64,000 nt of DNA. It comes from an uncultured Bacteroidales bacterium. Lineage in GTDB: Bacteria > Bacteroidota > Bacteroidia > Bacteroidales > Bacteroidaceae. Position numbers and translations under genes: made by a program. Below, piece by piece: positions 1 to 64,000 of the stretch (its first letter is position 1; the number at the start of each line of letters is the position of its first letter). The notes beneath the pieces were generated by a model. It saw only the letters and a list, made by a program, of their open reading frames with translations. It was not told where the DNA came from and searched no databases. The stretch is taken from positions 1 through 64,000 of the forward strand of contig CACZJU010000003.1 in the NCBI GenBank assembly GCA_902781515.1, in the 5' to 3' direction.

Positions 1-342
1 CCAATATAAAGATTCCCGTGCTTCTTTAAGAGCAATAAAACTTTTGGACTTGAAATCTGCTTTGCTAATGGCGTTACATGCTTCAGCATTGTTGGCACCA
101 ATGCTCGTGCCCGCACGAAGCAATTGGTTGCAGAGTACAGCGACTGACTGCAAATGAAGTGGAATGGAAGAAGGCTGATGGAAGATGGAAGATGTCTTCT
201 GTCCAGACTTACGTTGCCTCAACTCCTTCTTATAATTCTCATGCTCCACAGCTGCTTGGCTCAGCAAGTAATCATTAAGTTTGATTACTCGGTCGCCTAA
301 GGCTAGACACTTCGCTTGTATCGCGTCGGAAATCTCGCTCAT
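1..342 (-). CDS. Four-helix-bundle protein, partial (3' end beyond window)
   Basis: An open frame runs leftward from ATG at 342 to the window edge (114 residues, no stop seen). Its second half contains NQLLRAGTSIGANNAEA and then SKADFKSKSFIALKEARES, the signature of the small four-helix-bundle family related to proteins encoded in 23S rRNA intervening sequences (PF05635). Members are about 115-130 residues, so only the last helix should be missing. The biochemical role of the family is unknown. In Bacteroidales such genes often sit in surface-polysaccharide loci, which fits the upxY-like and ugd genes transcribed in the same direction just upstream. Odd feature: residues about 50-57, in the loop before the conserved helix, are encoded by a 7-bp tandem repeat (174-194) and look like an in-frame insertion. 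Family call secure; role unknown. Confidence 0.8.
   Translation of the reverse strand, partial: MSEISDAIQAKCLALGDRVIKLNDYLLSQAAVEHENYKKELRQRKSGQKTSSIFHQPSSIPLHLQSVAVLCNQLLRAGTSIGANNAEACNAISKADFKSKSFIALKEARESLYW
174..194. repeat. 7-bp micro-tandem repeat inside a coding region
   Basis: Three consecutive 7-bp units (GCTGATG, then GAAGATG twice), with degenerate units on either side. The repeat lies in frame inside the four-helix-bundle gene. Confidence 0.7.
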
Positions 343-349
343 AATGGAA

Positions 350-377
350 GAGGTTAGATGTAAGATGGTTGATGTTA
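350..377. repeat. 7-bp micro-tandem repeat between genes
   Basis: Four 7-bp units (GAGGTTA, GATGTAA, GATGGTT, GATGTTA) fill the gap between the four-helix-bundle start and the stop of the next gene upstream. Confidence 0.65.
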
Positions 378-851
378 GCGACGGCGAATGCCATATCGTT
401 TTTTCTGTTTGGTTGAGAAGATGTCTGAGGTCTCGAGGAGTTCGAAGATTCCGTTGCGGTCTTCATCGGTCAGAAATCCGAAGAATTCACCTTGCTTGAG
501 TCGTTCAACAGGTATAGAGAATAATTCGCCACAGTCAACGAAACTATTATAATCAAGAAACTCAGGATAGTTTTCCTGTTTCAACTCGTACTGAGCAGAG
601 AGATATTCTACGGAATACTGTGCCTTAGGGTTGAGTTTGGTATTTACTAGTACTGATCCAAAACACAGGGCTTGTTCATGGTCTACTCCAATAACCACAA
701 GTCGTTTGGGCTTTTCGGTTCGCCCATTTTTAAAGACAAGGCCATCGGCCTCAGAAAACATGGTACGAATGAGAGCTCCTACAGCTATCCGTTCGTCGGT
801 GACCTGCCGTTGTTGGCGGAAGTATTCGGCTTGTAACTCCCTTAAATCCAT
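375..851 (-). CDS. Putative PemK/MazF-like toxin partner of a Panacea antitoxin
   Basis: 158 residues, starting inside the preceding gene with a 10-bp overlap, so translation of the two is probably coupled. The middle and end resemble the SH3-like barrel of PemK/MazF endoribonucleases: a KPKRLVVIGVD strand, then GSVLVNTKLN, then SFVDCGELFSIPVERL and a G-F-L-TDED stretch near the end, the order in which this family gives a conserved DC-x-F-x-IP-x-x-L block and a final helix. The N-terminal 45 residues are helical and unassigned. Its place directly after a Panacea-domain gene argues for a toxin-antitoxin pair, although the usual order varies. No catalytic residue was assigned, so the toxin role is inferred. 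It could instead be an accessory protein of the Panacea gene. Confidence 0.5.
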   Translation of the reverse strand: MDLRELQAEYFRQQRQVTDERIAVGALIRTMFSEADGLVFKNGRTEKPKRLVVIGVDHEQALCFGSVLVNTKLNPKAQYSVEYLSAQYELKQENYPEFLDYNSFVDCGELFSIPVERLKQGEFFGFLTDEDRNGIFELLETSDIFSTKQKKRYGIRRR

Positions 852-1429
852 GACAGAGCCTTGCGGTTGATCTGACGTTCCTTAACGACCTGCAGCATAT
901 CCTTGCTAGCTCCACCAGAGGCTGCCATATCATAAAGAGAGATCTTTGTATCTTCTCCAGTCTTCTCTGTCTGACGCTTAGCCTTTAGCCATGCATTATC
1001 ATGAGAAAGCTCAGACAAGTCAAATGACTCAATTTCCTTGCAATGTGTTATCCATTTGTCAAGAATACGGATATTGCTTCGTGACAACTCATCCATATCT
1101 GCTTTAACATCACTTGCTAAACTAACAACTTGATGACCATCACTTTGGCCAAGAGTCAGGTCTGAAGCAAACGCTTTCAAATCATCAGTCACTTCTATTA
1201 CCTTTCCTTCAGCTACTCGCAGTACTTTATATGTCAAAGTTGCTACTGGTCCATGCTTGCGAGCCACAAAGGTATCATACATGATGGGCACGCCATAGAG
1301 GGCAAGATGTTCCTCCTGTGCGAAATACATCACCTTAAAAAGGTGAATATAGTCAATAGCCACCCCCATCTGCTGCAGAATGTATTCTACAACGGCCTTA
1401 ATCTTGTTTATATCATAAGTTTGTTTCAT
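842..1429 (-). CDS. Panacea-domain (DUF4065, SocA/GepA-like) antitoxin
   Basis: 195 residues. The first 100 match the Panacea domain (PF13274): YDINKIKAVVEYILQQMG, then DYIHLFKVMYFAQEEHL, then GVPIMYDTFVARKHGPV, the hallmark pattern of short helices with a conserved F/L-x-K-x-x-YFA-x-x-x-HL motif and a later HGPV. Panacea proteins neutralise many unrelated toxins encoded next to them (established for PanA/PanT pairs). Residues 100-195 form a family-variable, charged helical extension that would be the toxin-facing part by analogy. It is followed with overlap by the PemK/MazF-like ORF. It lies 123 bp downstream of ugd, in the same direction, so it may ride on the polysaccharide operon or use its own promoter. 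Confidence 0.8.
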   Translation of the reverse strand: MKQTYDINKIKAVVEYILQQMGVAIDYIHLFKVMYFAQEEHLALYGVPIMYDTFVARKHGPVATLTYKVLRVAEGKVIEVTDDLKAFASDLTLGQSDGHQVVSLASDVKADMDELSRSNIRILDKWITHCKEIESFDLSELSHDNAWLKAKRQTEKTGEDTKISLYDMAASGGASKDMLQVVKERQINRKALSWI

Positions 1430-1552
1430 ATATTTGACTCGTTATGTAAATGTTATTTCCCATTAAGAATAAGAGCATTTGAGAACTATACCTCATAACT
1501 CTCCATAAACCGTAGTGCCTGAATAACTCGGGGTGTATGGAAGGATAGTTGG

Positions 1553-2875
1553 TTAGTCGCGCTTGAAGATGTCGCGGGTGTAGACCTTGGAGGAGACATC
1601 GTCGAGGACGGAGTCGTAGCGGTTGGCGATGATGGCCTGAGAGAGGGCCTTGAACTTGGCGAGGTCATTGACAACGAGGCTGCCGAAGAATGTGGTGCCA
1701 TCAGCGAGGGTAGGCTCATAGATGATTACCTTGGCACCCTTGGCCTTTACGCGCTTCATTACACCTTGGATAGAACTCTGACGGAAGTTGTCGGAGTTGG
1801 ACTTCATGGTGAGGCGATAGACACCGATGACGCATTCCTTTTCTGTGGCAGAGTTGAATTCGCTTGATTGGGTGTAGTAACCTGCCTTCCTAAGTACCTG
1901 GTCGGCAATGAAGTCCTTGCGGGTACGATTGCTCTCGACAATGGCGGACATCATGTTCTGCGGCACGGATGCGTAGTTGGCCAAAAGCTGCTTGGTGTCC
2001 TTGGGTAGACAGTAGCCGCCATAACCGAATGACGGGTTATTATAGTGTGTTCCGATACGGGGGTCAAGACAGACGCCATCAATGATGGCCTGAGTGTCGA
2101 GGCCTTTCATCTCGGCATAGGTATCGAGTTCATTGAAATAGCTGACACGAAGGGCGAGGTAGGTGTTAGCAAAGAGCTTCACAGCCTCGGCCTCAGTACT
2201 GCCCATGAAGAGACAAGGGATGCCCTTGTCGATGGCTGATGTCTGAAGGCTGATGTCTGATGTGGGCTGGGCATCCTTGCTGGGGCCGATGGCTCCTTCG
2301 ACGAGAAGGGAGGCAAAGGTGTGGGCAGCCTCTTCGAGAGCGGGTTCATCATATCCAACGATGATACGGCTGGGATAAAGGTTGTCGTAGAGAGCCTTGG
2401 ATTCGCGAAGGAACTCCGGAGCAAAGATAATCTTAGGGGTGATGACCTTGAAAGAGCCGTCGGCCGAACGTTCGCGATAGCTATATTTCTCACGGACAGA
2501 GGCCGTGTAACCTACAGGAATGGTGGATTTAATGACCATTACAGCATCGGGATTGACGCTTAGTACGAGGTCTATGACATCCTCAATATGATGTGTGTCG
2601 AAGAAGTTCTTGACAGAATCGTAGTTAGTGGGAGCCGCTATAACAACGAAGTCAGCATCTTTATAGGCAGCCTTGCCATCGAGCGTTGCCACGATATTCA
2701 ACTCCTTCTCCTTCAAATATTTCTCGATATACTCATCCTGAATGGGGGAAATCTTATTATTGATTTTCTCCACCTTCTCAGGAATGATATCAACAGCCGT
2801 TACCTGATTTTTCTGCGCTAAGAGCGTAGCTATTGAAAGGCCTACGTAGCCTGTTCCTGCAACTGCTATTTTCAT
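1553..2875 (-). CDS. ugd: UDP-glucose 6-dehydrogenase
   Basis: 440 residues. Oxidises UDP-glucose to UDP-glucuronate with two NAD+, feeding cell-surface polysaccharide synthesis in the cytoplasm. The N-terminal Rossmann fold opens with [13 protein letters not shown] (GxGxxG), followed by [17 protein letters not shown] and, at about residue 289, the catalytic cysteine in [12 protein letters not shown]. Length is normal for the single-step dehydrogenase family. It lies 76 bp downstream of the upxY-like gene in the same direction, consistent with the first enzyme gene of a capsule or exopolysaccharide locus. Odd: the segment [14 protein letters not shown], in a region usually shorter, is encoded by four 7-bp repeat units (2235-2262) that keep the frame. 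A GDP-mannose dehydrogenase is a less likely alternative. Confidence 0.93.
2235..2262. repeat. 7-bp micro-tandem repeat inside ugd
   Basis: Units alternate GCTGATG, TCTGAAG, GCTGATG, TCTGATG. Four units give 28 bp, and the flanking ugd frame stays open through them. Confidence 0.75.
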
Positions 2876-2883
2876 GTTAAGAT

Positions 2884-2955
2884 GGGTTATGGGTTATGGG
2901 TTATGGGTTTACTTTTACGGTTTAGGAGTTTACGGTTTAGGAGGTTAGGGGTTAG
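2884..2955. repeat. 7-bp micro-tandem repeats between upxY-like gene and ugd
   Basis: Starts with GGGTTAT three times and GGGTTTA (2884-2911), followed by a second, less regular set built on GGTTTAG and GGTTAGG. It occupies most of the gap and touches the 3' end of the upxY-like gene. Confidence 0.75.
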
Positions 2956-3644
2956 GAGGGGAGTTCTTCGAGGAAGGCGGGAGAGATGTAGGAAATGGCG
3001 ACGGAGGCCACACCCTGAATGCTCACTACAACACGACGGTCTTTCTTGACGCGACACACTACACCTTCTACTCCCTGGAATACTCCTTCTGTAATGCGAA
3101 CACGTGTTCCTATCTTCTTCGAGAAGTCCTTATCGCCAAGGAACATCACACGATTGTCGGTGATGGAAGCAACACGGATGAAACTCTCCATCTGACGGTC
3201 GGGAACACGGATGATGGTACCTATCAACCCGTTTTGAGGTCGCCACATCATATAACGCAACGGCAGAAGAATACGCTGATGGCGCTTCATGAATGTCAGG
3301 CGTTCCTCAGTGGAACGGATGAAGATGAGGTTGTTTACTGCTGGTTCCAATACCAGTTTCTGCTTTCCATCAACATTAACACGATGGTGCGTTAGGGGAA
3401 GGAAGTTCTGCACCTGATGTTGGTCGAGAAACTCTTTGATTGCCATTAAACGCTCGGGGCGTCCGTGGGCAATACGCATTGGAAACCATTGTTTTAGGTA
3501 ATCGGGAACGTCTGAGTCGAAAATAATATTGGGGGACACTGCACCATCAACTTTTTGTGCAGCGGGCATCGCCATTTCCCCAATAGACGATAGCTCATTT
3601 CCTTGCCCTGATAATCCAAAGGCGGCGTTCTCGGAAGTTATCAC
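2952..3644 (-). CDS. UpxY-family transcription antiterminator (NusG-like)
   Basis: 230 residues. A NusG-type NGN domain spans about residues 50-150 (WFPMRIAHGRPERLMAIKEF, then VNNLIFIRSTEERL), and a KOW motif follows at about 175-210 (GTRVRITEGVFQGVEGVV). UpxY proteins travel with RNA polymerase and let it read through long capsule operons in Bacteroides (established for the family). About 45 residues ahead of the NGN domain are low in conservation. Being first in the left-hand gene set, immediately before ugd, it marks the head of a surface-polysaccharide locus. No UpxZ-like inhibitor gene follows, unlike the classical B. fragilis arrangement. A -7 box on the minus strand at 3674-3681 fits its promoter. 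Confidence 0.88.
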   Translation of the reverse strand: MITSENAAFGLSGQGNELSSIGEMAMPAAQKVDGAVSPNIIFDSDVPDYLKQWFPMRIAHGRPERLMAIKEFLDQHQVQNFLPLTHHRVNVDGKQKLVLEPAVNNLIFIRSTEERLTFMKRHQRILLPLRYMMWRPQNGLIGTIIRVPDRQMESFIRVASITDNRVMFLGDKDFSKKIGTRVRITEGVFQGVEGVVCRVKKDRRVVVSIQGVASVAISYISPAFLEELPS

Positions 3645-3673
3645 TCCTTGACTATTTCGGAAACTTGTGGCGA

Positions 3674-3681
3674 CAAAGTTA
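3674..3681 (-). promoter_or_regulatory. -7 promoter box upstream of upxY-like gene
   Basis: Minus-strand TAACTTTG matches the Bacteroidota TAnnTTTG box about 30 bp before the ATG at 3644. No clear -33 TTTG was found. Confidence 0.5.
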
Positions 3682-3736
3682 TGAATTTTATTCCGATGTT
3701 CCTAATTTTTTCTAAAGAAAAAGCAAATTAAGACTA

Positions 3737-4870
3737 TTATTGTCCAATTTTGGGATTAAGGTTGGTTGTTACGGTTGCATTATCTGATACAGTGTATGTT
3801 AAAGCACGTATGGTACGAGCCTTACTTCCTGTGGCAGTTACTGTTACAGTACCGGCATTGATAGTTACATCACCATCGGCCTTGATGCCCATAGCACGAT
3901 GAGGGTCATCGGAATCATCGGGATCGGTGCACGGACCACCAGTTACAGTGATGTTGATGGACGTTGTGCCGCTCTCTTCGTTGATGAGTACATCGGTATC
4001 AGTCTGTATGCCACGAGAACCTGCACCAGAGGCGACCAGAGTAAGTTCACCACCAGAAATTGTTACCATTTCATCGGCTTTTATGGCTTTTTTATCCATA
4101 TTAGCGGCAACGATGTTCAGCTTGCCTCCTTGAATGAACACCTTGCCATTATTCTCCTTATCGGGGTCAGGAGTGATATCATCGTCGAGAGTAAGCATCT
4201 CCACCTGTACACCATCACCCTTTGTGGTGTTAATGATATTGACTTCACCACCCTGCTGTAGGAAGTACTGACCTACGTTAATGGCATCGCCTTCAGCCGA
4301 TGTGATGTTGATGGTGCCTACAGTCTTCTTCAACTGCATATACTCCTTACTCTTGATGGCGTGCGACAGGTTACCAGCAACATTCAGTGTACCAGCACCA
4401 GCAATCTCAAGATGGCCTTTGCAATAGAGACATGCCTTCTGTGTGCCGGATGCAAAGTCGGCAAGAGTGTTCTCTGTGCCATTCTCCAAAACAAGGGCTA
4501 TACGTTTACCACACAGTATGTTAAGGGCTGCACCCTGCTGACTGGTAATATTGACATCCTTAAGACGAAGAGTGGTCTTATATTGACCATTGTAAGTGAA
4601 GCCGCCATCGGAAGTGGAACCAGAAAGAATGAACTCGGTTTCATCGCCAACACCATTATTGGTTATGGTGACATAGGCTCCAGACACTTCGGCAGAAACC
4701 TCTGAGGCAAGACTACTGGGAATATCGACTGTGGCTGATGCATCGGAGAAGATGATGGTGACAACACGTGGTTGAGAAACAGCGCCATTATCATCGTCGT
4801 CGCCACAAGATACAAGAACTACAGCACAGAGAAACAAAGTGGCCAGGAGGCCGAAGTGAATACGTTTCAT
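3737..4870 (-). CDS. Cthe_2159-like carbohydrate-binding lipoprotein
   Basis: 377 residues from ATG at 4870; an in-frame ATG at 4963 would add a charged, non-signal stretch, so the shorter start is chosen. It opens with a lipoprotein signal (MKRIHFGLLATLFL, lipobox LVSC) followed by acidic DDDDN. The body has repeated beta-helix rungs: LRLKDVNITSQQGAALNI, SAEGDAINVG, TTKGDGVQVE, KKAIKADEMVTISGGELTL, GSRGIQTDTDVLIN, MGIKADGDVTIN. This pattern of GxAI or GI-KADG-dVTI repeats is that of the Cthe_2159/DUF4353 family, a parallel beta-helix reported to bind acidic and cellulosic polysaccharides. It is last in a four-gene operon, 7 bp after the barrel gene. Probably surface-anchored; ligand unknown. 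Confidence 0.8.
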   Translation of the reverse strand: MKRIHFGLLATLFLCAVVLVSCGDDDDNGAVSQPRVVTIIFSDASATVDIPSSLASEVSAEVSGAYVTITNNGVGDETEFILSGSTSDGGFTYNGQYKTTLRLKDVNITSQQGAALNILCGKRIALVLENGTENTLADFASGTQKACLYCKGHLEIAGAGTLNVAGNLSHAIKSKEYMQLKKTVGTINITSAEGDAINVGQYFLQQGGEVNIINTTKGDGVQVEMLTLDDDITPDPDKENNGKVFIQGGKLNIVAANMDKKAIKADEMVTISGGELTLVASGAGSRGIQTDTDVLINEESGTTSINITVTGGPCTDPDDSDDPHRAMGIKADGDVTINAGTVTVTATGSKARTIRALTYTVSDNATVTTNLNPKIGQ

Positions 4871-4877
4871 AATATTA

Positions 4878-5678
4878 TCAGAATTTGAAGTTATAACCAA
4901 TGGAAATGGCGTGGATATTCTGGTCGCCATCGTCGTCGTTCTCGTGATTGAATATATACGCAAAGCCTAGCTTATGGCCTTTCTTTATAGAATAATCGAC
5001 ACCAATGGCAGAGCGCACTTTGTCGATGTGCATCTGGTTGGCAAAGTCGTTATGGAGTTCGGCACTGACATAAGGTTCCCACTTCCAGCCTTTTTTATCA
5101 ATACTTATCTTCAGACGTGAACGCAGGAGATGACGATGCTTAGCATCCTTGTGGTCGGTAGTAAAATTTATCTGGTCAACGAGGTTGTCGTAATCCGTAT
5201 CACGAAACTGGGTGCGGTCAACGTCTCGTGCCTGCTGATAAGTATATTGATAACGCTCACGCAACGAGAAGCGCACCAACTTGTGAACCCTGTAAGTTCC
5301 TGTTACATCGAGGGAAACACGGTGGCGCATAGCCCAGTTGGCGGCATCAATATTATACCCGTTCCATGCTCCCGTGGATTTCTTGAAATGGTCCTTTGTC
5401 TCTGTCTGGTTGTGCTTGGCAATGAAGGTATAACCAAGACCCAGCTTCAGGTATTTGTTTACCTTATACCCTGCCCCAATACTGGCATCAGTACGGCTCG
5501 ACCAATCGAACCAGTCCAGTGTACGATGTCCCACAGAACCATCAACACTGAGATTATATGGCAGTGACTTGGTGACTCCGACCTCCGTCCATACACCACC
5601 AGTATTATCCGTCGCCCAAGAATGTGGGAGAATCAGGAATTGAGAAAATGAGAGGATGAGAAGGGCTTTGCGTTTCAT
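4878..5678 (-). CDS. DUF2490-like outer-membrane beta-barrel protein
   Basis: 266 residues with a Sec signal (MKRKALLILSFSQFLILPHSWA). The rest is alternating beta-strand pattern with many aromatic strand ends, and it ends in ISIGYNFKF with a terminal Phe, typical of outer-membrane barrels. The start (GGVWTEVGVTKSLPYNLSVD), the LRERYQY motif and the closing strands fit the DUF2490 family. It starts 1 bp after the DUF4956 stop and is followed after 7 bp by the lipoprotein gene, so the four genes are almost certainly one transcript. A role as an outer-membrane partner for the product of the VTC/DUF4956 pair is inferred from context only. Confidence 0.72.
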   Translation of the reverse strand: MKRKALLILSFSQFLILPHSWATDNTGGVWTEVGVTKSLPYNLSVDGSVGHRTLDWFDWSSRTDASIGAGYKVNKYLKLGLGYTFIAKHNQTETKDHFKKSTGAWNGYNIDAANWAMRHRVSLDVTGTYRVHKLVRFSLRERYQYTYQQARDVDRTQFRDTDYDNLVDQINFTTDHKDAKHRHLLRSRLKISIDKKGWKWEPYVSAELHNDFANQMHIDKVRSAIGVDYSIKKGHKLGFAYIFNHENDDDGDQNIHAISIGYNFKF

Positions 5679-5679
5679 T

Positions 5680-6393
5680 TTATCTTGGCATTTTCATCAT
5701 GTCGGCTATAGAACTACCACGGTCGGCATCCTCATCGTAGAAGATACGAATGAGAACGGCATCCTTCAAGTAGTCAATCATACCCACCTCTATGCGAACA
5801 ATCTTCAGACCGGTACGCTTCTCAAGGTCGGCCTTAAGTTCCTCACGCTTATCGGGAGCCACAAGAGCTACGTTGTCGTACTTGATGTACTTGGAGCAAC
5901 TGTCGGACAGAATCTTACTTGACTCGAACAGCCAAGCCATGAGGATGAAGACACAGTTGGCAAACAGAAGGGTGATGAGACCCATACCGTCCCAACGGTC
6001 GGAGAGACTGTGATATTTTGCCTGTCCCATAGCGTTTACCACGCTGACTGCCACAAGCATAAAGAGATATGTCATCTCACGGATGGGAATCGCCTCGGTA
6101 CGATAACGGATGATACCGAAGATGGCAAACAGACCCAAGGCAGCACCAGTCTTCATGGCTCCGTCACCCATAAGGTTGACAAGGAGGAAGATACTGGTGG
6201 ACATGAGGATGAAGATGAACATATAGTCGCGACGCTTCGACTTTGGATAGTAGAAGCAACGCGAGATGACACTCACAACTGTGAAATTGAGCACGAAACG
6301 GATGATGAGCGAGATAAACTCCTTGGGGTCAATCAGTACTATACCGATGGTGTCGCCAAAGGCGTAGTTAAGGTCTTGAAGCAATGTTTCCAT
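5680..6393 (-). CDS. DUF4956 membrane protein
   Basis: 237 residues. Hydrophobic segments at about residues 22-45, 55-75, 80-97, 107-122 and 137-155 give four or five membrane helices, with a soluble alpha/beta C-terminal domain of about 75 residues (LKADLEKRTGLKIVRIEVG). The segment GAMKTGAALGLFAIFGIIRYRTEAIPIREMTYLF is the typical conserved core (given here as its key residues G-A-L-G-x-F-x-I-x-R-x-R-T-x-x-I). The family nearly always sits beside a VTC-domain gene, as here (13-bp gap). Function unknown; a membrane channel or assembly factor for the VTC enzyme's polymer is a reasonable guess. Confidence 0.85.
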   Translation of the reverse strand: METLLQDLNYAFGDTIGIVLIDPKEFISLIIRFVLNFTVVSVISRCFYYPKSKRRDYMFIFILMSTSIFLLVNLMGDGAMKTGAALGLFAIFGIIRYRTEAIPIREMTYLFMLVAVSVVNAMGQAKYHSLSDRWDGMGLITLLFANCVFILMAWLFESSKILSDSCSKYIKYDNVALVAPDKREELKADLEKRTGLKIVRIEVGMIDYLKDAVLIRIFYDEDADRGSSIADMMKMPR

Positions 6394-6406
6394 AATCTAT
6401 ATCTTT

Positions 6407-7198
6407 TCAAATTTCTATTTTCTTTTCCACGAGTTTACGTATCCATACCATCTTCTCCATGAACATATTGTGCTTGAGATGGCGGTTGGTCATGACAGAA
6501 CCGATGCAATACTTACTGAAGCCGGAGGGTTTGATGCGCAATTGACGCAGCATATCGAGAACGGGAGAATAGACATTTCCGTCTCGCTTCAGTTCTATGA
6601 TTACCAAATCACCAGTCTCTGCCTCATCACCCGTCTCGAAGTTATGGAAATGGACATCGAAATCAATGGTCAGGCGTTCTGTCTTGCCTTTGTTGACAAG
6701 TGTTATGCGATTGAAATGGTTCTGTACAGTAGGATGTATGTCGTTGAGAGTGCTATGAACGAGAGGACTGATGAACTCATCGGCCTCGGTACGCACTTCA
6801 GAGATTTCCTGACCGGGCACCTCTATGCGTTTCTTCTTCGTACGACCGTGGTTGTTCTTTGTCTTTACCTCAAGAAAGGTAAGGTCGCTGCCGACATAAG
6901 TACGCACACGAACCTTCTGTCGGGGTGCATGTCCGTTGTGATGCTCGAAATAGAAGCGGAGGTCATCGGTATCCCAATATGTGGTGATATATTCTGCCAC
7001 CATGCTTTCGTTTTTCCATTGGGAATAGTATTTGTCGGAAGCCAGTTCCAACAGGCGCACTAAGTGGCTCTTATTGGTGACAAATTTAGTATCTGTGCGG
7101 TTCATCAGTTTGATGCCCGACATTTCTGCCAACGTGATAGGCTCCATCCCGTTGACAAGGTCACGAATTCGTTGGTCTAAGTTGGTGTTTTTCACCAT
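6407..7198 (-). CDS. VTC-domain protein (putative polyphosphate polymerase)
   Basis: 263 residues. The VTC domain forms a tunnel that makes polyphosphate from ATP in the eukaryotic Vtc4 enzyme; bacterial members are less studied. Visible family features: RTDTKFVTNKSHLVRLLE near the N-terminus, YFEHHNG and KVRVRTY strands with basic residues, FLEVKTKNNHGRTKKKRIEV with tunnel-lining Lys/Arg, TIDFDVHF, and VIIELKRDG with the metal-binding Glu. These match the alternating basic/acidic strands of the catalytic tunnel, so the enzyme looks intact. First gene of the operon with DUF4956, a DUF2490-like barrel and a Cthe_2159-like lipoprotein. Product and substrate are inferred. Confidence 0.82.
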   Translation of the reverse strand: MVKNTNLDQRIRDLVNGMEPITLAEMSGIKLMNRTDTKFVTNKSHLVRLLELASDKYYSQWKNESMVAEYITTYWDTDDLRFYFEHHNGHAPRQKVRVRTYVGSDLTFLEVKTKNNHGRTKKKRIEVPGQEISEVRTEADEFISPLVHSTLNDIHPTVQNHFNRITLVNKGKTERLTIDFDVHFHNFETGDEAETGDLVIIELKRDGNVYSPVLDMLRQLRIKPSGFSKYCIGSVMTNRHLKHNMFMEKMVWIRKLVEKKIEI

Positions 7199-7220
7199 AT
7201 CGCGACAAATTTACGAAATA

Positions 7221-7248
7221 ATTCTTAATTCTTAATTCTTAATTCTTA
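7221..7248. repeat. 7-bp micro-tandem repeat (ATTCTTA x4)
   Basis: Four perfect copies of ATTCTTA between the divergent VTC and frr genes, just upstream of the frr -7 box. Confidence 0.85.
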
Positions 7249-7257
7249 ATTTATTTG

Positions 7258-7265
7258 TATTTTTG
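7258..7265 (+). promoter_or_regulatory. -7 promoter box of frr-rsgA
   Basis: TATTTTTG matches TAnnTTTG and lies 26 bp before the frr ATG. The region where a -33 TTTG should lie is taken up by the ATTCTTA repeats, so only the -7 box is supported. Confidence 0.55.
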
Positions 7266-7291
7266 CACAAATAACACTAAAATGTAATGCT

Positions 7292-7852
7292 ATGTTAGAC
7301 GTAAAAGAAACACTGAACGAGGCTGAAGAGCGCTTTGAGGAAACCGTGATGTATCTTGAAGATGCTTTGGCTCGTATTCGTGCCGGAAAGGCCAATATCA
7401 AGTTGCTCGACAACATTCGCGTGGACAGTTATGGTTCTATGGTACCCCTGAACAATGTGGCTGCAGTGAACACTCCCGATGCACGTACCATTGCCATCAA
7501 GCCTTGGGATAAATCAATGTTCCGCATCATTGAGAAGGCTATCATTGACAGTGACCTTGGTATCATGCCAGAAAACAACGGTGAAATCATTCGCATTAAC
7601 ATTCCGCCATTGACCGAGGAGCGTCGTAAGCAGTTGGTAAAGCAGTGCGGCAAGGAAGAGGAACAGGCTAAGGTGAGTGTCCGCAACGGTCGTCGTGACA
7701 TTATCGACAAACTGAAGAAGGCCATCAAGGACGGTCTGGCAGAAGATGCCGAAAAGGATGCTGAGGACAAGCTGCAGAAGTTGCACGATAAATACATAAA
7801 GAAGATAGAAGACCTGCTCGCTGCCAAGGAAAAGGAAATCATGACAGTGTAG
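7292..7852 (+). CDS. frr: Ribosome recycling factor
   Basis: 186 residues, the standard length. With EF-G it splits post-termination ribosomes in the cytoplasm. It has the family's three-helix bundle pattern: EDALARIRAGKANIKLLDNI at the start, the beta-rich domain with SMVPLNNVAAV and IKPWDKSM, then ENNGEIIRINIPPLTEERRK and a long basic helix (VRNGRRDIIDKLKK). ATG at 7292 follows a TAnnTTTG box. rsgA begins 12 bp after its stop, so the two ribosome-related genes probably share a transcript. Confidence 0.97.
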   Translation: MLDVKETLNEAEERFEETVMYLEDALARIRAGKANIKLLDNIRVDSYGSMVPLNNVAAVNTPDARTIAIKPWDKSMFRIIEKAIIDSDLGIMPENNGEIIRINIPPLTEERRKQLVKQCGKEEEQAKVSVRNGRRDIIDKLKKAIKDGLAEDAEKDAEDKLQKLHDKYIKKIEDLLAAKEKEIMTV

Positions 7853-7864
7853 GGCTTTTAGCCG

Positions 7865-8782
7865 ATGGTTGGAACTATCATAAAAAACGCTGGAAGCTGG
7901 TACGTTGTTCAGACAGACGACGACCGGCTTCTTTCGTGTCAGGTGAAAGGCAACTTCCGCCTGCGTGGCATTCGTTCCACCAATCCCGTTGCCGTTGGGG
8001 ACAGGGTGAATGTTGAAGGTGGGTTTATTACAGAGATTTGCGACAGACGGAACTACATCATACGCAAGGCTTCGAATCTCTCTAAGCAGAGTCATATATT
8101 GGCTGCAAATGTTGACCAAGTGCTGTTGGTAGTAACTATCGCACATCCAGAAACAAGCACCACATTCATCGACCGCTTTCTGGCTACTGCAGAAGCATAC
8201 CGCATTCCGGTGATAATACTGTTCAATAAGGCCGACCTTTATACCAAAGAAGAGAACCAACAGGCAGAAAAGCTAATATCACTATATAACAGTCTGGAAT
8301 ACACAACGCTGAAATGCTCGGTGCTTATGGGACAGGGGTTGGAGCAACTGGAAGAACTGCTGCACGATCGCACTACCCTATTGGCTGGCAACAGTGGTGT
8401 GGGAAAGAGTACGCTACTGAATGCTTTGGTGCCCGGACTTGAGGCACGCACGGAGGTTATCAGCGAGAGTCATGATACAGGTCAGCACACTACCACTTTC
8501 AGCGAGATGCACACACTGCCTAACGGAGGACGAGTTATAGATACCCCGGGCATAAAAGGCTTCGGCACGTTCGACATTGAACGCACCGAAGTATCACACT
8601 ATTTCCGCGAAATATTCAAGATAGGACAGGAATGCCGATTTCAGGACTGTACCCATACCCACGAACCACACTGTGCCGTGCTACAGGCCGTAGAGGAAGG
8701 ACGCATTGCTCAGTCGCGCTTCACCTCATACCTCTCGATGCTCGACGACAAGGATGCCGACCGCTATCGTAAAGCCTATTAA
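7865..8782 (+). CDS. rsgA: Small ribosomal subunit biogenesis GTPase RsgA
   Basis: 305 residues. Circularly permuted GTPase that checks late 30S assembly. Domains in order: OB fold (1-70), then the permuted G domain with NKADL (G4) before [14 protein letters not shown] (P-loop, about residue 178) and DTPG (G3), then a C-terminal zinc finger with the pattern C-x5-C-x-H-x-H-x3-C ([14 protein letters not shown]). All motifs are present. Its stop overlaps the stop of convergent cdsA: both use the palindrome TTAA at 8779-8782. Confidence 0.96.
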
Positions 8783-9630
8783 AGGTTGATGATGGTGAGA
8801 GTGTAGAGGTAAACTACAGAGGCAGGAATTGCCAACAGCGAAGAGTCGAATCGGTCTAGCATTCCACCATGACCCGGAAGAATATTACCACTATCCTTAA
8901 TACCAAGTTGACGCTTGAGGAGACTTTCAACAAGGTCGCCCCATGTACCGAACACCACTACAACAATGGCGAAACCGAGCCACTGAGGAAGAGTAAGTAC
9001 GCCATAGAAGTACCACAGCACCACTGATGCCAACAGACTTACGAAAGTGCCACCAATACTTCCTTCCCATGATTTCTTCGGTGAAATGCGCTCAAAAAGA
9101 CGATGACGACCGAACAGCGAACCAAAGCAATAGGCTCCAGTATCGCTGGTCCACAAGAATATGAATACCGACAAGGGGAAGAGCCACAGATGTTCGCCAG
9201 TGGTCAGTGTTGCCAGAACGGGCAGTAGAGCAAAGGGCAATGCTACATAGAGCTGGCTCATCATGGTGTAAGCCCAGTTGTTGATAGGACTCTCGCGCTG
9301 GAGATACAACTCGCTTATAAGCAAGTAGATAATGCTGATGATAAAGGGAACAAACACTCCCATGTGAGTTACCAGCCCCATGCTGTAACCATATACAGCC
9401 AAGAAGAGGCAGACACCGGAAACAGAACAGATGAAGGGATTGACGGTGACATCGGGACGCTCGCTGACGATATCGCAGAATTCACGCACCGAAAGACCTG
9501 TTATCAAGGCAAAAAGTGCCGCAAAGGCCAGAGGTGAGGTGTTGAGACTGAGTATGCCGCAAATCATTACGGCAAGAAATACGATGCCTGTTATGCTTCG
9601 TACTATCAGGTTAGTTTGTTTCTCCGTCAT
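8779..9630 (-). CDS. cdsA: Phosphatidate cytidylyltransferase
   Basis: About 283 residues from ATG at 9630; an in-frame ATG at 9657 would add a run of lysines and lengthen the overlap with ftsH, so the shorter start is preferred. Makes CDP-diacylglycerol from phosphatidate and CTP, the branch point of phospholipid synthesis, in the inner membrane. About eight hydrophobic segments precede the family signature near the C-terminus ([13 protein letters not shown] followed by [13 protein letters not shown]), complete with the catalytic Asp residues. It overlaps the end of ftsH by 20 bp, part of the rsfS-ftsH-cdsA operon seen widely in Bacteroidota. Confidence 0.95.
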
Positions 9631-11617
9631 GGTTTTCTTCTTTTTGTTCGTTTTCATCGGGTTCTTCGGAGTCTTCCATTATCTCATCGGAACGACTTGT
9701 CCAAGGACGCGGACCAAAGATATCCTTAACATCATCGGCAAATATTACTTCACGATCTACCAGCATCTGTGCCAATTGGGCATGACCAGCCTGTTTCTCA
9801 AGCAATAGTGTCTTGGCACGCTCATACTGTTCTGCTATCATCTTCTGCACCTCCTGATCGATAAGACGGGCAGTTTCCTCGCTGTAAGGTTTCGAGAACT
9901 GATATTCTTCATTATTATAATAGCAGAGGTTGGGCAGACGATCGCTCATACCCATATATGCTATCATGCCGTAGGCCTGTTTTGTAACACGCTCCAAGTC
10001 GTTCATGGCACCACTGGAGATATGTCCTGTGAACAACTCTTCGGCAGCACGTCCACCCAAGAGGGCACACATCTCATCGAGCATCTGTTCCTTGGTAGTT
10101 ATCTGTCTCTCCTCAGGCAGATACCATGCAGCACCCAAAGCTCGTCCGCGTGGCACAATGGTTACCTTAACAAGAGGATTGGCATACTGCAGATGCCAAG
10201 ATATAGTAGCATGACCTGCCTCGTGCAGGGCTATGGTGCGCTTTTCCTCATCGGTAAGTACCTTGGTCTTCTTCTCAAGACCTCCGATTATACGGTCAAC
10301 GGCTGCCAAGAAATCATCCTTTGATACTGACTTCTTATTATGACGGGCTGCTATCAGTGCTGCTTCGTTGCAGACATTGGCGATATCGGCACCAGAGAAA
10401 CCTGGAGTTTGACGTGCAAGGAAATCGATATCGAGGTCTTTATCTACCTTTATTGGACGTAGATGAACCTTGAAGATTGCCTTACGCTCATTGACATCGG
10501 GCAGGTCAACATGAATCTGACGGTCGAAACGACCTGCACGCAACAAAGCCTTATCAAGAATGTCGGCACGGTTTGTTGCTGCAAGGATGATGACACCGCT
10601 GTTTGTTCCGAAACCGTCCATTTCCGTCAGCAACTGGTTCAGAGTGCTTTCACGTTCGTCGTTACCACCCATCATTGTATTACGGGCACGGGCACGACCA
10701 ACAGCATCTATCTCATCGATGAAGATAATGCATGGACTGGCCTCCTTGGCTTGACGGAACAGGTCGCGAACACGACTGGCACCAACACCTACGAACATCT
10801 CCACAAAGTCGCTTCCTGACATTGAGAAGAAAGGTACATCGGCCTCTCCGGCTACAGCCTTTGCCAACAAGGTCTTACCAGTTCCTGGAGGACCTACAAG
10901 GAGAGCTCCCTTGGGAATCTTACCTCCCAGTTCGGTATATCGCTTGGGGTTCTTCAGGAAGTCCACAATCTCCTGCACCTCCTGCTTAGCTCCTGCCTGT
11001 CCTGCAACATCGGCAAAGGTTACCTTGGTCTCATCATCTACCTCCACCTTCTGTGCACGACTACGACCCACGTTGAAAATGTTCATACCGCCAGCCGAAC
11101 CGCCTCCACTTCCCACGCGATTCATAATGAAGAACCAGAAGAATATCAGCAGCAGGAACGGACCGAAGTTGATGAGTATCTGCCAGAAGGTATTGCTCTG
11201 TTCCTTATATTTCAGTTCGCCCTGGAACTTTTGTTCCTGTTGCTTTTGGTCGATGAAATCTTCCAATTTATCAACAGAACCGAATTCCACAACGACATAC
11301 GGCTCAACTGTACTGCCCTTCTTATGCTTTGGGAACACATCGCGGATATGTTCGCCCTTGACATACATACGCAGCGAACCTTGGTCCTTCATTACCTCGA
11401 TGCGTGAAGCATAGCCTTTGTCAACATATTGCTTGAATTCGCTGTAAGTTGCCTGCTTTATATCCTCGCCACTGGCAACACCGCCTTCACCGTTAAAATA
11501 CATCCATCCCAGCACCACAGCTATGATGATGTAGAGCCACGTGATACTGAAACGTGGTTTTTTGCCCTTCTTGTTGTTCTTTCTATTGATGGGTTTCTTT
11601 GGATTCTGTTTGCTCAT
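9611..11617 (-). CDS. ftsH: ATP-dependent zinc metalloprotease FtsH
   Basis: 668 residues. Membrane-anchored AAA+ protease for quality control of membrane and regulatory proteins. Features in order: a basic N-terminus, membrane helix at about 25-42 ([15 protein letters not shown]), periplasmic domain, second membrane helix near 150-168 ([15 protein letters not shown]), Walker A GPPGTGKT, Walker [11 protein letters not shown], arginine finger region [10 protein letters not shown], and the zinc site HEAGH. The C-terminus is acidic. All catalytic motifs are intact. rsfS lies 24 bp upstream and cdsA overlaps downstream. Confidence 0.97.
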
Positions 11618-11641
11618 CTTATGTTCTGATTGGGGAAGGGA

Positions 11642-12001
11642 TTACATTATATCGGCAATCTCTGTCAGTTGGGCATCGGCCCACAGATGTTCGAGATCGT
11701 AGAAATCACGCGTTTCATCGAGAAATATATGTACTATAACATCTACATAGTCCATAGCCACCCACACACCCTGACGCAATCCATTGACGGCAATAGGTTT
11801 GCTGTTTGCCTCACGACGGACGGTTTCGGTAATACTGTCGGCCAGCGCCTGCATGTGGGATGGAGAGTTGGCAGTGCATATCACGAAAGCCTTACAGATG
11901 GTGTCATCAATACCTTCAAGGTTCACTATCACCACGTTATGGGCCTTCTTGTCCTGCATGCCCTTCACTATTTTGTCTATCAACAAATCTGTTTCCTTCA
12001 T
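11642..12001 (-). CDS. rsfS: Ribosomal silencing factor RsfS (YbeB/Iojap family)
   Basis: 119 residues, the usual size. Binds uL14 on the 50S subunit and blocks subunit joining when growth slows. The conserved core is visible: KAHNVVIVNLEGIDDTICKAFVI, CTANSPSHMQALADSI, then WVAMDYVDVIVHIFLDETRDFYDLEHLW, with D-Y-x-D-x-x-V-H-I-F as the signature. First gene of rsfS-ftsH-cdsA; a minus-strand TAnnTTTG box at 12026-12033 supports this as the operon promoter. Confidence 0.95.
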   Translation of the reverse strand: MKETDLLIDKIVKGMQDKKAHNVVIVNLEGIDDTICKAFVICTANSPSHMQALADSITETVRREANSKPIAVNGLRQGVWVAMDYVDVIVHIFLDETRDFYDLEHLWADAQLTEIADIM

Positions 12002-12025
12002 TCTTTATAATAATGTATCAGGCTG

Positions 12026-12033
12026 CAAAGATA
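12026..12033 (-). promoter_or_regulatory. -7 promoter box of rsfS-ftsH-cdsA
   Basis: Minus-strand TATCTTTG, 24 bp before the rsfS ATG. No convincing -33 element was seen upstream in the A/T-rich stretch. Confidence 0.5.
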
Positions 12034-12085
12034 ATACAATTAAATTAAAAAGTAATAATTAAAAATTAAAAAATGAGTTAAAAGT

Positions 12086-12116
12086 TTTGATGATTCGGAA
12101 AAAGTGCTTACCTTTG
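12086..12116 (+). promoter_or_regulatory. Promoter of tRNA-Gln
   Basis: TTTG at 12086-12089, 19-bp gap, TACCTTTG at 12109-12116: a full Bacteroidota sigma-ABfr promoter (TTTG-N19-TAnnTTTG) ending 17 bp before the tRNA. Confidence 0.75.
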
Positions 12117-12133
12117 CACTCGCAAAACAAGAT

Positions 12134-12204
12134 TGGGCTATGGTGTAATGGTAACACTGCAGATTCTGGTCCTGCCTTTCCTGGTTCGAGTCCGGGTAGC
12201 CCAA
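12134..12204 (+). tRNA. tRNA-Gln (anticodon CTG)
   Basis: 71-nt cloverleaf. The acceptor arm TGGGCTA pairs with TAGCCCA, the D arm is GTGT/ACAC, the anticodon loop is TTCTGGT with CTG at 12166-12168, and the T arm is CCTGG-TTCGAGT-CCGGG. The last anticodon-stem pair is an A-C mismatch. CCA is not encoded. It has its own full promoter. Confidence 0.93.
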
Positions 12205-12214
12205 CTTAAAAAAA

Positions 12215-12240
12215 AGAAGTCGCTCAATCGAGCGACTTCT
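12215..12240. terminator. Rho-independent terminator between tRNA-Gln and the DUF349 gene
   Basis: An 11-bp perfect stem (12215-12225 with 12230-12240) and a 4-nt loop. On the minus strand it is followed by eight T residues, making a strong terminator for the DUF349 gene, whose stop codon lies within the hairpin. On the plus strand the tail is weaker (TTCATTTCT), so it may also end the tRNA transcript. Confidence 0.85.
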
Positions 12241-14104
12241 TCATTTCTGTTTCTACAGCCTTTATCTTCTGTTTCAGCAGTTCCAGCTCACCCTTCAGCT
12301 TATCCACTTTCTTTTGGATTTCCTGAACGAGTGAATTTCCCTTCTTGCTGCTTGCAGAGAGGAAGCCGATATTATTCTCATAAGTCTGCAGTTCGCCCTT
12401 CATGATGTCGTAGGCACGAGCCAAGCGCTCGCGCTCGCGAGCCAGAGTATTGGCACCGGCCTCTGCACTAACCTTCAGGGTCGTCTTGAAACTATTCAGA
12501 CGGCGTTCAGCCTGACTCAGATTCAGCTTCTTATACAGTTCATCCACAACCTCGTGGTACTGCTTATACAGCTTATCCTTGTCGCGGATGGGAACGAAGC
12601 CAACCTCGTTCCATTGCTGCTGCAGTTCGCGTACCTTCTGTCCTGTAGCTTCGGCAGCATCAGTCAATAAAGCTTTCAACTGCTCTATGATGTCCTGCTT
12701 CTTCTTCAGGTTCTCCTGCTGTTCTCCACGCTCTTCGGCATTGGCAGCATTCTTTGCCTCGAAGAAATGGTCACAGGCACCTACGAAGCGTTTCCAGAGT
12801 TCCTCACTCACCTTACGAGGTACTGCACCTATGGTCTTCCACTGCTTCTGAAGTTCTATCATTGCATCGGCAGTCTTCTTCCATTCTGTGCTGTCCTTCA
12901 GTTCCTCGGCTTTCTCCACCAGTTCCTTCTTCTTTGCAAGGTTCTGATTCAGTTCGTCCTTGACGGTCTTGAAGTATGTAGCCTTCTCGCTAAAGAACTT
13001 ATCGCAAGCAGCACGGAAGCGCTCGAATATCTGTGTGTTCACCTTCTGTGGAGCAAAGCCTATGGTCTTCCATGCAGCCTGCAGCTCGATGATTTCCTTT
13101 GTCTTGGCATCCCAGTCGGCAAAAGTCTTCAGTCCCTCAGTATTGATAGACTCAATCTGCTCGCACAGTTCGGTCTTCTTCTGCAGGTTCTCTTCCTCAC
13201 GGGCCTTACGAGCCTCGAAGAAGTCCTGATGACGCTTGCGGACAACGGTGCTGGCTTCCTTGAAGCGGTTCCAAATCTCTTCGCGCAGTTCCTTGGCAAC
13301 AGGACCAATTTCCTTCCATTCCTGATGCAGGGTCTGCAGACGGTTGATGGCAGTCACTACATCGGGTTCTTCTGCCAACTTCTCTGCCTGTTCGCACAGC
13401 AGAGTCTTTGCCTCAAGGTTCTTGCGGAAGTCGTATTCACGGAACTGGATATTCAGCTTCAACATATCGTAGAACTGCTCCACATAGAGCTGGTAGTTCT
13501 TCCATATCTCCGATACATTCTCTGCTGGAACGGGACCTATTTCGCGCCATTCCTCCTGTAACTTCTTAAATGCATCATACGACTTGCCAGCCTCCTCAGG
13601 TGTTGTAGCCAGAAGTTTTATATTCTCTATGACGGCTTGCTTCTTTGCAAGGTTTTCGGCACGCTGCTGTTCCTGTTCTGCCATCAGTTGTGCACGGCGC
13701 TGACGAATCTGCTGCATTGCCTCCTTGAAAGGTTCTTCCGTTGGGTCAATTTCGGGTTGATAAGCCTCAGCATCACCACCTGCCTCGATGAAGGCTTGCT
13801 GTGCGGCAACCATATCGGCTTTATGATACTTGTAGTAGAGCTGCTTCAGCAGTTCCAGTTCCTGTTTACTGCCTCCTTCACCCTGCTCTGCAATTTCCTG
13901 AGCACGAGCCAGCACTTCCTCCTTTGTCTTCATCAGAGGTATCTGAGGCTCCTCTACTGATGGTTCAAGGGTTTCAGGAGTTTCAACCGTTTCAGGGTTC
14001 TTCTCCTCTACTACGGGAACATTCTCTGTGTTTACTACGGCTTCCTGAGGAACTAATTCCTCGGCAGCCTCATTCTGTTTGGTCTGATCTAAAGAGTCCA
14101 TCAT
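12224..14104 (-). CDS. DUF349-repeat protein
   Basis: 626 residues, soluble and strongly helical. The first 75 residues are acidic and Pro/Glu/Val-rich. Five DUF349 repeats follow, each with the W-x-x-I/V-G-x-x-P centre: EEWREIGPVP, QEWKEIGPVA, AAWKTIGFAP, KQWKTIGAVP, QQWNEVGFVP. A coiled-coil tail closes the protein. DUF349 proteins are conserved in Bacteroidota, usually as a single copy; their function is not established. The final codons KKSLD and the TGA stop lie within the terminator hairpin at 12215-12240. The first codon is ATG at 14104 or the adjacent ATG at 14101. Confidence 0.85.
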   Translation of the reverse strand: MMDSLDQTKQNEAAEELVPQEAVVNTENVPVVEEKNPETVETPETLEPSVEEPQIPLMKTKEEVLARAQEIAEQGEGGSKQELELLKQLYYKYHKADMVAAQQAFIEAGGDAEAYQPEIDPTEEPFKEAMQQIRQRRAQLMAEQEQQRAENLAKKQAVIENIKLLATTPEEAGKSYDAFKKLQEEWREIGPVPAENVSEIWKNYQLYVEQFYDMLKLNIQFREYDFRKNLEAKTLLCEQAEKLAEEPDVVTAINRLQTLHQEWKEIGPVAKELREEIWNRFKEASTVVRKRHQDFFEARKAREEENLQKKTELCEQIESINTEGLKTFADWDAKTKEIIELQAAWKTIGFAPQKVNTQIFERFRAACDKFFSEKATYFKTVKDELNQNLAKKKELVEKAEELKDSTEWKKTADAMIELQKQWKTIGAVPRKVSEELWKRFVGACDHFFEAKNAANAEERGEQQENLKKKQDIIEQLKALLTDAAEATGQKVRELQQQWNEVGFVPIRDKDKLYKQYHEVVDELYKKLNLSQAERRLNSFKTTLKVSAEAGANTLARERERLARAYDIMKGELQTYENNIGFLSASSKKGNSLVQEIQKKVDKLKGELELLKQKIKAVETEMKKSLD

Positions 14105-14207
14105 TCTACTGTTTTTAGGTAATGATTCGGGTTACAAAATACACATACGAGGTACAAATTAATGCAAAAAATCATTAACTTGCTAATATTTCACGATAAA
14201 AATACAA

Positions 14208-15134
14208 TTAGAACCACGATTTCCGCTTGAAATACCAGAAGAAGAGCACCGTAGTGACCACACAAAGGGCCAAAGCTATGGGGAATCCCATCTTCCAAGT
14301 CTCCATTCCGTTGATGAGGTTCATTCCGAACAAACTGGCTATCAACGTTGGGAACATCAGGATAATGGAAATACTGGTCAGCATCTTCATCACCTTCGAC
14401 ATATTGTTGTTGATGATGCTGGCGTATGTCTCCATTGTAGATTCCAGAATGTTGGAGTATATGTTAGTGGTTTCACGTGCCTGACTCATCTCAATGTTTA
14501 CGTCCTCAATCATATCGGCATCCAGTTCATCGACAGGCAGTTTGAACTTAAGCTTCGACAGCAGGTTCTCGTTGCCACGAATAGAAGTCACGAAGTATGT
14601 CAGGCTGTCCTGCAGGCGCGAGAGAGCTATAAGGTCTACATTGTCCACATTACGGTCGAGGTTCAGTTTGGCCTGCTCTATGCGTGCTGAAATCTGCTTC
14701 AGTCGCTTCAGGTACCACACAGCACTGGAGAGAAACAGACGGAACACCATATCCACAGAATCCGTGAATCCAAGTCCGCGCTTCTGCTGATAGGTCACGA
14801 AGTCTATCATCATATTCGTCTCGAAGTTGCACAGCGTGATGCAAACATCACCTTTCAGTATGATACCGAGAGGGATGGTGGTGTATGGGGTGCGCGACTT
14901 CACTTCCTTCACATAAGGAATACGCAGGATTATGAGCACCCATCCTTCATCTATATCATAACGCGCGCGCTCGTCCGTATCCGCGATATCAGATATATAA
15001 TAGTCGGGAACGTGAAGTTCGTTTTGCAGGAAATCAACATCCTCCTGAGAGGGACAAGTCACCTGAACCCAGCAATTGGGCTCCCATTGTTCGATGGTAC
15101 ACAGACCACGATTCGTGTTCCAAAATGTCAGCAT
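14208..15134 (-). CDS. corA: CorA-family divalent cation (Mg2+) transporter
   Basis: 308 residues. Pentameric inner-membrane channel for Mg2+ (and Co2+ or Ni2+ in some members). A cytoplasmic alpha/beta domain and a long helix precede two C-terminal membrane helices. The signature FGMNLINGME is at the end of the first membrane helix (GMN motif plus the periplasmic loop), and the protein ends with a basic tail (WYFKRKSWF). Single gene, with no obvious partner; flanked by the DUF349 gene and a repeat-rich intergenic region. Confidence 0.92.
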   Translation of the reverse strand: MLTFWNTNRGLCTIEQWEPNCWVQVTCPSQEDVDFLQNELHVPDYYISDIADTDERARYDIDEGWVLIILRIPYVKEVKSRTPYTTIPLGIILKGDVCITLCNFETNMMIDFVTYQQKRGLGFTDSVDMVFRLFLSSAVWYLKRLKQISARIEQAKLNLDRNVDNVDLIALSRLQDSLTYFVTSIRGNENLLSKLKFKLPVDELDADMIEDVNIEMSQARETTNIYSNILESTMETYASIINNNMSKVMKMLTSISIILMFPTLIASLFGMNLINGMETWKMGFPIALALCVVTTVLFFWYFKRKSWF

Positions 15135-15184
15135 TGTAATTCGACAATTTTACAATTTCACAATTACATTAAATCTCGTCTGGG

Positions 15185-15216
15185 CAATTGTCCAATCGTA
15201 AAATCGTCCAATTGTC
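15185..15216. repeat. 8-bp micro-tandem repeat
   Basis: Four 8-bp units: CAATTGTC, CAATCGTA, AAATCGTC, CAATTGTC. A related set of 8-bp units lies just upstream (15138-15165). Confidence 0.7.
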
Positions 15217-15369
15217 CACTTAATCCGTATTCTCCGCCGGATAGTCGTCCATAGTGGTTTAAAATTAGGTTATTTGTTATTTTCGGCTACGAAGTTACGA
15301 TAAAATCTCCATGCAGCCAAACAAACTGCTTCATTTATGACAAAACACACGCCATTTTTTATAATACAA

Positions 15370-15401
15370 CGATAGGCGAGCACCGAAGTACCCGCCTATC
15401 G
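15370..15401 (-). terminator. Terminator hairpin after the 15.6-kb small ORF
   Basis: A 9-bp perfect stem CGATAGGCG/CGCCTATCG with a 14-nt loop, about 30 bp past the small-ORF stop in the minus direction. The following tract is T/A-rich rather than pure T. Confidence 0.6.
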
Positions 15402-15428
15402 CTATCGTGTAGTATGACTTACAATCGT

Positions 15429-15647
15429 TTAGTATTCGTCCTCGTAATCATAGTCATAGTCCTCCCAAGCGAACGAGCCATAGTAAGTATCTTCTCTTAC
15501 ACAAGCCTCACCGTTGTACTCTTCCTCTATGAGGTTGACATGAGGATTCTCAGAGGTCTCTTGTCCAGTCAAGGATTGCGCCATCAACATTGTAGAACTC
15601 TGAAGCAGGATTACCATTGAAACAGGCTTCTTATATATCTTTTTCAT
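15429..15647 (-). CDS. Small MKKxYxxP-type protein, acidic Tyr-rich tail
   Basis: 72 residues from the MKK start at 15647; an ATG two codons earlier (15653) is possible. The N-terminus MKKIYKKPVSMVILLQSS, then TMLMAQSLTG, resembles the 61-residue ORF at 32956-33141 in layout: MKKxYxxP, a hydrophobic-leaning stretch, a small-residue S-x-T-G step, a middle part, then an R-E-D and Trp-containing acidic end (here FAWEDYDYDYEDEY). It starts 9 bp after the stop of the 2242-residue surface protein, so it is surely cotranscribed, and a terminator follows. I do not recognise a characterised family. It could be a secreted small protein, a peptide precursor or a chaperone for its large neighbour; none of these is shown. 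Confidence 0.7.
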   Translation of the reverse strand: MKKIYKKPVSMVILLQSSTMLMAQSLTGQETSENPHVNLIEEEYNGEACVREDTYYGSFAWEDYDYDYEDEY

Positions 15648-15662
15648 AGTCATATCTATCCA

Positions 15663-18600
15663 TTATTTAACCAACATCTTCTTTCCATTCACAATGTTCA
15701 CGCCCTTCTGAGCACGATTGATACGCTGACCGGCAAGGTTATAGATAGCTCCATTTTCAATTGTCAACTCTCCATTTTCAATTGAAATGATGCCTGTCTC
15801 TATATCATCGAACACAATTCCCTTAACCTCCATAGTTGCAGGAGTGTCGAAGTAACCACGGAATCCCTTTGATGTAGCTGAAGCACCAGCCTTGGCAATC
15901 TTAGCCTCTGGAGTCAGGACGTAGATCTTGTCCTTAGCATTATCCTTTGTCCAACCACCAGCAATGATAGGACTGTATGTACCACGGAAGTAAATTGTGC
16001 TACCATTAGAGGTATGATCCCTATAATGTGCCTCTGTAGCGGTATTAGGAATGTCAACATTATGCATAACCTTAGGCTCAGTGATAGCCTCAGGAACATA
16101 AACGAGGTATGGGTAACCGGCTTCCATTCCAGAAGTTCTATCGAAGAAGAACTCAGTACCATTATGACTCGAGAGATAGTAAACCTTAGCACCTTCTCCG
16201 AAGAACTCCTCAATATCGCTTTCTTGAATAAATGCGAACGGCAGGCAAACCGTGTTCCATCCTGCAATGAACGTACGGTTCAGGGTAATCTTGTCATAGT
16301 TTGCAGCGGCAAAGCTGTTGTTTGAAGCCTCATCCAATATCAGGTTGAGAGGATTGAGACGGAAACCAACGAGGTTATCCAAACGACCATTGCGAGTGGT
16401 AAATCTCAGGTAATAGTTGCCATCGGCAGGAGCCGTAAAGGTCTGCTCACCGGCAGCATTTACTACAACCTCATCGCTCCAATGTGCCTTATCTGTAGAG
16501 TAAGCGTAAGAGAAGGTACTACCTACAGACAATACATCGAATGTCAGTTCTTCACCTTCTGTAGCAGCCAAGCGTGGAGTCATTATTGACAACACGTCCC
16601 AACCAGTACGTGTGGCATACTGGTTACCATCTGCTTCACCAATAGTCCAACCATTGTTGTTTGTCCAGTTTTCAGGTATCGAACCACCTTCGAAGTCTTC
16701 CGTCCATGTATCAGCAGCAATGCTGCGACCGCTCAGTGCCAAAGTGAAGGTGTTGTTAGTCATAGCATCAACCTTATAGGTAATGACGAGGTTACCACTC
16801 TTCTTACCCTGCTCGGCTTGCATTGTTACAGTTATTGCGAGAGTGCCATTTACAGCAATGTTCTTGTTATCGTCTGTGATGGCAGGAGTAGCAGTGAAAC
16901 CTGTAGGAGCAACGATGCTCACGAGTTCCATATTTGCAGTACCCTCGTTTCTGATGGTGTAAGAATAAGTAGGAATTTCACCTGTCTTCACCAGTCCGAA
17001 CTCTACATCATCACCATTGTCAACAGGTGTTGCATCCTGATAGAGGACGAACAGAGGAGCTGCAGCATTAACATTGATACTTACATTAGATGCAGAAGTT
17101 GCCAGAGCCTCACCTTCAGCAGTCCAGAAAGCCTTAGCGGTGAACTCAAGAACGCCACCTTCGCCAGCCGACATGTTAGTAGCCGTCAGTTCTATTGTCT
17201 TTGTACCCTCAGGAGCAACAGCAGCATTGGCAGTAGCAGTAGCTACAACAGTTTCGCCCTGATAAATCTTAACAACAGGTGTACCAGAGGTAGAACCTGT
17301 ATTCTCTACAGTTACACTGAACGATGGGCTAATCTGATTGCTTGCATTGGCATCCAGGGCACCATCACCGTCAGTACGAGTAAACTCGGTAATAGCCAGA
17401 GTGCGAGTGTGAGCTACCTCAACGTTTGTTGTCAGAGTCTCAAAGGCTACGCTGTTGTCGCTGTAGTAAACTACAATCTTGGCAGCGTAGGTCTTTTCAG
17501 TCTCAGGAACGTTGCCAGTGAGAGTGAATGTAGCAGTGCTATTCAAATCGATAGCCTTTGATTCAGCAGTTGCAACAACTTCTTCGTCGAAGAACAGTTT
17601 TGCATAAACATCTGTTTCATCAGCACGCAGGCTGGCAACGGTAGCTGTAGCATTCACGCCTGCAACCGTATTTGGAACGAGTGTAGTAGCAGGGAATGTT
17701 GTTGCAGTTACATAAAGGTCGTGAGCAGGAGCTGACAACTTCTTCAAACCAGCCAAATTGTCGATAGAAGCATTCAGACTCACGAACTTCACATAGTAAT
17801 TACCATCAGCAAGAGCATCAAGTGCAACTGCTTGTATGTCATTGGTAAGAGCTATAGTCTTTCTCAAAGTCCAAGTCTTACGGTCAGAAGATGTATAAAC
17901 CTTCAATTCTCCGTCTGCATAATTGCTTTGCAACTTAGCATCAAAACTCAGCACGTTCTTGCCAGACGCAGCCTCTGCCTCATATTGCTCGGTAACCATA
18001 GTTTTGGTAACACCTGCATAGACATGAGCTGTTCCTGTAGTAAATGTCCAACCGCCATTATCCACATACCAACCTGCAGGCTTGGCATTACCAGCAAAGT
18101 CTTCGTACAGAGCAGTTGGGTCAATAGTGTTTGCTGTGTAGTTAACATACATATCGCCTACCCAACCATCAGAAGTAATGGTCATCTCGCCCTTTTGGTT
18201 ACCATAAGGAGCACCTACAGGAACAGAAAGTGTGATGGTAGCGCTCTTTCCAGGAGCCAACGTCACCTTGTTATAGGTCTCAGAGTCGTTAACCTTAGCA
18301 AGTGTGATACCTTCGCCCTCGCCAGAGATAACAGCTGTGGCAACACCTGTTGTAGAAACAACCGATACCAAGTCGCCATTTCCGTTGTTTGTCAGAGTAT
18401 ATGTAGCAACTCCGTCCTCTGTCAGGTTACCGAAGTCCTTCATATCGCCATTAGCTACCGCTACAGCACTCTCAGTCAGGGCCAGTACAGGTGCTGTAGT
18501 AGGAGCGAAGCCGTAAATATCATCTATATCAACATATCTACCGTAGATTTCAACAATCGCTGTTCCTTCAGGAATACCGCTTAACTCGATATTTGTGAAG

Positions 18601-21600
18601 TCACCAGATGTCACCTCTGAAGAATAGTCTATATAGTCTGTCCAATTTACACCGCCATCACATGTATAACGAATCTGGAATGTAGGAGCTGAATTACTAT
18701 ACTGACGCTTTGCCTTAAAGACAAGAGTCTCTTTAGCATCCACCGCCAAAGGAGTTGTAATCAACGACGAAGCTGTAAATCCAGCACGTGCATGTTTGTT
18801 TCCGGAAGTTGTAGCAACCGTCCAACTATTAGCTGTCCATCCTGTAGGCAGAGCATTGTTCTCGAAGTCCACGAATAGCTTTTCATGGTCGTATGTGAAA
18901 CCACTCAGCGTAATAACCTTGCTGTCAAGACCTGTAGCAGAGATGGTCAATGTTGCATTGTGTGAACCAACGTTATCCTTCAACTGCTTTACAATAATGG
19001 TAGTAGATGCATCAACTGCAACATCGGTAGCAGAAACCTGAACGCTGTAGTGATCAGCATTGTCGCCTGTGATATCAGCAGCCAGACCTGTCAGCGTGGC
19101 CTTACCTTCATTCTTAACGGTCAGTGTCCAAGTAGCATCAGCCTCGTCTGAAACATTTCCGAAGTCATAGCTTGTACCAACCAAAACCTCATCATCATAG
19201 ACAGCCATCACAGGTTCGCTTGGTTCCGTGAGACCATAGATACGCTGTATGTTGGCATAATAGCCGTTAAATTGCAGTTGATAGTTACCAGCCTCAGCAA
19301 TAGTAGCTGTCAGGGTTGTCCACGATGAACCAATATTTGTAGCAGTGATAAGGTCACTCCATTCCTCAGCACCAACTTGCTTGTACTTAACACCAAAAGT
19401 ATAAGAACTAGAAGTGCTACCATTCTTAGCAACAATGACCAATTGTTCTCCTGCTACTGCAGTCAATGTGGAGGTCACCATAGAAGTGTTGCTATATCCA
19501 TACTGACCAGTCTTAATGTAGCCAGAAGCATCCTTCATCCAATCATTGGCTGTCCAAGTGGATGGAATATTGTCTGTTGCAAAATTGAGGTTCAGCTTGT
19601 TCTCATCAATCATCACACCGCTAACGGCTACTGTGAATGAGCTACCGTCGCTACCATTGACTACAATGTTACCACCACGATAACCACCAGAGATTTGTCC
19701 GAAGGTGATAGTCAGTGTTGTGCTTTCATCCTTTGCGAGTGTAGTCTTACCAAGTACGGCAGAGAAACCAGCAGGAACATCATCTTGGTCAAGTGTCAGC
19801 GTGCCTGTACCATCGTTCTTGATGTAATATGTTTGAACAGCGTCCTCTGTCACAAATCCAAAGTCCTTAGTCACACTTGCAGCAGCAGCCACTGTGCAAT
19901 CAACATCTGTATAAGTACCCATCTTCGGATCGTTCATGTTACGCTTGAATCCCTCAAAGTTATCAAGGTCGTACTGGCTATCGCCAAAGCGGAACTTGTA
20001 CTTTCCAGCAGCTAAGCCTTCAATGGTATAGGTGTACCACTGGTTCTGTGTCAAGCCACTGTAACTGATTGTAGCAAGATTTGTCCATGCGCCATTATCC
20101 TTTGAATACTGAATATCCAATGAACGGTAAGTACTGGTCATACGATAGTCGAAGGTCAGTGTTTGGCCTTCTTCCACAATCAGCGAAGGTGTAATAAGGT
20201 CGTAATTGCCATAAGAGTAAGAACCCTTCAGCATATTGTCTTGAACCTTCCAATAAGTACCGTTGGTAATTTCCCATCCATCAGGCAGTGAACCACCACT
20301 AAAGTCCTCACTCCACTGCTCAATGCGAGTACCTGTTACGGTGAAGCTCTTAGCATCCACTCCTTCATTACTTGCAGTAACGGTGATGGTAGCTGTCTTC
20401 TCTGCATCGAGAGCCTCGGCATCATAAACGAAAGTTACAGTGAAAGTTTCTGAAGAATGACCAACTACCTCAAGACTTGCAGGAGAAACCGTGAAGTCTG
20501 TTGTGTTGTTTGAAACAATGCTAGTAATATTCAGCGTCTGATCACCGTCATTAGTAACGGTAAAGGTCTTCACGATCTGTTTGCCAACATTGCCGAATGC
20601 AACGGTTTCGCCGACAGCTTCCTCGCCCAATGTAACAGCCATTTCTGCTGGAGAGTTAGAGAATGTAGCAGTAACCGTGACGTCAATTGGGTCACAGTCG
20701 TCAGCACTAACACGGAATGTTCCTGTGTAGTCCTTGGCAGAAGAACCAGAGAATGTTGCAGTTACATCCATGTATTCGTTTGCAGCCAAAGTGGTCTTTG
20801 GCAGAGCTGCATATGCAAATACATTATCGGCATCAGAAGTTTCAGTAAGTGAAATATTCTCCATTGCCACTTTACCAGAGTTGGTAATGCGGATTGTCTT
20901 ATTCGTTGTTTCAGCAACACTGCCAAAGGCGAGAGCTGTGCCTACTACATCACCACCCAGTTCCAAAACAGGAGCCGCTCCAATAATCTTGAAGTTATCG
21001 ATTGCTGCTGCTGGGGTTGTTGTTCCACCGCTTCCATCATTCTTCCATGCGAACACAACCTGATATGACCCTGCACTCTCAATAGTTATATCGACAGATT
21101 TATTTTGCCAATCGCTCTGTAAATTAAGCTTACTTCCACCATCAAGGGCTTTCCAGCCTGTGGGAAGAGTTGCCGCTGCAAAGCTTGACGGTGTTGTTCC
21201 TGCAGTCAATTCTTCCGAAGCCGGTATCAAAGCAACTCGTAAGTAGTCATAGGTAGATTCACCATTTGCTTTCCAATCATAGGCGATTGTGAAGTCACCT
21301 GCTTCAAAAGCAAAAAGCTTAGTTACAAAAGTCATAGATGCACTATGACTATAAGCATTTGTTGTACCGCCATCATTAGAGATATATAGGGCATTACTTC
21401 CACCATTATTTGTAGCAGAGCCAAGCACCCATTTGTTAGTCTGTGTTCCATTTATCAACTCCCAACCTTTATCGGTCTCAAAATTATCAGTAAAGCCTGT
21501 AGCTGGAGTAGAGACTTTCTCTGTTTTAAAAGTAACGGTTTTCCAATCGCTTTCTCCACCGCTATAAATAGCTTTTACACGAACATCGTAAGAAGTGTTG

Positions 21601-22391
21601 GCTTCCAGTGATGTTAAAGAATATGTCAATGTTGAAGCACCCAGCCCATGAACCTCTGTCCATGTATCACTTGCGGATGCCTTGTATTCCAAATCCCAAC
21701 CAGTCTCACTGCTATCGCCGCTACCTGCAGTCCAATTAACAACTGCCGAATTGCTCGTAACAGAGGCATATGTCAACGTTGCAGGCTTCTTGTAAGGAGT
21801 AATACTTTCATATGTAAATGTTGTCTTTGGCAAATATGTTTTTGCTCCGCCTCTGGAGAATGATGGTGTTGAAGGTGTTTGATTTACACACCAAAAAGTG
21901 AACTTCTTATAACCACTTTTTACAGGGTGATTTAAATCAACCAAAATATTACCTCCAGTATATTCAAACTCGCTATCAAAAGTGATAGTGATTGTTAAAT
22001 CTGAGGTGTTGGGAGTTATAGCTCCTGAATAGACTTGTGATAATGTTGTTGTCGCATCAAGAGCCGTCAAAGTCGTGGCTTCTGTTATTCCTAATGAAAT
22101 AATCCAATTACCGACATTTGTTCCTGAAGTTTCATTTTTCTTATAATAGAACTTCATCGATTTAATAGCCTTTCCTTGCAGTTCAGTAAGAACTGTTGCT
22201 GGAAAAATCAACTGATCATGCTGTACTGCGTCTGCATTATAGCCGTCAAAAGGAACCTGATCACTAGAATAGTCCGCATCGCTGTATATGGTCAGTTCAT
22301 CTGCCCACGCTGGACTGAGTCCTCCTGCGAAGAGGGCAAGGAGGAAAAAGAGCAAGAACTTTGTCTTGCATTGTTTAAAATTCTTTTTCAT
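15663..22391 (-). CDS. Giant surface protein with alternating HYDIN-like and choice-of-anchor-J-like domains
   Basis: 2242 residues. Signal peptide (1-30, ending SPAWA), then a jelly-roll-like N-terminal domain and a fibronectin type III domain (about 205-295, with GWDLEYKAS and SYDVRVKA). Then two modules alternate about six times: an ASPM/HYDIN-like Ig domain opening with F-G-x-V-x-x-x-x-x-x-x-x-I/T-x-N-x-G (for example AFGNVGKQIVKTFTVTNDG), and a MAM-like domain opening FxxxxxPxGWxxxx (for example WSEDFSGGSLPDGWEITNG), as in cleaved-adhesin domains. A pre-tail beta domain (GWNTVCLPFAF to the end of a RGYFDTPATM segment) precedes the tail YNLAGQRINRAQKGVNIVNG. Probably a surface adhesin or glycan binder (inference). 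A small ORF follows 9 bp later. The linker before the tail is encoded by 7-bp repeats (15751-15785). Confidence 0.85.
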   Translation of the reverse strand: MKKNFKQCKTKFLLFFLLALFAGGLSPAWADELTIYSDADYSSDQVPFDGYNADAVQHDQLIFPATVLTELQGKAIKSMKFYYKKNETSGTNVGNWIISLGITEATTLTALDATTTLSQVYSGAITPNTSDLTITITFDSEFEYTGGNILVDLNHPVKSGYKKFTFWCVNQTPSTPSFSRGGAKTYLPKTTFTYESITPYKKPATLTYASVTSNSAVVNWTAGSGDSSETGWDLEYKASASDTWTEVHGLGASTLTYSLTSLEANTSYDVRVKAIYSGGESDWKTVTFKTEKVSTPATGFTDNFETDKGWELINGTQTNKWVLGSATNNGGSNALYISNDGGTTNAYSHSASMTFVTKLFAFEAGDFTIAYDWKANGESTYDYLRVALIPASEELTAGTTPSSFAAATLPTGWKALDGGSKLNLQSDWQNKSVDITIESAGSYQVVFAWKNDGSGGTTTPAAAIDNFKIIGAAPVLELGGDVVGTALAFGSVAETTNKTIRITNSGKVAMENISLTETSDADNVFAYAALPKTTLAANEYMDVTATFSGSSAKDYTGTFRVSADDCDPIDVTVTATFSNSPAEMAVTLGEEAVGETVAFGNVGKQIVKTFTVTNDGDQTLNITSIVSNNTTDFTVSPASLEVVGHSSETFTVTFVYDAEALDAEKTATITVTASNEGVDAKSFTVTGTRIEQWSEDFSGGSLPDGWEITNGTYWKVQDNMLKGSYSYGNYDLITPSLIVEEGQTLTFDYRMTSTYRSLDIQYSKDNGAWTNLATISYSGLTQNQWYTYTIEGLAAGKYKFRFGDSQYDLDNFEGFKRNMNDPKMGTYTDVDCTVAAAASVTKDFGFVTEDAVQTYYIKNDGTGTLTLDQDDVPAGFSAVLGKTTLAKDESTTLTITFGQISGGYRGGNIVVNGSDGSSFTVAVSGVMIDENKLNLNFATDNIPSTWTANDWMKDASGYIKTGQYGYSNTSMVTSTLTAVAGEQLVIVAKNGSTSSSYTFGVKYKQVGAEEWSDLITATNIGSSWTTLTATIAEAGNYQLQFNGYYANIQRIYGLTEPSEPVMAVYDDEVLVGTSYDFGNVSDEADATWTLTVKNEGKATLTGLAADITGDNADHYSVQVSATDVAVDASTTIIVKQLKDNVGSHNATLTISATGLDSKVITLSGFTYDHEKLFVDFENNALPTGWTANSWTVATTSGNKHARAGFTASSLITTPLAVDAKETLVFKAKRQYSNSAPTFQIRYTCDGGVNWTDYIDYSSEVTSGDFTNIELSGIPEGTAIVEIYGRYVDIDDIYGFAPTTAPVLALTESAVAVANGDMKDFGNLTEDGVATYTLTNNGNGDLVSVVSTTGVATAVISGEGEGITLAKVNDSETYNKVTLAPGKSATITLSVPVGAPYGNQKGEMTITSDGWVGDMYVNYTANTIDPTALYEDFAGNAKPAGWYVDNGGWTFTTGTAHVYAGVTKTMVTEQYEAEAASGKNVLSFDAKLQSNYADGELKVYTSSDRKTWTLRKTIALTNDIQAVALDALADGNYYVKFVSLNASIDNLAGLKKLSAPAHDLYVTATTFPATTLVPNTVAGVNATATVASLRADETDVYAKLFFDEEVVATAESKAIDLNSTATFTLTGNVPETEKTYAAKIVVYYSDNSVAFETLTTNVEVAHTRTLAITEFTRTDGDGALDANASNQISPSFSVTVENTGSTSGTPVVKIYQGETVVATATANAAVAPEGTKTIELTATNMSAGEGGVLEFTAKAFWTAEGEALATSASNVSINVNAAAPLFVLYQDATPVDNGDDVEFGLVKTGEIPTYSYTIRNEGTANMELVSIVAPTGFTATPAITDDNKNIAVNGTLAITVTMQAEQGKKSGNLVITYKVDAMTNNTFTLALSGRSIAADTWTEDFEGGSIPENWTNNNGWTIGEADGNQYATRTGWDVLSIMTPRLAATEGEELTFDVLSVGSTFSYAYSTDKAHWSDEVVVNAAGEQTFTAPADGNYYLRFTTRNGRLDNLVGFRLNPLNLILDEASNNSFAAANYDKITLNRTFIAGWNTVCLPFAFIQESDIEEFFGEGAKVYYLSSHNGTEFFFDRTSGMEAGYPYLVYVPEAITEPKVMHNVDIPNTATEAHYRDHTSNGSTIYFRGTYSPIIAGGWTKDNAKDKIYVLTPEAKIAKAGASATSKGFRGYFDTPATMEVKGIVFDDIETGIISIENGELTIENGAIYNLAGQRINRAQKGVNIVNGKKMLVK
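15751..15785. repeat. 7-bp-phased repeat in the C-terminal linker of the giant surface protein
   Basis: CCATTTT-CAATTGT-CAACTCT then CCATTTT-CAATTGA: a 21-bp repeat made of three 7-bp units, encoding the ISIENGELTIENG linker before the tail. Confidence 0.7.
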
Positions 22392-22537
22392 AAAAATTAA
22401 TAATTATTTGTTAATTGTTTTGTTCTATTTCACGCATTTACAATATACGGGCGGCAAATATAATAATTAATAATGTAAAACGTGATAAAAAGGTTGCATT
22501 TTCTTTCCTTTCCTTATGATTTGACAATATTTAGTGG

Positions 22538-22545
22538 TAATTTTG
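22538..22545 (+). promoter_or_regulatory. -7 promoter box upstream of the GH97 gene
   Basis: TAATTTTG fits TAnnTTTG, 31 bp before the ATG at 22577. A TTTG at 22520-22523 is too close (14 bp) to be a normal -33 element. Confidence 0.45.
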
Positions 22546-22576
22546 CGAGGTAAAACATGATAATCGGACAAAAAAC

Positions 22577-24379
22577 ATGATTCGTAAAGGACTAATTTGC
22601 TTATTCATGCTATTGGCAGCCTTGCCTGTGGCTGCAAAGAAGATGAAATCGCCCAACGGACAGCTGAAGCTGAAAACCGTAGGACAGGGTATGCAACTGT
22701 CGTACAAAGGCAGGCAGGTACTCGACATTCCAGTGGTGGGCTTCAACGATAAAACTGCGGCACAGGGCATCAAAACCATAGAGAGTCAAACCACAATAAA
22801 GGAGGAGTACTATATGTTGGCAGGCAAGAAGAGCCACATTGCCAACAAAGCCAACGAATACATCCTACGATTGGCAGAAGGAGTAACGATGCGACTGCGT
22901 CTTTTCGACGATGGAATGGCCTTCCGCTACGAGTTACAGGACCTGAAAGAGCAACGTCTGCCAGAAGAGCAAACCACATATCGCATTGCAGACGGCACAC
23001 GCCGTTGGATGATGAAATGGAGCGATGGATACGAGGGTTTTTATCCTTTGACCACAAGTTGCGAGAAAGGTCGTTGGGCATTCCCTTCGCTGCTGGAACC
23101 TGCAAACGGAACCTTCGTCCTGCTTACTGAAGCCAACATCGGACGTCAGCAGAGTGCTGCCAGCATGCATGCCGATGGTGAATTTTTCCGCGTAGTGCCC
23201 GACAAGAACGAGCTGAACATCACAGTCCAGTGGCAATCTCCTTGGCGACTGGCAATAGTGGGTTCGCTTGCCGACATTGTGGAGAGCACGCTGGTTACCG
23301 ATGTGTCAGAACCTTGCAAACTGGATGATACCAAATGGATTCAGCCAGGCGTGGTTTCTTGGGTCTATTGGGCCTACAATCACGGCAGCAACGACTACAA
23401 CATAATTAAGAAATACGTGGATATGGCAGCCAAACTGCACCTGCCCTACGTGCTCATCGATGCCGAATGGGACGAGATGAAGGACGGAAAGACGGTGGAA
23501 GATGCCGTACGCTATGCTCTGTCACAAGGCGTGAAGCCAATGATTTGGTACAACTCCACAACAGGTTGGATAAACGGAGCCCCAGGTCCGAAATATAAGT
23601 TGAACAAGCCCGATGACCGCGAACGGGAGTTTGCATGGTGTGAAAGTATCGGAGTGGCAGGTGTGAAGATAGATTTCTTCGACGGCGACTCGCAACCCAC
23701 CATGAACTATTGCATCGACCTTTTGGAGAGCGCCGCACGCCACCATCTGCTCATCAATTTCCATGGAGCAACGGTACCTCGCGGTTGGCAGCGAACCTAC
23801 CCCAACCTCCTTTCCACCGAAGGAGTGTATGGAGCCGAATGGTACAACAACGGACCGAAGTTCACCCCACGCGCAGCCGCCCACAACGCCACTCTGCCCT
23901 TCACTCGCAACATCATCGGTCCCATGGATTACACACCCTGTGCATTCAGCGATTCGCAGCATCCCCACATCACCACCCATGCTCACGAACTGGCATTGAC
24001 GGTGCTCTTCGAGAGTGCTCTGCAACACCTTGCCGACCGTCCTGAAAGTTTCCTCAGCCAACCACAGGCCGTACAGGATTTCTTCGGTCAGTTGCCTGCT
24101 GCATGGGACGAGACACGATTCGTCAGCGGTTATCCTGGTGAAAGTGTGGTAATTGCTCGCAGAAGTGGCAGCAAGTGGTTCGTGGCTGGTATAAACGGAA
24201 CGGAACAGGCTTACGACTTCGACCTCAGCCGACTGCCGTCCATCGTAGGCAAAGGACGCAAGGCCGACTGTTTCCTCGATGCCGACGAAGACCGTGCTTG
24301 GAAACTGCACACCTCCGCTCCCCTACCCAAGAGCGTACACTGCCGTGCTCGCGGCGGCTTCGTTCTCGTAATTACTTAA
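22577..24379 (+). CDS. GH97 family glycoside hydrolase, retaining type
   Basis: 600 residues with a Sec signal (MIRKGLICLFMLLAALPVAA). GH97 layout: N-terminal beta-sandwich, (beta/alpha)8 barrel and C-terminal sheet. Visible motifs: SWVYWAYNHGSND, VLIDAEWDE, GVKIDFFDGDSQ with the Asp expected as nucleophile in retaining members, LLINFHGATVPRGWQRTYPN, STEGVYGAEW, and the NIIGPMDYTP and THAHELAL motifs. This set fits the alpha-galactosidase-like, retaining branch (BtGH97b type) rather than SusB-like inverting alpha-glucosidases. Probably releases alpha-galactose or beta-L-arabinopyranose side residues in the periplasm (inference). Convergent with the 24372-27125 gene; the two 3' ends overlap by 8 bp. 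Confidence 0.9.
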   Translation: MIRKGLICLFMLLAALPVAAKKMKSPNGQLKLKTVGQGMQLSYKGRQVLDIPVVGFNDKTAAQGIKTIESQTTIKEEYYMLAGKKSHIANKANEYILRLAEGVTMRLRLFDDGMAFRYELQDLKEQRLPEEQTTYRIADGTRRWMMKWSDGYEGFYPLTTSCEKGRWAFPSLLEPANGTFVLLTEANIGRQQSAASMHADGEFFRVVPDKNELNITVQWQSPWRLAIVGSLADIVESTLVTDVSEPCKLDDTKWIQPGVVSWVYWAYNHGSNDYNIIKKYVDMAAKLHLPYVLIDAEWDEMKDGKTVEDAVRYALSQGVKPMIWYNSTTGWINGAPGPKYKLNKPDDREREFAWCESIGVAGVKIDFFDGDSQPTMNYCIDLLESAARHHLLINFHGATVPRGWQRTYPNLLSTEGVYGAEWYNNGPKFTPRAAAHNATLPFTRNIIGPMDYTPCAFSDSQHPHITTHAHELALTVLFESALQHLADRPESFLSQPQAVQDFFGQLPAAWDETRFVSGYPGESVVIARRSGSKWFVAGINGTEQAYDFDLSRLPSIVGKGRKADCFLDADEDRAWKLHTSAPLPKSVHCRARGGFVLVIT

Positions 24380-24521
24380 TCACAACCGTTTTCCCGCCAC
24401 GGATGTAAACGCCCTTATTCAATTTGACAATTTGACTATTTACAATTTTACGGCCTGATAAGTCATACACCTCATTCTCTGAATTTCTCATTTTCTCATT
24501 TTCAACTTCTCCGATTCCATC
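24371..24521. repeat. C-terminal tail repeat, copy 1
   Basis: About 151 bp encoding the linker and tail of the 918-residue lyase-like protein. It is nearly the same as 52763-52914 (about 14 differences by eye), which ends an unrelated gene. Contains 8-bp repeats CAATTTGA and TTTCTCAT. Confidence 0.85.
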
Positions 24522-27125
24522 CACAAAAGCAGAGGTAATCAGTCGAAAAGGAAAGGTTTCCACACTGAGACCAGTGGAAAGCACCACATTACCCGTGGTA
24601 TCAATATCCCAGAACTTCATCACAGAAGCTGTGGAACCTGAATAGAGCGCAAGTCGGTCGCTACCTTCAGCACCCCAAAGACTGAATGCATACGTCGATG
24701 AAATAGCCATTTTAGCACTCGAATTGATATATAAGCTATCGGGCAAAGCCATAATCCTGTACTTGGGAGTAGTCTGCCGGTTGACGTACCATAGCTGCCC
24801 GTGTGCAGGCGATTCAACATCACCATCCTCGAATGTAACGAGGTCTCCTTTTGCATGAGCAGTCATCAGTCGGCCCGTAGCAACGTGTTGCAGCACGTAA
24901 TAGCCGGGCTCCACCATTCGGCTTTTGTCCGTTTCGCGAACAAACACTATGAAACGTTGCTCCACCTCATGTCCGTCAACCACAAAACTGGCCGAAACCT
25001 CAGTCGTTGTAGTAATGTCATCAAACGCCAATGTTGTTCCTGTGGTTCCATTGCTCCAGGTGACGCTATTGGCGTCAACACCACTTGGCAATCTCACTCC
25101 CAGAGTCACGTTGCTACCTGCGTCGCACACCAGTTCACTACCTTCGTTCTCTGCTCCGTCGAGCGTAATGTAAGGCTCTACATAGCACACACCTAAGCGA
25201 AATGTCTGCTCACTCTTTACACCGTTTGTATGAGTATAAGTAACTGATATTGTGGTCGGCTCTTTCAGTTTCGACAACGTCTTCGATTCTCCAGCGCCTG
25301 TGGTCGACCATTTGTATTTACCGCCTCCCACTATGGGCTTAGCCTGAAGTTTTACAGTTGTGCCATAAAGTACACACAATGTATCGGTTTTGTATGTGAC
25401 ATCGCCAACAGTAATTTCAGGATTTAAGGGCATGGCCGTTCCGTCGCCTTCACAAGCAATGGGGAAACACAGTTGACTTTCAACACCACGACTGTTGGTG
25501 TAGGTTACGCGGTAAATGTAACTTTTATCGGTGGAAACGGTAATTTCGCGAGTCTGCTCGCCCGTATTCCAACTCCAGTTTCCAGTGTCCTGTTCATCAT
25601 CTGGCAATTGTGGCGACAGGGTGAGAGTACCGCCATTGGGAACAGCACCACCAATCTGGTCGTAACGGTTCACCAGACCGCCCAATTCATTATGATAAAC
25701 GATTTTTCCATCTATAAGTTTGCGCGTTTTTTCTTGTGTAAGCGAGGGTATTAGGCTGGTACTTAAGGTGCCGCTGTACTCCATTTTCGGGGTCAGTTCT
25801 GTAGGTACCTGATTAGCTGGACAGAGTTGTACATCGCGAGTGTTCATCAATACGGAAAAACCTAAATGGTCATAGCCACCACTTGTTGAACCTTCGCCAC
25901 CACCGTCAATGCCCATGTTCGTGTAAGCCTGCTCAGCGAATGGCATGGTAACACCCTTCACACCCTCATAGATACCGATGACTGTGCCCCAATAGGGACG
26001 CATCTGTGCACCCATAGCAGGCTCCGTCATTGTCCAAGCACGCGAGTCGGTATAGTAATAGCCGCTGCTGCCATACTGATAGTTCGTCCAGGGCAGGTTG
26101 GCAACGCTCTGTGTCTGTGCCGCCACATATTCGATGCCGGCTGCCAGTCGGTGGTTCATATAGGCAAAAAGGTCGTCGCCCTGATTCCATCCCACCTTTG
26201 CCAAGTCCACCGCGAGTCCGAGTGCCATTGCCGAGTGGCCCGTGTCGCGTCCGCTCTCGTTCATCTGCCCGAGATAGCCATAGGCACCTGTCTCAAGGTC
26301 GCTGTTGACCATCGTCACGACGAGATTTCCCAGAAACTCCGTGAGACCATCGTTCTTGATGGGTACGTCGGTACGGTTCTCGCGGAACGTGCCACATTGG
26401 TCGTATTTGAAGTACGACATCGCCTGGTTATAGATGAACACATCGTCGCAGAGGATGCCAATCATCGCCACGCAGAGCGCATTGCACAGACCCCAGTTCG
26501 ACCAATAGTGTCCTGGTGCCTGCCACCATTTGCCTTGATTCTCCCACGTGCCGTTACGGCCACGCAAGAAGCCCAGCGCTTTCGAATACCACACTTGCAG
26601 CATCCAGCGCTTGAACAGTTCGAAGTCCTCCCGTTCCCAACCTTCGTAGTCGCGCATGAGCTCGGCAGCCTGCGCAAACTGATAGCCATAGAGGCCGCTG
26701 GCGAGAGCATAGTTCGAGTCGCCACTGATGTCCTTCGTGGTGTTCGCCCACGCCATGAGGATGCGTACGGCGGCATTGGCGTTCGCCTTCGTGCCGGCTA
26801 TCTTCCAGCGCAGCGCGTTCTGATAAGCCATAGCGGCTCCGCGGCAGGCGTTCATGTAGTTTTCGCCCGAACCGCCTCCGCGTACGATGACCTCCACGGG
26901 ATTTGTCTGCACGCCCGACTGTGAGTAAGCAGCCGAGGTGAGCACCCTATAGGCTTCCTTCACGGTGGGGTTGCCGGCTTCGAGTTGTGCCTTCACGCGG
27001 TCGAAGTCGGCCTGTGTGTGGAGCCCGCCGGGATGAATGAACCCGCGGTTGGTGTCGTAGTCGGCGGTTTGGGCGCTGGCGAGTTGTACGGCCAGCAGGG
27101 CGAGGGTGAGGAGCAGTTGTTTCAT
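24372..27125 (-). CDS. Secreted alginate-lyase-fold protein with C-terminal sorting tail
   Basis: 917 residues from ATG at 27125 (the in-frame ATG at 27158 lies ahead of the signal peptide MKQLLLTLALLAVQLASA). An alpha/alpha toroid of the alginate lyase family (PF05426, PL-type) covers residues about 20-400: HPGGLHTQADFDRVKAQL, HYWSNWGLC, GQMNESGRDTGHSAMALG, GWNQGDDLFAYMNHRLAAG, YYYTDSRAW. Ig-like domains follow (about 510-700), then a RICIN-like stretch (about 715-870) and the tail VYDLSGRKI...KGVYIRGG. It lies 7 bp after the fusion gene, so the pair is one operon. The 5' half is GC-rich and the 3' half is not, suggesting a mosaic gene. Substrate probably a uronic-acid polymer (inference). 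Confidence 0.82.
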   Translation of the reverse strand: MKQLLLTLALLAVQLASAQTADYDTNRGFIHPGGLHTQADFDRVKAQLEAGNPTVKEAYRVLTSAAYSQSGVQTNPVEVIVRGGGSGENYMNACRGAAMAYQNALRWKIAGTKANANAAVRILMAWANTTKDISGDSNYALASGLYGYQFAQAAELMRDYEGWEREDFELFKRWMLQVWYSKALGFLRGRNGTWENQGKWWQAPGHYWSNWGLCNALCVAMIGILCDDVFIYNQAMSYFKYDQCGTFRENRTDVPIKNDGLTEFLGNLVVTMVNSDLETGAYGYLGQMNESGRDTGHSAMALGLAVDLAKVGWNQGDDLFAYMNHRLAAGIEYVAAQTQSVANLPWTNYQYGSSGYYYTDSRAWTMTEPAMGAQMRPYWGTVIGIYEGVKGVTMPFAEQAYTNMGIDGGGEGSTSGGYDHLGFSVLMNTRDVQLCPANQVPTELTPKMEYSGTLSTSLIPSLTQEKTRKLIDGKIVYHNELGGLVNRYDQIGGAVPNGGTLTLSPQLPDDEQDTGNWSWNTGEQTREITVSTDKSYIYRVTYTNSRGVESQLCFPIACEGDGTAMPLNPEITVGDVTYKTDTLCVLYGTTVKLQAKPIVGGGKYKWSTTGAGESKTLSKLKEPTTISVTYTHTNGVKSEQTFRLGVCYVEPYITLDGAENEGSELVCDAGSNVTLGVRLPSGVDANSVTWSNGTTGTTLAFDDITTTTEVSASFVVDGHEVEQRFIVFVRETDKSRMVEPGYYVLQHVATGRLMTAHAKGDLVTFEDGDVESPAHGQLWYVNRQTTPKYRIMALPDSLYINSSAKMAISSTYAFSLWGAEGSDRLALYSGSTASVMKFWDIDTTGNVVLSTGLSVETFPFRLITSAFVDGIGEVENEKMRNSENEVYDLSGRKIVNSQIVKLNKGVYIRGGKTVVIK

Positions 27126-27132
27126 GATGGTT

Positions 27133-29979
27133 TTATTTATTTTCAAAAATACTGTCATGTGTCATCGTGCGAACGATGTCGCGTTCGGGGTCGAAGTGTC
27201 GGGAGCCGATGCGCACGTCGCCGATGGTGAAGTTGCGGACGCGGCGGGCGGGGTCGTAGTCGTCGACACGCGAGGGCATCAGGTTCTCGTCGGGGGTGTC
27301 GGCATCTACGGTGATATGGTCGAAGTGAATGTCGTCGATGAGCTCTCCCGGCGCGCGGTTGTACTTCTCGCTGAACAACACACGCAGGTCGAAGATACGG
27401 CCTCGCTGCACGCCCTCGATGCGAATGCTGTCGAACCGCACGTCTTGAATGGTGTTTTGGTCGCCACACTGGATGGCCAGCAGTCCCTGCTCGCGACCGT
27501 AGAGGATGTCGCAGTCGTGGATGCGCACGCCGCTGAGCAGCTCACCCTTCGGGGCGCGGTCGTCGCCGTGTGAGCCTATGTTCACCGGGTGGGCGACATC
27601 CGGCCAGAAGATGCAGCGCGAGATGTCGAAGTCCTCCGAGCCGCCCCAGTACCACCAGCGGTGGTTGTAGAGTGCTATGCAGTCGTCGCTGGTGCGCAGG
27701 AAACAGTTTTCTACACGCACGTGGCGGCAGCACATCAGGTCGATGCCGTCGCTCCACGAACGTGCCGAGAACGACTTGATGTTGCGAATGGTGATGTTCT
27801 CACTCTGTCCTCCGAACACGGTGTAGTGGGCGGGGTTCAGGATGGTAATACCGTCGACGAGCACGTTCTTCGAATATGTGATTTCGATGCCTCGCAGCGG
27901 ATGGTCTATGATGCCGCGACCGACGATGCGCACGTTCTCCGCCCGGTCGACGATGAGCCGGGCTTTCACAACGGCGCCAGGAGCCAAGTAGACGGTACAG
28001 TTCGATGGAATCTTGATTTCCTCGCTGGGCAGGTCCTTTGGCTTGTGCACGCCCGGACCGAAGTAGATGAGGCGGGCGCCCTCCACGAACACGTCCTGCG
28101 AGTTCGGAGCCACCCAGTCGATGGCCTTCGGCTCAGCTGGTGAGTGGTGCTCGGTGAGAGGTGCGTTTGCCAGCACATGCAGGTTGTGCAGGCGGTCGCC
28201 GCCAAATTCCACGCTGAGGTATTCCGGTCGGTCGAGGCGCAGTAGCACGGTGCTGTCGTTGAGGCGCTCGGCCTGCAGCTGTCGCGAGTGTGGACGCACG
28301 TCGACGGCGGCAGCCTGCTCCGGTCGGTGGCTGGTGATGCGAACGACGACGGGCTCCGACATGTCGAACTCGGCAAACGCCGCTTGCTGCACACGGCGTG
28401 TATCGACGTTGCAACGCAACACCGGAACCGTCGTCCACTCGTCAGCGTTGGCTGCGGCGCGCCGAATCTCTACGTGATAGTCGGCTGAAAGGGCAGGGCC
28501 GTCCTTCTCGGGCAGTGGGCTCACACTAAAAGGTGGTAGCACGGGCCGTGATGCTCCACCGTCGACGAAGGCAGGTAGCCCGGCCTGCTCGCGCACCAGG
28601 AAGGTGGTCGCCACCTCGCCTTCGGCAAATGTGTAGCCGTTGCGCGAACGTGCTCCCTGCGGTTCGTATTCGTAGACGTTGCCATCCTGCCGCACGGGCA
28701 GCAAGTCCCAGTATTCGGGCCAGCAGTCTACGGTGCGCACGAGGCTCAGCCGAGGAGCATTCTCCAGCTTGATGACGGGTTCCGTCGAAACGTTGTAAGG
28801 CCGGCGCTTGTTCACCTTATAAGTAATAGGAGTCGGAACAGCAGTGAACGCGTCCACCTCCGTGCCCTGATAGAACAGCAGCGAGCCGAAGCCTGGGTTG
28901 TCGCAGGTGAAGCCTGCCCCCTCGGGACGTACGTAGTGGCCCAGCGCCAGACTCGTGGCGGGCATCGCCAGATGGCGGCGGCCAACGTAGTGGTTATAGG
29001 CAATTTCGAAGACCGCCCGCCACTGTCCCAGCGCACCCTCGGCGAGCACGTTCCAGTTGCTGTATTTCCCGGTGAGGTCTTTCCATGTGGCGAACGGCAC
29101 GTCGAGTCCGAGGTTTGCACGCGACGTGTATTCATAGCCTGCCAGCAGTCGGTTGTCGAGGTCGCCATAGAGGTCGTCGCCTTGGTTCCACGCTACCTCG
29201 CACGTCTCGGCGAGCTGTCCCAGTCCGAGCATCACGTGAGCCTGGTCGCGTCCCGACTCCTGACATTGTCCGCTGGCGGCGAGGTAGTTCGGCAGCGATC
29301 CGTTGTCGGCCCCGTGTCGGTAGTAGCCGATGGCGCGGGCATACTGCTTCGCATCGTTCGTGTACACCGCCAGTGCCAGACGCATCTTGTTCACCGCGGC
29401 TCCCCAGTTGCCGTTGGCATAAGGCGAAAGGCGGTCGAACTCGTTGAGCACAGGCAGGAAGGCCCGTCGCAACATGCTTTCGGTGGAGCGCGTGTCGTCC
29501 TTCGTCCAGGCAGGGTATTCGTAGCGCAACAGTTCGCAGGCATTCACAAGTATAAAACCTTGCAGACCGGCGCAGAGCGGACCGTCGTGGCCGTCGATGG
29601 CTTGTAGGCGGTTGGCATAGGCGCGAATGATCTTCATGGCTGTTGCTGCATGTGCCTCCTCGCCCGTGATAACGTAACGGAGTGCGTTGTAGTAGGCAGC
29701 GAGGAAGTCGTTCTCGCTCGGCCCTTTCGTCCTGCCATGCTGCCCATCGCGGGCGATGATGTCGAAGGGGCCAGCCATCTGATAGGATGCCGATGCCTTA
29801 GGGTCGGCAATGAGTTTACGGTACGAACCCATTGCAACGGGGTTTTCGTGCTTCACCCATTGGCGCGTGCGCTCAATGGCCTCGCTGCTATGCAGCAGAC
29901 CGGGATGACGGAATGTGCGGGCGCTGAGGCCGGAAATGGTGAGTAGGAGGATGAAAGTGAGTAGCAGTTTCTTGTTCAT
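27133..29979 (-). CDS. Alginate-lyase-like / parallel beta-helix fusion enzyme
   Basis: 948 residues with a signal peptide (MNKKLLLTFILLLTISGLSA). Residues about 22-400 form an alpha/alpha toroid like the alginate lyase family: RHPGLLHSSEAIERTRQWV, YANGNWGAAVNKMR, GQCQESGRDQAHVMLG, AWNQGDDLYGDLDNRLLAG. A linker with Ig-like parts follows, then a right-handed beta-helix from about residue 600: PSNCTVYLAPGAVVKARL, VRIVGRGIIDHPLRG, SWSDGIDLMCC, RTSDDCIALY, VNIGSHGDD. The D-x-D-, DD- and GSHG-type positions resemble GH28 or GH49 catalytic sites. A paralogous fusion is encoded at 47444-49819. The whole gene is GC-rich. It lacks the C-terminal tail of its neighbours. Probably cuts an acidic glycan by two chemistries in one polypeptide (inference). 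Confidence 0.82.
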   Translation of the reverse strand: MNKKLLLTFILLLTISGLSARTFRHPGLLHSSEAIERTRQWVKHENPVAMGSYRKLIADPKASASYQMAGPFDIIARDGQHGRTKGPSENDFLAAYYNALRYVITGEEAHAATAMKIIRAYANRLQAIDGHDGPLCAGLQGFILVNACELLRYEYPAWTKDDTRSTESMLRRAFLPVLNEFDRLSPYANGNWGAAVNKMRLALAVYTNDAKQYARAIGYYRHGADNGSLPNYLAASGQCQESGRDQAHVMLGLGQLAETCEVAWNQGDDLYGDLDNRLLAGYEYTSRANLGLDVPFATWKDLTGKYSNWNVLAEGALGQWRAVFEIAYNHYVGRRHLAMPATSLALGHYVRPEGAGFTCDNPGFGSLLFYQGTEVDAFTAVPTPITYKVNKRRPYNVSTEPVIKLENAPRLSLVRTVDCWPEYWDLLPVRQDGNVYEYEPQGARSRNGYTFAEGEVATTFLVREQAGLPAFVDGGASRPVLPPFSVSPLPEKDGPALSADYHVEIRRAAANADEWTTVPVLRCNVDTRRVQQAAFAEFDMSEPVVVRITSHRPEQAAAVDVRPHSRQLQAERLNDSTVLLRLDRPEYLSVEFGGDRLHNLHVLANAPLTEHHSPAEPKAIDWVAPNSQDVFVEGARLIYFGPGVHKPKDLPSEEIKIPSNCTVYLAPGAVVKARLIVDRAENVRIVGRGIIDHPLRGIEITYSKNVLVDGITILNPAHYTVFGGQSENITIRNIKSFSARSWSDGIDLMCCRHVRVENCFLRTSDDCIALYNHRWWYWGGSEDFDISRCIFWPDVAHPVNIGSHGDDRAPKGELLSGVRIHDCDILYGREQGLLAIQCGDQNTIQDVRFDSIRIEGVQRGRIFDLRVLFSEKYNRAPGELIDDIHFDHITVDADTPDENLMPSRVDDYDPARRVRNFTIGDVRIGSRHFDPERDIVRTMTHDSIFENK

Positions 29980-30040
29980 GAGGAGGAGCGCCGAAGGCGC
30001 AGTTGAGAATCGTACCTATTACTAAAACTAATTCATAAAC

Positions 30041-32695
30041 TTATTTAACAATGAATTTTTTTCCGTTCTTGATATACAATCCCTTCGGGAGCACAGAGGG
30101 CACAGAGGAGAAAGAGGACATAGAGATGCGACGACCACTCAGGTCATACACAGCCTCATTTCTCGTTTTCTCATTTTCTGAATTTCTCATTTTCTCGATT
30201 GCGGTGTACTTGTTTGTGCTCAAACGCCAGATATACTGAGGTTCGCTACTTGTTTCAATGAGGTTGTAAGGAGACTTCCAGTTTACCTTGTTGCTCCAAT
30301 ATTTACCATCGCTGTCGCGTCGTATTGCAAAGGTTTCGCTGTCGGGTTCTTCCTTCACGAGTGTAAAGCTGGGCATATCATCTAAGATTTCAGTCTTTAC
30401 GATGTAACCGTCGTTTGACATATAGCCTTCGCTCGTTGTAATATTCACACTTTTTGTACCCTCTATAGGAGTGAAAGTATAGGTCCATGAATACTGGTCC
30501 TCACGGGTGTTGTTTCTCTCAATATCCTTGGCAATACCCTCGACATTGGTAACATCTGCATAGAAGTAGTTGCCGTTGCCCTGATTCTTCTTCACCAAAT
30601 AGGTGTCGGTGCCGGCGATTTGCAGTGCGAACTCGCCCTCAGGCTGTAGTATTACGGGGACACGAGCCAGCATATAATCCTCAACAGCTTTCTGTACTAT
30701 CACTACCATAGCGTCAACCATGCCCTGAGTGAGTGTTGGGTCGCCCTCACGCTCAATGTAAGCACGAGCCTCGGTAAGAACATTATTAAGAGCCGTACGG
30801 GCCTCTTCGGGATACTGACCAGGAACTGTTCCTGCAATAGTGGTGGTCAATAGTTGTTCTGCAGCCTCTACCTCAGCCTTCAGCACTGTGCAGTCACCAG
30901 TAGCATAGGGGTTGATGTAGACAAGCCCCGATTTCTTCGCATCCTCTTCAGTCAGGGCTTCTTCATCGGTCCTGTGAGTTACGGCGGTAAGATTTAGAAT
31001 CTGAGTACCGGCACTGGAGTTACGATTTGTGGTATAGCAGTCCACTTCAAAGAATAGGCGGTCGCCTTCCTTTAAATAAGCATATAAGGCCGTTTTAACG
31101 GGCTTTTTACCACCTTCGCCATCATTAGCCACAGAGCCATACTGGGCAGAAAGCACTGCATCCTCAGTTTTTGCTACTTCTGCATCACCGTAGATATGGA
31201 ACCAACGCACGTATAGGGGATTCTCAAGTTTAGGATTAGGATTGGGTCGATAGAGCGTGAGATCCAAGCGATGAACGCCTTCCTCTATTGCAGTAAACAT
31301 GATGCCAGGAGCACGGTTGGTGAGGGGGTGAAGTTCACCTCCATCGGTGATGTAGAACCATTCGTTACTACCCTTGTACCATGCCACTTTACCAGACGTA
31401 TTGCTTGTGTCGTGGTTTTCCAGTTTCTCGAATGTACCTGTTCCGGTAACACGACCATAGAAACCCCAAGGAGCATCATCGTTTGCATCCATAGCCTCTG
31501 AGTTATTGGTCACCACATATTTACCTTCCTCGTCGGTTTCATATGAGAACAGACGGAAATTACCTTCAGCAGACAAATCAAACAGAATCACCGATTCCGC
31601 CAGCTTCTGCCAAGCCTCTTCGAGTTGTTCAAGATATTGGTCGCCATTGGTACTGTTGATAGTACCGTTGTCGAGCCAACCATAGTATTGTGACAAAAGA
31701 TTTGAGAACTCCGTCCAATCCTTTACAGGAGCATTACCAGGAGCCGTACCCGGATGGATTTCGCTCTGCATCTTATCGAAATATTCGTTCAGTTTGTCCA
31801 TAATCACGCCTATGACACCCTTATCGTAGGGGTCAGCATAATTCTCTTCGGCAGAGGCGGTAGCTTCGTCAACAGACACAACCTCCAGTTCACGATAGAA
31901 CGAACGGGGATAGTAGTCGCGCGGCCAGTTCGAGGGTGTGAGCCCTGCGTAGCTTACCTCCATAGCCACCTTGTCGCCAGCCTTGGCGTGGAAGGCAAAG
32001 CTGAACTCGCTGGCCTCCTGTGCCGTGTAACGCTGTTCGCCACCGTCGGCCAATCGGAAATCAGTGACACCATCTATGTATTCACCACCCTCACCGAATG
32101 GGAAGGTGAAACCGAGATTAACGGTAGGTGCCACTTGATTACTTCCTGCAGGACGGAAACGCGGAACCACCTCTATAGCCTTCAGGTTGGCACCATCCTG
32201 ACGGATTACACTACCAACAACACGATAGTAACCATCGTCAGGAGCCGTGAACGTCACAGTTGCTGTGTATGACTGGTTTCCGCACAGCTCAAAAGCATTG
32301 TCCAATTGAGGCAAGCGGCTCACGTACACAAACTTATTATTAGCATCCGTGCGCGTGGGATTTGTCCATTCTGTGTCGTACCAAGCTTTGCGAATGTCTT
32401 CAGAAGCAGGCCAGGTGAATTCACCACTTATCTCCACATCTTCGAGATTATTAAGGAGACTAACACCACCAACACGTTCCGGTTGATAGAGGTCCACATA
32501 GTTTACTGTGCTTTTCTCGTCAAATGTTGTAAACTTGCTATATTCACCTGTTGAGCAAGCAAACTTTTCGAACGACCATACCGACGTACCGCCCTGGGCA
32601 AATTCATCATCGGTCATTTCCACCAAGTTCCAAGTTTGGGCCGATGTCGACAGCACTGCCATCAAGCCAACCACAATTGTGTAGAGTTTTTTCAT
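30041..32695 (-). CDS. Secreted tailed protein with RICIN-like and FIVAR-like segments
   Basis: 884 residues with a signal peptide (MKKLYTIVVGLMAVLSTSA). N-terminal beta-rich domains contain ATVTFTAPDDGYYRVVG and SFAFHAKAGDKVAMEVSYAG, typical of galactose-binding-like modules. A helical FIVAR-like stretch lies at about 620-700 (LKAEVEAAEQLL and ARTALNNVLTEARAYI), and a beta-trefoil-like segment follows (FALQIAGTDTYLVKKNQGN, then DGKYWSN). The tail is AVYDLSGRRI...KGLYIKNGKKF. No catalytic motif is visible. Its stop lies 61 bp before the fusion enzyme and the operon continues with two lyase-type genes, so a role in holding glycan at the cell surface is plausible. The linker is coded by 8- and 9-bp repeats (30080-30115 and 30162-30193). 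Confidence 0.75.
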   Translation of the reverse strand: MKKLYTIVVGLMAVLSTSAQTWNLVEMTDDEFAQGGTSVWSFEKFACSTGEYSKFTTFDEKSTVNYVDLYQPERVGGVSLLNNLEDVEISGEFTWPASEDIRKAWYDTEWTNPTRTDANNKFVYVSRLPQLDNAFELCGNQSYTATVTFTAPDDGYYRVVGSVIRQDGANLKAIEVVPRFRPAGSNQVAPTVNLGFTFPFGEGGEYIDGVTDFRLADGGEQRYTAQEASEFSFAFHAKAGDKVAMEVSYAGLTPSNWPRDYYPRSFYRELEVVSVDEATASAEENYADPYDKGVIGVIMDKLNEYFDKMQSEIHPGTAPGNAPVKDWTEFSNLLSQYYGWLDNGTINSTNGDQYLEQLEEAWQKLAESVILFDLSAEGNFRLFSYETDEEGKYVVTNNSEAMDANDDAPWGFYGRVTGTGTFEKLENHDTSNTSGKVAWYKGSNEWFYITDGGELHPLTNRAPGIMFTAIEEGVHRLDLTLYRPNPNPKLENPLYVRWFHIYGDAEVAKTEDAVLSAQYGSVANDGEGGKKPVKTALYAYLKEGDRLFFEVDCYTTNRNSSAGTQILNLTAVTHRTDEEALTEEDAKKSGLVYINPYATGDCTVLKAEVEAAEQLLTTTIAGTVPGQYPEEARTALNNVLTEARAYIEREGDPTLTQGMVDAMVVIVQKAVEDYMLARVPVILQPEGEFALQIAGTDTYLVKKNQGNGNYFYADVTNVEGIAKDIERNNTREDQYSWTYTFTPIEGTKSVNITTSEGYMSNDGYIVKTEILDDMPSFTLVKEEPDSETFAIRRDSDGKYWSNKVNWKSPYNLIETSSEPQYIWRLSTNKYTAIEKMRNSENEKTRNEAVYDLSGRRISMSSFSSVPSVLPKGLYIKNGKKFIVK
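30162..30193. repeat. 8-bp micro-tandem repeat in a C-terminal linker
   Basis: Four 8-bp units of the CTCATTTT type (CTCGTTTT, CTCATTTT, CTGAATTT, CTCATTTT), coding in frame for the KMRNSENEKTRNE linker on the minus strand. Confidence 0.7.
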
Positions 32696-32894
32696 CTGTG
32701 ATACATTTTTATGTTAATTACTATTTACTACAATACTCTGACATTATACATATAATACGTATCCGTCCATCATTTTGCGCATTCCATATACACTTTTCTG
32801 CATTTTTTGCTTTTACTACTCAAGTTCGAATACGACAATAGATGTAATCCAATGCCCATGAAGGAATCTGTGGCGAATGGAACTTGTGAAAGAA

Positions 32895-32923
32895 AGAGGC
32901 GTTGTCATCGCGACTACGCCTCT
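32895..32923 (-). terminator. Terminator hairpin after the 33-kb small ORF
   Basis: An 8-bp perfect stem AGAGGCGT/ACGCCTCT with a 13-nt loop, followed on the minus strand by TTCTTTC. It lies about 33 bp past the small-ORF stop. Confidence 0.65.
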
Positions 32924-32955
32924 CACACTAATAACTAACTAACCTTTAACTAACA

Positions 32956-33141
32956 TTACTCTTCGAAATCGTCGGCATTGTTGCCCCAGATGTCCCAGGC
33001 ATTGTCCTCGCGAGCGAGACCATACTCGCTGCCACTAAGACCTTCGTCATATACCTTACTACCAGTAGGACTAGCAGCAATGATGCTGTGCGACATGGTT
33101 TTTACAATCACCGTTGTGGGCTGTATATATGTTTTTTTCAT
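32956..33141 (-). CDS. Small MKKxYxxP-type protein, Trp/Asp-rich end
   Basis: 61 residues: MKKTYIQPTTVIVKTMSH, then SIIAASPTGSKVYDEG, ending with REDNAWDIWGNNADDFEE. The layout matches the ORF at 15429-15647: MKKxYxxP, a valine/isoleucine-rich part, an A-x-S-x-T-G step, then an acidic C-terminus with Trp. It begins 20 bp after the stop of the 669-residue surface protein and is followed by its own terminator hairpin, repeating the arrangement at 15.4-22.4 kb. I recognise it as a type of short ORF common in Prevotella-like genomes, but no function is known to me. There is no clear signal-peptide cleavage site or double-glycine leader. Confidence 0.7.
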   Translation of the reverse strand: MKKTYIQPTTVIVKTMSHSIIAASPTGSKVYDEGLSGSEYGLAREDNAWDIWGNNADDFEE

Positions 33142-33161
33142 TTCCTTGTCCTCCTTATTCC

Positions 33162-35171
33162 TTATTTAATAACAATCTTTTTACCATTCACAATATACAG
33201 ACCCTTTGTGGGCTTCACCACGCGGCGACCACTCAGGTCGAATACGGCATTGTTCTTTTTCTCATTCTCTGTGTTTTTCATGGTCTCGCTGATGCCCGTT
33301 TCGCTGCCATCGTAGTCGACAGTCAGGGCCTTGACTCCTGTACCTTCTGCCGTCAGGTAGGCGCGATAGGCAGCCACCTTGTTGGTCAAACCGTCAACCT
33401 GATAGAAGCCAATGGGGTTCTCTGCATTTGCCCAAAGAATATATGAACTTTCTGGAACCGTGGTTTCTGTGTAAACACCAGTCAGGGCACCTATAGTTAC
33501 AGGGTCAGAACCTGTAGCTACTGCTCCTTCGGTGGCCGTAGTCTTAAAAGTATATACACCTTCAGAAGCATTGATTAATACTGGCGTATTAGCGGGAAGA
33601 GTTGTAGTTACAGGAGTGGCTGTTACAGTTTCACCACCATTATAATTAAGCGTATATGCTTCTACTCCATCAGGTATAGTTGACTCAAAAGGCAAAACTA
33701 AAGTAGCAGCCTCATAAGTGCTTACATTGAGAGGATACGTCTGTGTTATATACAAATCAGTCCAATTGTTTTTGTTAATATCTAACGACATACAATTACC
33801 ATTAGCCAGTTGGAACGCATCCTTGTAGGTACCTGATATTCTCATTATCACATTTGTTCCTATATTTGAGCTACCATCCCACAGAATTTGAATAGGCTCA
33901 TCATATGTAAATGATTCTCTATCAGCCTCTGTCATTCTCATGCGACCTTTAGCATAAATATGTGGGGTTGAGCAATCGCTGTCGAAATTCAATGATTTGT
34001 CAAGGAAAAGTCTGTCGTTAGCTTCGGTGTAAATAATCGCCTTTGGAGTAAAATCTTCCTTACCTGAGATTGTTGAAATCTTACAGTTTTTAAAGGCCAC
34101 GTTTCTCAGCGTACCTGTTGCACCAGACTTGTAATAAACGGCTTTGCCTATTTTATTTGAAGCTTCACCACTGAATTCTATATTGTCGAACACCACATTC
34201 GTCAGATTCATGGTACCCGCTTCTGCAGCACAAACATTATTCAGAATGACACGAGAAGAACCTGTGCTTTGGAATGTGATGGTGTGACTATCACTACCAA
34301 TATTCAGCGTTGTCCCACTTTGGTTACCCAGCACCCACATTTTTTCACGTACGAGACTTGGTGCAGTAATAGTTACATCATTTTGAGGAATGATATTCAG
34401 AGTAATGCCTCTTGCAGCTGTGGCAGCACGATCAGTCACCGTACAGTCATCATATAAATAGATATCGGAACTAGTGCTTGCGGCAGCGATAGCTTCATTT
34501 AGGGTATTATAATTCGTTCCAGTGGTAGCATTATATACTGCATACGTCACAGTGATATACGGACGATTACCACCATTCTCCTCGTTCTGGGTATAAAACT
34601 TACCATTACCTTTTGCACCAGTTTTTGTCGTCAGTAGTAGATTCAGAGTCAAAGTATTATCTGTGATATAAGAAGCGTAAGTTGACTTGATGACATCAAT
34701 ATCACCTAAGCTGACTGTGGCGCTGCTCACATTATCAACGATGGGTTCATTGGTATATTCTGCACCTGGATATACACCTAAAACAGTTTTTACATTATCT
34801 ACGTATGTTGCATCATAGGCATTTGAAGTAGGATAATCGTATGGGAAATACCAAATAGCACCATTTGAATTGCTAACTTTTTTCTGTGTAATTGTAATGT
34901 TTGTGACCTTATCAATATTGGGTATAACAAACTGTTCTAATACCCAAATAGTTGCGGCCTGGGTGTTGACCTCTACCTGAGTAAGCGAAGCACCATCCTT
35001 TTTTGTAATTGGGCTTCCCCAATCACCACCAGTCCATGCCGTAGGCGTTGTTGCTGAGTTTGTGCGGAAATTGTTCATCTTTGAAGGATAGATGACCTTA
35101 CCCCACGCGGAACTTGCTCCCCCCACAATCATCAGGGCGAGCACCATTGTTTTTAGTAATTTTTGTTTCAT
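33162..35171 (-). CDS. Secreted beta-rich surface protein with sorting tail
   Basis: 669 residues with a signal peptide (MKQKLLKTMVLALMIVGGASSAWG). The N-terminal 200 residues are beta-rich; then repeated short strands resembling a beta-helix (GTMNLTNVVFDNIEFSG, TLRNVAFKNCKISTI, HIYAKGRMRMTE) cover about 215-430. A pre-tail domain (TYEAATLVLPFESTIPDG, ...VAAYRAYLTAEGTG) and the tail FDLSGRRVVKPTKGLYIVNG close it. The pre-tail domain is also present in the proteins at 15663-22391 and 52764-55280. It lies 55 bp after an ECF sigma gene and is followed by a small ORF, making a three-gene unit. Adhesin-like role inferred. Confidence 0.78.
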   Translation of the reverse strand: MKQKLLKTMVLALMIVGGASSAWGKVIYPSKMNNFRTNSATTPTAWTGGDWGSPITKKDGASLTQVEVNTQAATIWVLEQFVIPNIDKVTNITITQKKVSNSNGAIWYFPYDYPTSNAYDATYVDNVKTVLGVYPGAEYTNEPIVDNVSSATVSLGDIDVIKSTYASYITDNTLTLNLLLTTKTGAKGNGKFYTQNEENGGNRPYITVTYAVYNATTGTNYNTLNEAIAAASTSSDIYLYDDCTVTDRAATAARGITLNIIPQNDVTITAPSLVREKMWVLGNQSGTTLNIGSDSHTITFQSTGSSRVILNNVCAAEAGTMNLTNVVFDNIEFSGEASNKIGKAVYYKSGATGTLRNVAFKNCKISTISGKEDFTPKAIIYTEANDRLFLDKSLNFDSDCSTPHIYAKGRMRMTEADRESFTYDEPIQILWDGSSNIGTNVIMRISGTYKDAFQLANGNCMSLDINKNNWTDLYITQTYPLNVSTYEAATLVLPFESTIPDGVEAYTLNYNGGETVTATPVTTTLPANTPVLINASEGVYTFKTTATEGAVATGSDPVTIGALTGVYTETTVPESSYILWANAENPIGFYQVDGLTNKVAAYRAYLTAEGTGVKALTVDYDGSETGISETMKNTENEKKNNAVFDLSGRRVVKPTKGLYIVNGKKIVIK

Positions 35172-35226
35172 TGTTATATAAATTAGTTTATTAGTTTGTT
35201 AATCCAATTCTTAATTCTTAATTAAT

Positions 35227-35751
35227 TCAGAATCCTACGGCACGGCGAACGGCCTCGCGCACTTGCTGACGAGTGCGATAGATACGCGACTCGACGGCAC
35301 GTTTCGACAAACCGCAATCAAGCACGATTTCGTCGGCAGTCTTTCCTTCGAAACGAACCATTTGATAGACCTTAGCATCCTGTTTCGACATACGGCTGAC
35401 AACACTCATCTCCACCTGAAGGATGTCGTTGACCTCAGCATCGCTATTGGTACATGTCTGTTCTATGCGCCAATAACAATCGTTCTGTACCTTGTGTACG
35501 AAGGCCAGATGTCGCAGATAGTCGGTACGATTCTGGTAAGCAATTTGCACAGCCAGTCCCTTGAGCTGGTCCTCGAGGATGATGTCCAGACCAAGTATCT
35601 TCATGAACACATCCTGCACCAAATCTTCACATATATCTTCAGGTATGCACACCTGACGGAAGATGGCGTAAATCTCACGGTTCACCTTTTGATAAATCCT
35701 ACCGATAATCTGTCGGTTCGATTCCTCATGGGTTGTAACGATTGTTTCCAT
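35227..35751 (-). CDS. ECF-type RNA polymerase sigma factor
   Basis: 174 residues from ATG at 35751; an upstream in-frame ATG at 35808 would add 19 residues unlike the family, so the shorter start is preferred. Sigma region 2 is visible (EDICEDLVQDVFMKILG), then a variable linker, then region 4 with a helix-turn-helix (DAKVYQMVRFEGKTADEIVLDCGLSKRAVESRIY; key residues G-K-T-A-x-E-I and L-S-x-R-A-V-E-S-R-I). No FecR-like anti-sigma gene is adjacent. The next gene downstream is the 669-residue surface protein, which may be its target or its effector. A membrane-tethered AraC regulator lies 184 bp upstream in the same direction. Confidence 0.88.
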   Translation of the reverse strand: METIVTTHEESNRQIIGRIYQKVNREIYAIFRQVCIPEDICEDLVQDVFMKILGLDIILEDQLKGLAVQIAYQNRTDYLRHLAFVHKVQNDCYWRIEQTCTNSDAEVNDILQVEMSVVSRMSKQDAKVYQMVRFEGKTADEIVLDCGLSKRAVESRIYRTRQQVREAVRRAVGF

Positions 35752-35865
35752 AATACGGTTTTTAAGGTTTTCTGTGGCAAAATTCCAAAAAACGCCGCAC
35801 GCTGCCAAATAATTCCGTACATCATGCGTACAAATTGTTTAGCAAATAGTCCAAATGATTCATCG

Positions 35866-35897
35866 GACTGACAATCAGTATGTTACATATCAGTCCA
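35866..35897. repeat. Inverted repeat GGACTGA/TCAGTCC
   Basis: 7-bp arms (35866-35872 and 35891-35897) between the regulator gene and the ECF sigma gene. Could be an operator or a weak terminator; not distinguished. Confidence 0.4.
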
Positions 35898-35935
35898 ACT
35901 AATTTAGTAATACTAAAGAATAGGTATTTTGCTCT

Positions 35936-38701
35936 TTACCGCGCCTTTACACCGTGTTTTTTAAGGTATTCGGAAGGTGTTATTCCCTCCACTTTCCGGA
36001 AGGTAGAAAAGAAGTTCGATTTCTTGAAACCGCACTGTTCGGAAAGGGCTATAATGGTGTAGCGACGATACTCACCAAGGTCGATAAGACGCTTAAACTC
36101 ATCGAGCCGATATCTGTTAATGAAATCGTAATAATTCTCGTTGAGGTACAGATTGAAAACCTGGCTAAGCTTGGGTGCGGAGAGGTGAAGCACATCTGCC
36201 AAATCCTTCATCTTCAAGTCGGCATTGACATACACTTTCTCCCGTTCGATGTATTCTTTCATGCGGGAAACTATGTCGGCACATTCTTCCTCATCGAGTT
36301 TTACTTTTTGGTATTTAGGTGAAATATCCTCCATTTCATCGATTAAAGCCTGTTCCGTAAGTTGGTGTTCCGAGATTACCAAGCGGGTATATTTCCTATA
36401 GCGCCACCATAGCCACGAGGCAACAATAGCAGCTATCAGAAGAATCAACTCTAAGAGTGCCCATAACGACGGATTTACTCTTAGTTGATAGGTTGTTTCT
36501 GTGCCCACAGCCCCCATCAGTCGGACTGTCAGCACATGAGTCCCCAACATCAGGTGACGAACATCGATGGGGACGCCATTGTCTATCTGCTGCCATTCGC
36601 CACCATCCACCCGGTACTCATACAAACGTCCGCGCTGGGAGGCATAGTCCAATAATATGGGTTCTGCCTGAAATGGCTGTGAAACGAAGTTCCAACTGAG
36701 ATTGGCAATACGTTGCTCTGTCAGGATGCTCATCTCGCGCGGCGACAACAGGTCGCTGCCCTTGCGCACAGGATATAGCACCACCTTGTACTGCTGGCTG
36801 GTAAGCCACTTCTGAAAATCCTTCTGCATCGCTGTGAAAAGCCCGTCCGTTGTTGCTACCCACATCCGCTGGTCGGCATCGAGTTTGATGTCGCTAATCT
36901 GAGCACCAAGAACCCCCTCGCCAACTCCTATCTGTATCAGTCCGCTGCCATCGTTATTGATGCGCAACAAACCACGTTCAGAAGCCAATAGCAGATGGCC
37001 CTTGCCGTCATCAACCATACTACGGCTCCATTTGTCGGACAGCATCACGGGCAGCTTTATTTCGCCAAAGTCACTCATGCCGTTGCGAGTATAGAACAAT
37101 TGCGGTCCGTTGCGCATATATATCGTACCGTCGGCACCCAGACAGCCACGCATATTGGGTTCCTCGTTCCAGAAGCCCTCAGGATACTTTGCCGGCACCA
37201 CATCGTGGCTGACCGCACTGTAAAGCGACACGCCCCTGGCACCTGCAAGCCAAGCATTCCCGTCGCGGTCGAAGGTTATATCAATGATGAGGCCACCGAC
37301 AATGTGGGAATTTTGCTCTGAAAAACGACGCGCCTCCCATCCGTCACTATTATCTCCTGATTTTTTGCTTATTATGAAAAGTCCTTCGGAACAGCCCACC
37401 CACAGACAGCTATCGGGGCCTACCGTCATATCGCCCACCGATCGTTTCTCCAAGAGCGAACTGAAAGGCTGATGGCTCAGCGTCTGCCTGTCGGCATCCA
37501 GCACACGCACACCACCGTCATACATACCTATATAATATTGTCCCTGCCACCATACGATATTGTTCACGATGTGCCCCCCCAGTTCCTGCGCTGTGAAGAA
37601 TCTCCTGATATGCCGTTCTTCATCGACAAACCACATTCCGTCCTGCAAACCCAATACCATTTGATGGCCCCTGATAAAAAAGCTGCGTACACTCATACCA
37701 AGAGTTGACATTCCATCTGGTTCAAATACCTTGAACAACTGATTGTTGTGCGGCTTATAGGCCAGTCCGCAACGCACCATTCCGAACCAGTTCACACCAT
37801 TTGCATCACGATAGAAACTATAGAGAGCATTCGTGGGCAACTGTCCCGAACCCATATTATAGCTTTCTACTACATTTTCAGTCTGAGGGTCAACGAGAAA
37901 AGCCCCAGTACCGTCGGTGGCTACGCACACATATCCGTCAGCACTCAGGCTGACCGCCGTCACTTGCTGTCCGATATCCTCCTGATGACGTATCTCTCCA
38001 GTCGCAGGCTCATAGACATACAAGCCTCCTCCACGTGTGCCAATGAAAAACTTATCATTGTAAATAGCGAACTGCGAAAGAGGCTGTTTGCCACCCATCG
38101 CCTTGATAAGATCGTAGGTCTTGATGCGTCCCGTCTTTAGGTCTATGCAACCTAGGTCGTGACGTCTTAAAAACCATATACGGCCTTTCGCATCCTTCCT
38201 GTATTGGCGTACCACATTATCCAGTCCCTGACGGCTGGCTCCAATGTCGCGATGATGCAGTTTACGTCCGTCCCAATACTGCAAGCCTTGCTCACTACCT
38301 ATATAAACGGTATCTCCAACGGCCATCAGCGAGAATGGGTGTTCCACCTCTGGCAGGATGTGTTCAAAACCGACTGTGGCAAGTTTCAACTTGTATAGTC
38401 CCTGTTCGGTAGCAGCATACACCGAAGCGTCGTGCGTTTCACACAGGTCATATATTTCCATCATATGACCTCTGCTGTTCAGAATGCGGTAATTCTGCAA
38501 GTTCTTGCCGTCGAAGATGGTAACACCGCTACTGGTTGCAATCCACACAATACCATTGTGGTCGGTCATGATGCTGCGTACTGTCTCGCCAGCCAGTCCG
38601 TCGGCTAAAGACAGGTTTACGAAAGTCTCTTCTTCGATAGCAGTAGCCTTCGAAAAGGGCGTTAGCAGGACTATGAAAAGATATAAAAAGTACCACTTCA
38701 T
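35936..38701 (-). CDS. Membrane-tethered AraC-type regulator with beta-propeller sensor, no kinase domain
   Basis: 921 residues. A signal peptide precedes repeated propeller blades of the Reg_prop type in the periplasm (SIMTDHNGIVWIATSSGVTIF, SFYRDANGVNWFGMVRCGL, DIKLDADQRMWVATTDGLF), then a Y_Y_Y domain ending EYRVDGGEWQQI and TVRLMGAV, one membrane helix at about 752-770 (LLELILLIAAIVASWLWW), and a cytoplasmic AraC HTH domain at about 815-915 (LHLSAPKLSQVFN, then SEQCGFKKSNFFSTFRKVEG). The layout is that of hybrid two-component systems but the histidine-kinase, ATPase and receiver domains are absent. It therefore probably couples sugar binding directly to DNA binding. Target operon unknown; the nearest are its downstream sigma gene and glycan genes. 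Confidence 0.9.
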   Translation of the reverse strand: MKWYFLYLFIVLLTPFSKATAIEEETFVNLSLADGLAGETVRSIMTDHNGIVWIATSSGVTIFDGKNLQNYRILNSRGHMMEIYDLCETHDASVYAATEQGLYKLKLATVGFEHILPEVEHPFSLMAVGDTVYIGSEQGLQYWDGRKLHHRDIGASRQGLDNVVRQYRKDAKGRIWFLRRHDLGCIDLKTGRIKTYDLIKAMGGKQPLSQFAIYNDKFFIGTRGGGLYVYEPATGEIRHQEDIGQQVTAVSLSADGYVCVATDGTGAFLVDPQTENVVESYNMGSGQLPTNALYSFYRDANGVNWFGMVRCGLAYKPHNNQLFKVFEPDGMSTLGMSVRSFFIRGHQMVLGLQDGMWFVDEERHIRRFFTAQELGGHIVNNIVWWQGQYYIGMYDGGVRVLDADRQTLSHQPFSSLLEKRSVGDMTVGPDSCLWVGCSEGLFIISKKSGDNSDGWEARRFSEQNSHIVGGLIIDITFDRDGNAWLAGARGVSLYSAVSHDVVPAKYPEGFWNEEPNMRGCLGADGTIYMRNGPQLFYTRNGMSDFGEIKLPVMLSDKWSRSMVDDGKGHLLLASERGLLRINNDGSGLIQIGVGEGVLGAQISDIKLDADQRMWVATTDGLFTAMQKDFQKWLTSQQYKVVLYPVRKGSDLLSPREMSILTEQRIANLSWNFVSQPFQAEPILLDYASQRGRLYEYRVDGGEWQQIDNGVPIDVRHLMLGTHVLTVRLMGAVGTETTYQLRVNPSLWALLELILLIAAIVASWLWWRYRKYTRLVISEHQLTEQALIDEMEDISPKYQKVKLDEEECADIVSRMKEYIEREKVYVNADLKMKDLADVLHLSAPKLSQVFNLYLNENYYDFINRYRLDEFKRLIDLGEYRRYTIIALSEQCGFKKSNFFSTFRKVEGITPSEYLKKHGVKAR

Positions 38702-38999
38702 GTCCGCAAATGTACAAAAAAATATTTAAGGAAGTCTATCTTATCTGTAAAAATATCGTTAAACCAAAATAGCTTCCCATCACGGGAAGCCATTTCGGAC
38801 CTTAAAAACTAACAAAAACTAAATGATAAAACTAACTTTACTAACTAACCTTCATAATATATACGAACATAGAAGGCTATTTACGCAACAAGCGATTTTT
38901 TTTCAAATAAAAAACTAAATATTGTCATAATCATTAAATTATCATTGAATTGAGGCCCCTTTGGCATAGAACTTGTAGTACTTATAAGAAAAGAATAAT
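38702..38999. other. Intergenic region between divergent regulator and unknown gene
   Basis: 298 bp. Contains an inverted repeat (38769-38790) around GCTTCCC-ATCAC-GGGAAGC flanked by ATAG/CCAT, an ACTAACT-rich stretch (38808-38850), and a sigma-54-like box (38961-38977). No gene seen. Confidence 0.45.
38707..38714 (-). promoter_or_regulatory. Possible -7 box of the AraC-type regulator gene
   Basis: Minus-strand TACATTTG fits TAnnTTTG but lies only 5 bp before the ATG, implying a very short leader. No -33 element seen. Confidence 0.25.
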
Positions 39000-40187
39000 A
39001 TGAAATTCAGTACTATTGTTGAACACGACGATTCGGGACTATTGATGGTCCTTGATGCATTGGATGAACTGAGGGAAGACAGGTTCATCGAGGGTATTAG
39101 AAGTAAGCAACGCTCACACTATGAAATCATGCAGATGACGGAATACATAAAGGAGCGTCAGCACAGGATAAACATGGAGGCAAATGCCCTGACAAGGTTT
39201 TCGGAAAATTTCATTCGTCAGTTTGCCACCGACAACAACAGATGTTTCAACACTGCGGAGAAAATGTTCGGTAAGATTCGCAGCACGATTGCCGGACTGA
39301 AGGAGGTGTTCCGACAAATGACACCCACCGACCGCAAACAGTTGCCAATGGGTATGGACAATCCGTCCGTATTCGAAAAATCTCCGTTGGGCAATGACAA
39401 CTTTACACCTGATTTCTTTGGTCTGGATTCGTTCCCACAGGAAGTACGCGATTTGTACAATGCCATTGAGACTATGTTCGCCTCTTCGTCTTCCATACTG
39501 GCACTTTGTCATTTGATGATTGAAGAAGAGGCTAAAACACGCAACGACGTGGTGCTCCTTCGTCAGATATACAGGGACAGTTGCGATGAGCTCCTGGGTG
39601 CCGTGAGAGCCGCATCTGTGTTCATATCTCCAGAACATGAAATACCCATAAACGAACTGGAAGAGCGCAGGAAGAAAGTTGGTTCCGACGACGATGAGAA
39701 GTTCCTGCGCGAAGGTTATCATAGCGTGAACAAGCAGGTGATGACACAGTATCTGGTTATCAAGACCATCCGCGAGGCTCGCAATAACGGCCTTACCGAG
39801 AAGGAGGCTTACTTCTGGCGTGGCAATCGCGAGAAGGCACTGAAGGTAAGGTACGTTGTGGAGCATTTCGACGAGATACCTGAAGTCGAGGGGCAGCAGG
39901 GGAGCCTCAACTCCAACACCTTGGTTGAGTTCCTGAAATGGTGCGAAGTTCCTGAAAGTCAGGAAATACAACTATATAAACAATACTTTGTGCCCAATTA
40001 TATGGCAAAGGGGAAACTCAAGCCGCTAGGTTGGAGCACCCTTAGCGCAAAGCGCAAGGAGTTGAAGGAAACGTTCAGGTTGACTGATAGTGATTTGGCT
40101 CAAAGCTTTAGTGAAGTCATATCACCTCTCTTCTCCCCCAAAAATGAAGACCGCACACAAGACGGATTTATAGAGAAAAGTGCGTAA
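39000..40187 (+). CDS. Unknown protein, helical, 395 residues
   Basis: 395 residues, no signal peptide, no membrane segment. Mostly helical. Segments with many charged residues include ELREDRFIEGIRSKQRSHYE and EEERRKKVGSDDDEKFLRE-like stretches. A possible C-terminal motif is FLKWCEVPESQEI, then YKQYFVPNYMAKGKLKP. It contains the sequence YFWRGNREKALK. I do not recognise a family; some resemblance to RteC-like regulators (short F-W-R-G) is too weak to use. Single gene between the divergent regulator and the HU-like gene, with a strong terminator 57 bp after its stop. Confidence 0.75.
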   Translation: MKFSTIVEHDDSGLLMVLDALDELREDRFIEGIRSKQRSHYEIMQMTEYIKERQHRINMEANALTRFSENFIRQFATDNNRCFNTAEKMFGKIRSTIAGLKEVFRQMTPTDRKQLPMGMDNPSVFEKSPLGNDNFTPDFFGLDSFPQEVRDLYNAIETMFASSSSILALCHLMIEEEAKTRNDVVLLRQIYRDSCDELLGAVRAASVFISPEHEIPINELEERRKKVGSDDDEKFLREGYHSVNKQVMTQYLVIKTIREARNNGLTEKEAYFWRGNREKALKVRYVVEHFDEIPEVEGQQGSLNSNTLVEFLKWCEVPESQEIQLYKQYFVPNYMAKGKLKPLGWSTLSAKRKELKETFRLTDSDLAQSFSEVISPLFSPKNEDRTQDGFIEKSA

Positions 40188-40461
40188 GTGAGGTCCATTT
40201 CTCGATAAATCTTTAGAATCAACAAAACTTTTTTTCAGACTTTTGGATGGATTCCATAGGGATTCATCCATTTTTTTGTTCCAAAAGTCATAGTTAATGT
40301 TACGGATATAACCGATTTTCGTAACCTTGGCTTATATGTATACCAAATGTCTGCAACGAAGCATTCCGAAGTTGACTTGTTCCGTTCCGATACAGCCCTT
40401 ACCTCTTTCGTTATTCGTTCTAAATCAACAACTTAGCATTATATATCAAATTCCTAAAACC
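40188..40461. other. Intergenic, no gene seen apart from a terminator
   Basis: About 274 bp after the unknown gene. The terminator is at 40244-40277. The rest (40278-40461) shows no ORF of note and no clear structure. Confidence 0.5.
40244..40277 (+). terminator. Rho-independent terminator of the unknown 395-residue gene
   Basis: A 12-bp stem with wobble pairs (40244-40255 with 40259-40270), a 3-nt loop and seven T residues after it. Confidence 0.85.
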
Positions 40462-40493
40462 TTTGGCGGTATCTCAACATTGCCATAACTTTG
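40462..40493 (+). promoter_or_regulatory. Promoter of the HU-like gene
   Basis: TTTG at 40462-40465, 20-bp gap, TAACTTTG at 40486-40493. It starts about 215 bp before the ATG, so the transcript should have a long leader. Confidence 0.75.
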
Positions 40494-40499
40494 CATCAG

Positions 40500-40714
40500 A
40501 AATCCAAACGACGAGGGTTGCGCATCCCTCGGGCAGCGGTTTAGCAACTTGTGACGACTGGTAAGCGAACACCGCAACGGAGGTTCTAGAACCTATGACG
40601 ATAGGTTATTATTATCTCCGGCCATAGGTTAATATTATCTATGACGATAGGTTATTATTACCTATTTGGGAGGGTTCTAAAACTAAGTATTAATAATTAA
40701 AAGATGTATTTATT
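40500..40714 (+). promoter_or_regulatory. Structured leader with palindromes and three tandem motifs
   Basis: Predicted 5' UTR of the HU-like gene. Stems seen: CGAGGG/CCCTCG (40512-40531), GCGGT/ACCGC (40536-40575), CGGAG/CTCCG (40578-40620). A perfect 14-bp palindrome around TCTAGA (40581-40594) overlaps AACCTAT-GACG-ATAGGTT (40590-40607). A motif of the form TATGACGATAGGTTATTATTA occurs at 40594 and 40640, with a shorter version near 40621. Could be a protein-binding leader or operator for autoregulation, or a regulatory RNA. Confidence 0.55.
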
Positions 40715-41215
40715 ATGATTGATTATTCATTAGGGGCTAGAAGCAGTAACCCCGTCGAAAAAAACAGTGAGAAGAAGGTCTATGCCTACGCACAGGCAAG
40801 ACAAGTGATTGACATTATGAAGTTGGCCAAGCACATCCAGATGCACGGCTCACCATTCACCCGCGACATCATCGTGGCAGTACTTACAAAGGCTGTCGAC
40901 TGTGTCCGTGAGGAGCTGCTTGAAGGCAACAAGGTACAACTTGGTGAAATGGGTGCATTCTATTGCACTCTTAGCAGTGAGGGCGTGGATAGCGCAGAAG
41001 ACTTCAACCCATCGGATCACATAACAAGAGTAAATGTACGTTGGGAACGTGGAGCCGAATTCGATAATCTGAAAAGTGATGCCGAATTTAACTATGTTAC
41101 CACTCGCGAGCAGCAGGCTAAGGCCAAGAAGGAGGAGAAGGCGGCCATCAATGCCGAGCTTGGTATCACCGAGGGTGGCGACGGCGACGGCGATGGTGAT
41201 GACCAGACTGAGTGA
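40715..41215 (+). CDS. HU-like DNA-binding protein
   Basis: 166 residues. The HU/IHF fold is recognisable in the central part: AKHIQMHGSPFTRDIIVAVLTKAVDCVREEL, then the LGEMGAFYCTLSSEG turn (the HU V-x-L-x-x-x-G-x-F pattern), then NVRWERGAEFDN. The N-terminal 40 residues and the acidic C-terminus (GGDGDGDGDDQTE) are extensions, as in the Bacteroidota HU-like (HU-HIG type) group. Binds DNA without strong sequence preference in relatives. Its 215-nt leader with palindromes suggests autoregulation. A 39-residue ORF follows at 41312. Confidence 0.85.
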   Translation: MIDYSLGARSSNPVEKNSEKKVYAYAQARQVIDIMKLAKHIQMHGSPFTRDIIVAVLTKAVDCVREELLEGNKVQLGEMGAFYCTLSSEGVDSAEDFNPSDHITRVNVRWERGAEFDNLKSDAEFNYVTTREQQAKAKKEEKAAINAELGITEGGDGDGDGDDQTE

Positions 41216-41229
41216 AAGCCTACCCCCTT

Positions 41230-41248
41230 CCCCTCCCGAGAGGAGGGG
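41230..41248. repeat. GC-rich palindrome CCCCTCC/GGAGGGG
   Basis: Perfect 7-bp arms with a 5-nt spacer, 15 bp after the HU-like stop. Similar GC-rich palindromes occur inside genes at 42015-42047 and 51502-51534. Confidence 0.6.
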
Positions 41249-41270
41249 GGACTTTAAACTCCACAACTGA

Positions 41271-41298
41271 CTCTAAACTCTAAACGTTAAACTCTAAA
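41271..41298. repeat. 7-bp micro-tandem repeat (CTCTAAA type)
   Basis: Units CTCTAAA, CTCTAAA, CGTTAAA, CTCTAAA just upstream of the 39-residue ORF. Confidence 0.8.
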
Positions 41299-41311
41299 CT
41301 TTACAAATGTC

Positions 41312-41431
41312 ATGAAACCAGAAGCAAAGAAACAATTGATTAAGTTCTTGTGGAAACTGGCGACCGCCATCATAGCCGCATTCGGCGGCGCAGGAGCAGT
41401 GCAGGCCAGCACAGCCTTCGGCCTCCTTTAG
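41312..41431 (+). CDS. Small hydrophobic protein, possibly smalltalk family
   Basis: 39 residues: a basic start MKPEAKKQLIKFLWKL, then ATAIIAAFGGAGAVQAST and the end AFGLL. Its place right after an HU-like gene and its size and K-rich, then hydrophobic layout match the tiny smalltalk proteins annotated in Prevotella-like genomes. Function unknown. ATG 41312 is the only good start. It could be a small membrane peptide. An 8-bp repeat and a strong terminator follow. Confidence 0.6.
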   Translation: MKPEAKKQLIKFLWKLATAIIAAFGGAGAVQASTAFGLL

Positions 41432-41433
41432 AA

Positions 41434-41465
41434 AATGAAAGAATGAAGGAATGAAAGAATGAAAA
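41434..41465. repeat. 8-bp micro-tandem repeat (AATGAAAG x4)
   Basis: AATGAAAG, AATGAAGG, AATGAAAG, AATGAAAA, immediately after the 39-residue ORF. Confidence 0.8.
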
Positions 41466-41499
41466 AGCTCCCGGCACCAAAGGTGGTGCGGGGAGCTTT
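41464..41499. terminator. Bidirectional terminator between the small ORF and the GH127-like gene
   Basis: Long near-perfect hairpin centred on CACC-AAA-GGTG with AAAGCTCC/GGAGCTTT at its base. Serves the two convergent genes. Confidence 0.85.
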
Positions 41500-41515
41500 G
41501 CTTTTGCAATAAAAA

Positions 41516-43267
41516 TTACTTCTTCCAATAGACGACGTAACGACAATGCTGCATATTGTAAAAAGGCTCAAGGGGGAGAGAACCAATTGGCACATCAGGA
41601 TGTTTGCCGTAGTCGAAGGTGTAGTAATCGTTATACTTCTTGGGGTCGCTAAAAGGGTTATCTACCTTTCCGAGTCGTCCTGCCATCACGATAGGACCAC
41701 GCAAAAGGGCAACATGAGCGGGATCGTCTTTCGTAGGTTCTTCACGGAGTGTCATCCCAAACTCGACTTCTACATGCTTGGCGTTCTTTACCAATACATA
41801 GCCATCTTTGTCCGCTTTTACCTTACGACCGTTAATCTTCATATATGTAGCCCAGTAGGGATAACGAATTTTGAGGGTTAATGGTTCAGGGTTCATGGTT
41901 AATGGTTTTACCGTGAGGGTGGTCTTGTTACTTTCTGGGAATGTAGTCTCCTGACGGACAATAGTGCCATCCCAGTTTAATTCGGATGGGATGAAGAGAT
42001 TGACATAAAGAGGGCCTCTCCCCCCGCCCTCCCCCATAGGGAGGGAGCTTTTGAAATAGATGCTTGACTGGTATTTGGCATGACTCTCAAAGCCACTGCC
42101 CACGCAACACCAGAAACTGCTGTCGCGGGTAGAGTAAAGTCGGTATCCACCTGTCATTAAGGGTGTAAAGTAGCATACCATCGAGGTAAGGGTATCCTGC
42201 TGCCCCAGGATGTGGTTATAGAGTGCACGCTCGTAGTAGTCGGCTATTTTGCTATCGGGCTGATAGCAGAACAGACGGTCGGCAAGTTTTAGTAGGTTGT
42301 AGGTGCAGCAGTTCTCACCATCGTAACCTGTTAGGTGTTTCGATTGCGATTCAGGTTTAAACAGGTGTTCCTTGTCAGAGACCTCACCAGTGACAAAGGC
42401 ATGGTCGTTGACTAAAGTCCAAAACAGATTCTCCGCAGCATTGCAACTCGTCTTATCCCCAAACAACTCATAGTTCTTGCATTCACCAAGGAGCTTAGGA
42501 ATAAACGTATTTGCATGATTCGTACCCAAGTCGTTATTGCCGGCCTTCAACGGGTCTATCTTATCATTGTGATAAAAGAAGCGAGCCACCAAAAGATAAC
42601 GTTCATCCTTGGTGATGGCATAGAGGTTGTACATGGCTTCATTGAAACCACCAAATTCATTACGTATCATCCTTACTCGCGTTTCCTCACTGAGTGGCTT
42701 CAGCTTGTTGTACGCCCAATTGCCCATACCTTTGGCAACTTCGAGCGCAGTCTCGTTACCACACATGGTATATTGGTCGAGCAGTCCTTGCAGAATTTTA
42801 TGGAGTGTATAGAAAGGTGCCCATACCGATTTGCCTTGTATATTACGGTCAATAAGTCCCTCGCCGTATGCCGAGAGATAGCCCGTGCCATACTGACGCT
42901 GTACCTCTGCCAGTCCTTGAACGATGGAATCGGCCTTTTCTTTCATCTGCAGATATGCCATTGCAGACAACAAATGGCCCGTCGTATGTCCACGAAGGTC
43001 ACAGTCCATCGACTCCCAACCAGCCAAGTGTTGCATCGTCATATAGCCCCCTTCCTTCGAAGAGAATACGCCTGCCGTATTGCGGAAAGAATGTAATAGC
43101 GAGTTGACGGGTATCGATGCTATCCAAGCCGAGTCGCGTTGCATGTTGCGTTGGAAACGCGATGGCAACAATTTGACATCCTTCAGTGCGAACGGCTGAC
43201 AGATCGTCTGTGCTATAGACGATGTCAGAAGGAAGAAGGAACAGAGAAGAATGAATGGGCGTTTCAT
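41516..43267 (-). CDS. GH127-like glycoside hydrolase (DUF1680, beta-L-arabinofuranosidase type)
   Basis: 583 residues with a Sec signal (MKRPFILLCSFFLLTSSIAQ). The family has an alpha/alpha barrel with a zinc site of three cysteines and a glutamate. Visible: LAGWESMDCDLRGHTTGHLLSA, VWAPFYTLHKILQGLLD, YDGENCCTYNLLKLADRLF (Glu and Cys ligands) and FWCCVGSGFESHAKY (the Cys acting as nucleophile in GH127). Expected to release L-arabinofuranose from arabinan or glycoprotein side chains. Two oddities: a 33-bp GC-rich palindrome encodes SLPMGEGGGRGP (42015-42047), and 7-bp repeats encode KPLTMNPEPLTL (41875-41909). Last gene of a five-gene operon. Confidence 0.9.
   Translation of the reverse strand: MKRPFILLCSFFLLTSSIAQTICQPFALKDVKLLPSRFQRNMQRDSAWIASIPVNSLLHSFRNTAGVFSSKEGGYMTMQHLAGWESMDCDLRGHTTGHLLSAMAYLQMKEKADSIVQGLAEVQRQYGTGYLSAYGEGLIDRNIQGKSVWAPFYTLHKILQGLLDQYTMCGNETALEVAKGMGNWAYNKLKPLSEETRVRMIRNEFGGFNEAMYNLYAITKDERYLLVARFFYHNDKIDPLKAGNNDLGTNHANTFIPKLLGECKNYELFGDKTSCNAAENLFWTLVNDHAFVTGEVSDKEHLFKPESQSKHLTGYDGENCCTYNLLKLADRLFCYQPDSKIADYYERALYNHILGQQDTLTSMVCYFTPLMTGGYRLYSTRDSSFWCCVGSGFESHAKYQSSIYFKSSLPMGEGGGRGPLYVNLFIPSELNWDGTIVRQETTFPESNKTTLTVKPLTMNPEPLTLKIRYPYWATYMKINGRKVKADKDGYVLVKNAKHVEVEFGMTLREEPTKDDPAHVALLRGPIVMAGRLGKVDNPFSDPKKYNDYYTFDYGKHPDVPIGSLPLEPFYNMQHCRYVVYWKK
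41875..41909. repeat. 7-bp micro-tandem repeat in the GH127-like gene
   Basis: Units GGGTTAA, TGGTTCA, GGGTTCA, TGGTTAA, TGGTTTT. In frame, encodes KPLTMNPEPLTL on the minus strand. Confidence 0.8.
42015..42047. repeat. 33-bp GC-rich palindromic insert in the GH127-like gene
   Basis: Reads CCTCTC then a run of C, an ATAG turn and GGGAGGGAG. Close in length and layout to 51502-51534. Encodes the SLPMGEGGGRG segment in frame. Confidence 0.7.
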
Positions 43268-43271
43268 TTCC

Positions 43272-44564
43272 TTAATGTGGTATTTTGATTTCTATAGGTT
43301 TTACAACACGTTTATAGGTTTTGTCACCATCGAGGATGGCAATGAGCCAAGCGGTAAAGGAACGCTTTGGATTGTCCAATCCGCATTCGTAGGGATAAAC
43401 TTCTAAATTGAGAATTGAAAATTGAGAATTGAAAATTGGCTGGTGCGATGTGGATTTGCGAAGTGGGCCACAGATGACTTCGATGCGGACACCTGTGGGG
43501 GCGGTGATGGTCAACGTCTTACCATCTTCGCTCCATTGAGTCTTGATTTCACCTATCTCTCGCGTTTGCTTGCCGCGTGTCTCAGCATAGCGAGCCTCGG
43601 TCAACTCTGCCATTTCGCGGTCATAATACCAAAAAGCATCGTGCAAATCGCCTGTATACTGCGCATACGGAGCAGCCTTGGGACGTCTCTCAACGCTGAA
43701 GATATCATCCTTAGCTCCATCGCCATCATTAGGTTGGAGGTCAGGATTATAGCGACAGGCTAACCAACCGTCATGTGGATTGACTTTGCGAAGGCTGCCA
43801 TCAGCTTGTAACCGCTGTTCCATAGTCTTTTTGATAAACAGGGCTATGTACTCTGCTGTTTCAGGCATAATCTCAAAATGCCCACTTCCTGCGTCGGCAA
43901 GGAAGGAAATGCAACTATTGGGATACATCATGCGGAAAGCGAGGGCTGGACGTACACGAGCTTCCCACCATTCGTATTCGCCCTCAATCATCAGACCGGG
44001 TATGCCGTCGATATTGCGTGTACGCCCCCACTCCACATTGGCTGTTCCATAACCACAAAGATTGGTGCGTGGGGCATCACCATGAAAACTGATGACACAA
44101 AGAGTACGCTGATTATTCCACGCAGCAAAGTTCCAGGGAAAAGTTGCTTGGGCAGAATGACCAAAGGGAATCACGGGGCAGCGTTCCAACTCCCGATGTC
44201 CACTCTGTCCTGCCAGACCCACCATCATTTCTTCAAAGGTCTGTTGGCAGCCCGTGGAGACATCCCAATTCTGCGAGAACCACGGTGCCACCCACACCAG
44301 GGCAATGTTCATTTCCTGCATTCGCTTCTGGAAAGATGGCATTTTATAAAGCATCTCTTCTGTCATGTTCTGCTGGGCAAGCATTACTGCCTTTACGGTC
44401 TGACAGCCTTCAGGAATCCACAGAAAGGCTGTCGGGGATTTGCCTGTCTCGGCAGATACATAGCCAGTTAGTGCCACCGAGTGTTGGTATATACCGCTTT
44501 TCCCAACGGCTCCAATATTGTCAAGCTGGCATATTAATAATATAAGGAATAAGATGCGTTTCAT
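43272..44564 (-). CDS. Secreted alpha/beta-hydrolase-fold protein, putative esterase
   Basis: 430 residues with a signal peptide (MKRILFLILLICQLDNIGA). The nucleophile motif GHSAQA (residue about 150) follows PVIPF and the oxyanion-type strand WVAPWF. A later GSGHFEIMPET gives a probable catalytic His. No specific family recognised; a carbohydrate esterase fits the operon. The stop is followed after 4 bp by the GH127-like start, and its start overlaps manA by 4 bp. Odd: PIFNSQFSILNLE near the C-terminus is encoded by four 7-bp repeats (43406-43433), which should be an inserted loop. Confidence 0.72.
   Translation of the reverse strand: MKRILFLILLICQLDNIGAVGKSGIYQHSVALTGYVSAETGKSPTAFLWIPEGCQTVKAVMLAQQNMTEEMLYKMPSFQKRMQEMNIALVWVAPWFSQNWDVSTGCQQTFEEMMVGLAGQSGHRELERCPVIPFGHSAQATFPWNFAAWNNQRTLCVISFHGDAPRTNLCGYGTANVEWGRTRNIDGIPGLMIEGEYEWWEARVRPALAFRMMYPNSCISFLADAGSGHFEIMPETAEYIALFIKKTMEQRLQADGSLRKVNPHDGWLACRYNPDLQPNDGDGAKDDIFSVERRPKAAPYAQYTGDLHDAFWYYDREMAELTEARYAETRGKQTREIGEIKTQWSEDGKTLTITAPTGVRIEVICGPLRKSTSHQPIFNSQFSILNLEVYPYECGLDNPKRSFTAWLIAILDGDKTYKRVVKPIEIKIPH
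43406..43433. repeat. 7-bp micro-tandem repeat in the hydrolase gene
   Basis: AATTGAG and AATTGAA alternate for four units, in frame, ahead of the EVYPYECG segment. Confidence 0.85.
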
Positions 44565-45538
44565 CCGATTGTTGCTGTTAGGAACGATGCATTACCAAAT
44601 ATATAAAGTACATTCTCACTGGCAGGTACAAGAATGGTCTCACCCTGACGAATGCTGATGCCATTGATGTTGGCCTCACCCCAAAGACACATTACCACTA
44701 CGAACGAGTCGCAATGGAAATCGACCTGTGAAGCCACCTGCACCACTACGCGATGAACCACGAAGTGAGGACAGTTCACCAACTGGGAAATGGGTTTCGT
44801 AGAGTCGTAGCTGCTACGGTATTCAGGCCATACACGGTAGTCAATGGCATCGCGAGCCTGCTCAATATGCAGTTCACGCGGCTGACCATTTGCATCCTTG
44901 CGACCGAAGTCATAAACGCGGTAGGTGATGTCACTCGTTTCCTGAATCTCTGCCAAGAAATTGCCTGCGCCAATGGCGTGCAGACGTCCTGCAGGCAGAA
45001 AATAGAGGTCGCCGTCGTGGGACTCATGTGTTGCAATTACGTCTTGCATCGGCGAATGTCCGTTCTCAGGTTCTGCTGTAGCCAGACGTTCATAGTCATC
45101 AGGAGTGATGCTTTTCTTCAAACCAGCATAAATTTTGCTGCCCACATCACTCTTAATAACATACCACATTTCGGTCTTTCCTTGACACCCATGGCGTTCC
45201 ATTGCCAGTTTATCATCGGGGTGTACCTGTACGCTGAGGTCCTGACGCGAGTCGATGAACTTCACCAACAATGGGAACTTGTTGCCGTATTTCTTATACA
45301 CTTTCTGACCCACAAGCAGACCTTTGTACTTATCTATGAGCTGAGTAAGAGTCAAACCCACATCAACATCATCGATAATGCCGCGATCTATTGCCACACT
45401 CTCATGACCTGATACACCACTGATTTCCCAACTCTCACCAATGTTAGGCTGTGCTGTAAAGATACCCTTGAAGGGTGCAATCTGATAACCTCCCCACAGA
45501 GTGGTTTTCAGATACGGTTCAAATTTATAAGGTTTCAT
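44561..45538 (-). CDS. manA: Mannose-6-phosphate isomerase, class I
   Basis: 325 residues. Converts mannose-6-phosphate and fructose-6-phosphate. The two cupin-like lobes carry the zinc ligands: QVHPDD, GKTEMWY and PAGRLHAIG, followed by QETSDITYRVYDFGR. Cytoplasmic, unlike its secreted neighbours. Between the GH97 and the hydrolase in one operon, it links uptake of a mannose- or fructose-yielding product with glycolysis (inference). The stop overlaps the next start by 4 bp. Confidence 0.92.
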   Translation of the reverse strand: MKPYKFEPYLKTTLWGGYQIAPFKGIFTAQPNIGESWEISGVSGHESVAIDRGIIDDVDVGLTLTQLIDKYKGLLVGQKVYKKYGNKFPLLVKFIDSRQDLSVQVHPDDKLAMERHGCQGKTEMWYVIKSDVGSKIYAGLKKSITPDDYERLATAEPENGHSPMQDVIATHESHDGDLYFLPAGRLHAIGAGNFLAEIQETSDITYRVYDFGRKDANGQPRELHIEQARDAIDYRVWPEYRSSYDSTKPISQLVNCPHFVVHRVVVQVASQVDFHCDSFVVVMCLWGEANINGISIRQGETILVPASENVLYIFGNASFLTATIG

Positions 45539-45581
45539 TTTATTCTTTCTCCGCTTCGCTATGAAAGCGCTTCGCGATTAC

Positions 45582-47432
45582 TTAATTCTTAATTTTTTTA
45601 AAGTGTAACGCTACACCACCCGAAGGCTGCAGTTGTAATACTATTGGCTTGCCACCACTTTTTATTTTTATCGTTTCGCTTTTCACTTTCGTCTTTGTAG
45701 CCATTGTCGAGTCATCATTATAGATAGTGACCTCCCATTTCTCACCTTTTACTATTAAGAAGTCTGTAGGAATGGAAATAGTGCGGGCTTCGGTATTTGT
45801 CATAGCACCTACGAACCATTCATCACCACTGCGACGGGCAATTACTACGTGGGAACTAGGCTGACCTTCTATTACTCGGCTCTCATCCCACGTTGTTTTC
45901 AGGTTGTCAAACCATTTCAGTTCTGGCTCATCATTGGAGAACTCGGGCTTGTCGTACCAAAAGAGTGCTATAAATGGCGAATAGTATATGAGTGAAGCTG
46001 CAAGTTGATGTGCGTGTGTCGTTTTCAGACGTTTATCGTAATAACAGATTGTGTAATCTGCAGGTCCGTTAATCATGCGAGTGAACGGCAGCACGGTGTT
46101 GTGAGTGGCATCGGGAAACTCTTCGTTGCCGCGAATACCCTCCTGTGTCAGCAGATTCGGATAGGTTCGCGAGAACCCTGTAGGACGGTACTCATCGTGA
46201 ATGTCAACCATTAGGTGGTTTTCGGCAGCATAGCGTACGAGGTCATGTATCCACACCGCCCAACGATGGGATGCGTATTCCACAAAACCACTCTTTACGC
46301 CAACGATTCCCCATTCACGAAGAAGCGGGAACAACTCGCGCATCTGTTTCTGAAGAGCATGTTGGTTGACATATAGCCATATGCCCACACCATGTTCTTT
46401 TCCGTATTCCACTACCCGCTTCATATCTATCTGCGGTATCACCTTTGTGGCATCTCCGTCGTGACTGGTACAAGGTTCGTACCATTTCCAGTCAAACATC
46501 ATATAGCGCATATTATGTTTAGCACAAAAATCGATGTTGCGAAGCGCAGCCTCCGTGGTAAGGGTCGTGCAACGCATCATAGTTCCTGGCTTCACCCACT
46601 CTGCTGCATCGGCAATCTGGCACGGTGGATTGAGGTTATCGATGATGTAGCGATGGTTCAACAGTTCGCCATAGCTGTCTCCGGTGAGAATAACCTTCCA
46701 TGGTGTGGCATAATAGGTAACGATGTCAACGGGCGAATACATTGTAGTGGCGAGTGTGTTGGGCTTCGTTGTTGAAGCGATGTTTTTCTCTAAGCACCAA
46801 TCATCCACATCTGCATCGGCCAAAGCACAATATAGTCCGTTAGGAAGCTCAACAGTTACAACACGCTCAATAGGATTTTTCACATCGTTGACATCCTTCA
46901 GTTCGTATGGAGCTTGTGCCCATTCTGCTGCCCAAACCTTCGTACCAGCAGCAAAAGTATATTCTGTGAGGTCGGCAGTAACCTTGTGGAATACAGCCAT
47001 CGGATGTTCTGGGAAGAAATACCGGAAGGCAACGCCTTCATCGTAGGCGCGCACTTCGATATTCATGCGATAATCGCTGCCATCGTGCTTTGACAGATAT
47101 ATAGTGCCTGCATTGTAATTGTCGGGTACCTCAGCCTGTTCACCCCAGAGGTTCTGAACGATGTCTTGATGCGCAGACTGACTGACAGAATCCACCGTAA
47201 AGCCATTCATCCAGCAGTCATATTGCCGATACTTGCGAGCAAGAGCCCTTTCCCATGTATGGTTGTCGAGGTCCAGTCCCAAGCGAGAATCTATCACTAT
47301 CTGCTTATCATTACGAGTAACAGAATAGACGAATTCATCGGACTGTTGATTGATGGTAATCTTATTCGTTCCCTTTGGTGATGAGACCACCAACGAGGAA
47401 GCTAATAGAACAATGCCAGTTGTGATATTCAT
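45582..47432 (-). CDS. GH97 family glycoside hydrolase, divergent inverting-like type
   Basis: 616 residues with an N-terminal signal (MNITTGIVLLASSLVVSS). GH97 motifs: YMMFDWKWYEP, VVEYGKEHGVGIWLYVNQ, MVDIHDEYRPTGFSRTYPNLLTQEG, RMINGPADYT, THAHQLAAS. At the retaining nucleophile site, where relatives have VKxDF, this protein has VKSGFVEYAS, so that Asp is Gly. At the SusB Glu439 position (HEAVRPTG) it has HDEYRPTG, offering acidic residues. It is therefore probably an inverting or otherwise altered GH97. It is 11 bp after the fusion enzyme and 43 bp before manA in one operon. Specificity unknown. Confidence 0.82.
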   Translation of the reverse strand: MNITTGIVLLASSLVVSSPKGTNKITINQQSDEFVYSVTRNDKQIVIDSRLGLDLDNHTWERALARKYRQYDCWMNGFTVDSVSQSAHQDIVQNLWGEQAEVPDNYNAGTIYLSKHDGSDYRMNIEVRAYDEGVAFRYFFPEHPMAVFHKVTADLTEYTFAAGTKVWAAEWAQAPYELKDVNDVKNPIERVVTVELPNGLYCALADADVDDWCLEKNIASTTKPNTLATTMYSPVDIVTYYATPWKVILTGDSYGELLNHRYIIDNLNPPCQIADAAEWVKPGTMMRCTTLTTEAALRNIDFCAKHNMRYMMFDWKWYEPCTSHDGDATKVIPQIDMKRVVEYGKEHGVGIWLYVNQHALQKQMRELFPLLREWGIVGVKSGFVEYASHRWAVWIHDLVRYAAENHLMVDIHDEYRPTGFSRTYPNLLTQEGIRGNEEFPDATHNTVLPFTRMINGPADYTICYYDKRLKTTHAHQLAASLIYYSPFIALFWYDKPEFSNDEPELKWFDNLKTTWDESRVIEGQPSSHVVIARRSGDEWFVGAMTNTEARTISIPTDFLIVKGEKWEVTIYNDDSTMATKTKVKSETIKIKSGGKPIVLQLQPSGGVALHFKKIKN

Positions 47433-47443
47433 TATAATAAGGA

Positions 47444-49819
47444 TTATTTTTTGAACTTCAGATTTTCAACATGCGAGCCTACGAACATGGGAACATAGTC
47501 GCTCGTTGCATGCCATTGGGGTTTACCAGGCATGTCGTCATAGACAGGACGACCATTGATTTTCAGTCCTTCGAAGGTGATATTCTTAACTTTATGTTGC
47601 TCGTCGTAGCCCGTGATGACCGACAACTGGGGCTGGTTACCATACAAACGGACATTGCGGAACATGACATTCTCTACACCGCCTCCGGCTGCTGTGCAGT
47701 ATTTCTGGTTCCATCCCACCTTTACCTGTGTGATGCAGCCCTGGCGAATGCCTTCGATACGAATATTGTCGAAAATGATATCCTTGACATAGTTGCCATC
47801 GCCGCAGTTGATTGCCAAACAGCCCTGATAGTCGATTTGCTTTTCTGCCTGACAGATGATGTCAAGGTTATCGTATCGCAGACCTACTATGCTATCACCC
47901 ACTTCGGGATTGCCGTGCAAACCAATCATGATGGGGTGTGCCACATCGGCCCATAGAGTGGAATTTGTCATATGAACATTACGAACAGAGCCGTTGAAGC
48001 CTTTTCGAGTGGCGTACGCTGTGGTGCAATCGTCGCTGTTACGGCAGAATACACGGTTGTATAGGATATCAGAGCAACCGCCGAAGATATTCAGTCCATC
48101 GCCCCATTGCGGATGCGATAGAGAACGTACATCGTGAAGTGTAACATTCTGCGACTCACCGATAGGACAAGTGTTGAGTATCAGTCCGTCGATAAGCACA
48201 TTCTTCGAGCGATACACGTGAGCACCTTCGTAACCACGTTCCGGACGTGCAATGCCTCTGCCCTGGATGCTTACGTTCTCTGCATCCTCTATAGCAAAAG
48301 TACTGGTCAGATAGGCACCGCCAGCCAAATATACAGTAGTATTTGAGGCTATATGAATGGTGTCCTGCTTGTAGAATCCAGGAGCATAATACTTGAACTC
48401 ACGCCCTTGTGCTTTGGCCTCCGCTTCAGCCTCTTCTTTGCTCACGGTCGGTTTCGAAGTAAAAACCAGCAAATTATTAGCGATGTCACCATCTAACTCT
48501 ACACTGACATTTTCTGGTTGAAAAAGCAGGAACTGAACAGTAGAATCGTTCTGCACGTTGGCAATGGTACCGCGATAATCTGGCCTTATTCTCGCTGTCT
48601 TGAACTTCTTGTTCTTGCTTATAACCTTTACGAACACATCGCCCGTGAAGTCGAACATACAGTAGGAATATTCCGTCACCTTATGACCTCCGTCGTCAGT
48701 GGGACTATTGGCCTTTGCCATGTAGGTGTCTATCTTTGTCCACTCCTTTCTGCCGCGTGGCTGTATGAAAACATCGTAGTCATGCTTCAGCGGAGCGCCT
48801 TCTGGAGCTGCGTAAGTTGTTATGCTGTGCAGTTTCTGCCCCTCTGCCACCCCTTTCACGCTGAATTGGTCGGCCTCGGGGTTATGTTTGATTTCGCCTC
48901 GTTTCTCTGCTTTCTTCTGCAGGTCGAGCAGTTTCTTTGTATAGGGCATCTTCAAGCCTTTGCGTCCAACATAATGCTGATAAGGCATATCATAGATGCA
49001 GCGTATGCGTCCGCGTCCCATCGAGCCAGGTTCCGTCCAATCGTTATAGAGTCCTGTGCAGTCCTTCCATGTCTCAAAAGGAACATCATATCCCAGATTA
49101 TACTTTGCGGTATATTCCATACCTTTCAACAGACGGTTGTCCAAGGCTCCCCACAGGTCATCGCCTTGTTCCCATGCCATCTCGCATATCTCACACATGG
49201 CGCCAAGACCAAGCTGAGCATGTCCTTGGTCGCGACCAGTTTCCTGACACTGTCCAGTCTTACCAACATAATTAGGTAAAGAACCATTATCGTTGGCATA
49301 TAGATAAACATCTATGGCATGCTGGTATAGTTCTTTATCGCTGAGGAATATTGCTGCAGCCATGCGACAACGGTTGACGATGTGTCCCCAGTTGCCGTTG
49401 GCATACGGACTGTCGGCCTCAAACTTATCCAATACTGGCAGTATCGCTCTCCTTACCATCACCTTCCACGATTCTAATTGTGAATTCTTCAAAATATCCA
49501 TTGCCCTAAGCAGCCAATAAGCCTGTATCGTGCATAGCGGAGCATCGTGACCATCGAAGCGTTGCAACGTAGTGGCGTAGGCATTGATGATTTCAAGCGC
49601 CGTCTCTGTGTCACCAGTCTTGGCACTCTGCCAAGCCTGCCACATATCGCGTTCGCTACCTCCCTTCGTACGGGCATATTGTCCATCGCGGGCAACCACC
49701 TCGTAAGGACCTGCCATCTTATAGGTACTTTGCTGGGCAAAGCCAAATTGGAAATAACAAATAATAATAGATAACGTCAATAAAAAGCGTCCCATTGTTT
49801 TGAATATTTTCCTTATCAT
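47444..49819 (-). CDS. Alginate-lyase-like / parallel beta-helix fusion enzyme, paralogue 2
   Basis: 791 residues with a signal peptide (MGRFLLTLSIIICYFQFGFA from an internal ATG at 49795 or from 49819). N-terminal alpha/alpha toroid: YANGNWGHIVNRCR, TGQCQETGRDQGHAQLGLG, AWEQGDDLWGALDNRLLKG, YNLGYDVPFETW. C-terminal beta-helix: NTTVYLAGGAYLTSTF, VSIQGRGIARPERG, WGDGLNIFGGC, RNSDDCTTAY, PIMIGLHGN. Same two-domain layout as 27133-29979 but of ordinary base composition and without the long Ig linker. First gene of the operon, with a TTTG-N21-TAATTTTG promoter. Probably degrades an acidic glycan. Confidence 0.82.
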   Translation of the reverse strand: MIRKIFKTMGRFLLTLSIIICYFQFGFAQQSTYKMAGPYEVVARDGQYARTKGGSERDMWQAWQSAKTGDTETALEIINAYATTLQRFDGHDAPLCTIQAYWLLRAMDILKNSQLESWKVMVRRAILPVLDKFEADSPYANGNWGHIVNRCRMAAAIFLSDKELYQHAIDVYLYANDNGSLPNYVGKTGQCQETGRDQGHAQLGLGAMCEICEMAWEQGDDLWGALDNRLLKGMEYTAKYNLGYDVPFETWKDCTGLYNDWTEPGSMGRGRIRCIYDMPYQHYVGRKGLKMPYTKKLLDLQKKAEKRGEIKHNPEADQFSVKGVAEGQKLHSITTYAAPEGAPLKHDYDVFIQPRGRKEWTKIDTYMAKANSPTDDGGHKVTEYSYCMFDFTGDVFVKVISKNKKFKTARIRPDYRGTIANVQNDSTVQFLLFQPENVSVELDGDIANNLLVFTSKPTVSKEEAEAEAKAQGREFKYYAPGFYKQDTIHIASNTTVYLAGGAYLTSTFAIEDAENVSIQGRGIARPERGYEGAHVYRSKNVLIDGLILNTCPIGESQNVTLHDVRSLSHPQWGDGLNIFGGCSDILYNRVFCRNSDDCTTAYATRKGFNGSVRNVHMTNSTLWADVAHPIMIGLHGNPEVGDSIVGLRYDNLDIICQAEKQIDYQGCLAINCGDGNYVKDIIFDNIRIEGIRQGCITQVKVGWNQKYCTAAGGGVENVMFRNVRLYGNQPQLSVITGYDEQHKVKNITFEGLKINGRPVYDDMPGKPQWHATSDYVPMFVGSHVENLKFKK

Positions 49820-49832
49820 ACGATTCTTATGG

Positions 49833-49865
49833 CAAAATTACGCATTTCGTCTTATCTTACACAAA
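49833..49865 (-). promoter_or_regulatory. Promoter of the 41.5-49.8 kb operon
   Basis: Minus-strand TTTG (49862-49865), 21-bp gap, TAATTTTG (49833-49840). Lies in the 92-bp gap between the divergent operons, 13 bp before the ATG. Confidence 0.65.
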
Positions 49866-49911
49866 TTCTAAGTATTTTTTCGTTTTGATTCGTATTAGAT
49901 AAAAAATTATA

Positions 49912-51114
49912 TTGATGAAAAAGTTTCTTTGGAGCATTATGCTCTGCTTTTTAATGAGTTGCCAACAGCAACAAAGCTCCGATTTCTGCGTTGATGAAGC
50001 ACTCGACTATTGTTCAGATCAGGTGAATCGTGCATTAACGTCACTACGCGACAGTACTGATGCCTACGACTTCACCATGATGCCACGCAATATTCTTGAG
50101 CAAGATTCAGTATGGAACTGTAGAAAGGCTTGTTCCGAAGAATGGTGTTCTGGGTTTTGGCCAGGTATTCTATGGATGACTTTTTCCCACAACCATAACG
50201 AGGATGTTTGGGAAGCAGCAGAAGGATATACGGAGGCACTGATACCAGTTGTGGAAGCTCCAGTGTATGACCACGATCTCGGCTTCATAACCATAAACTC
50301 ATTTATGAAAGGATATGAAGTAACGCATAAAGAGCATTATCGCGAGATTGCTCTAAGAGCAGCCGAGTCGCTGGCCACACTCTTCAATCCCACAGTTGGT
50401 ACAATACTCTCTTGGCCGCGCCACGTAAAAGACTTTGGCGGTCACAATACAATCATGGACAACATGATGAATCTGGAACTCCTGTTTTGGGCAGCAAGGG
50501 AAATGAAAAGTGAAAAGTTATATCATATAGCTATATCGCATGCAGAGACCACTATGAACAACCAGTTCCGCGAGGATGGTTCGTGCTACCACGTGGCACT
50601 CTACGACACTCTGGACGGACACTTTATCAAAGGATTTACGCATCAGGGTTACGCCGACTCCTCTATGTGGAGCCGTGGACAGTCGTGGGCAATATATGGC
50701 TACACGATGGTGTATCGTTACTCTAAGGACGCACGCTTCCTTGAGTTTGCACAAAAGGTGACGGACATCTATCTGCAACGCCTCCACGAGACAAGCGACG
50801 ATATGGTTCCTCTTTGGGACATGGATGACCCACGCGGACTTGAGGCCCCCAAAGATGCTTCGGCTGCTTGTGTAGTGGCTTCTGCCTTGTTAGAACTCCG
50901 TAAGTACGTTGACGGCGAGAAGAGTAAGGAATATCGTTCTAAAGCAGAACAAATGCTGTGCGACCTAAGCAGTGACCGCTATCAGAGCCGTGAAAAGAAT
51001 GTTGCGTTCCTCATGCACTCCACAGGTCACCACCCTGCTGGTTCTGAGATAGATGCGAGCATCATATATGCAGATTACTACTATTTAGAAGCTTTATTAC
51101 GATTAAAGGAATGA
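49912..51114 (+). CDS. GH88 unsaturated glucuronyl hydrolase
   Basis: 400 residues (ATG 49912 or 49915). A lipoprotein signal with lipobox LMSC follows MKKFLWSIMLCF, so it is anchored by lipid. Alpha/alpha barrel with the two family aspartates: YDHDLGF at about residue 119 and NTIMDNMMN at about 181. Removes the 4,5-unsaturated uronic acid left by lyases, by vinyl-ether hydration (established for the family). This links the lyase-type genes of the divergent operon with monomer release. Its stop overlaps the GH43 start by 4 bp. Confidence 0.93.
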   Translation: MMKKFLWSIMLCFLMSCQQQQSSDFCVDEALDYCSDQVNRALTSLRDSTDAYDFTMMPRNILEQDSVWNCRKACSEEWCSGFWPGILWMTFSHNHNEDVWEAAEGYTEALIPVVEAPVYDHDLGFITINSFMKGYEVTHKEHYREIALRAAESLATLFNPTVGTILSWPRHVKDFGGHNTIMDNMMNLELLFWAAREMKSEKLYHIAISHAETTMNNQFREDGSCYHVALYDTLDGHFIKGFTHQGYADSSMWSRGQSWAIYGYTMVYRYSKDARFLEFAQKVTDIYLQRLHETSDDMVPLWDMDDPRGLEAPKDASAACVVASALLELRKYVDGEKSKEYRSKAEQMLCDLSSDRYQSREKNVAFLMHSTGHHPAGSEIDASIIYADYYYLEALLRLKE

Positions 51115-52757
51115 GGAAGATATTATCACTAATCTCTTTTTTCATATCCACATTATCATGGGGACAATCTTCGCAAGTATGGTGTCCAGATAATGGTGAC
51201 GGCATCTACACGAACCCTGTGCTCTACGCCGACTATAGCGACCCTGATGTGTGTGCCGTTGGTGAGGACTATTATCTGACAGCCTCATCATTTAACTGTA
51301 TCCCAGGCTTACCCATTCTGCATTCGCGCGACCTCGTAAATTGGGAAATAATCGGACACGCGCTACAAGAACAGGAACCAAAGGACATATTTGACAAGCC
51401 TCAGCACGGAAAGGGTGTTTGGGCTCCGTCAATCCGACATCACAATGATTCCTTATATATATACTGGGGCGACCCTGATTTGGGAATATTCATGGTGAAA
51501 GCCTCTCTCCCCGCTCCCCCTATTGGAGGGAGAGCCGAGAAACTTACTGGTGAGTGGTCAAAGCCTATATGTGTTATTGAAGGGAAGGGCATGATTGACC
51601 CGTGTCCACTATGGGATGACGACGGACACTGCTATCTGGTAAACGGTTGGGCCAACTCACGGGCGGGCTTTAATTCCGTACTCTCTGTGCGAGAACTGAG
51701 TTCCGATGGTAGTCGTGTCATCTCACAGCCTCGTATAGTATTCGATGGAGGACAAGAGAACCATACTACTGAAGGACCGAAATTCTACAAACGCGATGGA
51801 TGGTACTGGATAATGTGTCCTGCCGGGGGAGTCGCTATGGGCTGGCAACTAGCAATGCGCTCCCGTTCACCATACGGTCCATACGAATGGAAACGGGTTA
51901 TGTGGCAGGGAAAGACAGACATCAACGGACCTCATCAAGGAGCATGGATTCATACGGCCTTCAATGAGGACTGGTTCCTACATTTCAACGACAAAGGAAC
52001 CTATGGTCGCGTGGTCTATCTGCAACCTATAGATTGGTCAACTGGTTGGCCAATGATGGGGAACGACGGCGAGCCTTATACAAAATATCGCAAGCCCAAG
52101 TCTTCCAACAAAAGTATTGTAAATCCGCAGGAAAGTGATGAATTCAACGATGGATTGGGTCTGCAATGGCAATGGCACGCCAACTATAACCAATTCTATG
52201 GTCAGCCGACCGCTAATGGTTTCTATCGTCTTTATACTATAGACCAGCCAGAGAACTTCCGAAGTCTATGGGATGTTCCTAACCTGCTGCTTCAGAAGCC
52301 TACGGCTCCGTGTTTCACAGTTACAGCCAAGGTTCGCTTTGCAGCGAAAGAGGATGAACAATATGGTGGATTGATAATGATGGGATGTGATTATTCGGCT
52401 CTTGTCATTTGTAGTCAAGGCGACAAATTCTTATTGCAGCGTCACACATGCATGGGAGCTGACGAGGGTCAGCCCGAAATACAGCAAACATTGGAGAAAC
52501 TTCAACCTACTGACCATGATACGATTCCCTATGCTCCTGCCATCTATCTCGACCTTTATCTGCGTATGACAGTAAAAAAAGGCATCTGTTCCTTCAGCTA
52601 TAGTCTCGACGGCAAGCGGTTCAAGCCAGCAGGTGAATCGTTTACGATGCGCGAAGGGAAATGGATTGGTGCCAAATTCGGTTTTGTTAGCGAATGCCAC
52701 AACAGAAAATCCAGCCGAGGATGGTTGGACCTCGACTGGATTCATATCACTCGATAA
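51111..52757 (+). CDS. GH43 glycosidase with C-terminal beta-sandwich domain
   Basis: 548 residues with a Sec signal (MRKILSLISFFISTLSWG). Five-bladed propeller with the GH43 residues: NPVLYADYSDPDVCAVG (Asp base), IDPCPLWDDDGHCYLV (Asp pKa modulator) and HTTEGPKFYKRDGWYWI (Glu acid), then a beta-sandwich from about residue 345 (EFNDGLGLQWQWHANYNQ). Typical for beta-xylosidase/alpha-L-arabinofuranosidase-type members. A 33-bp GC-rich palindrome encodes SLPAPPIGGRAEK in frame (51502-51534). Pairs with GH88 in a two-gene operon. Confidence 0.93.
   Translation: MRKILSLISFFISTLSWGQSSQVWCPDNGDGIYTNPVLYADYSDPDVCAVGEDYYLTASSFNCIPGLPILHSRDLVNWEIIGHALQEQEPKDIFDKPQHGKGVWAPSIRHHNDSLYIYWGDPDLGIFMVKASLPAPPIGGRAEKLTGEWSKPICVIEGKGMIDPCPLWDDDGHCYLVNGWANSRAGFNSVLSVRELSSDGSRVISQPRIVFDGGQENHTTEGPKFYKRDGWYWIMCPAGGVAMGWQLAMRSRSPYGPYEWKRVMWQGKTDINGPHQGAWIHTAFNEDWFLHFNDKGTYGRVVYLQPIDWSTGWPMMGNDGEPYTKYRKPKSSNKSIVNPQESDEFNDGLGLQWQWHANYNQFYGQPTANGFYRLYTIDQPENFRSLWDVPNLLLQKPTAPCFTVTAKVRFAAKEDEQYGGLIMMGCDYSALVICSQGDKFLLQRHTCMGADEGQPEIQQTLEKLQPTDHDTIPYAPAIYLDLYLRMTVKKGICSFSYSLDGKRFKPAGESFTMREGKWIGAKFGFVSECHNRKSSRGWLDLDWIHITR
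51502..51534. repeat. 33-bp GC-rich palindromic insert in the GH43 gene
   Basis: Opens CCTCTCTCCCCGC and ends GGAGGGAGAG. Same length and general palindromic plan as 42015-42047 but read on the opposite strand relative to its host gene. Confidence 0.7.
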
Positions 52758-52762
52758 AATCG

Positions 52763-52914
52763 ATTACTTAATCACAACCGCCTTGCCATTGCGGATGTAA
52801 ACTCCCTTATTCAATTTGACAATTTGACCATTTACAATCTTACGACCTGACAAGTCGTACACCTCATTCTCTGAATTTCTCATTTTCTCATTTTCAATTT
52901 CTCCGATTCCATCG
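52763..52914. repeat. C-terminal tail repeat, copy 2
   Basis: About 152 bp almost identical to 24371-24521 and ending an unrelated protein. Encodes the GEIENEKMRNSENE linker and the VYDLSGRKI...KGVYIRNG tail. Confidence 0.85.
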
Positions 52915-55280
52915 GTATAACCGGAGAAACCGAGAACAATTTTCTCAGGCGCGATATTCTCAGCAAGCTTGAAATATGCACGGCAGGAAGTGAGGGAGGT
53001 CCGCTTGGTGGGCTGAACAGGATTGCCTTTGGTATCGAGATAGATAATGCTGGCGTCGTTGGCATCGAACGATACGGGCGAGAAACTGCCAATCATGGAA
53101 ACGCTACCGTCTGTTGCATCAATCTTACTAGTCTCGATGACGGGATATACATTCTTAAATACAGGACCAATAGTATTATCACCGCTCTCCCACTTTATGA
53201 GATAGGGACGACCGGCAACAATCTTCGTGGCATCCTTAAAGAAGAGGTAGAGGGTATTGCCCTCGATACCAGTGTAATGAGTATCGTACTCGCCCAATAC
53301 ATCCAGTTCCTTCAGTATTGCCCCCTCGAACGGAGTGCCAGTAAGGTCGTCGACATTGAAGGGCAGGCACAGAGGACGCCATACATCGTTGTGGAGAAAA
53401 GCAAAGGAACGAAGTGTGATATCAGATATTGCTCCAAGAGCATTTGTAAGAGTCTTTTCGTTGCTGTCGTACTCGGAAAGCGATACTGCCAAAGGAGCAA
53501 TTCCTGACGAGTATGAGCAACGAATCTTGGAAACCGTAGGCTTGTGGTCGCCCAGAGGAGTCTCGTTGTCCGTTCCCTCCATATTGCCATAGGTGTAGTC
53601 CTGCTCGATGAGGAACGACATAGGCTGGAGTTGTACTGAGTACGCGGTAGAGGGGTTGATGTATATGATTTTATCCACAATCTCATAGCGCGAATAGTCG
53701 GTTGGGTCTGAACCATCAGTCATGTTTTCCATATCCGTAGTTGGATATACTCCGTTGCGACCGAACTCTACCCATGCATCGCCCATAGAGAAATCGGACG
53801 ACAGGCGATTCATGAAGTTGGAGATAATGTCCTCGCGAGTCCAACGGCTGTTGGTGTCACCAATGACGAGCTTGGGTTTGCTGTGGTCAGAATTGTTGAT
53901 AGCATCGCAAAGCTGACGCCACTGTGCCTCGCGCGACCAAGTAGCATTAGTGTCGCCAGCATCCATGTGGAGGATATAGGCATCGATATCTACAGCATCG
54001 TCAACCCTGAGATCGTAGTGGCGGAATCCTTTTTTGACATACTGGTTACCATCCGTATCCTCAGTGGTGTCCCACTTTGTCCAGCTCTCGTTGGTGGCTG
54101 CAATCTTGCCATTCTTCCAAATGAGATTCAAACCATCGGTGTCAACACGAATCTTTCCCTGTATCAACTTCCAATAATCAAGATCTTGGGCAATTAACCT
54201 AGCACGGATGCTTCCGCTACTATAGTTGTCCCAGAGCGATGACATCAGGGCGTTGTTGTAGTTGAAGTCCTCGGAGCAGCCAATGATGTCGTAGTTCTTT
54301 CCGGCAAGATACTGACTGATTTTCAGCGTCCCATCCTGACCAGGACCGTCTTCGTTTAGGTTTATAGAACCAAATATTCCAAAATCTAATTTATTGGGCA
54401 GTCCGTCAACATTCAGGGCACAAGCCGTGAAGGTGTTGGTTGCCATTGTGTTAGCCGACGCGAGACGTACTGTAGTATTCTTGCTTGATGTGCGCAGATA
54501 AACATTATGTCCTGCCAGCTTAATCTGTCTTTCCGCATCCAATATATTCGCTTCGCTATCCAACAAATCAGCATCAAACGTGTATTGCAGTCCCGTCAGA
54601 TTACCTACAACCCAGTAGTCGCCAGGATAGGGCAAAGTGTACTTATACCACTTTTCTGTCGAGAGTATTGTCTTGTCGTCGTTGGGCAGTTTCACTGCCT
54701 GTTCGCCAATCGTCTGCTCGCGGCTTAACTTCACATTATCGAGCTTGAAGAAAGTCTGTGTCTCGCCCTCACGGCCTGCCTCCCACCAACGGCCAGTACT
54801 GCCACAGCGGATTGTAAGCTGACGTTCGCTGCCGATACGTACCACCAACGATACGGGTATGCCCACTTGATCGCCCTGACCATCAACGTTGACCGCAACA
54901 TCATTACCAGAGAAAGTAACAACACGTCCCTCCCATGTAGCAACAACTGCCGACAGCACATATATGCCACTTGGCAGGTTGGTAATGGTCTGGCTGACAG
55001 CCAGTTCCTCTGCCCACCACTGATAGGCATTCATGAGATAGCCGCCATCCTTGTTCGACATATCATAATCGCCACGCGTACGGAACTCGTCGTTGCCATT
55101 CTGGTCTTTGCCGATAAGTTCCCATCCTGTTTCATCACCCGTTTCGAACGAGGGATTAGTAATGTAATACGTCATATCGGTGCTCTTTGCCTTCTTGGGA
55201 GCATCGTAACCGGCAGCAAAGAGGTTCGTGACTGATACTAACATCAAAAACAATGAAAGAAAGTGGCGAAAAGTCTTCAT
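52764..55280 (-). CDS. Secreted endonuclease/exonuclease/phosphatase-fold protein with sorting tail
   Basis: 838 residues from ATG at 55280 (an in-frame ATG at 55322 would give no signal peptide ahead of MKTFRHFLSLFLMLVSVTNLFA). N-terminal galactose-binding-like domain (NPSFETGDETGWELIG to about residue 180). Then an EEP (DNase I-like) domain at about 285-585: IIGCSEDFNYNNAL, DAYILHMDAGDTNATW, LVIGDTNSRWTRED, VDKIIYIN and LGDHKPTVSK (the final Asp-His pair). A pre-tail domain (VWRPLCLPFNVDDL) and the tail close it. Hydrolase of a phosphodiester or phosphomonoester on the cell surface (inference). Convergent with GH43. Confidence 0.82.
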   Translation of the reverse strand: MKTFRHFLSLFLMLVSVTNLFAAGYDAPKKAKSTDMTYYITNPSFETGDETGWELIGKDQNGNDEFRTRGDYDMSNKDGGYLMNAYQWWAEELAVSQTITNLPSGIYVLSAVVATWEGRVVTFSGNDVAVNVDGQGDQVGIPVSLVVRIGSERQLTIRCGSTGRWWEAGREGETQTFFKLDNVKLSREQTIGEQAVKLPNDDKTILSTEKWYKYTLPYPGDYWVVGNLTGLQYTFDADLLDSEANILDAERQIKLAGHNVYLRTSSKNTTVRLASANTMATNTFTACALNVDGLPNKLDFGIFGSINLNEDGPGQDGTLKISQYLAGKNYDIIGCSEDFNYNNALMSSLWDNYSSGSIRARLIAQDLDYWKLIQGKIRVDTDGLNLIWKNGKIAATNESWTKWDTTEDTDGNQYVKKGFRHYDLRVDDAVDIDAYILHMDAGDTNATWSREAQWRQLCDAINNSDHSKPKLVIGDTNSRWTREDIISNFMNRLSSDFSMGDAWVEFGRNGVYPTTDMENMTDGSDPTDYSRYEIVDKIIYINPSTAYSVQLQPMSFLIEQDYTYGNMEGTDNETPLGDHKPTVSKIRCSYSSGIAPLAVSLSEYDSNEKTLTNALGAISDITLRSFAFLHNDVWRPLCLPFNVDDLTGTPFEGAILKELDVLGEYDTHYTGIEGNTLYLFFKDATKIVAGRPYLIKWESGDNTIGPVFKNVYPVIETSKIDATDGSVSMIGSFSPVSFDANDASIIYLDTKGNPVQPTKRTSLTSCRAYFKLAENIAPEKIVLGFSGYTDGIGEIENEKMRNSENEVYDLSGRKIVNGQIVKLNKGVYIRNGKAVVIK

Positions 55281-55309
55281 GTGCGATACATTAATTATAT
55301 TATTTGCGG

Positions 55310-55317
55310 CAAAAATA
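55310..55317 (-). promoter_or_regulatory. -7 promoter box of the EEP-domain gene
   Basis: Minus-strand TATTTTTG, 29 bp before the ATG at 55280. No -33 element seen. Confidence 0.45.
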
Positions 55318-55335
55318 CTCAAAAATATTTATATA

Positions 55336-55367
55336 TTTGGCACTTCACTCGTTTTTTTGTAAGTTTG
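55336..55367 (+). promoter_or_regulatory. Promoter of the sirtuin gene
   Basis: TTTG at 55336-55339, 20-bp gap, TAAGTTTG at 55360-55367, 22 bp before the ATG at 55390. Confidence 0.7.
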
Positions 55368-55389
55368 CACGCAATAATAGCCGAATGAT

Positions 55390-56088
55390 ATGAAAAAGCT
55401 GGTTGTACTGACAGGTGCTGGCATGAGTGCCGAAAGCGGCATCAGCACTTTCCGCGACAGCGGAGGCTTGTGGGACACCTACAACGTTGAAGACGTGGCA
55501 ACACCAGAGGGTTGGGCACGCAATCCACAACTCGTGACAGAGTTCTACAACACCAGACGACGCGAGTTGCAGAACGTGGAACCCTGCAAGGGACACAAAC
55601 TGTTGGCAGAACTGGAAAAGGACTTCGACGTGCAGATAATCACCCAAAACGTTGACAACCTGCACGAGCGCGCCGGTTCCACGAAGGTATGCCACTTGCA
55701 TGGAGAACTGATGAAAGTGTGCAGCAGTTACGACCCCAATAATCCCCGTTTCATCGAAACTCTTTCACCCGAAAACTGCGAGGTGAAGATTGGCGACAGG
55801 GCAAAGGACGGCAGTCAGTTGCGCCCATTCATCGTATGGTTTGGCGAAGCGGTGCCCAACATTGAGGCGGCAGCGGAAATGTCATCGAAGGCTGACATCT
55901 ACCTTATCATTGGCACCAGTCTGAATGTTTACCCTGCCGCAGGACTCATTCACTATGTGCCAGAAGGCTGTCCGATATACCTCATCGACCCCAAACCTGT
56001 GCAGTGGAACTCTCTTCTGCCTGTTCACCATATCATGAAGGGTGCAAGCGAGGGAATGGAAGAGTTCATACAGAAAATTAAAAATTAA
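55390..56088 (+). CDS. Sirtuin-family NAD-dependent deacylase
   Basis: 232 residues. Sir2 motifs: VVLTGAGMSAESGISTFRDS, ITQNVDNLHERAGS, the catalytic histidine in HLHGEL, IVWFGEAVP and IIGTSLNVYPA. The two CxxC zinc ribbons usual in Sir2 are not found: only a lone VCSSYD-type stretch follows the His. FYNTRR has the Tyr and Arg arrangement typical of class III (desuccinylase-type) sirtuins. The 3' end is coded by 7-bp repeats (56074-56108), giving the KIKN end. Confidence 0.92.
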   Translation: MKKLVVLTGAGMSAESGISTFRDSGGLWDTYNVEDVATPEGWARNPQLVTEFYNTRRRELQNVEPCKGHKLLAELEKDFDVQIITQNVDNLHERAGSTKVCHLHGELMKVCSSYDPNNPRFIETLSPENCEVKIGDRAKDGSQLRPFIVWFGEAVPNIEAAAEMSSKADIYLIIGTSLNVYPAAGLIHYVPEGCPIYLIDPKPVQWNSLLPVHHIMKGASEGMEEFIQKIKN

Positions 56089-56108
56089 GAATTAAGAGTT
56101 AAGAATTA
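56074..56108. repeat. 7-bp micro-tandem repeat at the sirtuin stop
   Basis: AAAATTA, AAAATTA, AGAATTA, AGAGTTA, AGAATTA; the sirtuin stop codon lies inside the second and third units. Confidence 0.8.
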
Positions 56109-56121
56109 AGAAAAAAATATC

Positions 56122-59100
56122 ATGAGAAGAATCGCGCTGGCAGCATTTGCCATTTTTTCAATTTTCAATCTTCAATCTTCAATTTGCTTTGCGCAGACCA
56201 ACGTGACGACGAAGTACATCGAAAACCCCAACTTCGAAGCACGCTTTGCAGGATGGGATAACGCCGGTAGCTTTACGTTCAATACCTCGAAGAACTTTGC
56301 CGGACAAGACGGTATGGTATTCATGGAGAAGTGGGTTTCGAAAGGCAACAGTCTTGGCACGAACACTGGCATGAAGCAGACTCTCGTGGGACTGCCAGCA
56401 GGAACATACACCCTGACCGTCAACGCCCAGAACATACAGCAATCAAGCGAGGTTGCACAAACGGGAGCCTTCATCTTTGCAGGTGACGAACAGACCGAAG
56501 TATCGGCCTACGGACAATACAGCGTTGTATTCACCGTGCTAACTGGTCAGACAGTGATTGGATTTAAGTTGAAGACATGTACTGGAAACTGGGCATGTAT
56601 CGATAACTTCAAACTCTATTCTAATGGAATAGTAAAGGACAGCGTGAATCTCGAACTGCAGAAGCTCATCACAGAGGCTGAAGGCGTGATTGGCGACGGA
56701 GTTACAGCTCCAGCGTTGCAGACTGCCATCGACGACGCAAAAGCCCTGCTGACTGCCGAGGGCGACTATCAGGCAGTGGCAAAGGCATTGGAAAGCGCCA
56801 CTCTGAACTATCGCGTGCAGAACGCCACAGGCACTGCCCCCACAGTCACCACCAATGAATTCATTGCTGCAGGTTCCACAATAGCACTGGGTCGTCTGAC
56901 CGTAAAAGGCACTGCCAGCGAACGTGGTTTCTGCTGGAGCACTGAGCCCGAACCAACTGTCCTCGACAACCGTTCCACCCGCTACTTCTCGAACAATGGC
57001 AACATCTACGTGATGGAGCACATGCAGCCTGCCACCATCTATTACGTTCGTGCCTATGCCATGACCAAGGACTATAAGGTTGGTTATGGTGAAGTGGTGA
57101 AGATGGCTACGCTGCCCAAGGGAAGTGTATCTACATCCTACGAAGACTATAACGGTGGCACAGAGCAGGAGGACTTCCGCATTGAATCCGCTGTGAACGA
57201 GTGTAAGTGGATGTATAACAACCTGACAAACATCCGCGACTTCAACTTACGGGTACACTACGTACCAGGCTCTGGAGCAGGCGGCGGTACGGCAGAATGT
57301 AGCTATGGCGGTTGGATGAACGTAAGTCAAACCACTTCATACCAACAAACTGGTACTATCCTGCATGAAACCAATCATGGTGTGGGTGTAGGAACCACTG
57401 GCGAGTGGTACAACAACTCCAACCTGCGTGCAGAAACCAGTCGTGGAATCTGGCTCGGTCCGCGTGCCAACCAGATGATACGCTTCTTGGAGAACAACAA
57501 CGCTATTTCCGTAACTGGCGACAATACTCACATGTGGGGAACTCCGACCGACCAAGTGAAGTTGGCATACGGCATCAATGGTGCGCACGAAGATGCCTAC
57601 AATCCTGAAAATACATTGTTGTATTACAGCAACATTCTTATCACGCACGCCCTGCATCAGGACGGACTGATTTGCACCTCCAATGTGGGCTTTGCCACTC
57701 CGGCATACGTGTTCAGACAGGATGACAACCAGAAGTATTACATCAAGAATGACGAAGCGGAGTCAACAGGCTATCTGACAATGTCCAGCACAGGTGCACT
57801 GTCAATCAGCACATACGATGCCACCAACGACGATATGTTTGCATGGAACATAACCTACGACCCCAAGACTTCGTACTACATTTTCCGTAATGTCGGCACA
57901 GGACGCTACCTGACATACAGCAGCGGATTCAAGGGCGTAACTCGCACCACGCCCGCATCAACCGACAAGTTCCACCTGCTGCCTGCACGCGCAGCAACAA
58001 AAATGGGCGACTATAATGGCACTGGATATTGGATTGTCTATAACAAGGGAACAAATACCCTGAAACAGAACGGTGCAAAGGCTGCCTCTGCATCCCTCGA
58101 CTTCTCCAACGCTACCACAAACCAGCGCTGGCTGTTCCTGACCGAAGCCGAAAGAAGTGCATACGATACTGCTGCAACCCCCGTAGTGATGCCACAACTG
58201 GAGAAAACGCTTACTGAAGCCAGTGCCATGCTTGACACACCACATAAGGCACAGAAAGAGGGAGGCGACATTACAGCCATCGACAGTGAACTCGGAAACC
58301 TCATCACCACCATCACAGAAGCCAAGAGTGCATACACCACACCAGGCGAGGTGATTACGGCTGCCGACCAACTGAAGGCTGGAATGCTGACTTTCATTGG
58401 CGAAGTGAATGCTACTGACATGAGTAAGCCCTTCGACATCACATTCGCTCTCAACAATCCAGGACTCGACGGAACAAACGGATGGAGCACCGCTGCCACC
58501 AACAACTACTCGTGCGGCGAGTTCTTCGAGCAGACCTTCGACTTCAATCAAAGTACAGCCGAAAAGATGCCCATCGGCACCTTTGAACTGCGTGTACAGG
58601 CCTTCCAGCGTCCAGGCACAGCAGCAAACACCTACAATGCTTTTGTTGTCGAGGAAAAGGACAGTGTGAATGCATTCATATATATAAAGAGCGCCACCAA
58701 CAAGCAACTGATAAAGAACATCTGGGCCGATGCTCAGTCTAAAGCACTGGGTGGAGCCACCTACAACAAAAGCGGCAAGTACATCCCCAACAATATGCTG
58801 GCAGCCAGCAAGTGGTTCGATGCCGGATGGTATGAAAACAGCGTCATGGTCACCCAAACCAGCAAGGCTACGCTGAAGGTGGGCATAAAGGCCACAAAAG
58901 CTCCGACATCCTATTGGACCTGCTTCGACAACTTCCGCCTCTACTACTACGGCAACGTCAGTCAGGACGATATCACAGGCATTGAGGAAATGAGAGTTTC
59001 AGAAAATGAGAAAATGAGAAATGAGGTGTATGACCTGTCAGGTCGTCGTGTCCTCTCACCTCTCACCTCTCACCCCTCACCTCTAAAAAAGGGCCTATAT

Positions 59101-59133
59101 ATCGTAAATGGTAAAAAAGTCCTCATCAAATAA
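56122..59133 (+). CDS. Secreted HExxH (zincin-like) protein with sorting tail
   Basis: 1003 residues. Signal peptide ends SICFAQ; part of it is coded by 7-bp repeats (56157-56184). Domains: galactose-binding-like (about 30-170), a FIVAR-like helix pair (LQKLITEAEGVIGDG... QTAIDDAKALL), an Ig-like domain (FIAAGSTIALGRLTVKG) and a central alpha/beta part with TILHETNHGVGVG (His 415 on), the metal-binding HExxH with GxG after it. Then a RICIN-like stretch (QKYYIKNDEAESTGYLTMSS), FIVAR and galactose-binding-like repeats, and the tail VYDLSGRRVL...KGLYIVNG. The third zinc ligand is not assigned, so peptidase activity is inferred. Confidence 0.78.
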   Translation: MRRIALAAFAIFSIFNLQSSICFAQTNVTTKYIENPNFEARFAGWDNAGSFTFNTSKNFAGQDGMVFMEKWVSKGNSLGTNTGMKQTLVGLPAGTYTLTVNAQNIQQSSEVAQTGAFIFAGDEQTEVSAYGQYSVVFTVLTGQTVIGFKLKTCTGNWACIDNFKLYSNGIVKDSVNLELQKLITEAEGVIGDGVTAPALQTAIDDAKALLTAEGDYQAVAKALESATLNYRVQNATGTAPTVTTNEFIAAGSTIALGRLTVKGTASERGFCWSTEPEPTVLDNRSTRYFSNNGNIYVMEHMQPATIYYVRAYAMTKDYKVGYGEVVKMATLPKGSVSTSYEDYNGGTEQEDFRIESAVNECKWMYNNLTNIRDFNLRVHYVPGSGAGGGTAECSYGGWMNVSQTTSYQQTGTILHETNHGVGVGTTGEWYNNSNLRAETSRGIWLGPRANQMIRFLENNNAISVTGDNTHMWGTPTDQVKLAYGINGAHEDAYNPENTLLYYSNILITHALHQDGLICTSNVGFATPAYVFRQDDNQKYYIKNDEAESTGYLTMSSTGALSISTYDATNDDMFAWNITYDPKTSYYIFRNVGTGRYLTYSSGFKGVTRTTPASTDKFHLLPARAATKMGDYNGTGYWIVYNKGTNTLKQNGAKAASASLDFSNATTNQRWLFLTEAERSAYDTAATPVVMPQLEKTLTEASAMLDTPHKAQKEGGDITAIDSELGNLITTITEAKSAYTTPGEVITAADQLKAGMLTFIGEVNATDMSKPFDITFALNNPGLDGTNGWSTAATNNYSCGEFFEQTFDFNQSTAEKMPIGTFELRVQAFQRPGTAANTYNAFVVEEKDSVNAFIYIKSATNKQLIKNIWADAQSKALGGATYNKSGKYIPNNMLAASKWFDAGWYENSVMVTQTSKATLKVGIKATKAPTSYWTCFDNFRLYYYGNVSQDDITGIEEMRVSENEKMRNEVYDLSGRRVLSPLTSHPSPLKKGLYIVNGKKVLIK
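56157..56184. repeat. 7-bp micro-tandem repeat in a signal peptide
   Basis: TTCAATT, TTCAATC, TTCAATC, TTCAATT, in frame in the IFSIFNLQSSIC part of the signal peptide. Confidence 0.85.
59052..59086. repeat. 7-bp micro-tandem repeat in the tail linker
   Basis: CCTCTCA three times, CCCCTCA and CCTCTAA, encoding the LSPLTSHPSPLK linker in the tail. Confidence 0.8.
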
Positions 59134-59155
59134 TCCTTAACCCTTAACCAATTCA

Positions 59156-60814
59156 ATGGCCAACATCATAAAGATTCGCTGCAAGAACACGGGTAAGACA
59201 TTCCCAATGCCACTGGGATGCACCGTTAATGAAGTTTACGAACATTCAGGACTGGAAATGAAATTCGGACCTGTGTGCGCAAGCATAAACAACAAGGTGC
59301 AGGGCATGAACTACCGCTTCTACAACAGCAAGGACGTAGAGCTGCTCGATTTGACCAGCATCAATGGAATGCGCACCTACACCCACACCCTGTTCTTCGT
59401 GCTGGTGAAATCCGTTGAGGACATTTTCCCCCAAGGACGCCTCATCATAGGTGCACCCGTATGTCGCGGCTTCTACTGCGAGCTATACATCGGTCGTCCC
59501 ATAGAGGCAGACGATGTGGCACAGTTGCGCCAGCGCATGCAGCAGATCATTGATGACGATATGCCCATCCACCGCATCCAATGTCCCATCGAGGAAGCCA
59601 TACAGATATTCCGTCAGCGCGGCATGGAGAGCAAGGCTCAGCTGTTGGAAAGTCAGGGCAATCTCTATGCCTACTACTACCAGCTTGGCGACACCATCGA
59701 TTTCTTCTACAGTTGTCTGCTCACAAGTACTGGCAAACTCAACCTCTTCGACCTCGTACCGCTCGACGAGGGTATGCTACTGCGTGTTCCATCGCGCAAG
59801 AATCCTGCCGAGCTCGAAGCCATAGAGCCACAGGAAAAGAAACTGGGAGTGTTCCGCGAATACCACCGCTGGCGTCACATCATGGGTGTTCGCAATGCCG
59901 GTGAGGTAAACGCCGCCATACGTTCCGGACATATGTCGGAACTCATCAACGTGGCAGAGGCTCTGCAGGAGCGCAAACTCAACAAAATCACCGATGAAAT
60001 CGTTGAACGAAAGTCGAAACTGGTGCTGATAGCAGGTCCCAGCAGTAGTGGTAAGACCACCACCAGCAAGCGCATAGCCATACAGCTCATGGCGTGCGGA
60101 CTTCATCCCCATACCCTCAGCACCGACAACTACTTCGTGAATCGTGTTGACAGTCCCAAGGATGAGAACGGTGAATACGACTTCGAACACATCGATGCAC
60201 TGGACACAGCCTTCTTCAACAAGCAGATGAACCAGCTTCTCGATGGCGAAGAGGTGGAACTGCCACGCTACGACTTCGTGAGCGGTGAGCGTAAGTTCGA
60301 AGGCAAGAAACTCAAGATTGGTCCCGACGATGTCATCATTCTTGAAGGCAACCATGCCCTCAACCCCATCCTGTCGAAACAGATTCCAGAATCACAGAAA
60401 TACCGCATCTACGTGTCGGCACTCACCACCATAGCCCTCGACGACCATAACTTCGTGCCCACCGAGGACATCCGACTGCTGCGCCGACTGCTGCGCGACT
60501 GTCGCTATCGTGGTTACACGGCGCAGGACACCATCAAGCGCTATCCCTCCGTGACACGAGGCGAGGAACGTTGGATTATGCCCTTCCAGGAGTCTGCCGA
60601 TGCCACCTTCAACTCGGCTCTGCTCTACGAGCTCAACGTCATTCGCGAACAGGTGATGCCAATTCTGGAACAGGTTGACGAACGCGAGGAGGAATACAGC
60701 GAGGCAAGTCGCCTGCGCAAGTTCCTGCGCTACTTCATTCCCGTTCCTGCACGTCAGGTTCCGCCAACATCACTGCTGCGCGAATTCTCTGGTGGCAGTT
60801 CCTTTAAATATTAA
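59156..60814 (+). CDS. Uridine-kinase-like nucleoside kinase with TGS domain
   Basis: 552 residues. An N-terminal TGS-like domain (IIKIRCKNTGKTFPMPLGCT) and a threonyl-tRNA-synthetase-like second domain (about 70-230) precede a kinase domain with P-loop GPSSSGKTTTSKR at about 292 and STDNYFVNR and DFEHIDALD further on, as in uridine kinases. The TGS plus uridine-kinase fusion is common in Bacteroidota. Phosphorylates nucleosides, probably uridine or cytidine (inference). Followed by a Fur-like gene 4 bp after the stop. Confidence 0.85.
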   Translation: MANIIKIRCKNTGKTFPMPLGCTVNEVYEHSGLEMKFGPVCASINNKVQGMNYRFYNSKDVELLDLTSINGMRTYTHTLFFVLVKSVEDIFPQGRLIIGAPVCRGFYCELYIGRPIEADDVAQLRQRMQQIIDDDMPIHRIQCPIEEAIQIFRQRGMESKAQLLESQGNLYAYYYQLGDTIDFFYSCLLTSTGKLNLFDLVPLDEGMLLRVPSRKNPAELEAIEPQEKKLGVFREYHRWRHIMGVRNAGEVNAAIRSGHMSELINVAEALQERKLNKITDEIVERKSKLVLIAGPSSSGKTTTSKRIAIQLMACGLHPHTLSTDNYFVNRVDSPKDENGEYDFEHIDALDTAFFNKQMNQLLDGEEVELPRYDFVSGERKFEGKKLKIGPDDVIILEGNHALNPILSKQIPESQKYRIYVSALTTIALDDHNFVPTEDIRLLRRLLRDCRYRGYTAQDTIKRYPSVTRGEERWIMPFQESADATFNSALLYELNVIREQVMPILEQVDEREEEYSEASRLRKFLRYFIPVPARQVPPTSLLREFSGGSSFKY

Positions 60815-60818
60815 ACTA

Positions 60819-61250
60819 ATGACGAATAGGGAGATTGAGGAGAGGCTGGAGCATCGTGGCGTGAAGCTCACTGCCATGAGGCTATTGGTGTACGTAGAAC
60901 TGGAGAAGGCCCGTCGTCCGTTGTCGCTTCGCGAACTCGAGGACCGAATGCCTACTGCCGAACGCAGCACCATCTTCCGTGCCCTCACACTCCTGCTCCA
61001 GCACCATCTTGTCCACGACATCGAGGACGGCAGCGGTTCCCTGCGCTACGAAATCTGCACCAGCGACGACCATCACGAACACGACGACCGCCACATCCAC
61101 TTCTACTGCGAACACTGCCACCGCACATACTGCCTGCACAACACACGAATCCCCCAGGTCGATTTGCCCGAGGGATTCCAAATGACTTCAATAAATTACA
61201 TGGTAAAGGGCCTCTGCCCCACCTGCGCCTCACACGCGGATGCCCTTTAG
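60819..61250 (+). CDS. Fur-family transcriptional regulator
   Basis: 143 residues from ATG at 60819. An ATG at 60675 lies in another frame's territory inside the kinase gene and is not supported. Winged helix (IEERLEHRGVKLTAMRLLV, then STIFRALTLLLQHHLV), a histidine-rich loop (DDHHEHDDRHIHFYC), and two structural-zinc CxxC pairs: CEHC at about 97-100 and CPTC near 133-136. Iron or zinc sensing, not decided. Its last 21 bp overlap the 3' end of convergent miaB. Confidence 0.9.
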   Translation: MTNREIEERLEHRGVKLTAMRLLVYVELEKARRPLSLRELEDRMPTAERSTIFRALTLLLQHHLVHDIEDGSGSLRYEICTSDDHHEHDDRHIHFYCEHCHRTYCLHNTRIPQVDLPEGFQMTSINYMVKGLCPTCASHADAL

Positions 61251-62555
61251 GGTGGCGCTGGAGGCTTCGGTGATGCGCACTCGAACGGTCTGGCCGATGT
61301 GCAGACCTTCGCGGTCAACAATCACTACCTTGTTCTGCTCGGTGCGTCCAAACAGTTGTTCGCGCGAACGTTTGCTCACGCCCTCGAGCAGAACATCGTA
61401 TTCCTTTCCGATGCATCGCTGATTGCTTTCGGCAGAGAGCTGGTTTTGCAGGGCAATGAGTTCGTTGAGTCGGCGTACCTTTACATCCTCTGGCACATCG
61501 TCGGCAAGGTGTTTGCTGGCGTAAGTTCCTGGACGTTCGGAATATTTGAACATAAAAGCTGAATCGTACTGGCACTCTCGCATCAATGAGAGAGACAGTT
61601 GATGGTCGTCTTCCGTCTCACCGCAGTAACCAGCAAAAATATCGGTGGAAAGGCCACAATCGGGCACTATGCGACGAATGGCAGCAACGCGGTCGAGGTA
61701 CCATTCGCGGGTGTATTTGCGATTCATGCGCTTCAGTACCTCGTTGCTTCCGCTCTGTACTGGCAGGTGTATGTGGCGGCATACATTCGGCTCTTCGGCA
61801 ATAACCCGAAGTGTCTCGTCGCTCATATCCTTGGGATGACTTGTAGTGAACCTGACCCTCATTTCTGGAACTGCCTGTGCCACAAGTCGCAACAACTCAG
61901 GGAAGCCTACTGCCAGTCCCTCTCCTGAAGGAAGGGCATTGTAGCTGTTGACATTCTGCCCCAGCAAGGTAACTTCCTTATAACCACGGTCGCGAAGGTC
62001 GCGCACCTCACGCAGGATGCTTTCTACATCACGGCTACGCTCACGTCCACGGGTGTATGGAACAATGCAGTAGTGACAGAAATTGTTGCAGCCACGCATA
62101 ATGCTCACGAATCCACCGATATGAGGTCCGCAGATGCGCTGCGGCACAACATCGCGATAGGTTTCCGTCAGCGATAGTTCCACATCGATAGCCTTCTGTC
62201 CCAGTTCCACCTGAGCAATGAGGTCGGGCAGCGACATATATGAATCGGGACCGGCAACGAGGTCAACTCCGTACTTGTTAAGCAGTTCGTCTTTTACGCG
62301 TTCTGCCATACATCCAAGCACGCCCAGTATAAGTCGCTTCTGACGGCGACGCTGTACTGAGTGGTAGTATTCCAGACGCGAGAGTATCTTCTGCTCGGCA
62401 TTGTCGCGCACAGAACAGGTGTTTAGGAACACGGCATCTGCCTCGTCCTCCTTTTCACACAACTCGTAACCCGCCATCTGCATAACTGAAGCCACCACCT
62501 CACTGTCGGCTACATTCATCTGGCATCCGTATGTCTCTATCAGTAATCTTTTCAT
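61230..62555 (-). CDS. miaB: tRNA-2-methylthio-N6-dimethylallyladenosine synthase
   Basis: 441 residues. Adds the methylthio group at A37 of tRNAs reading UNN codons. UPF0004 domain with cysteines in ETYGCQMN, NTCSVRD and LGCMAER; radical-SAM motif CNNFCHYC at about 155-162; a C-terminal TRAM domain (KEYDVLLEGVSKRS...GLHIGQTVRVRI). All [4Fe-4S] cysteines present. Insert ALPSGEGLAVG near residue 210 is coded by a GC-rich palindrome (61918-61936). Promoter at 62577-62608, in a 92-bp tandem duplication. Confidence 0.96.
   Translation of the reverse strand: MKRLLIETYGCQMNVADSEVVASVMQMAGYELCEKEDEADAVFLNTCSVRDNAEQKILSRLEYYHSVQRRRQKRLILGVLGCMAERVKDELLNKYGVDLVAGPDSYMSLPDLIAQVELGQKAIDVELSLTETYRDVVPQRICGPHIGGFVSIMRGCNNFCHYCIVPYTRGRERSRDVESILREVRDLRDRGYKEVTLLGQNVNSYNALPSGEGLAVGFPELLRLVAQAVPEMRVRFTTSHPKDMSDETLRVIAEEPNVCRHIHLPVQSGSNEVLKRMNRKYTREWYLDRVAAIRRIVPDCGLSTDIFAGYCGETEDDHQLSLSLMRECQYDSAFMFKYSERPGTYASKHLADDVPEDVKVRRLNELIALQNQLSAESNQRCIGKEYDVLLEGVSKRSREQLFGRTEQNKVVIVDREGLHIGQTVRVRITEASSATLKGIRV
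61918..61936. repeat. GC-rich palindrome in miaB
   Basis: CCCTCTCCTGAAGGAAGGG, an imperfect palindrome coding for LPSGEG. A shorter relative of the inserts at 42015 and 51502. Confidence 0.5.
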
Positions 62556-62576
62556 TCTATTTCATTTTTGCGCCGA

Positions 62577-62608
62577 CAAAGATACGATTAAGTGAGGATA
62601 AAAGCAAA
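62577..62608 (-). promoter_or_regulatory. Promoter of miaB
   Basis: Minus-strand TTTG (62605-62608), 20-bp gap, TATCTTTG (62577-62584). The same pair recurs 92 bp upstream at 62669-62700. Confidence 0.75.
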
Positions 62609-62780
62609 ATAAAAAGCTCTTCTTTTTTAATTTTGCTTTATCGAGCGTCAGTATCTTAGATCGAAGGTCAAAGATACGATTAAGTGAGGATAAAAGCAAA
62701 ATAAAAAGCTCTTCTTTTTTAATTTTGCTTTATCGAGCGTCAGTATCTTAGACCGAAGGTCAAAGGTACGATTAAGTAAG
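62577..62780. repeat. 92-bp tandem duplication with hairpins
   Basis: Copies 62577-62668 and 62669-62760 differ at one base (T/C) by direct comparison; a third, partial copy of about 20 bp follows. Each copy holds 10-bp arms AAAGCAAAAT/ATTTTGCTTT (62601-62639 in copy 1) and outer arms AAGATAC/GTATCTT, and a minus-strand promoter. Confidence 0.92.
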
Positions 62781-62830
62781 CGAAATGCCAAAAGTTTTTT
62801 AGCATTTCAGAACATATCATAAATAATTCG

Positions 62831-62838
62831 TAACTTTG
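62831..62838 (+). promoter_or_regulatory. -7 promoter box of the HAD gene
   Basis: TAACTTTG, 9 bp before the ATG at 62848. No exact -33 TTTG was found. Confidence 0.45.
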
Positions 62839-62847
62839 CACACAAGT

Positions 62848-63495
62848 ATGAAAAGAGAAAGACCTGAACACATAGCAGCGGCGCTGTTCGACCTGGACGG
62901 AGTGGTTCTGGACACAGAGAGCCAATACACCGAATTCTGGGGTGCTATGGGGCACGAATTCCGTCCCGATGTGCCCGATTTCTGTAAACGCATAAAGGGA
63001 CAGACGCTGAGACAGATTTTCGATGCCTGGATTCACTCGCCAGAGGAACAGGCGGAGGTGACGCGACGGCTCGATTTGTTCGAGGCTCAAATGCAGTATC
63101 CTTATATTAAAGGCGTGTGTGCATACGCGGAAAAGTTGCGCAGCGAAGGCATTCCGACAGCGATAGTCACCAGTTCGAACGTACCAAAGATGGAGAGTGT
63201 GTTCCGAAGCAGACCAGAACTGAGAACAATGTTCGACAGAATACTTACTGCCGAGGATTTCACTGAGAGCAAGCCATCGCCACAATGCTATCTGAGGGCT
63301 GCAGAGGCGTTGAGAGTGGACATAAAGAACTGCGTAGTGTTCGAGGATAGCTTGAACGGACTGCGCTCTGGTCGTGATAGTGGAGCCTACGTGGTTGGAC
63401 TGGCGACATCGAACCCAAGGGAAATAATTGAATTGCTCTGCGACGAGGTGATAGATGATTTTGAGAATGCGTATGAAAGTTGTAATAGACGATAA
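62848..63495 (+). CDS. HAD-superfamily phosphatase (beta-phosphoglucomutase-like)
   Basis: 215 residues from ATG at 62848. HAD motif I FDLDGVVLDTE, motif II TSS, motif III K with SKPSPQCYLRAAE, motif IV FEDSLNG. A cap domain lies between I and II, giving the beta-phosphoglucomutase-like subgroup. Substrate unknown. The 3' end overlaps the pdxB start by 23 bp. Confidence 0.88.
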   Translation: MKRERPEHIAAALFDLDGVVLDTESQYTEFWGAMGHEFRPDVPDFCKRIKGQTLRQIFDAWIHSPEEQAEVTRRLDLFEAQMQYPYIKGVCAYAEKLRSEGIPTAIVTSSNVPKMESVFRSRPELRTMFDRILTAEDFTESKPSPQCYLRAAEALRVDIKNCVVFEDSLNGLRSGRDSGAYVVGLATSNPREIIELLCDEVIDDFENAYESCNRR

Positions 63496-64000
63496 GATTC
63501 CTTTCATTCGCGGCGAAGTGGAAAAGCTGGTCGATGAGGTGGTGTATCTGCCAGGTGCTGCCATAGGTCCGACTCAGGTGAAGGATGCAGATGCGCTTAT
63601 CGTACGCACTCGTACCCCGTGCAATCGTCAGCTATTGGAAGGCAGCAACGTGCGTTTCATTGCTACTGCCACCATTGGCTATGACCATCTTGATACAAAA
63701 TACCTCGATGAAGTCGGCATACAGTGGACGAATTGTCCAGGCTGCAATGCCACCAGCGTGGGACAATATGTGCGCAATGCCCTGTTGGAGGCTGAACGGG
63801 CTGGAATGATACGACTTGGCGAGACGACAGTGGGAATCATTGGTTATGGTCATGTGGGCAAAGCCGTTTACAACGCCCTGCGTCCCTATGTCAAGCGCAT
63901 ACTCCTCAATGACCCTCCGCTTGAGAAAGTTGAGAGTTTAGAGTGTAGAGTTGAGAGTTTTTATTCTTCACTCGAAACATTGCAGGAGGAGTGCGACATC
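63473..64000 (+). CDS. pdxB: 4-phosphoerythronate dehydrogenase, partial (3' end beyond window)
   Basis: 176 residues seen, starting MKVVIDDKIPFIRGEVEKL at 63473 (ATG 63467 also possible). D-2-hydroxyacid dehydrogenase of the vitamin B6 pathway. RTRTPCNRQLL, FIATATIGYDHLD and the NAD-binding GIIGYGHVGKAV are in place. Odd: KVESLECRVESF after NDPPLE is encoded by five 7-bp units (63925-63959). Confidence 0.9.
   Translation, partial: MKVVIDDKIPFIRGEVEKLVDEVVYLPGAAIGPTQVKDADALIVRTRTPCNRQLLEGSNVRFIATATIGYDHLDTKYLDEVGIQWTNCPGCNATSVGQYVRNALLEAERAGMIRLGETTVGIIGYGHVGKAVYNALRPYVKRILLNDPPLEKVESLECRVESFYSSLETLQEECDI
63925..63959. repeat. 7-bp micro-tandem repeat in pdxB
   Basis: GAAAGTT, GAGAGTT, TAGAGTG, TAGAGTT, GAGAGTT, in frame between NDPPLE and the YSSLETL segment. 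Confidence 0.85.

Follow-up and report, generated by a model that had tools for sequence, protein, structure and literature searches.

The window, the 64,000-nucleotide stretch of DNA that was analysed, carries short tandem arrays with units mainly of 7 or 8 bp that lie both between and inside genes, as the original prediction had it. The sites are listed below, with the strand where one is assigned. A search of the window with Rfam returned nothing except one tRNA.

170..194: weak period-7 array ATGGAAG, intergenic
2882..2909: period-7 array ATGGGTT, four copies, separating the minus-strand genes 1553-2875 and 2952-3575
7206..7213, minus strand: promoter -7 box (CAAATTTA; TAAATTTG on the minus strand), presumed, facing the VTC-domain gene 6407-7198
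7219..7254: period-7 array TAATTCT, in which the AATT core recurs five times; it takes up the space between a divergent pair of -7 boxes
7258..7265, plus strand: promoter -7 box TATTTTTG, presumed, facing frr (ribosome recycling factor, 7292-7852)
12046..12074: weak period-7 array, intergenic, close to the tRNA gene 12134-12204
15138-15168 and 15185-15218: two weak period-8 arrays, intergenic, upstream of the CorA-like gene 14208-15134
24476..24503, minus strand: period-8 array (TCTCATTT; sense GAGAAAAT) whose translation, ENEKMRNSENE, is the linker of a C-terminal tail
30159..30187, minus strand: period-8 array in gene 30041-32695, coding the linker ENEKMRNSENE
41270..41300: period-7 array CTCTAAA, intergenic
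41430..41466: period-8 array AATGAAAG, intergenic
41876..41907: period-7 array GGTTAAT, within the GH127-like gene 41516-43267 (minus strand)
43406..43438, minus strand: period-7 array, sense TCAATTN, coding PIFNSQFSILN within gene 43272-44564
52868..52895, minus strand: period-8 array, identical in its letters to that at 24476, in the C-terminal tail linker of gene 52764-55322
56074..56112, plus strand: purine-rich period-7 array AATTAAG, overlapping the stop of the Sir2-like gene 55390-56088
56155..56187, plus strand: pyrimidine-rich period-7 array TTCAATC, coding the core of a likely signal peptide, MRRIALAAFAIFSIFNLQSSICFAQ (judged by eye)
58983..59025, plus strand: period-8 array TGAGAAAA, first C-terminal tail linker of gene 56122-59133
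59049..59086, plus strand: period-7 array CCTCTCA, second C-terminal tail linker of gene 56122-59133
63925..63959: weak period-7 array GAGAGTT/GAGTTTA near the window end, within a gene (coarse gene caller)

The minus-strand gene 1553-2875 belongs to the UDP-glucose/GDP-mannose dehydrogenase family, and degenerate 7/8-bp copies extend from the array beside it (2882-2909) to 2958. The elements at 7206..7213 and 7258..7265, which we take to be -7 boxes from the consensus, stand 44 bp apart, and the array at 56074..56112 ends 9 bp short of the next start (56122). The 8-bp sites at 24476, 30159, 52868 and 58983 code one shared linker of similar C-terminal tails and may be non-independent events.

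In a table of 58 repeats in the window, 13 period-7 sites (one overlapping period-7 row is left out, and the sites at 2882 and 2906 abut) and 8 period-8 sites held at least 3.5 copies, which agrees with the predicted figure of at least 15 sites with about four 7- or 8-bp units; the only other unit length at this copy number was period 9, at a single site (9632). The period-7 sites that had been named were all recovered (2882-2909, 7219-7254, 41270-41300, 43405-43438, 56074-56112, 56155-56187, 59049-59086 and 63925-63959), as were the 8-bp sites (15185-15218, 30155-30196 and 41434-41464). Some sites of the table are weak, with 75-80% matches (164-194, 15185 and 63928). A strict scan of the window (21 lag matches, at most three mismatches) detected six arrays of period 7, two of period 8, four of period 14 and one of period 15, and none of periods 4-6 or 9-13; at the same threshold, 30 local dinucleotide shuffles of the window gave no array. 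Across 864 kb of this genome we found 113 period-7 and 25 period-8 arrays, a density of ∼160 per Mb, and the period spectrum peaks at 7 and 8, arrays of periods 6, 9 and 12, coding or not, occurring at about 2, 12 and 3 per Mb. A 464-kb subset held 59, 14 and 5 arrays of periods 7, 8 and 9, respectively, and none of periods 4-6, while five shuffles of it held none at all. Heptanucleotide tandem arrays thus exceed the expectation from composition, and the zero counts in shuffled controls, the comparison that had been proposed, rule out a composition effect as their source.

The units, originally thought to be unrelated in sequence, belong to a small and partly genome-specific word set. The 113 period-7 arrays are built from 37 words, as opposed to 104.6 expected from 2000 draws of array-free intergenic heptamers (minimum 94), and the top word stands 77-fold above background; TCAATTT-type arrays number 23 against 0.3 expected. 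The commonest words are AAAATTG, AAGAATT, AAAAATT, AATTGAC and AATTATC, and TTAATTC (7221) and AATTAAG (56074) are one word read on opposite strands. For the 7221 array, scoring of 40 among 98 candidates gave at least 40 additional matches elsewhere in the genome. Chains of AATT cores fall into 25 with three copies, 15 with four, 23 with five and one with six. Between genomes the vocabularies overlap: AAAATTG is the top word here and in congener G058, and the leading 8-mer AAAATGAG is common to this genome and G026. Some of the 8-bp words look by eye like the start region ATGAGAAAA; a local origin is suggested in the same way for these 8-mers and not for CCTAGG-type words.

The arrays occupy a few kinds of site. 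Between co-directional genes of this genome, 31% of the 152 gaps of 20-90 bp hold an array, compared with 1% in shuffles, and ∼105 of the 152 have no period-7 run. Array gaps are mostly 25-60 nt long (24 of 32, versus 13 of 54 array-free gaps). Among 44 arrays in co-directional gaps, 26 overlap the upstream stop codon, 11 overlap the next start and 38 either do so or end within 10 nt of it. Stops in all three frames are present in the sense direction in 36 of the 44 and in antisense in 14, the remaining 8 lacking the sense set; against a tiled null of 50% this sense-frame excess has P = 2.6e-5, arrays being treated as independent. The bias holds for arrays clear of the real stop (sense 14/18, antisense 4/18). 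Other arrays lie between promoter boxes that stand back to back at a distance of 43-45 bp, in the cores of signal peptides and in C-terminal linkers. Nearly half of the coding arrays (22 of 45) lie within 100 nt of a called start, positions near starts being approximate since a simple hexamer gene caller was used, and every one of the 22 is rich in pyrimidines when read in sense.

Relatives were examined at the array junctions as had been proposed, with one genome per species, and gain, loss and clean insertion were all seen, so that the refuting condition set beforehand does not apply. The set of 13 junctions compared between this genome and eight congeners covers gaps of up to 200 bp in this genome, at junctions present in four or more genomes and with no more than six unaligned residues at a gene end, and the best of periods 5-11 was taken for each gap. 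Array presence varies at 9 of the 13, and the same gaps in the congeners carry other words, other periods (7 to 10) or no array; the presence of periods 9 and 10 at orthologous positions means that the period is not limited to 7 or 8, as had been assumed. At one junction the array has period 7 in this genome, period 9 in G046, G026 and G038 and period 8 in G014, and no array was called in G021, G028 or G058. At three of the 13 junctions the insertion is clean: one species carries an array where another has a gap no longer than 8 nt; in one example the gap is 43 nt in G014, −1 to 5 nt in seven of the eight other genomes and 17 nt in G001. Words such as CCTAGGNNNN are present at junctions whose array-free orthologs do not contain them. 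At junction C1-1, copies of CCTAGG and TCTAGA are visible in G001 and G058 below the array threshold. In one comparison among sampled loci, no more than 26 of 500 gene pairs had orthologs. Rearrangement scars were rejected as a source of the arrays, 13 of 16 junctions (gaps of up to 200 bp in this genome, two test regions) being flanked by the same gene pair in four or more genomes, this one included.

A divergent promoter illustrates replacement in place. Its units are mostly ATTAAGA in this genome and mostly ATTAGGG in G026, G046 and G058, with the register unchanged and the gap between -7 boxes at 44 in all four. A gap of ∼44 is also kept where there is no array, at one promoter in G058 (44) and G026 (43) and at the 7221 promoter in G026 (43), so that the spacing looks independently constrained and the array behaves as filler.

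Within the genus the distribution is patchy. Counts of one word family (AATT-type) vary irregularly among 61 genomes, the pattern counting overlapping hits and missing other words: G054 has no AATT hit yet carries 21 period-7 arrays per Mb (139 kb). Congener G021 had no array in 119 kb, and in samples of G053, G005 and G001 (9-15 gaps each) arrays fill only 7-11% of the gaps. Among 80 named loci drawn from separate assemblies, 32 contained arrays, one of the 32 being only an A-run. Four genomes of the order (155 kb analysed) yielded one period-7 and one period-8 array, both in G070, together with a period-10 A-run and, as single cases, arrays of period 6 or 12; since an order-wide count covers one word family only and includes very A+T-rich genomes, we make no claim of the junction pattern for the order as a whole.

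Taken together, we favour a lineage-specific mutation process that keeps writing short tandem arrays with units of 7 bp (also 8, and in congeners 9 and 10), which selection then filters, a reading whose prospects we consider evenly balanced. The arrays, their preferred period and their restricted vocabulary are observed directly; comparison of orthologous junctions shows that whole arrays have been gained and that one word has been replaced by another in place. The writing step would be slipped or template-switching DNA synthesis with loops of 7-10 nt, with a word preference and probably re-seeding from existing arrays, and the same slippage would homogenize the copies, giving concerted change of all units. 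Selection would act as a filter and not as the maker, arrays persisting where sequence is free: in co-directional gene gaps, within signal-peptide cores and C-terminal tail linkers, and as filler where back-to-back promoters keep a spacing of ∼44 bp. The orientation that survives at gene ends would mostly be that with stops in all three frames, and near gene starts sense pyrimidine-rich arrays would give mostly hydrophobic codons. The original idea of a process that builds short repeats locally thus keeps its preferred period and its gain, loss and insertion in relatives, and loses its unrelated units and its restriction to periods 7 and 8. Loops of 7-10 nt are too large for MutS recognition. 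Hypermutation through loss of mismatch repair was rejected since MutS is present in this genome: the MutS_V profile has a strong match here and in 9 of the 10 AATT-richest genomes (this one included; G045 has only a weaker one), and 60 of 61 genomes of the genus have some match. Several observations count against the mutation process. Plain slippage of local sequence does not predict the shared vocabulary, some words are missing from array-free orthologs of their junctions, vocabularies overlap between genomes, AATT chains end sharply at five, unlike a slippage tail, and the sense-frame stop excess hints at positive selection.

One alternative is that the arrays are selected functional elements, either three-frame translational insulators before the next start or sites, present in several copies, that are bound by a protein recognizing RNA or DNA, in which case word and reader would evolve together. 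Their overlap with upstream stops and closeness to the next start, the sense-strand bias, the preferred gap length and the concentration of copy number at five AATT cores all speak for it. However, stops are unneeded in signal peptides, in C-terminal linkers or at divergent promoters, and arrays are found there too, many congeners have no array at the same junctions, and about two-thirds of the gaps in this genome manage without a period-7 run; we regard this explanation as rather unlikely.

Less probable is that a dedicated element or enzyme, such as a short-template polymerase or a mobile element, spreads or writes the arrays. It would account for a restricted vocabulary whose favourites partly differ per genome, for words missing from array-free orthologs, for whole-array insertions and for the many further matches to the 7221 array. 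Against it, among the pairs listed from 138 arrays only four separate-locus pairs align over at least 80 nt at 80% identity, for which reason copying of longer elements was also rejected; a flank test that asked for 25 nt or more of alignment beyond the array was not strict enough because flanks contain degenerate repeats, passing 69 of 138, mostly short or of low identity. RVT_1 was found neither in this genome nor in 8 of the 10 AATT-richest of the 61 (this one included), an absence weakened by the incompleteness of these drafts, while 8 of 10 genomes with no AATT-type hit have it, as against 2 of the 10 richest (relatedness not controlled), an association opposite to that expected of a reverse transcriptase writer. 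PF01797, the Y1 transposase associated with REP sequences, had no match at E 0.001 in this genome, whose assembly is 86% complete; a REP/RAYT-type system, which requires it, was set aside, the incompleteness weakening the absence. In one further reading, an unrecognised DNA-writing activity that is neither an RVT_1 reverse transcriptase nor a Y1 transposase would deposit arrays of 7-10 bp words at junctions and promoters, with species-specific favourites and with junctions rewritten instead of inherited; we find this doubtful.

Equally hard to sustain is ordinary neutral slippage duplicating any 7- or 8-mer locally present. It fits the dominance of heptamers in many genomes (PMC4679880, citing a 2007 survey) and the resemblance of some 8-bp words to ATGAGAAAA, but is disfavoured by the restricted vocabulary and the excess of the top word. 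An artefact of composition, assembly or gene calling, although the genomes compared are drafts or metagenome assemblies, is scarcely credible given the empty shuffles, the recurrence in separately assembled loci, the lack of arrays in G021 at 51% G+C (48% in this genome) and the length of the arrays (∼35 bp), shorter than one sequencing read.

Phase-variable microsatellites are tandem repeats in promoters and at gene starts; the arrays resemble them in location and differ by their 7-10 bp units and degenerate copies. A literature search on 7-bp repeats in Prevotella and on short tandem repeats in Bacteroidales found no report, but the claim that the pattern is undescribed in Bacteroidales was too strong. 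In PMC4679880, TAACTGA heptamer direct repeats are reported from Beggiatoaceae, cyanobacteria and five Bacteroidetes including Paludibacter; in a Beggiatoaceae genome they have 2-6 copies, mostly intergenic just before a start codon, and sometimes overlap the upstream stop, with stops in all three forward frames. The arrays here are alike in period 7, junction location, three-frame stops, one favoured word and scattered distribution. The unit itself is not shared: the TAACTGA doublet TAACTGATAACTGA has no exact match in this genome and one (G046) in the 61 genomes, although one array (C6:66207) has 13 of its 14 letters. The arrays also differ in the 37 words used, in the periods of 8-10 bp, in their presence at divergent promoters and within signal peptides and C-terminal linkers, and in the replacement of word and period at orthologous junctions. 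Whereas the G-rich heptamers of Xanthomonas (GGGAATC) and Nostoc are described in PMC4692102, the common words here are A+T-rich with no G-tracts, so that quadruplexes are not expected. The 2007 survey, as cited in PMC4679880 and PMC4692102, covers long simple sequence repeats of 5-11 bp in prokaryotes, and according to the introduction of the former heptamers are the most abundant class in most genomes, a prominence that the arrays share. Its coding repeats, as cited, are mostly of units divisible by three; here 35 of the coding arrays have period 7 and another 10 have period 8, in all 45, more than all arrays of periods 6, 9 and 12 together.

As the two papers cite it, the bacterial preference for heptamer repeats has been an open question at least since the 2007 survey. 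The genus, spanning no array in 119 kb (G021) to the density of this genome, makes origin, turnover and function testable, since the same junctions can be compared with and without an array, with other words and with other periods. The frequent use of different words in one and the same gap by related species points to what may be a fast repeat-writing mutation process. Some of the sequence between genes, in signal peptides and in tail linkers may accordingly be recent repeat filler and not conserved regulatory sequence.

Among sites with at least 3.5 copies, Tandem Repeats Finder detected 13 of period 7, eight of period 8 and a single one of any other unit length in the window. At a strict threshold, six period-7 and two period-8 arrays were called, and none in 30 local dinucleotide shuffles of the window. 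The source genome (2.46 Mb, 86% complete), in which the window spans positions 1–64000 of contig C3, was sampled as the window plus 40 further 20-kb stretches (864 kb). The nearest named relatives identified all come from metagenomes and bear the labels uncultured Bacteroidaceae, Prevotellaceae or Bacteroidales; the titles of many point to ruminants. The first 464 kb of this sample yielded 59 period-7, 14 period-8, five period-9 and two period-10 arrays but none of periods 4–6, and five shuffles of it gave no arrays, which bears out the original prediction that periods 7 and 8 are enriched over shuffled controls. Periods 22 and 23 were over-represented in the 464 kb as well (8 and 12 arrays); the window carries a 23-bp tandem repeat, ACCTATGACGATAGGTTATTATT, in 3.3 copies at 40591–40665. 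Of the 113 period-7 and 25 period-8 arrays that we counted across the 864 kb, 93 lie between genes and 45 within coding sequence, yet 88% of the DNA is called as coding.

The repeat units had been taken to be unrelated from site to site. This is not the case: with both strands and any rotation merged, the 113 period-7 arrays reduce to 37 words, compared with a mean of 104.6 (minimum 94) in 2000 draws of array-free intergenic heptamers. The top word, AAAATTG (TCAATTT), occurs in 23 arrays against 0.3 expected, and AAGAATT (TTAATTC), the word of the five-core array at 7221 (7219–7254), in 10 against 0.29; at least 40 other places in the same genome match the 7221 array. Chains of AATT cores at spacing 7 were found with three (25), four (15), five (23) or six (1) copies, so that, the one six-copy case apart, they reach five copies and then break off. 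Favoured words vary among genomes of the genus (designated G0xx), with overlap. AATTATG accounts for 7 of the 13 period-7 arrays of G053 and for 3 of the 12 of G046, and the 9-bp word AAGACCTAT three of eight in G053 and two of eight in G058, where AAAATTG again leads (5 of 10 period-7 arrays); AAAATGAG is the leading 8-bp word in the genome under study (8/25) and in G026 (7/12).

Among 152 gaps of 20–90 bp between co-directional genes, period-7 runs occurred in 30.9% and period-8 runs in 7.2%, compared with ∼1% of shuffled gaps, while periods 3–6 were at background. Overlap with the upstream stop codon was seen in 26 of 44 such gap arrays and overlap with the next start in 11; 38 end within 10 nt of that start or overlap it. 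Stops in all three frames were present on the sense strand of 36 arrays and on the antisense strand of 14, where tiling predicts 50% and 43%; the sense bias persisted in arrays clear of the real stop (14/18 versus 4/18). That the arrays are translational insulators at gene junctions, a reading on which this bias bears, we consider a live alternative, though less likely than the slippage-like origin favoured below.

Orthologous junctions were compared between species, using two 10-kb regions and eight congeners whose longer matches are ∼68–86% identical. At 9 of the 13 junctions found in at least four genomes, array presence differs; one junction has an array in all five genomes and three have none called. 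At three junctions, one species carries an array where another has no more than 8 nt, an insertion-like contrast. The gain or loss and clean insertion anticipated for relatives were thus both encountered. At one junction, G014 has 43 nt of TTAATTC-type array, against −1 nt in the genome under study and 2–17 nt in seven others. At another, the period is 7 in the genome under study, 9 in G046, G026 and G038, and 8 in G014, and no array was called in G021, G028 or G058. In 61 genomes of the genus, this one included, a pattern of four AATT cores gives between 0 and 179 matches per genome (overlapping ones counted), and ten genomes have none. G021 is array-poor, not array-free, since a 119-kb sample held no array but the whole genome has five matches and one of its divergent promoters contains an array. 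The pattern occurs in 111 of 198 genomes of the order, 1 to 305 times, which is no more than a hint of wider occurrence.

Arrays also occupy divergent promoters, recognized by the boxes CAAANNTA and TANNTTTG, which we take to be the −7 promoter consensus. Gaps between facing-away boxes peak at 43–45 bp (13 of 76 pairs, two being copies of one duplicated unit), whereas none of 28 convergent or 41 tandem pairs has this gap. A period-7 array fills 9 of the 13, versus 8 of 25 pairs at other gaps of 30–80 bp. At 7221, boxes at 7206–7213 and 7258–7265 lie 44 bp apart between a VTC-domain gene and frr. This gap is also 44 in G046 and G014, with differing words, and 43 without an array in G026; it is 75 with arrays of other words in G058, G001 and the metagenomic locus L043, and 65 in locus L044 and G021. 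At promoter 220659/220788 the gap is 44 in all five genomes, while the units are mostly ATTAAGA in the genome under study, mostly ATTAGGG in register in G026, G046 and G058, and AATTATC-type in G001. At promoter 88854/88957, the genome under study and G014 share one array, that of G001 is nearly the same, and those of G046 and G038 are built from other words; the gap is 44–45 in the genomes with arrays. The array is absent from G058, G026 and G021 (gaps 44, 43 and 34). Since gaps near 44 can be kept even without an array, the spacing looks constrained, with the array acting as filler that can be exchanged. Facing-away gaps in the genome sample cluster near 24, 44, 54, 65 and 75 bp and ortholog gaps fall at 34, 44, 65 and 75–76 bp, a pattern suggestive of helical phasing. 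A 92-bp unit in tandem at 62577–62777 (2.2 copies, 98%) has two copies with a divergent −7 box pair at a gap of 43 bp without a heptamer array; because stretches like CGATTAAG...CGAAGGTCAAA also occur in a G026/G046 junction, it may be a dispersed element.

Of the 45 coding arrays, 22 are no more than 100 nt from a called start, all of these pyrimidine-rich in the sense strand; 16 are in gene middles and seven near gene ends. The pyrimidine-rich array 56155–56187 codes for the core of a likely signal peptide. Those at 24476, 30159, 52868, 58983 and 59049 code for linkers of a short C-terminal tail. A common tail (like YDLSGR...KGVYI.NGK..IK) is present in proteins encoded at 15663–22391, 24372–27158, 30041–32695, 52764–55322 and 56122–59133; among six proteins scanned, the model of the T9SS type A sorting domain (TIGR04183, NCBIfam) picks up only the last, at 17.9 bits, under the cut-off of 23. 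Purine-rich arrays followed ∼25–55 bp on by pyrimidine-rich ones are frequent (loci L101, L106, L095, L062, L081 and L090; window 56074–56187). Such pairs could let the RNA fold back, and in the window pair the start codon falls within the loop of the possible fold.

TAACTGA heptamers of Beggiatoaceae, cyanobacteria and five Bacteroidetes (PMC4679880) resemble our arrays, in the sections consulted, in where they sit relative to stop and start codons and in carrying stops in three frames. The G-rich heptamers of Xanthomonas and Nostoc usually have the same flanking genes in two species and vary in length and sequence (PMC4692102, sections consulted), and PMC4060949 surveys such repeats broadly. 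The consulted sections of these three papers contain no description of word and period change at orthologous junctions, of array-filled 44-bp divergent promoters, or of arrays that encode the cores of signal peptides and the linkers of C-terminal tails. We found no other report of the pattern in the open-licence literature on heptamer or short tandem repeats in Bacteroidetes, Bacteroidales, Prevotella and Flavobacteria.

Concerning candidate enzymes, MutS is present in the genome under study, and no Y1 transposase was found in its 86% complete assembly. No reverse transcriptase domain was found in this genome or in seven others of the ten richest in AATT-type matches (8/10 in all). With relatedness uncontrolled, RVT_1 shows an inverse association with this pattern: it occurs in 8 of the 10 genomes that lack AATT-type matches, versus 2 of the ten richest. 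Against a slippage-like origin stand the stop at five cores, the surplus of arrays with three-frame stops and the words common to several genomes. We nevertheless favour it, because whole arrays are gained, are replaced in place, use few words and land in free sequence. Recurrent slippage-like synthesis with loops of 7–10 nt, preferring certain words, would write the arrays; their copies would then be homogenised, and selection would act as a filter, leaving arrays where the sequence is free.
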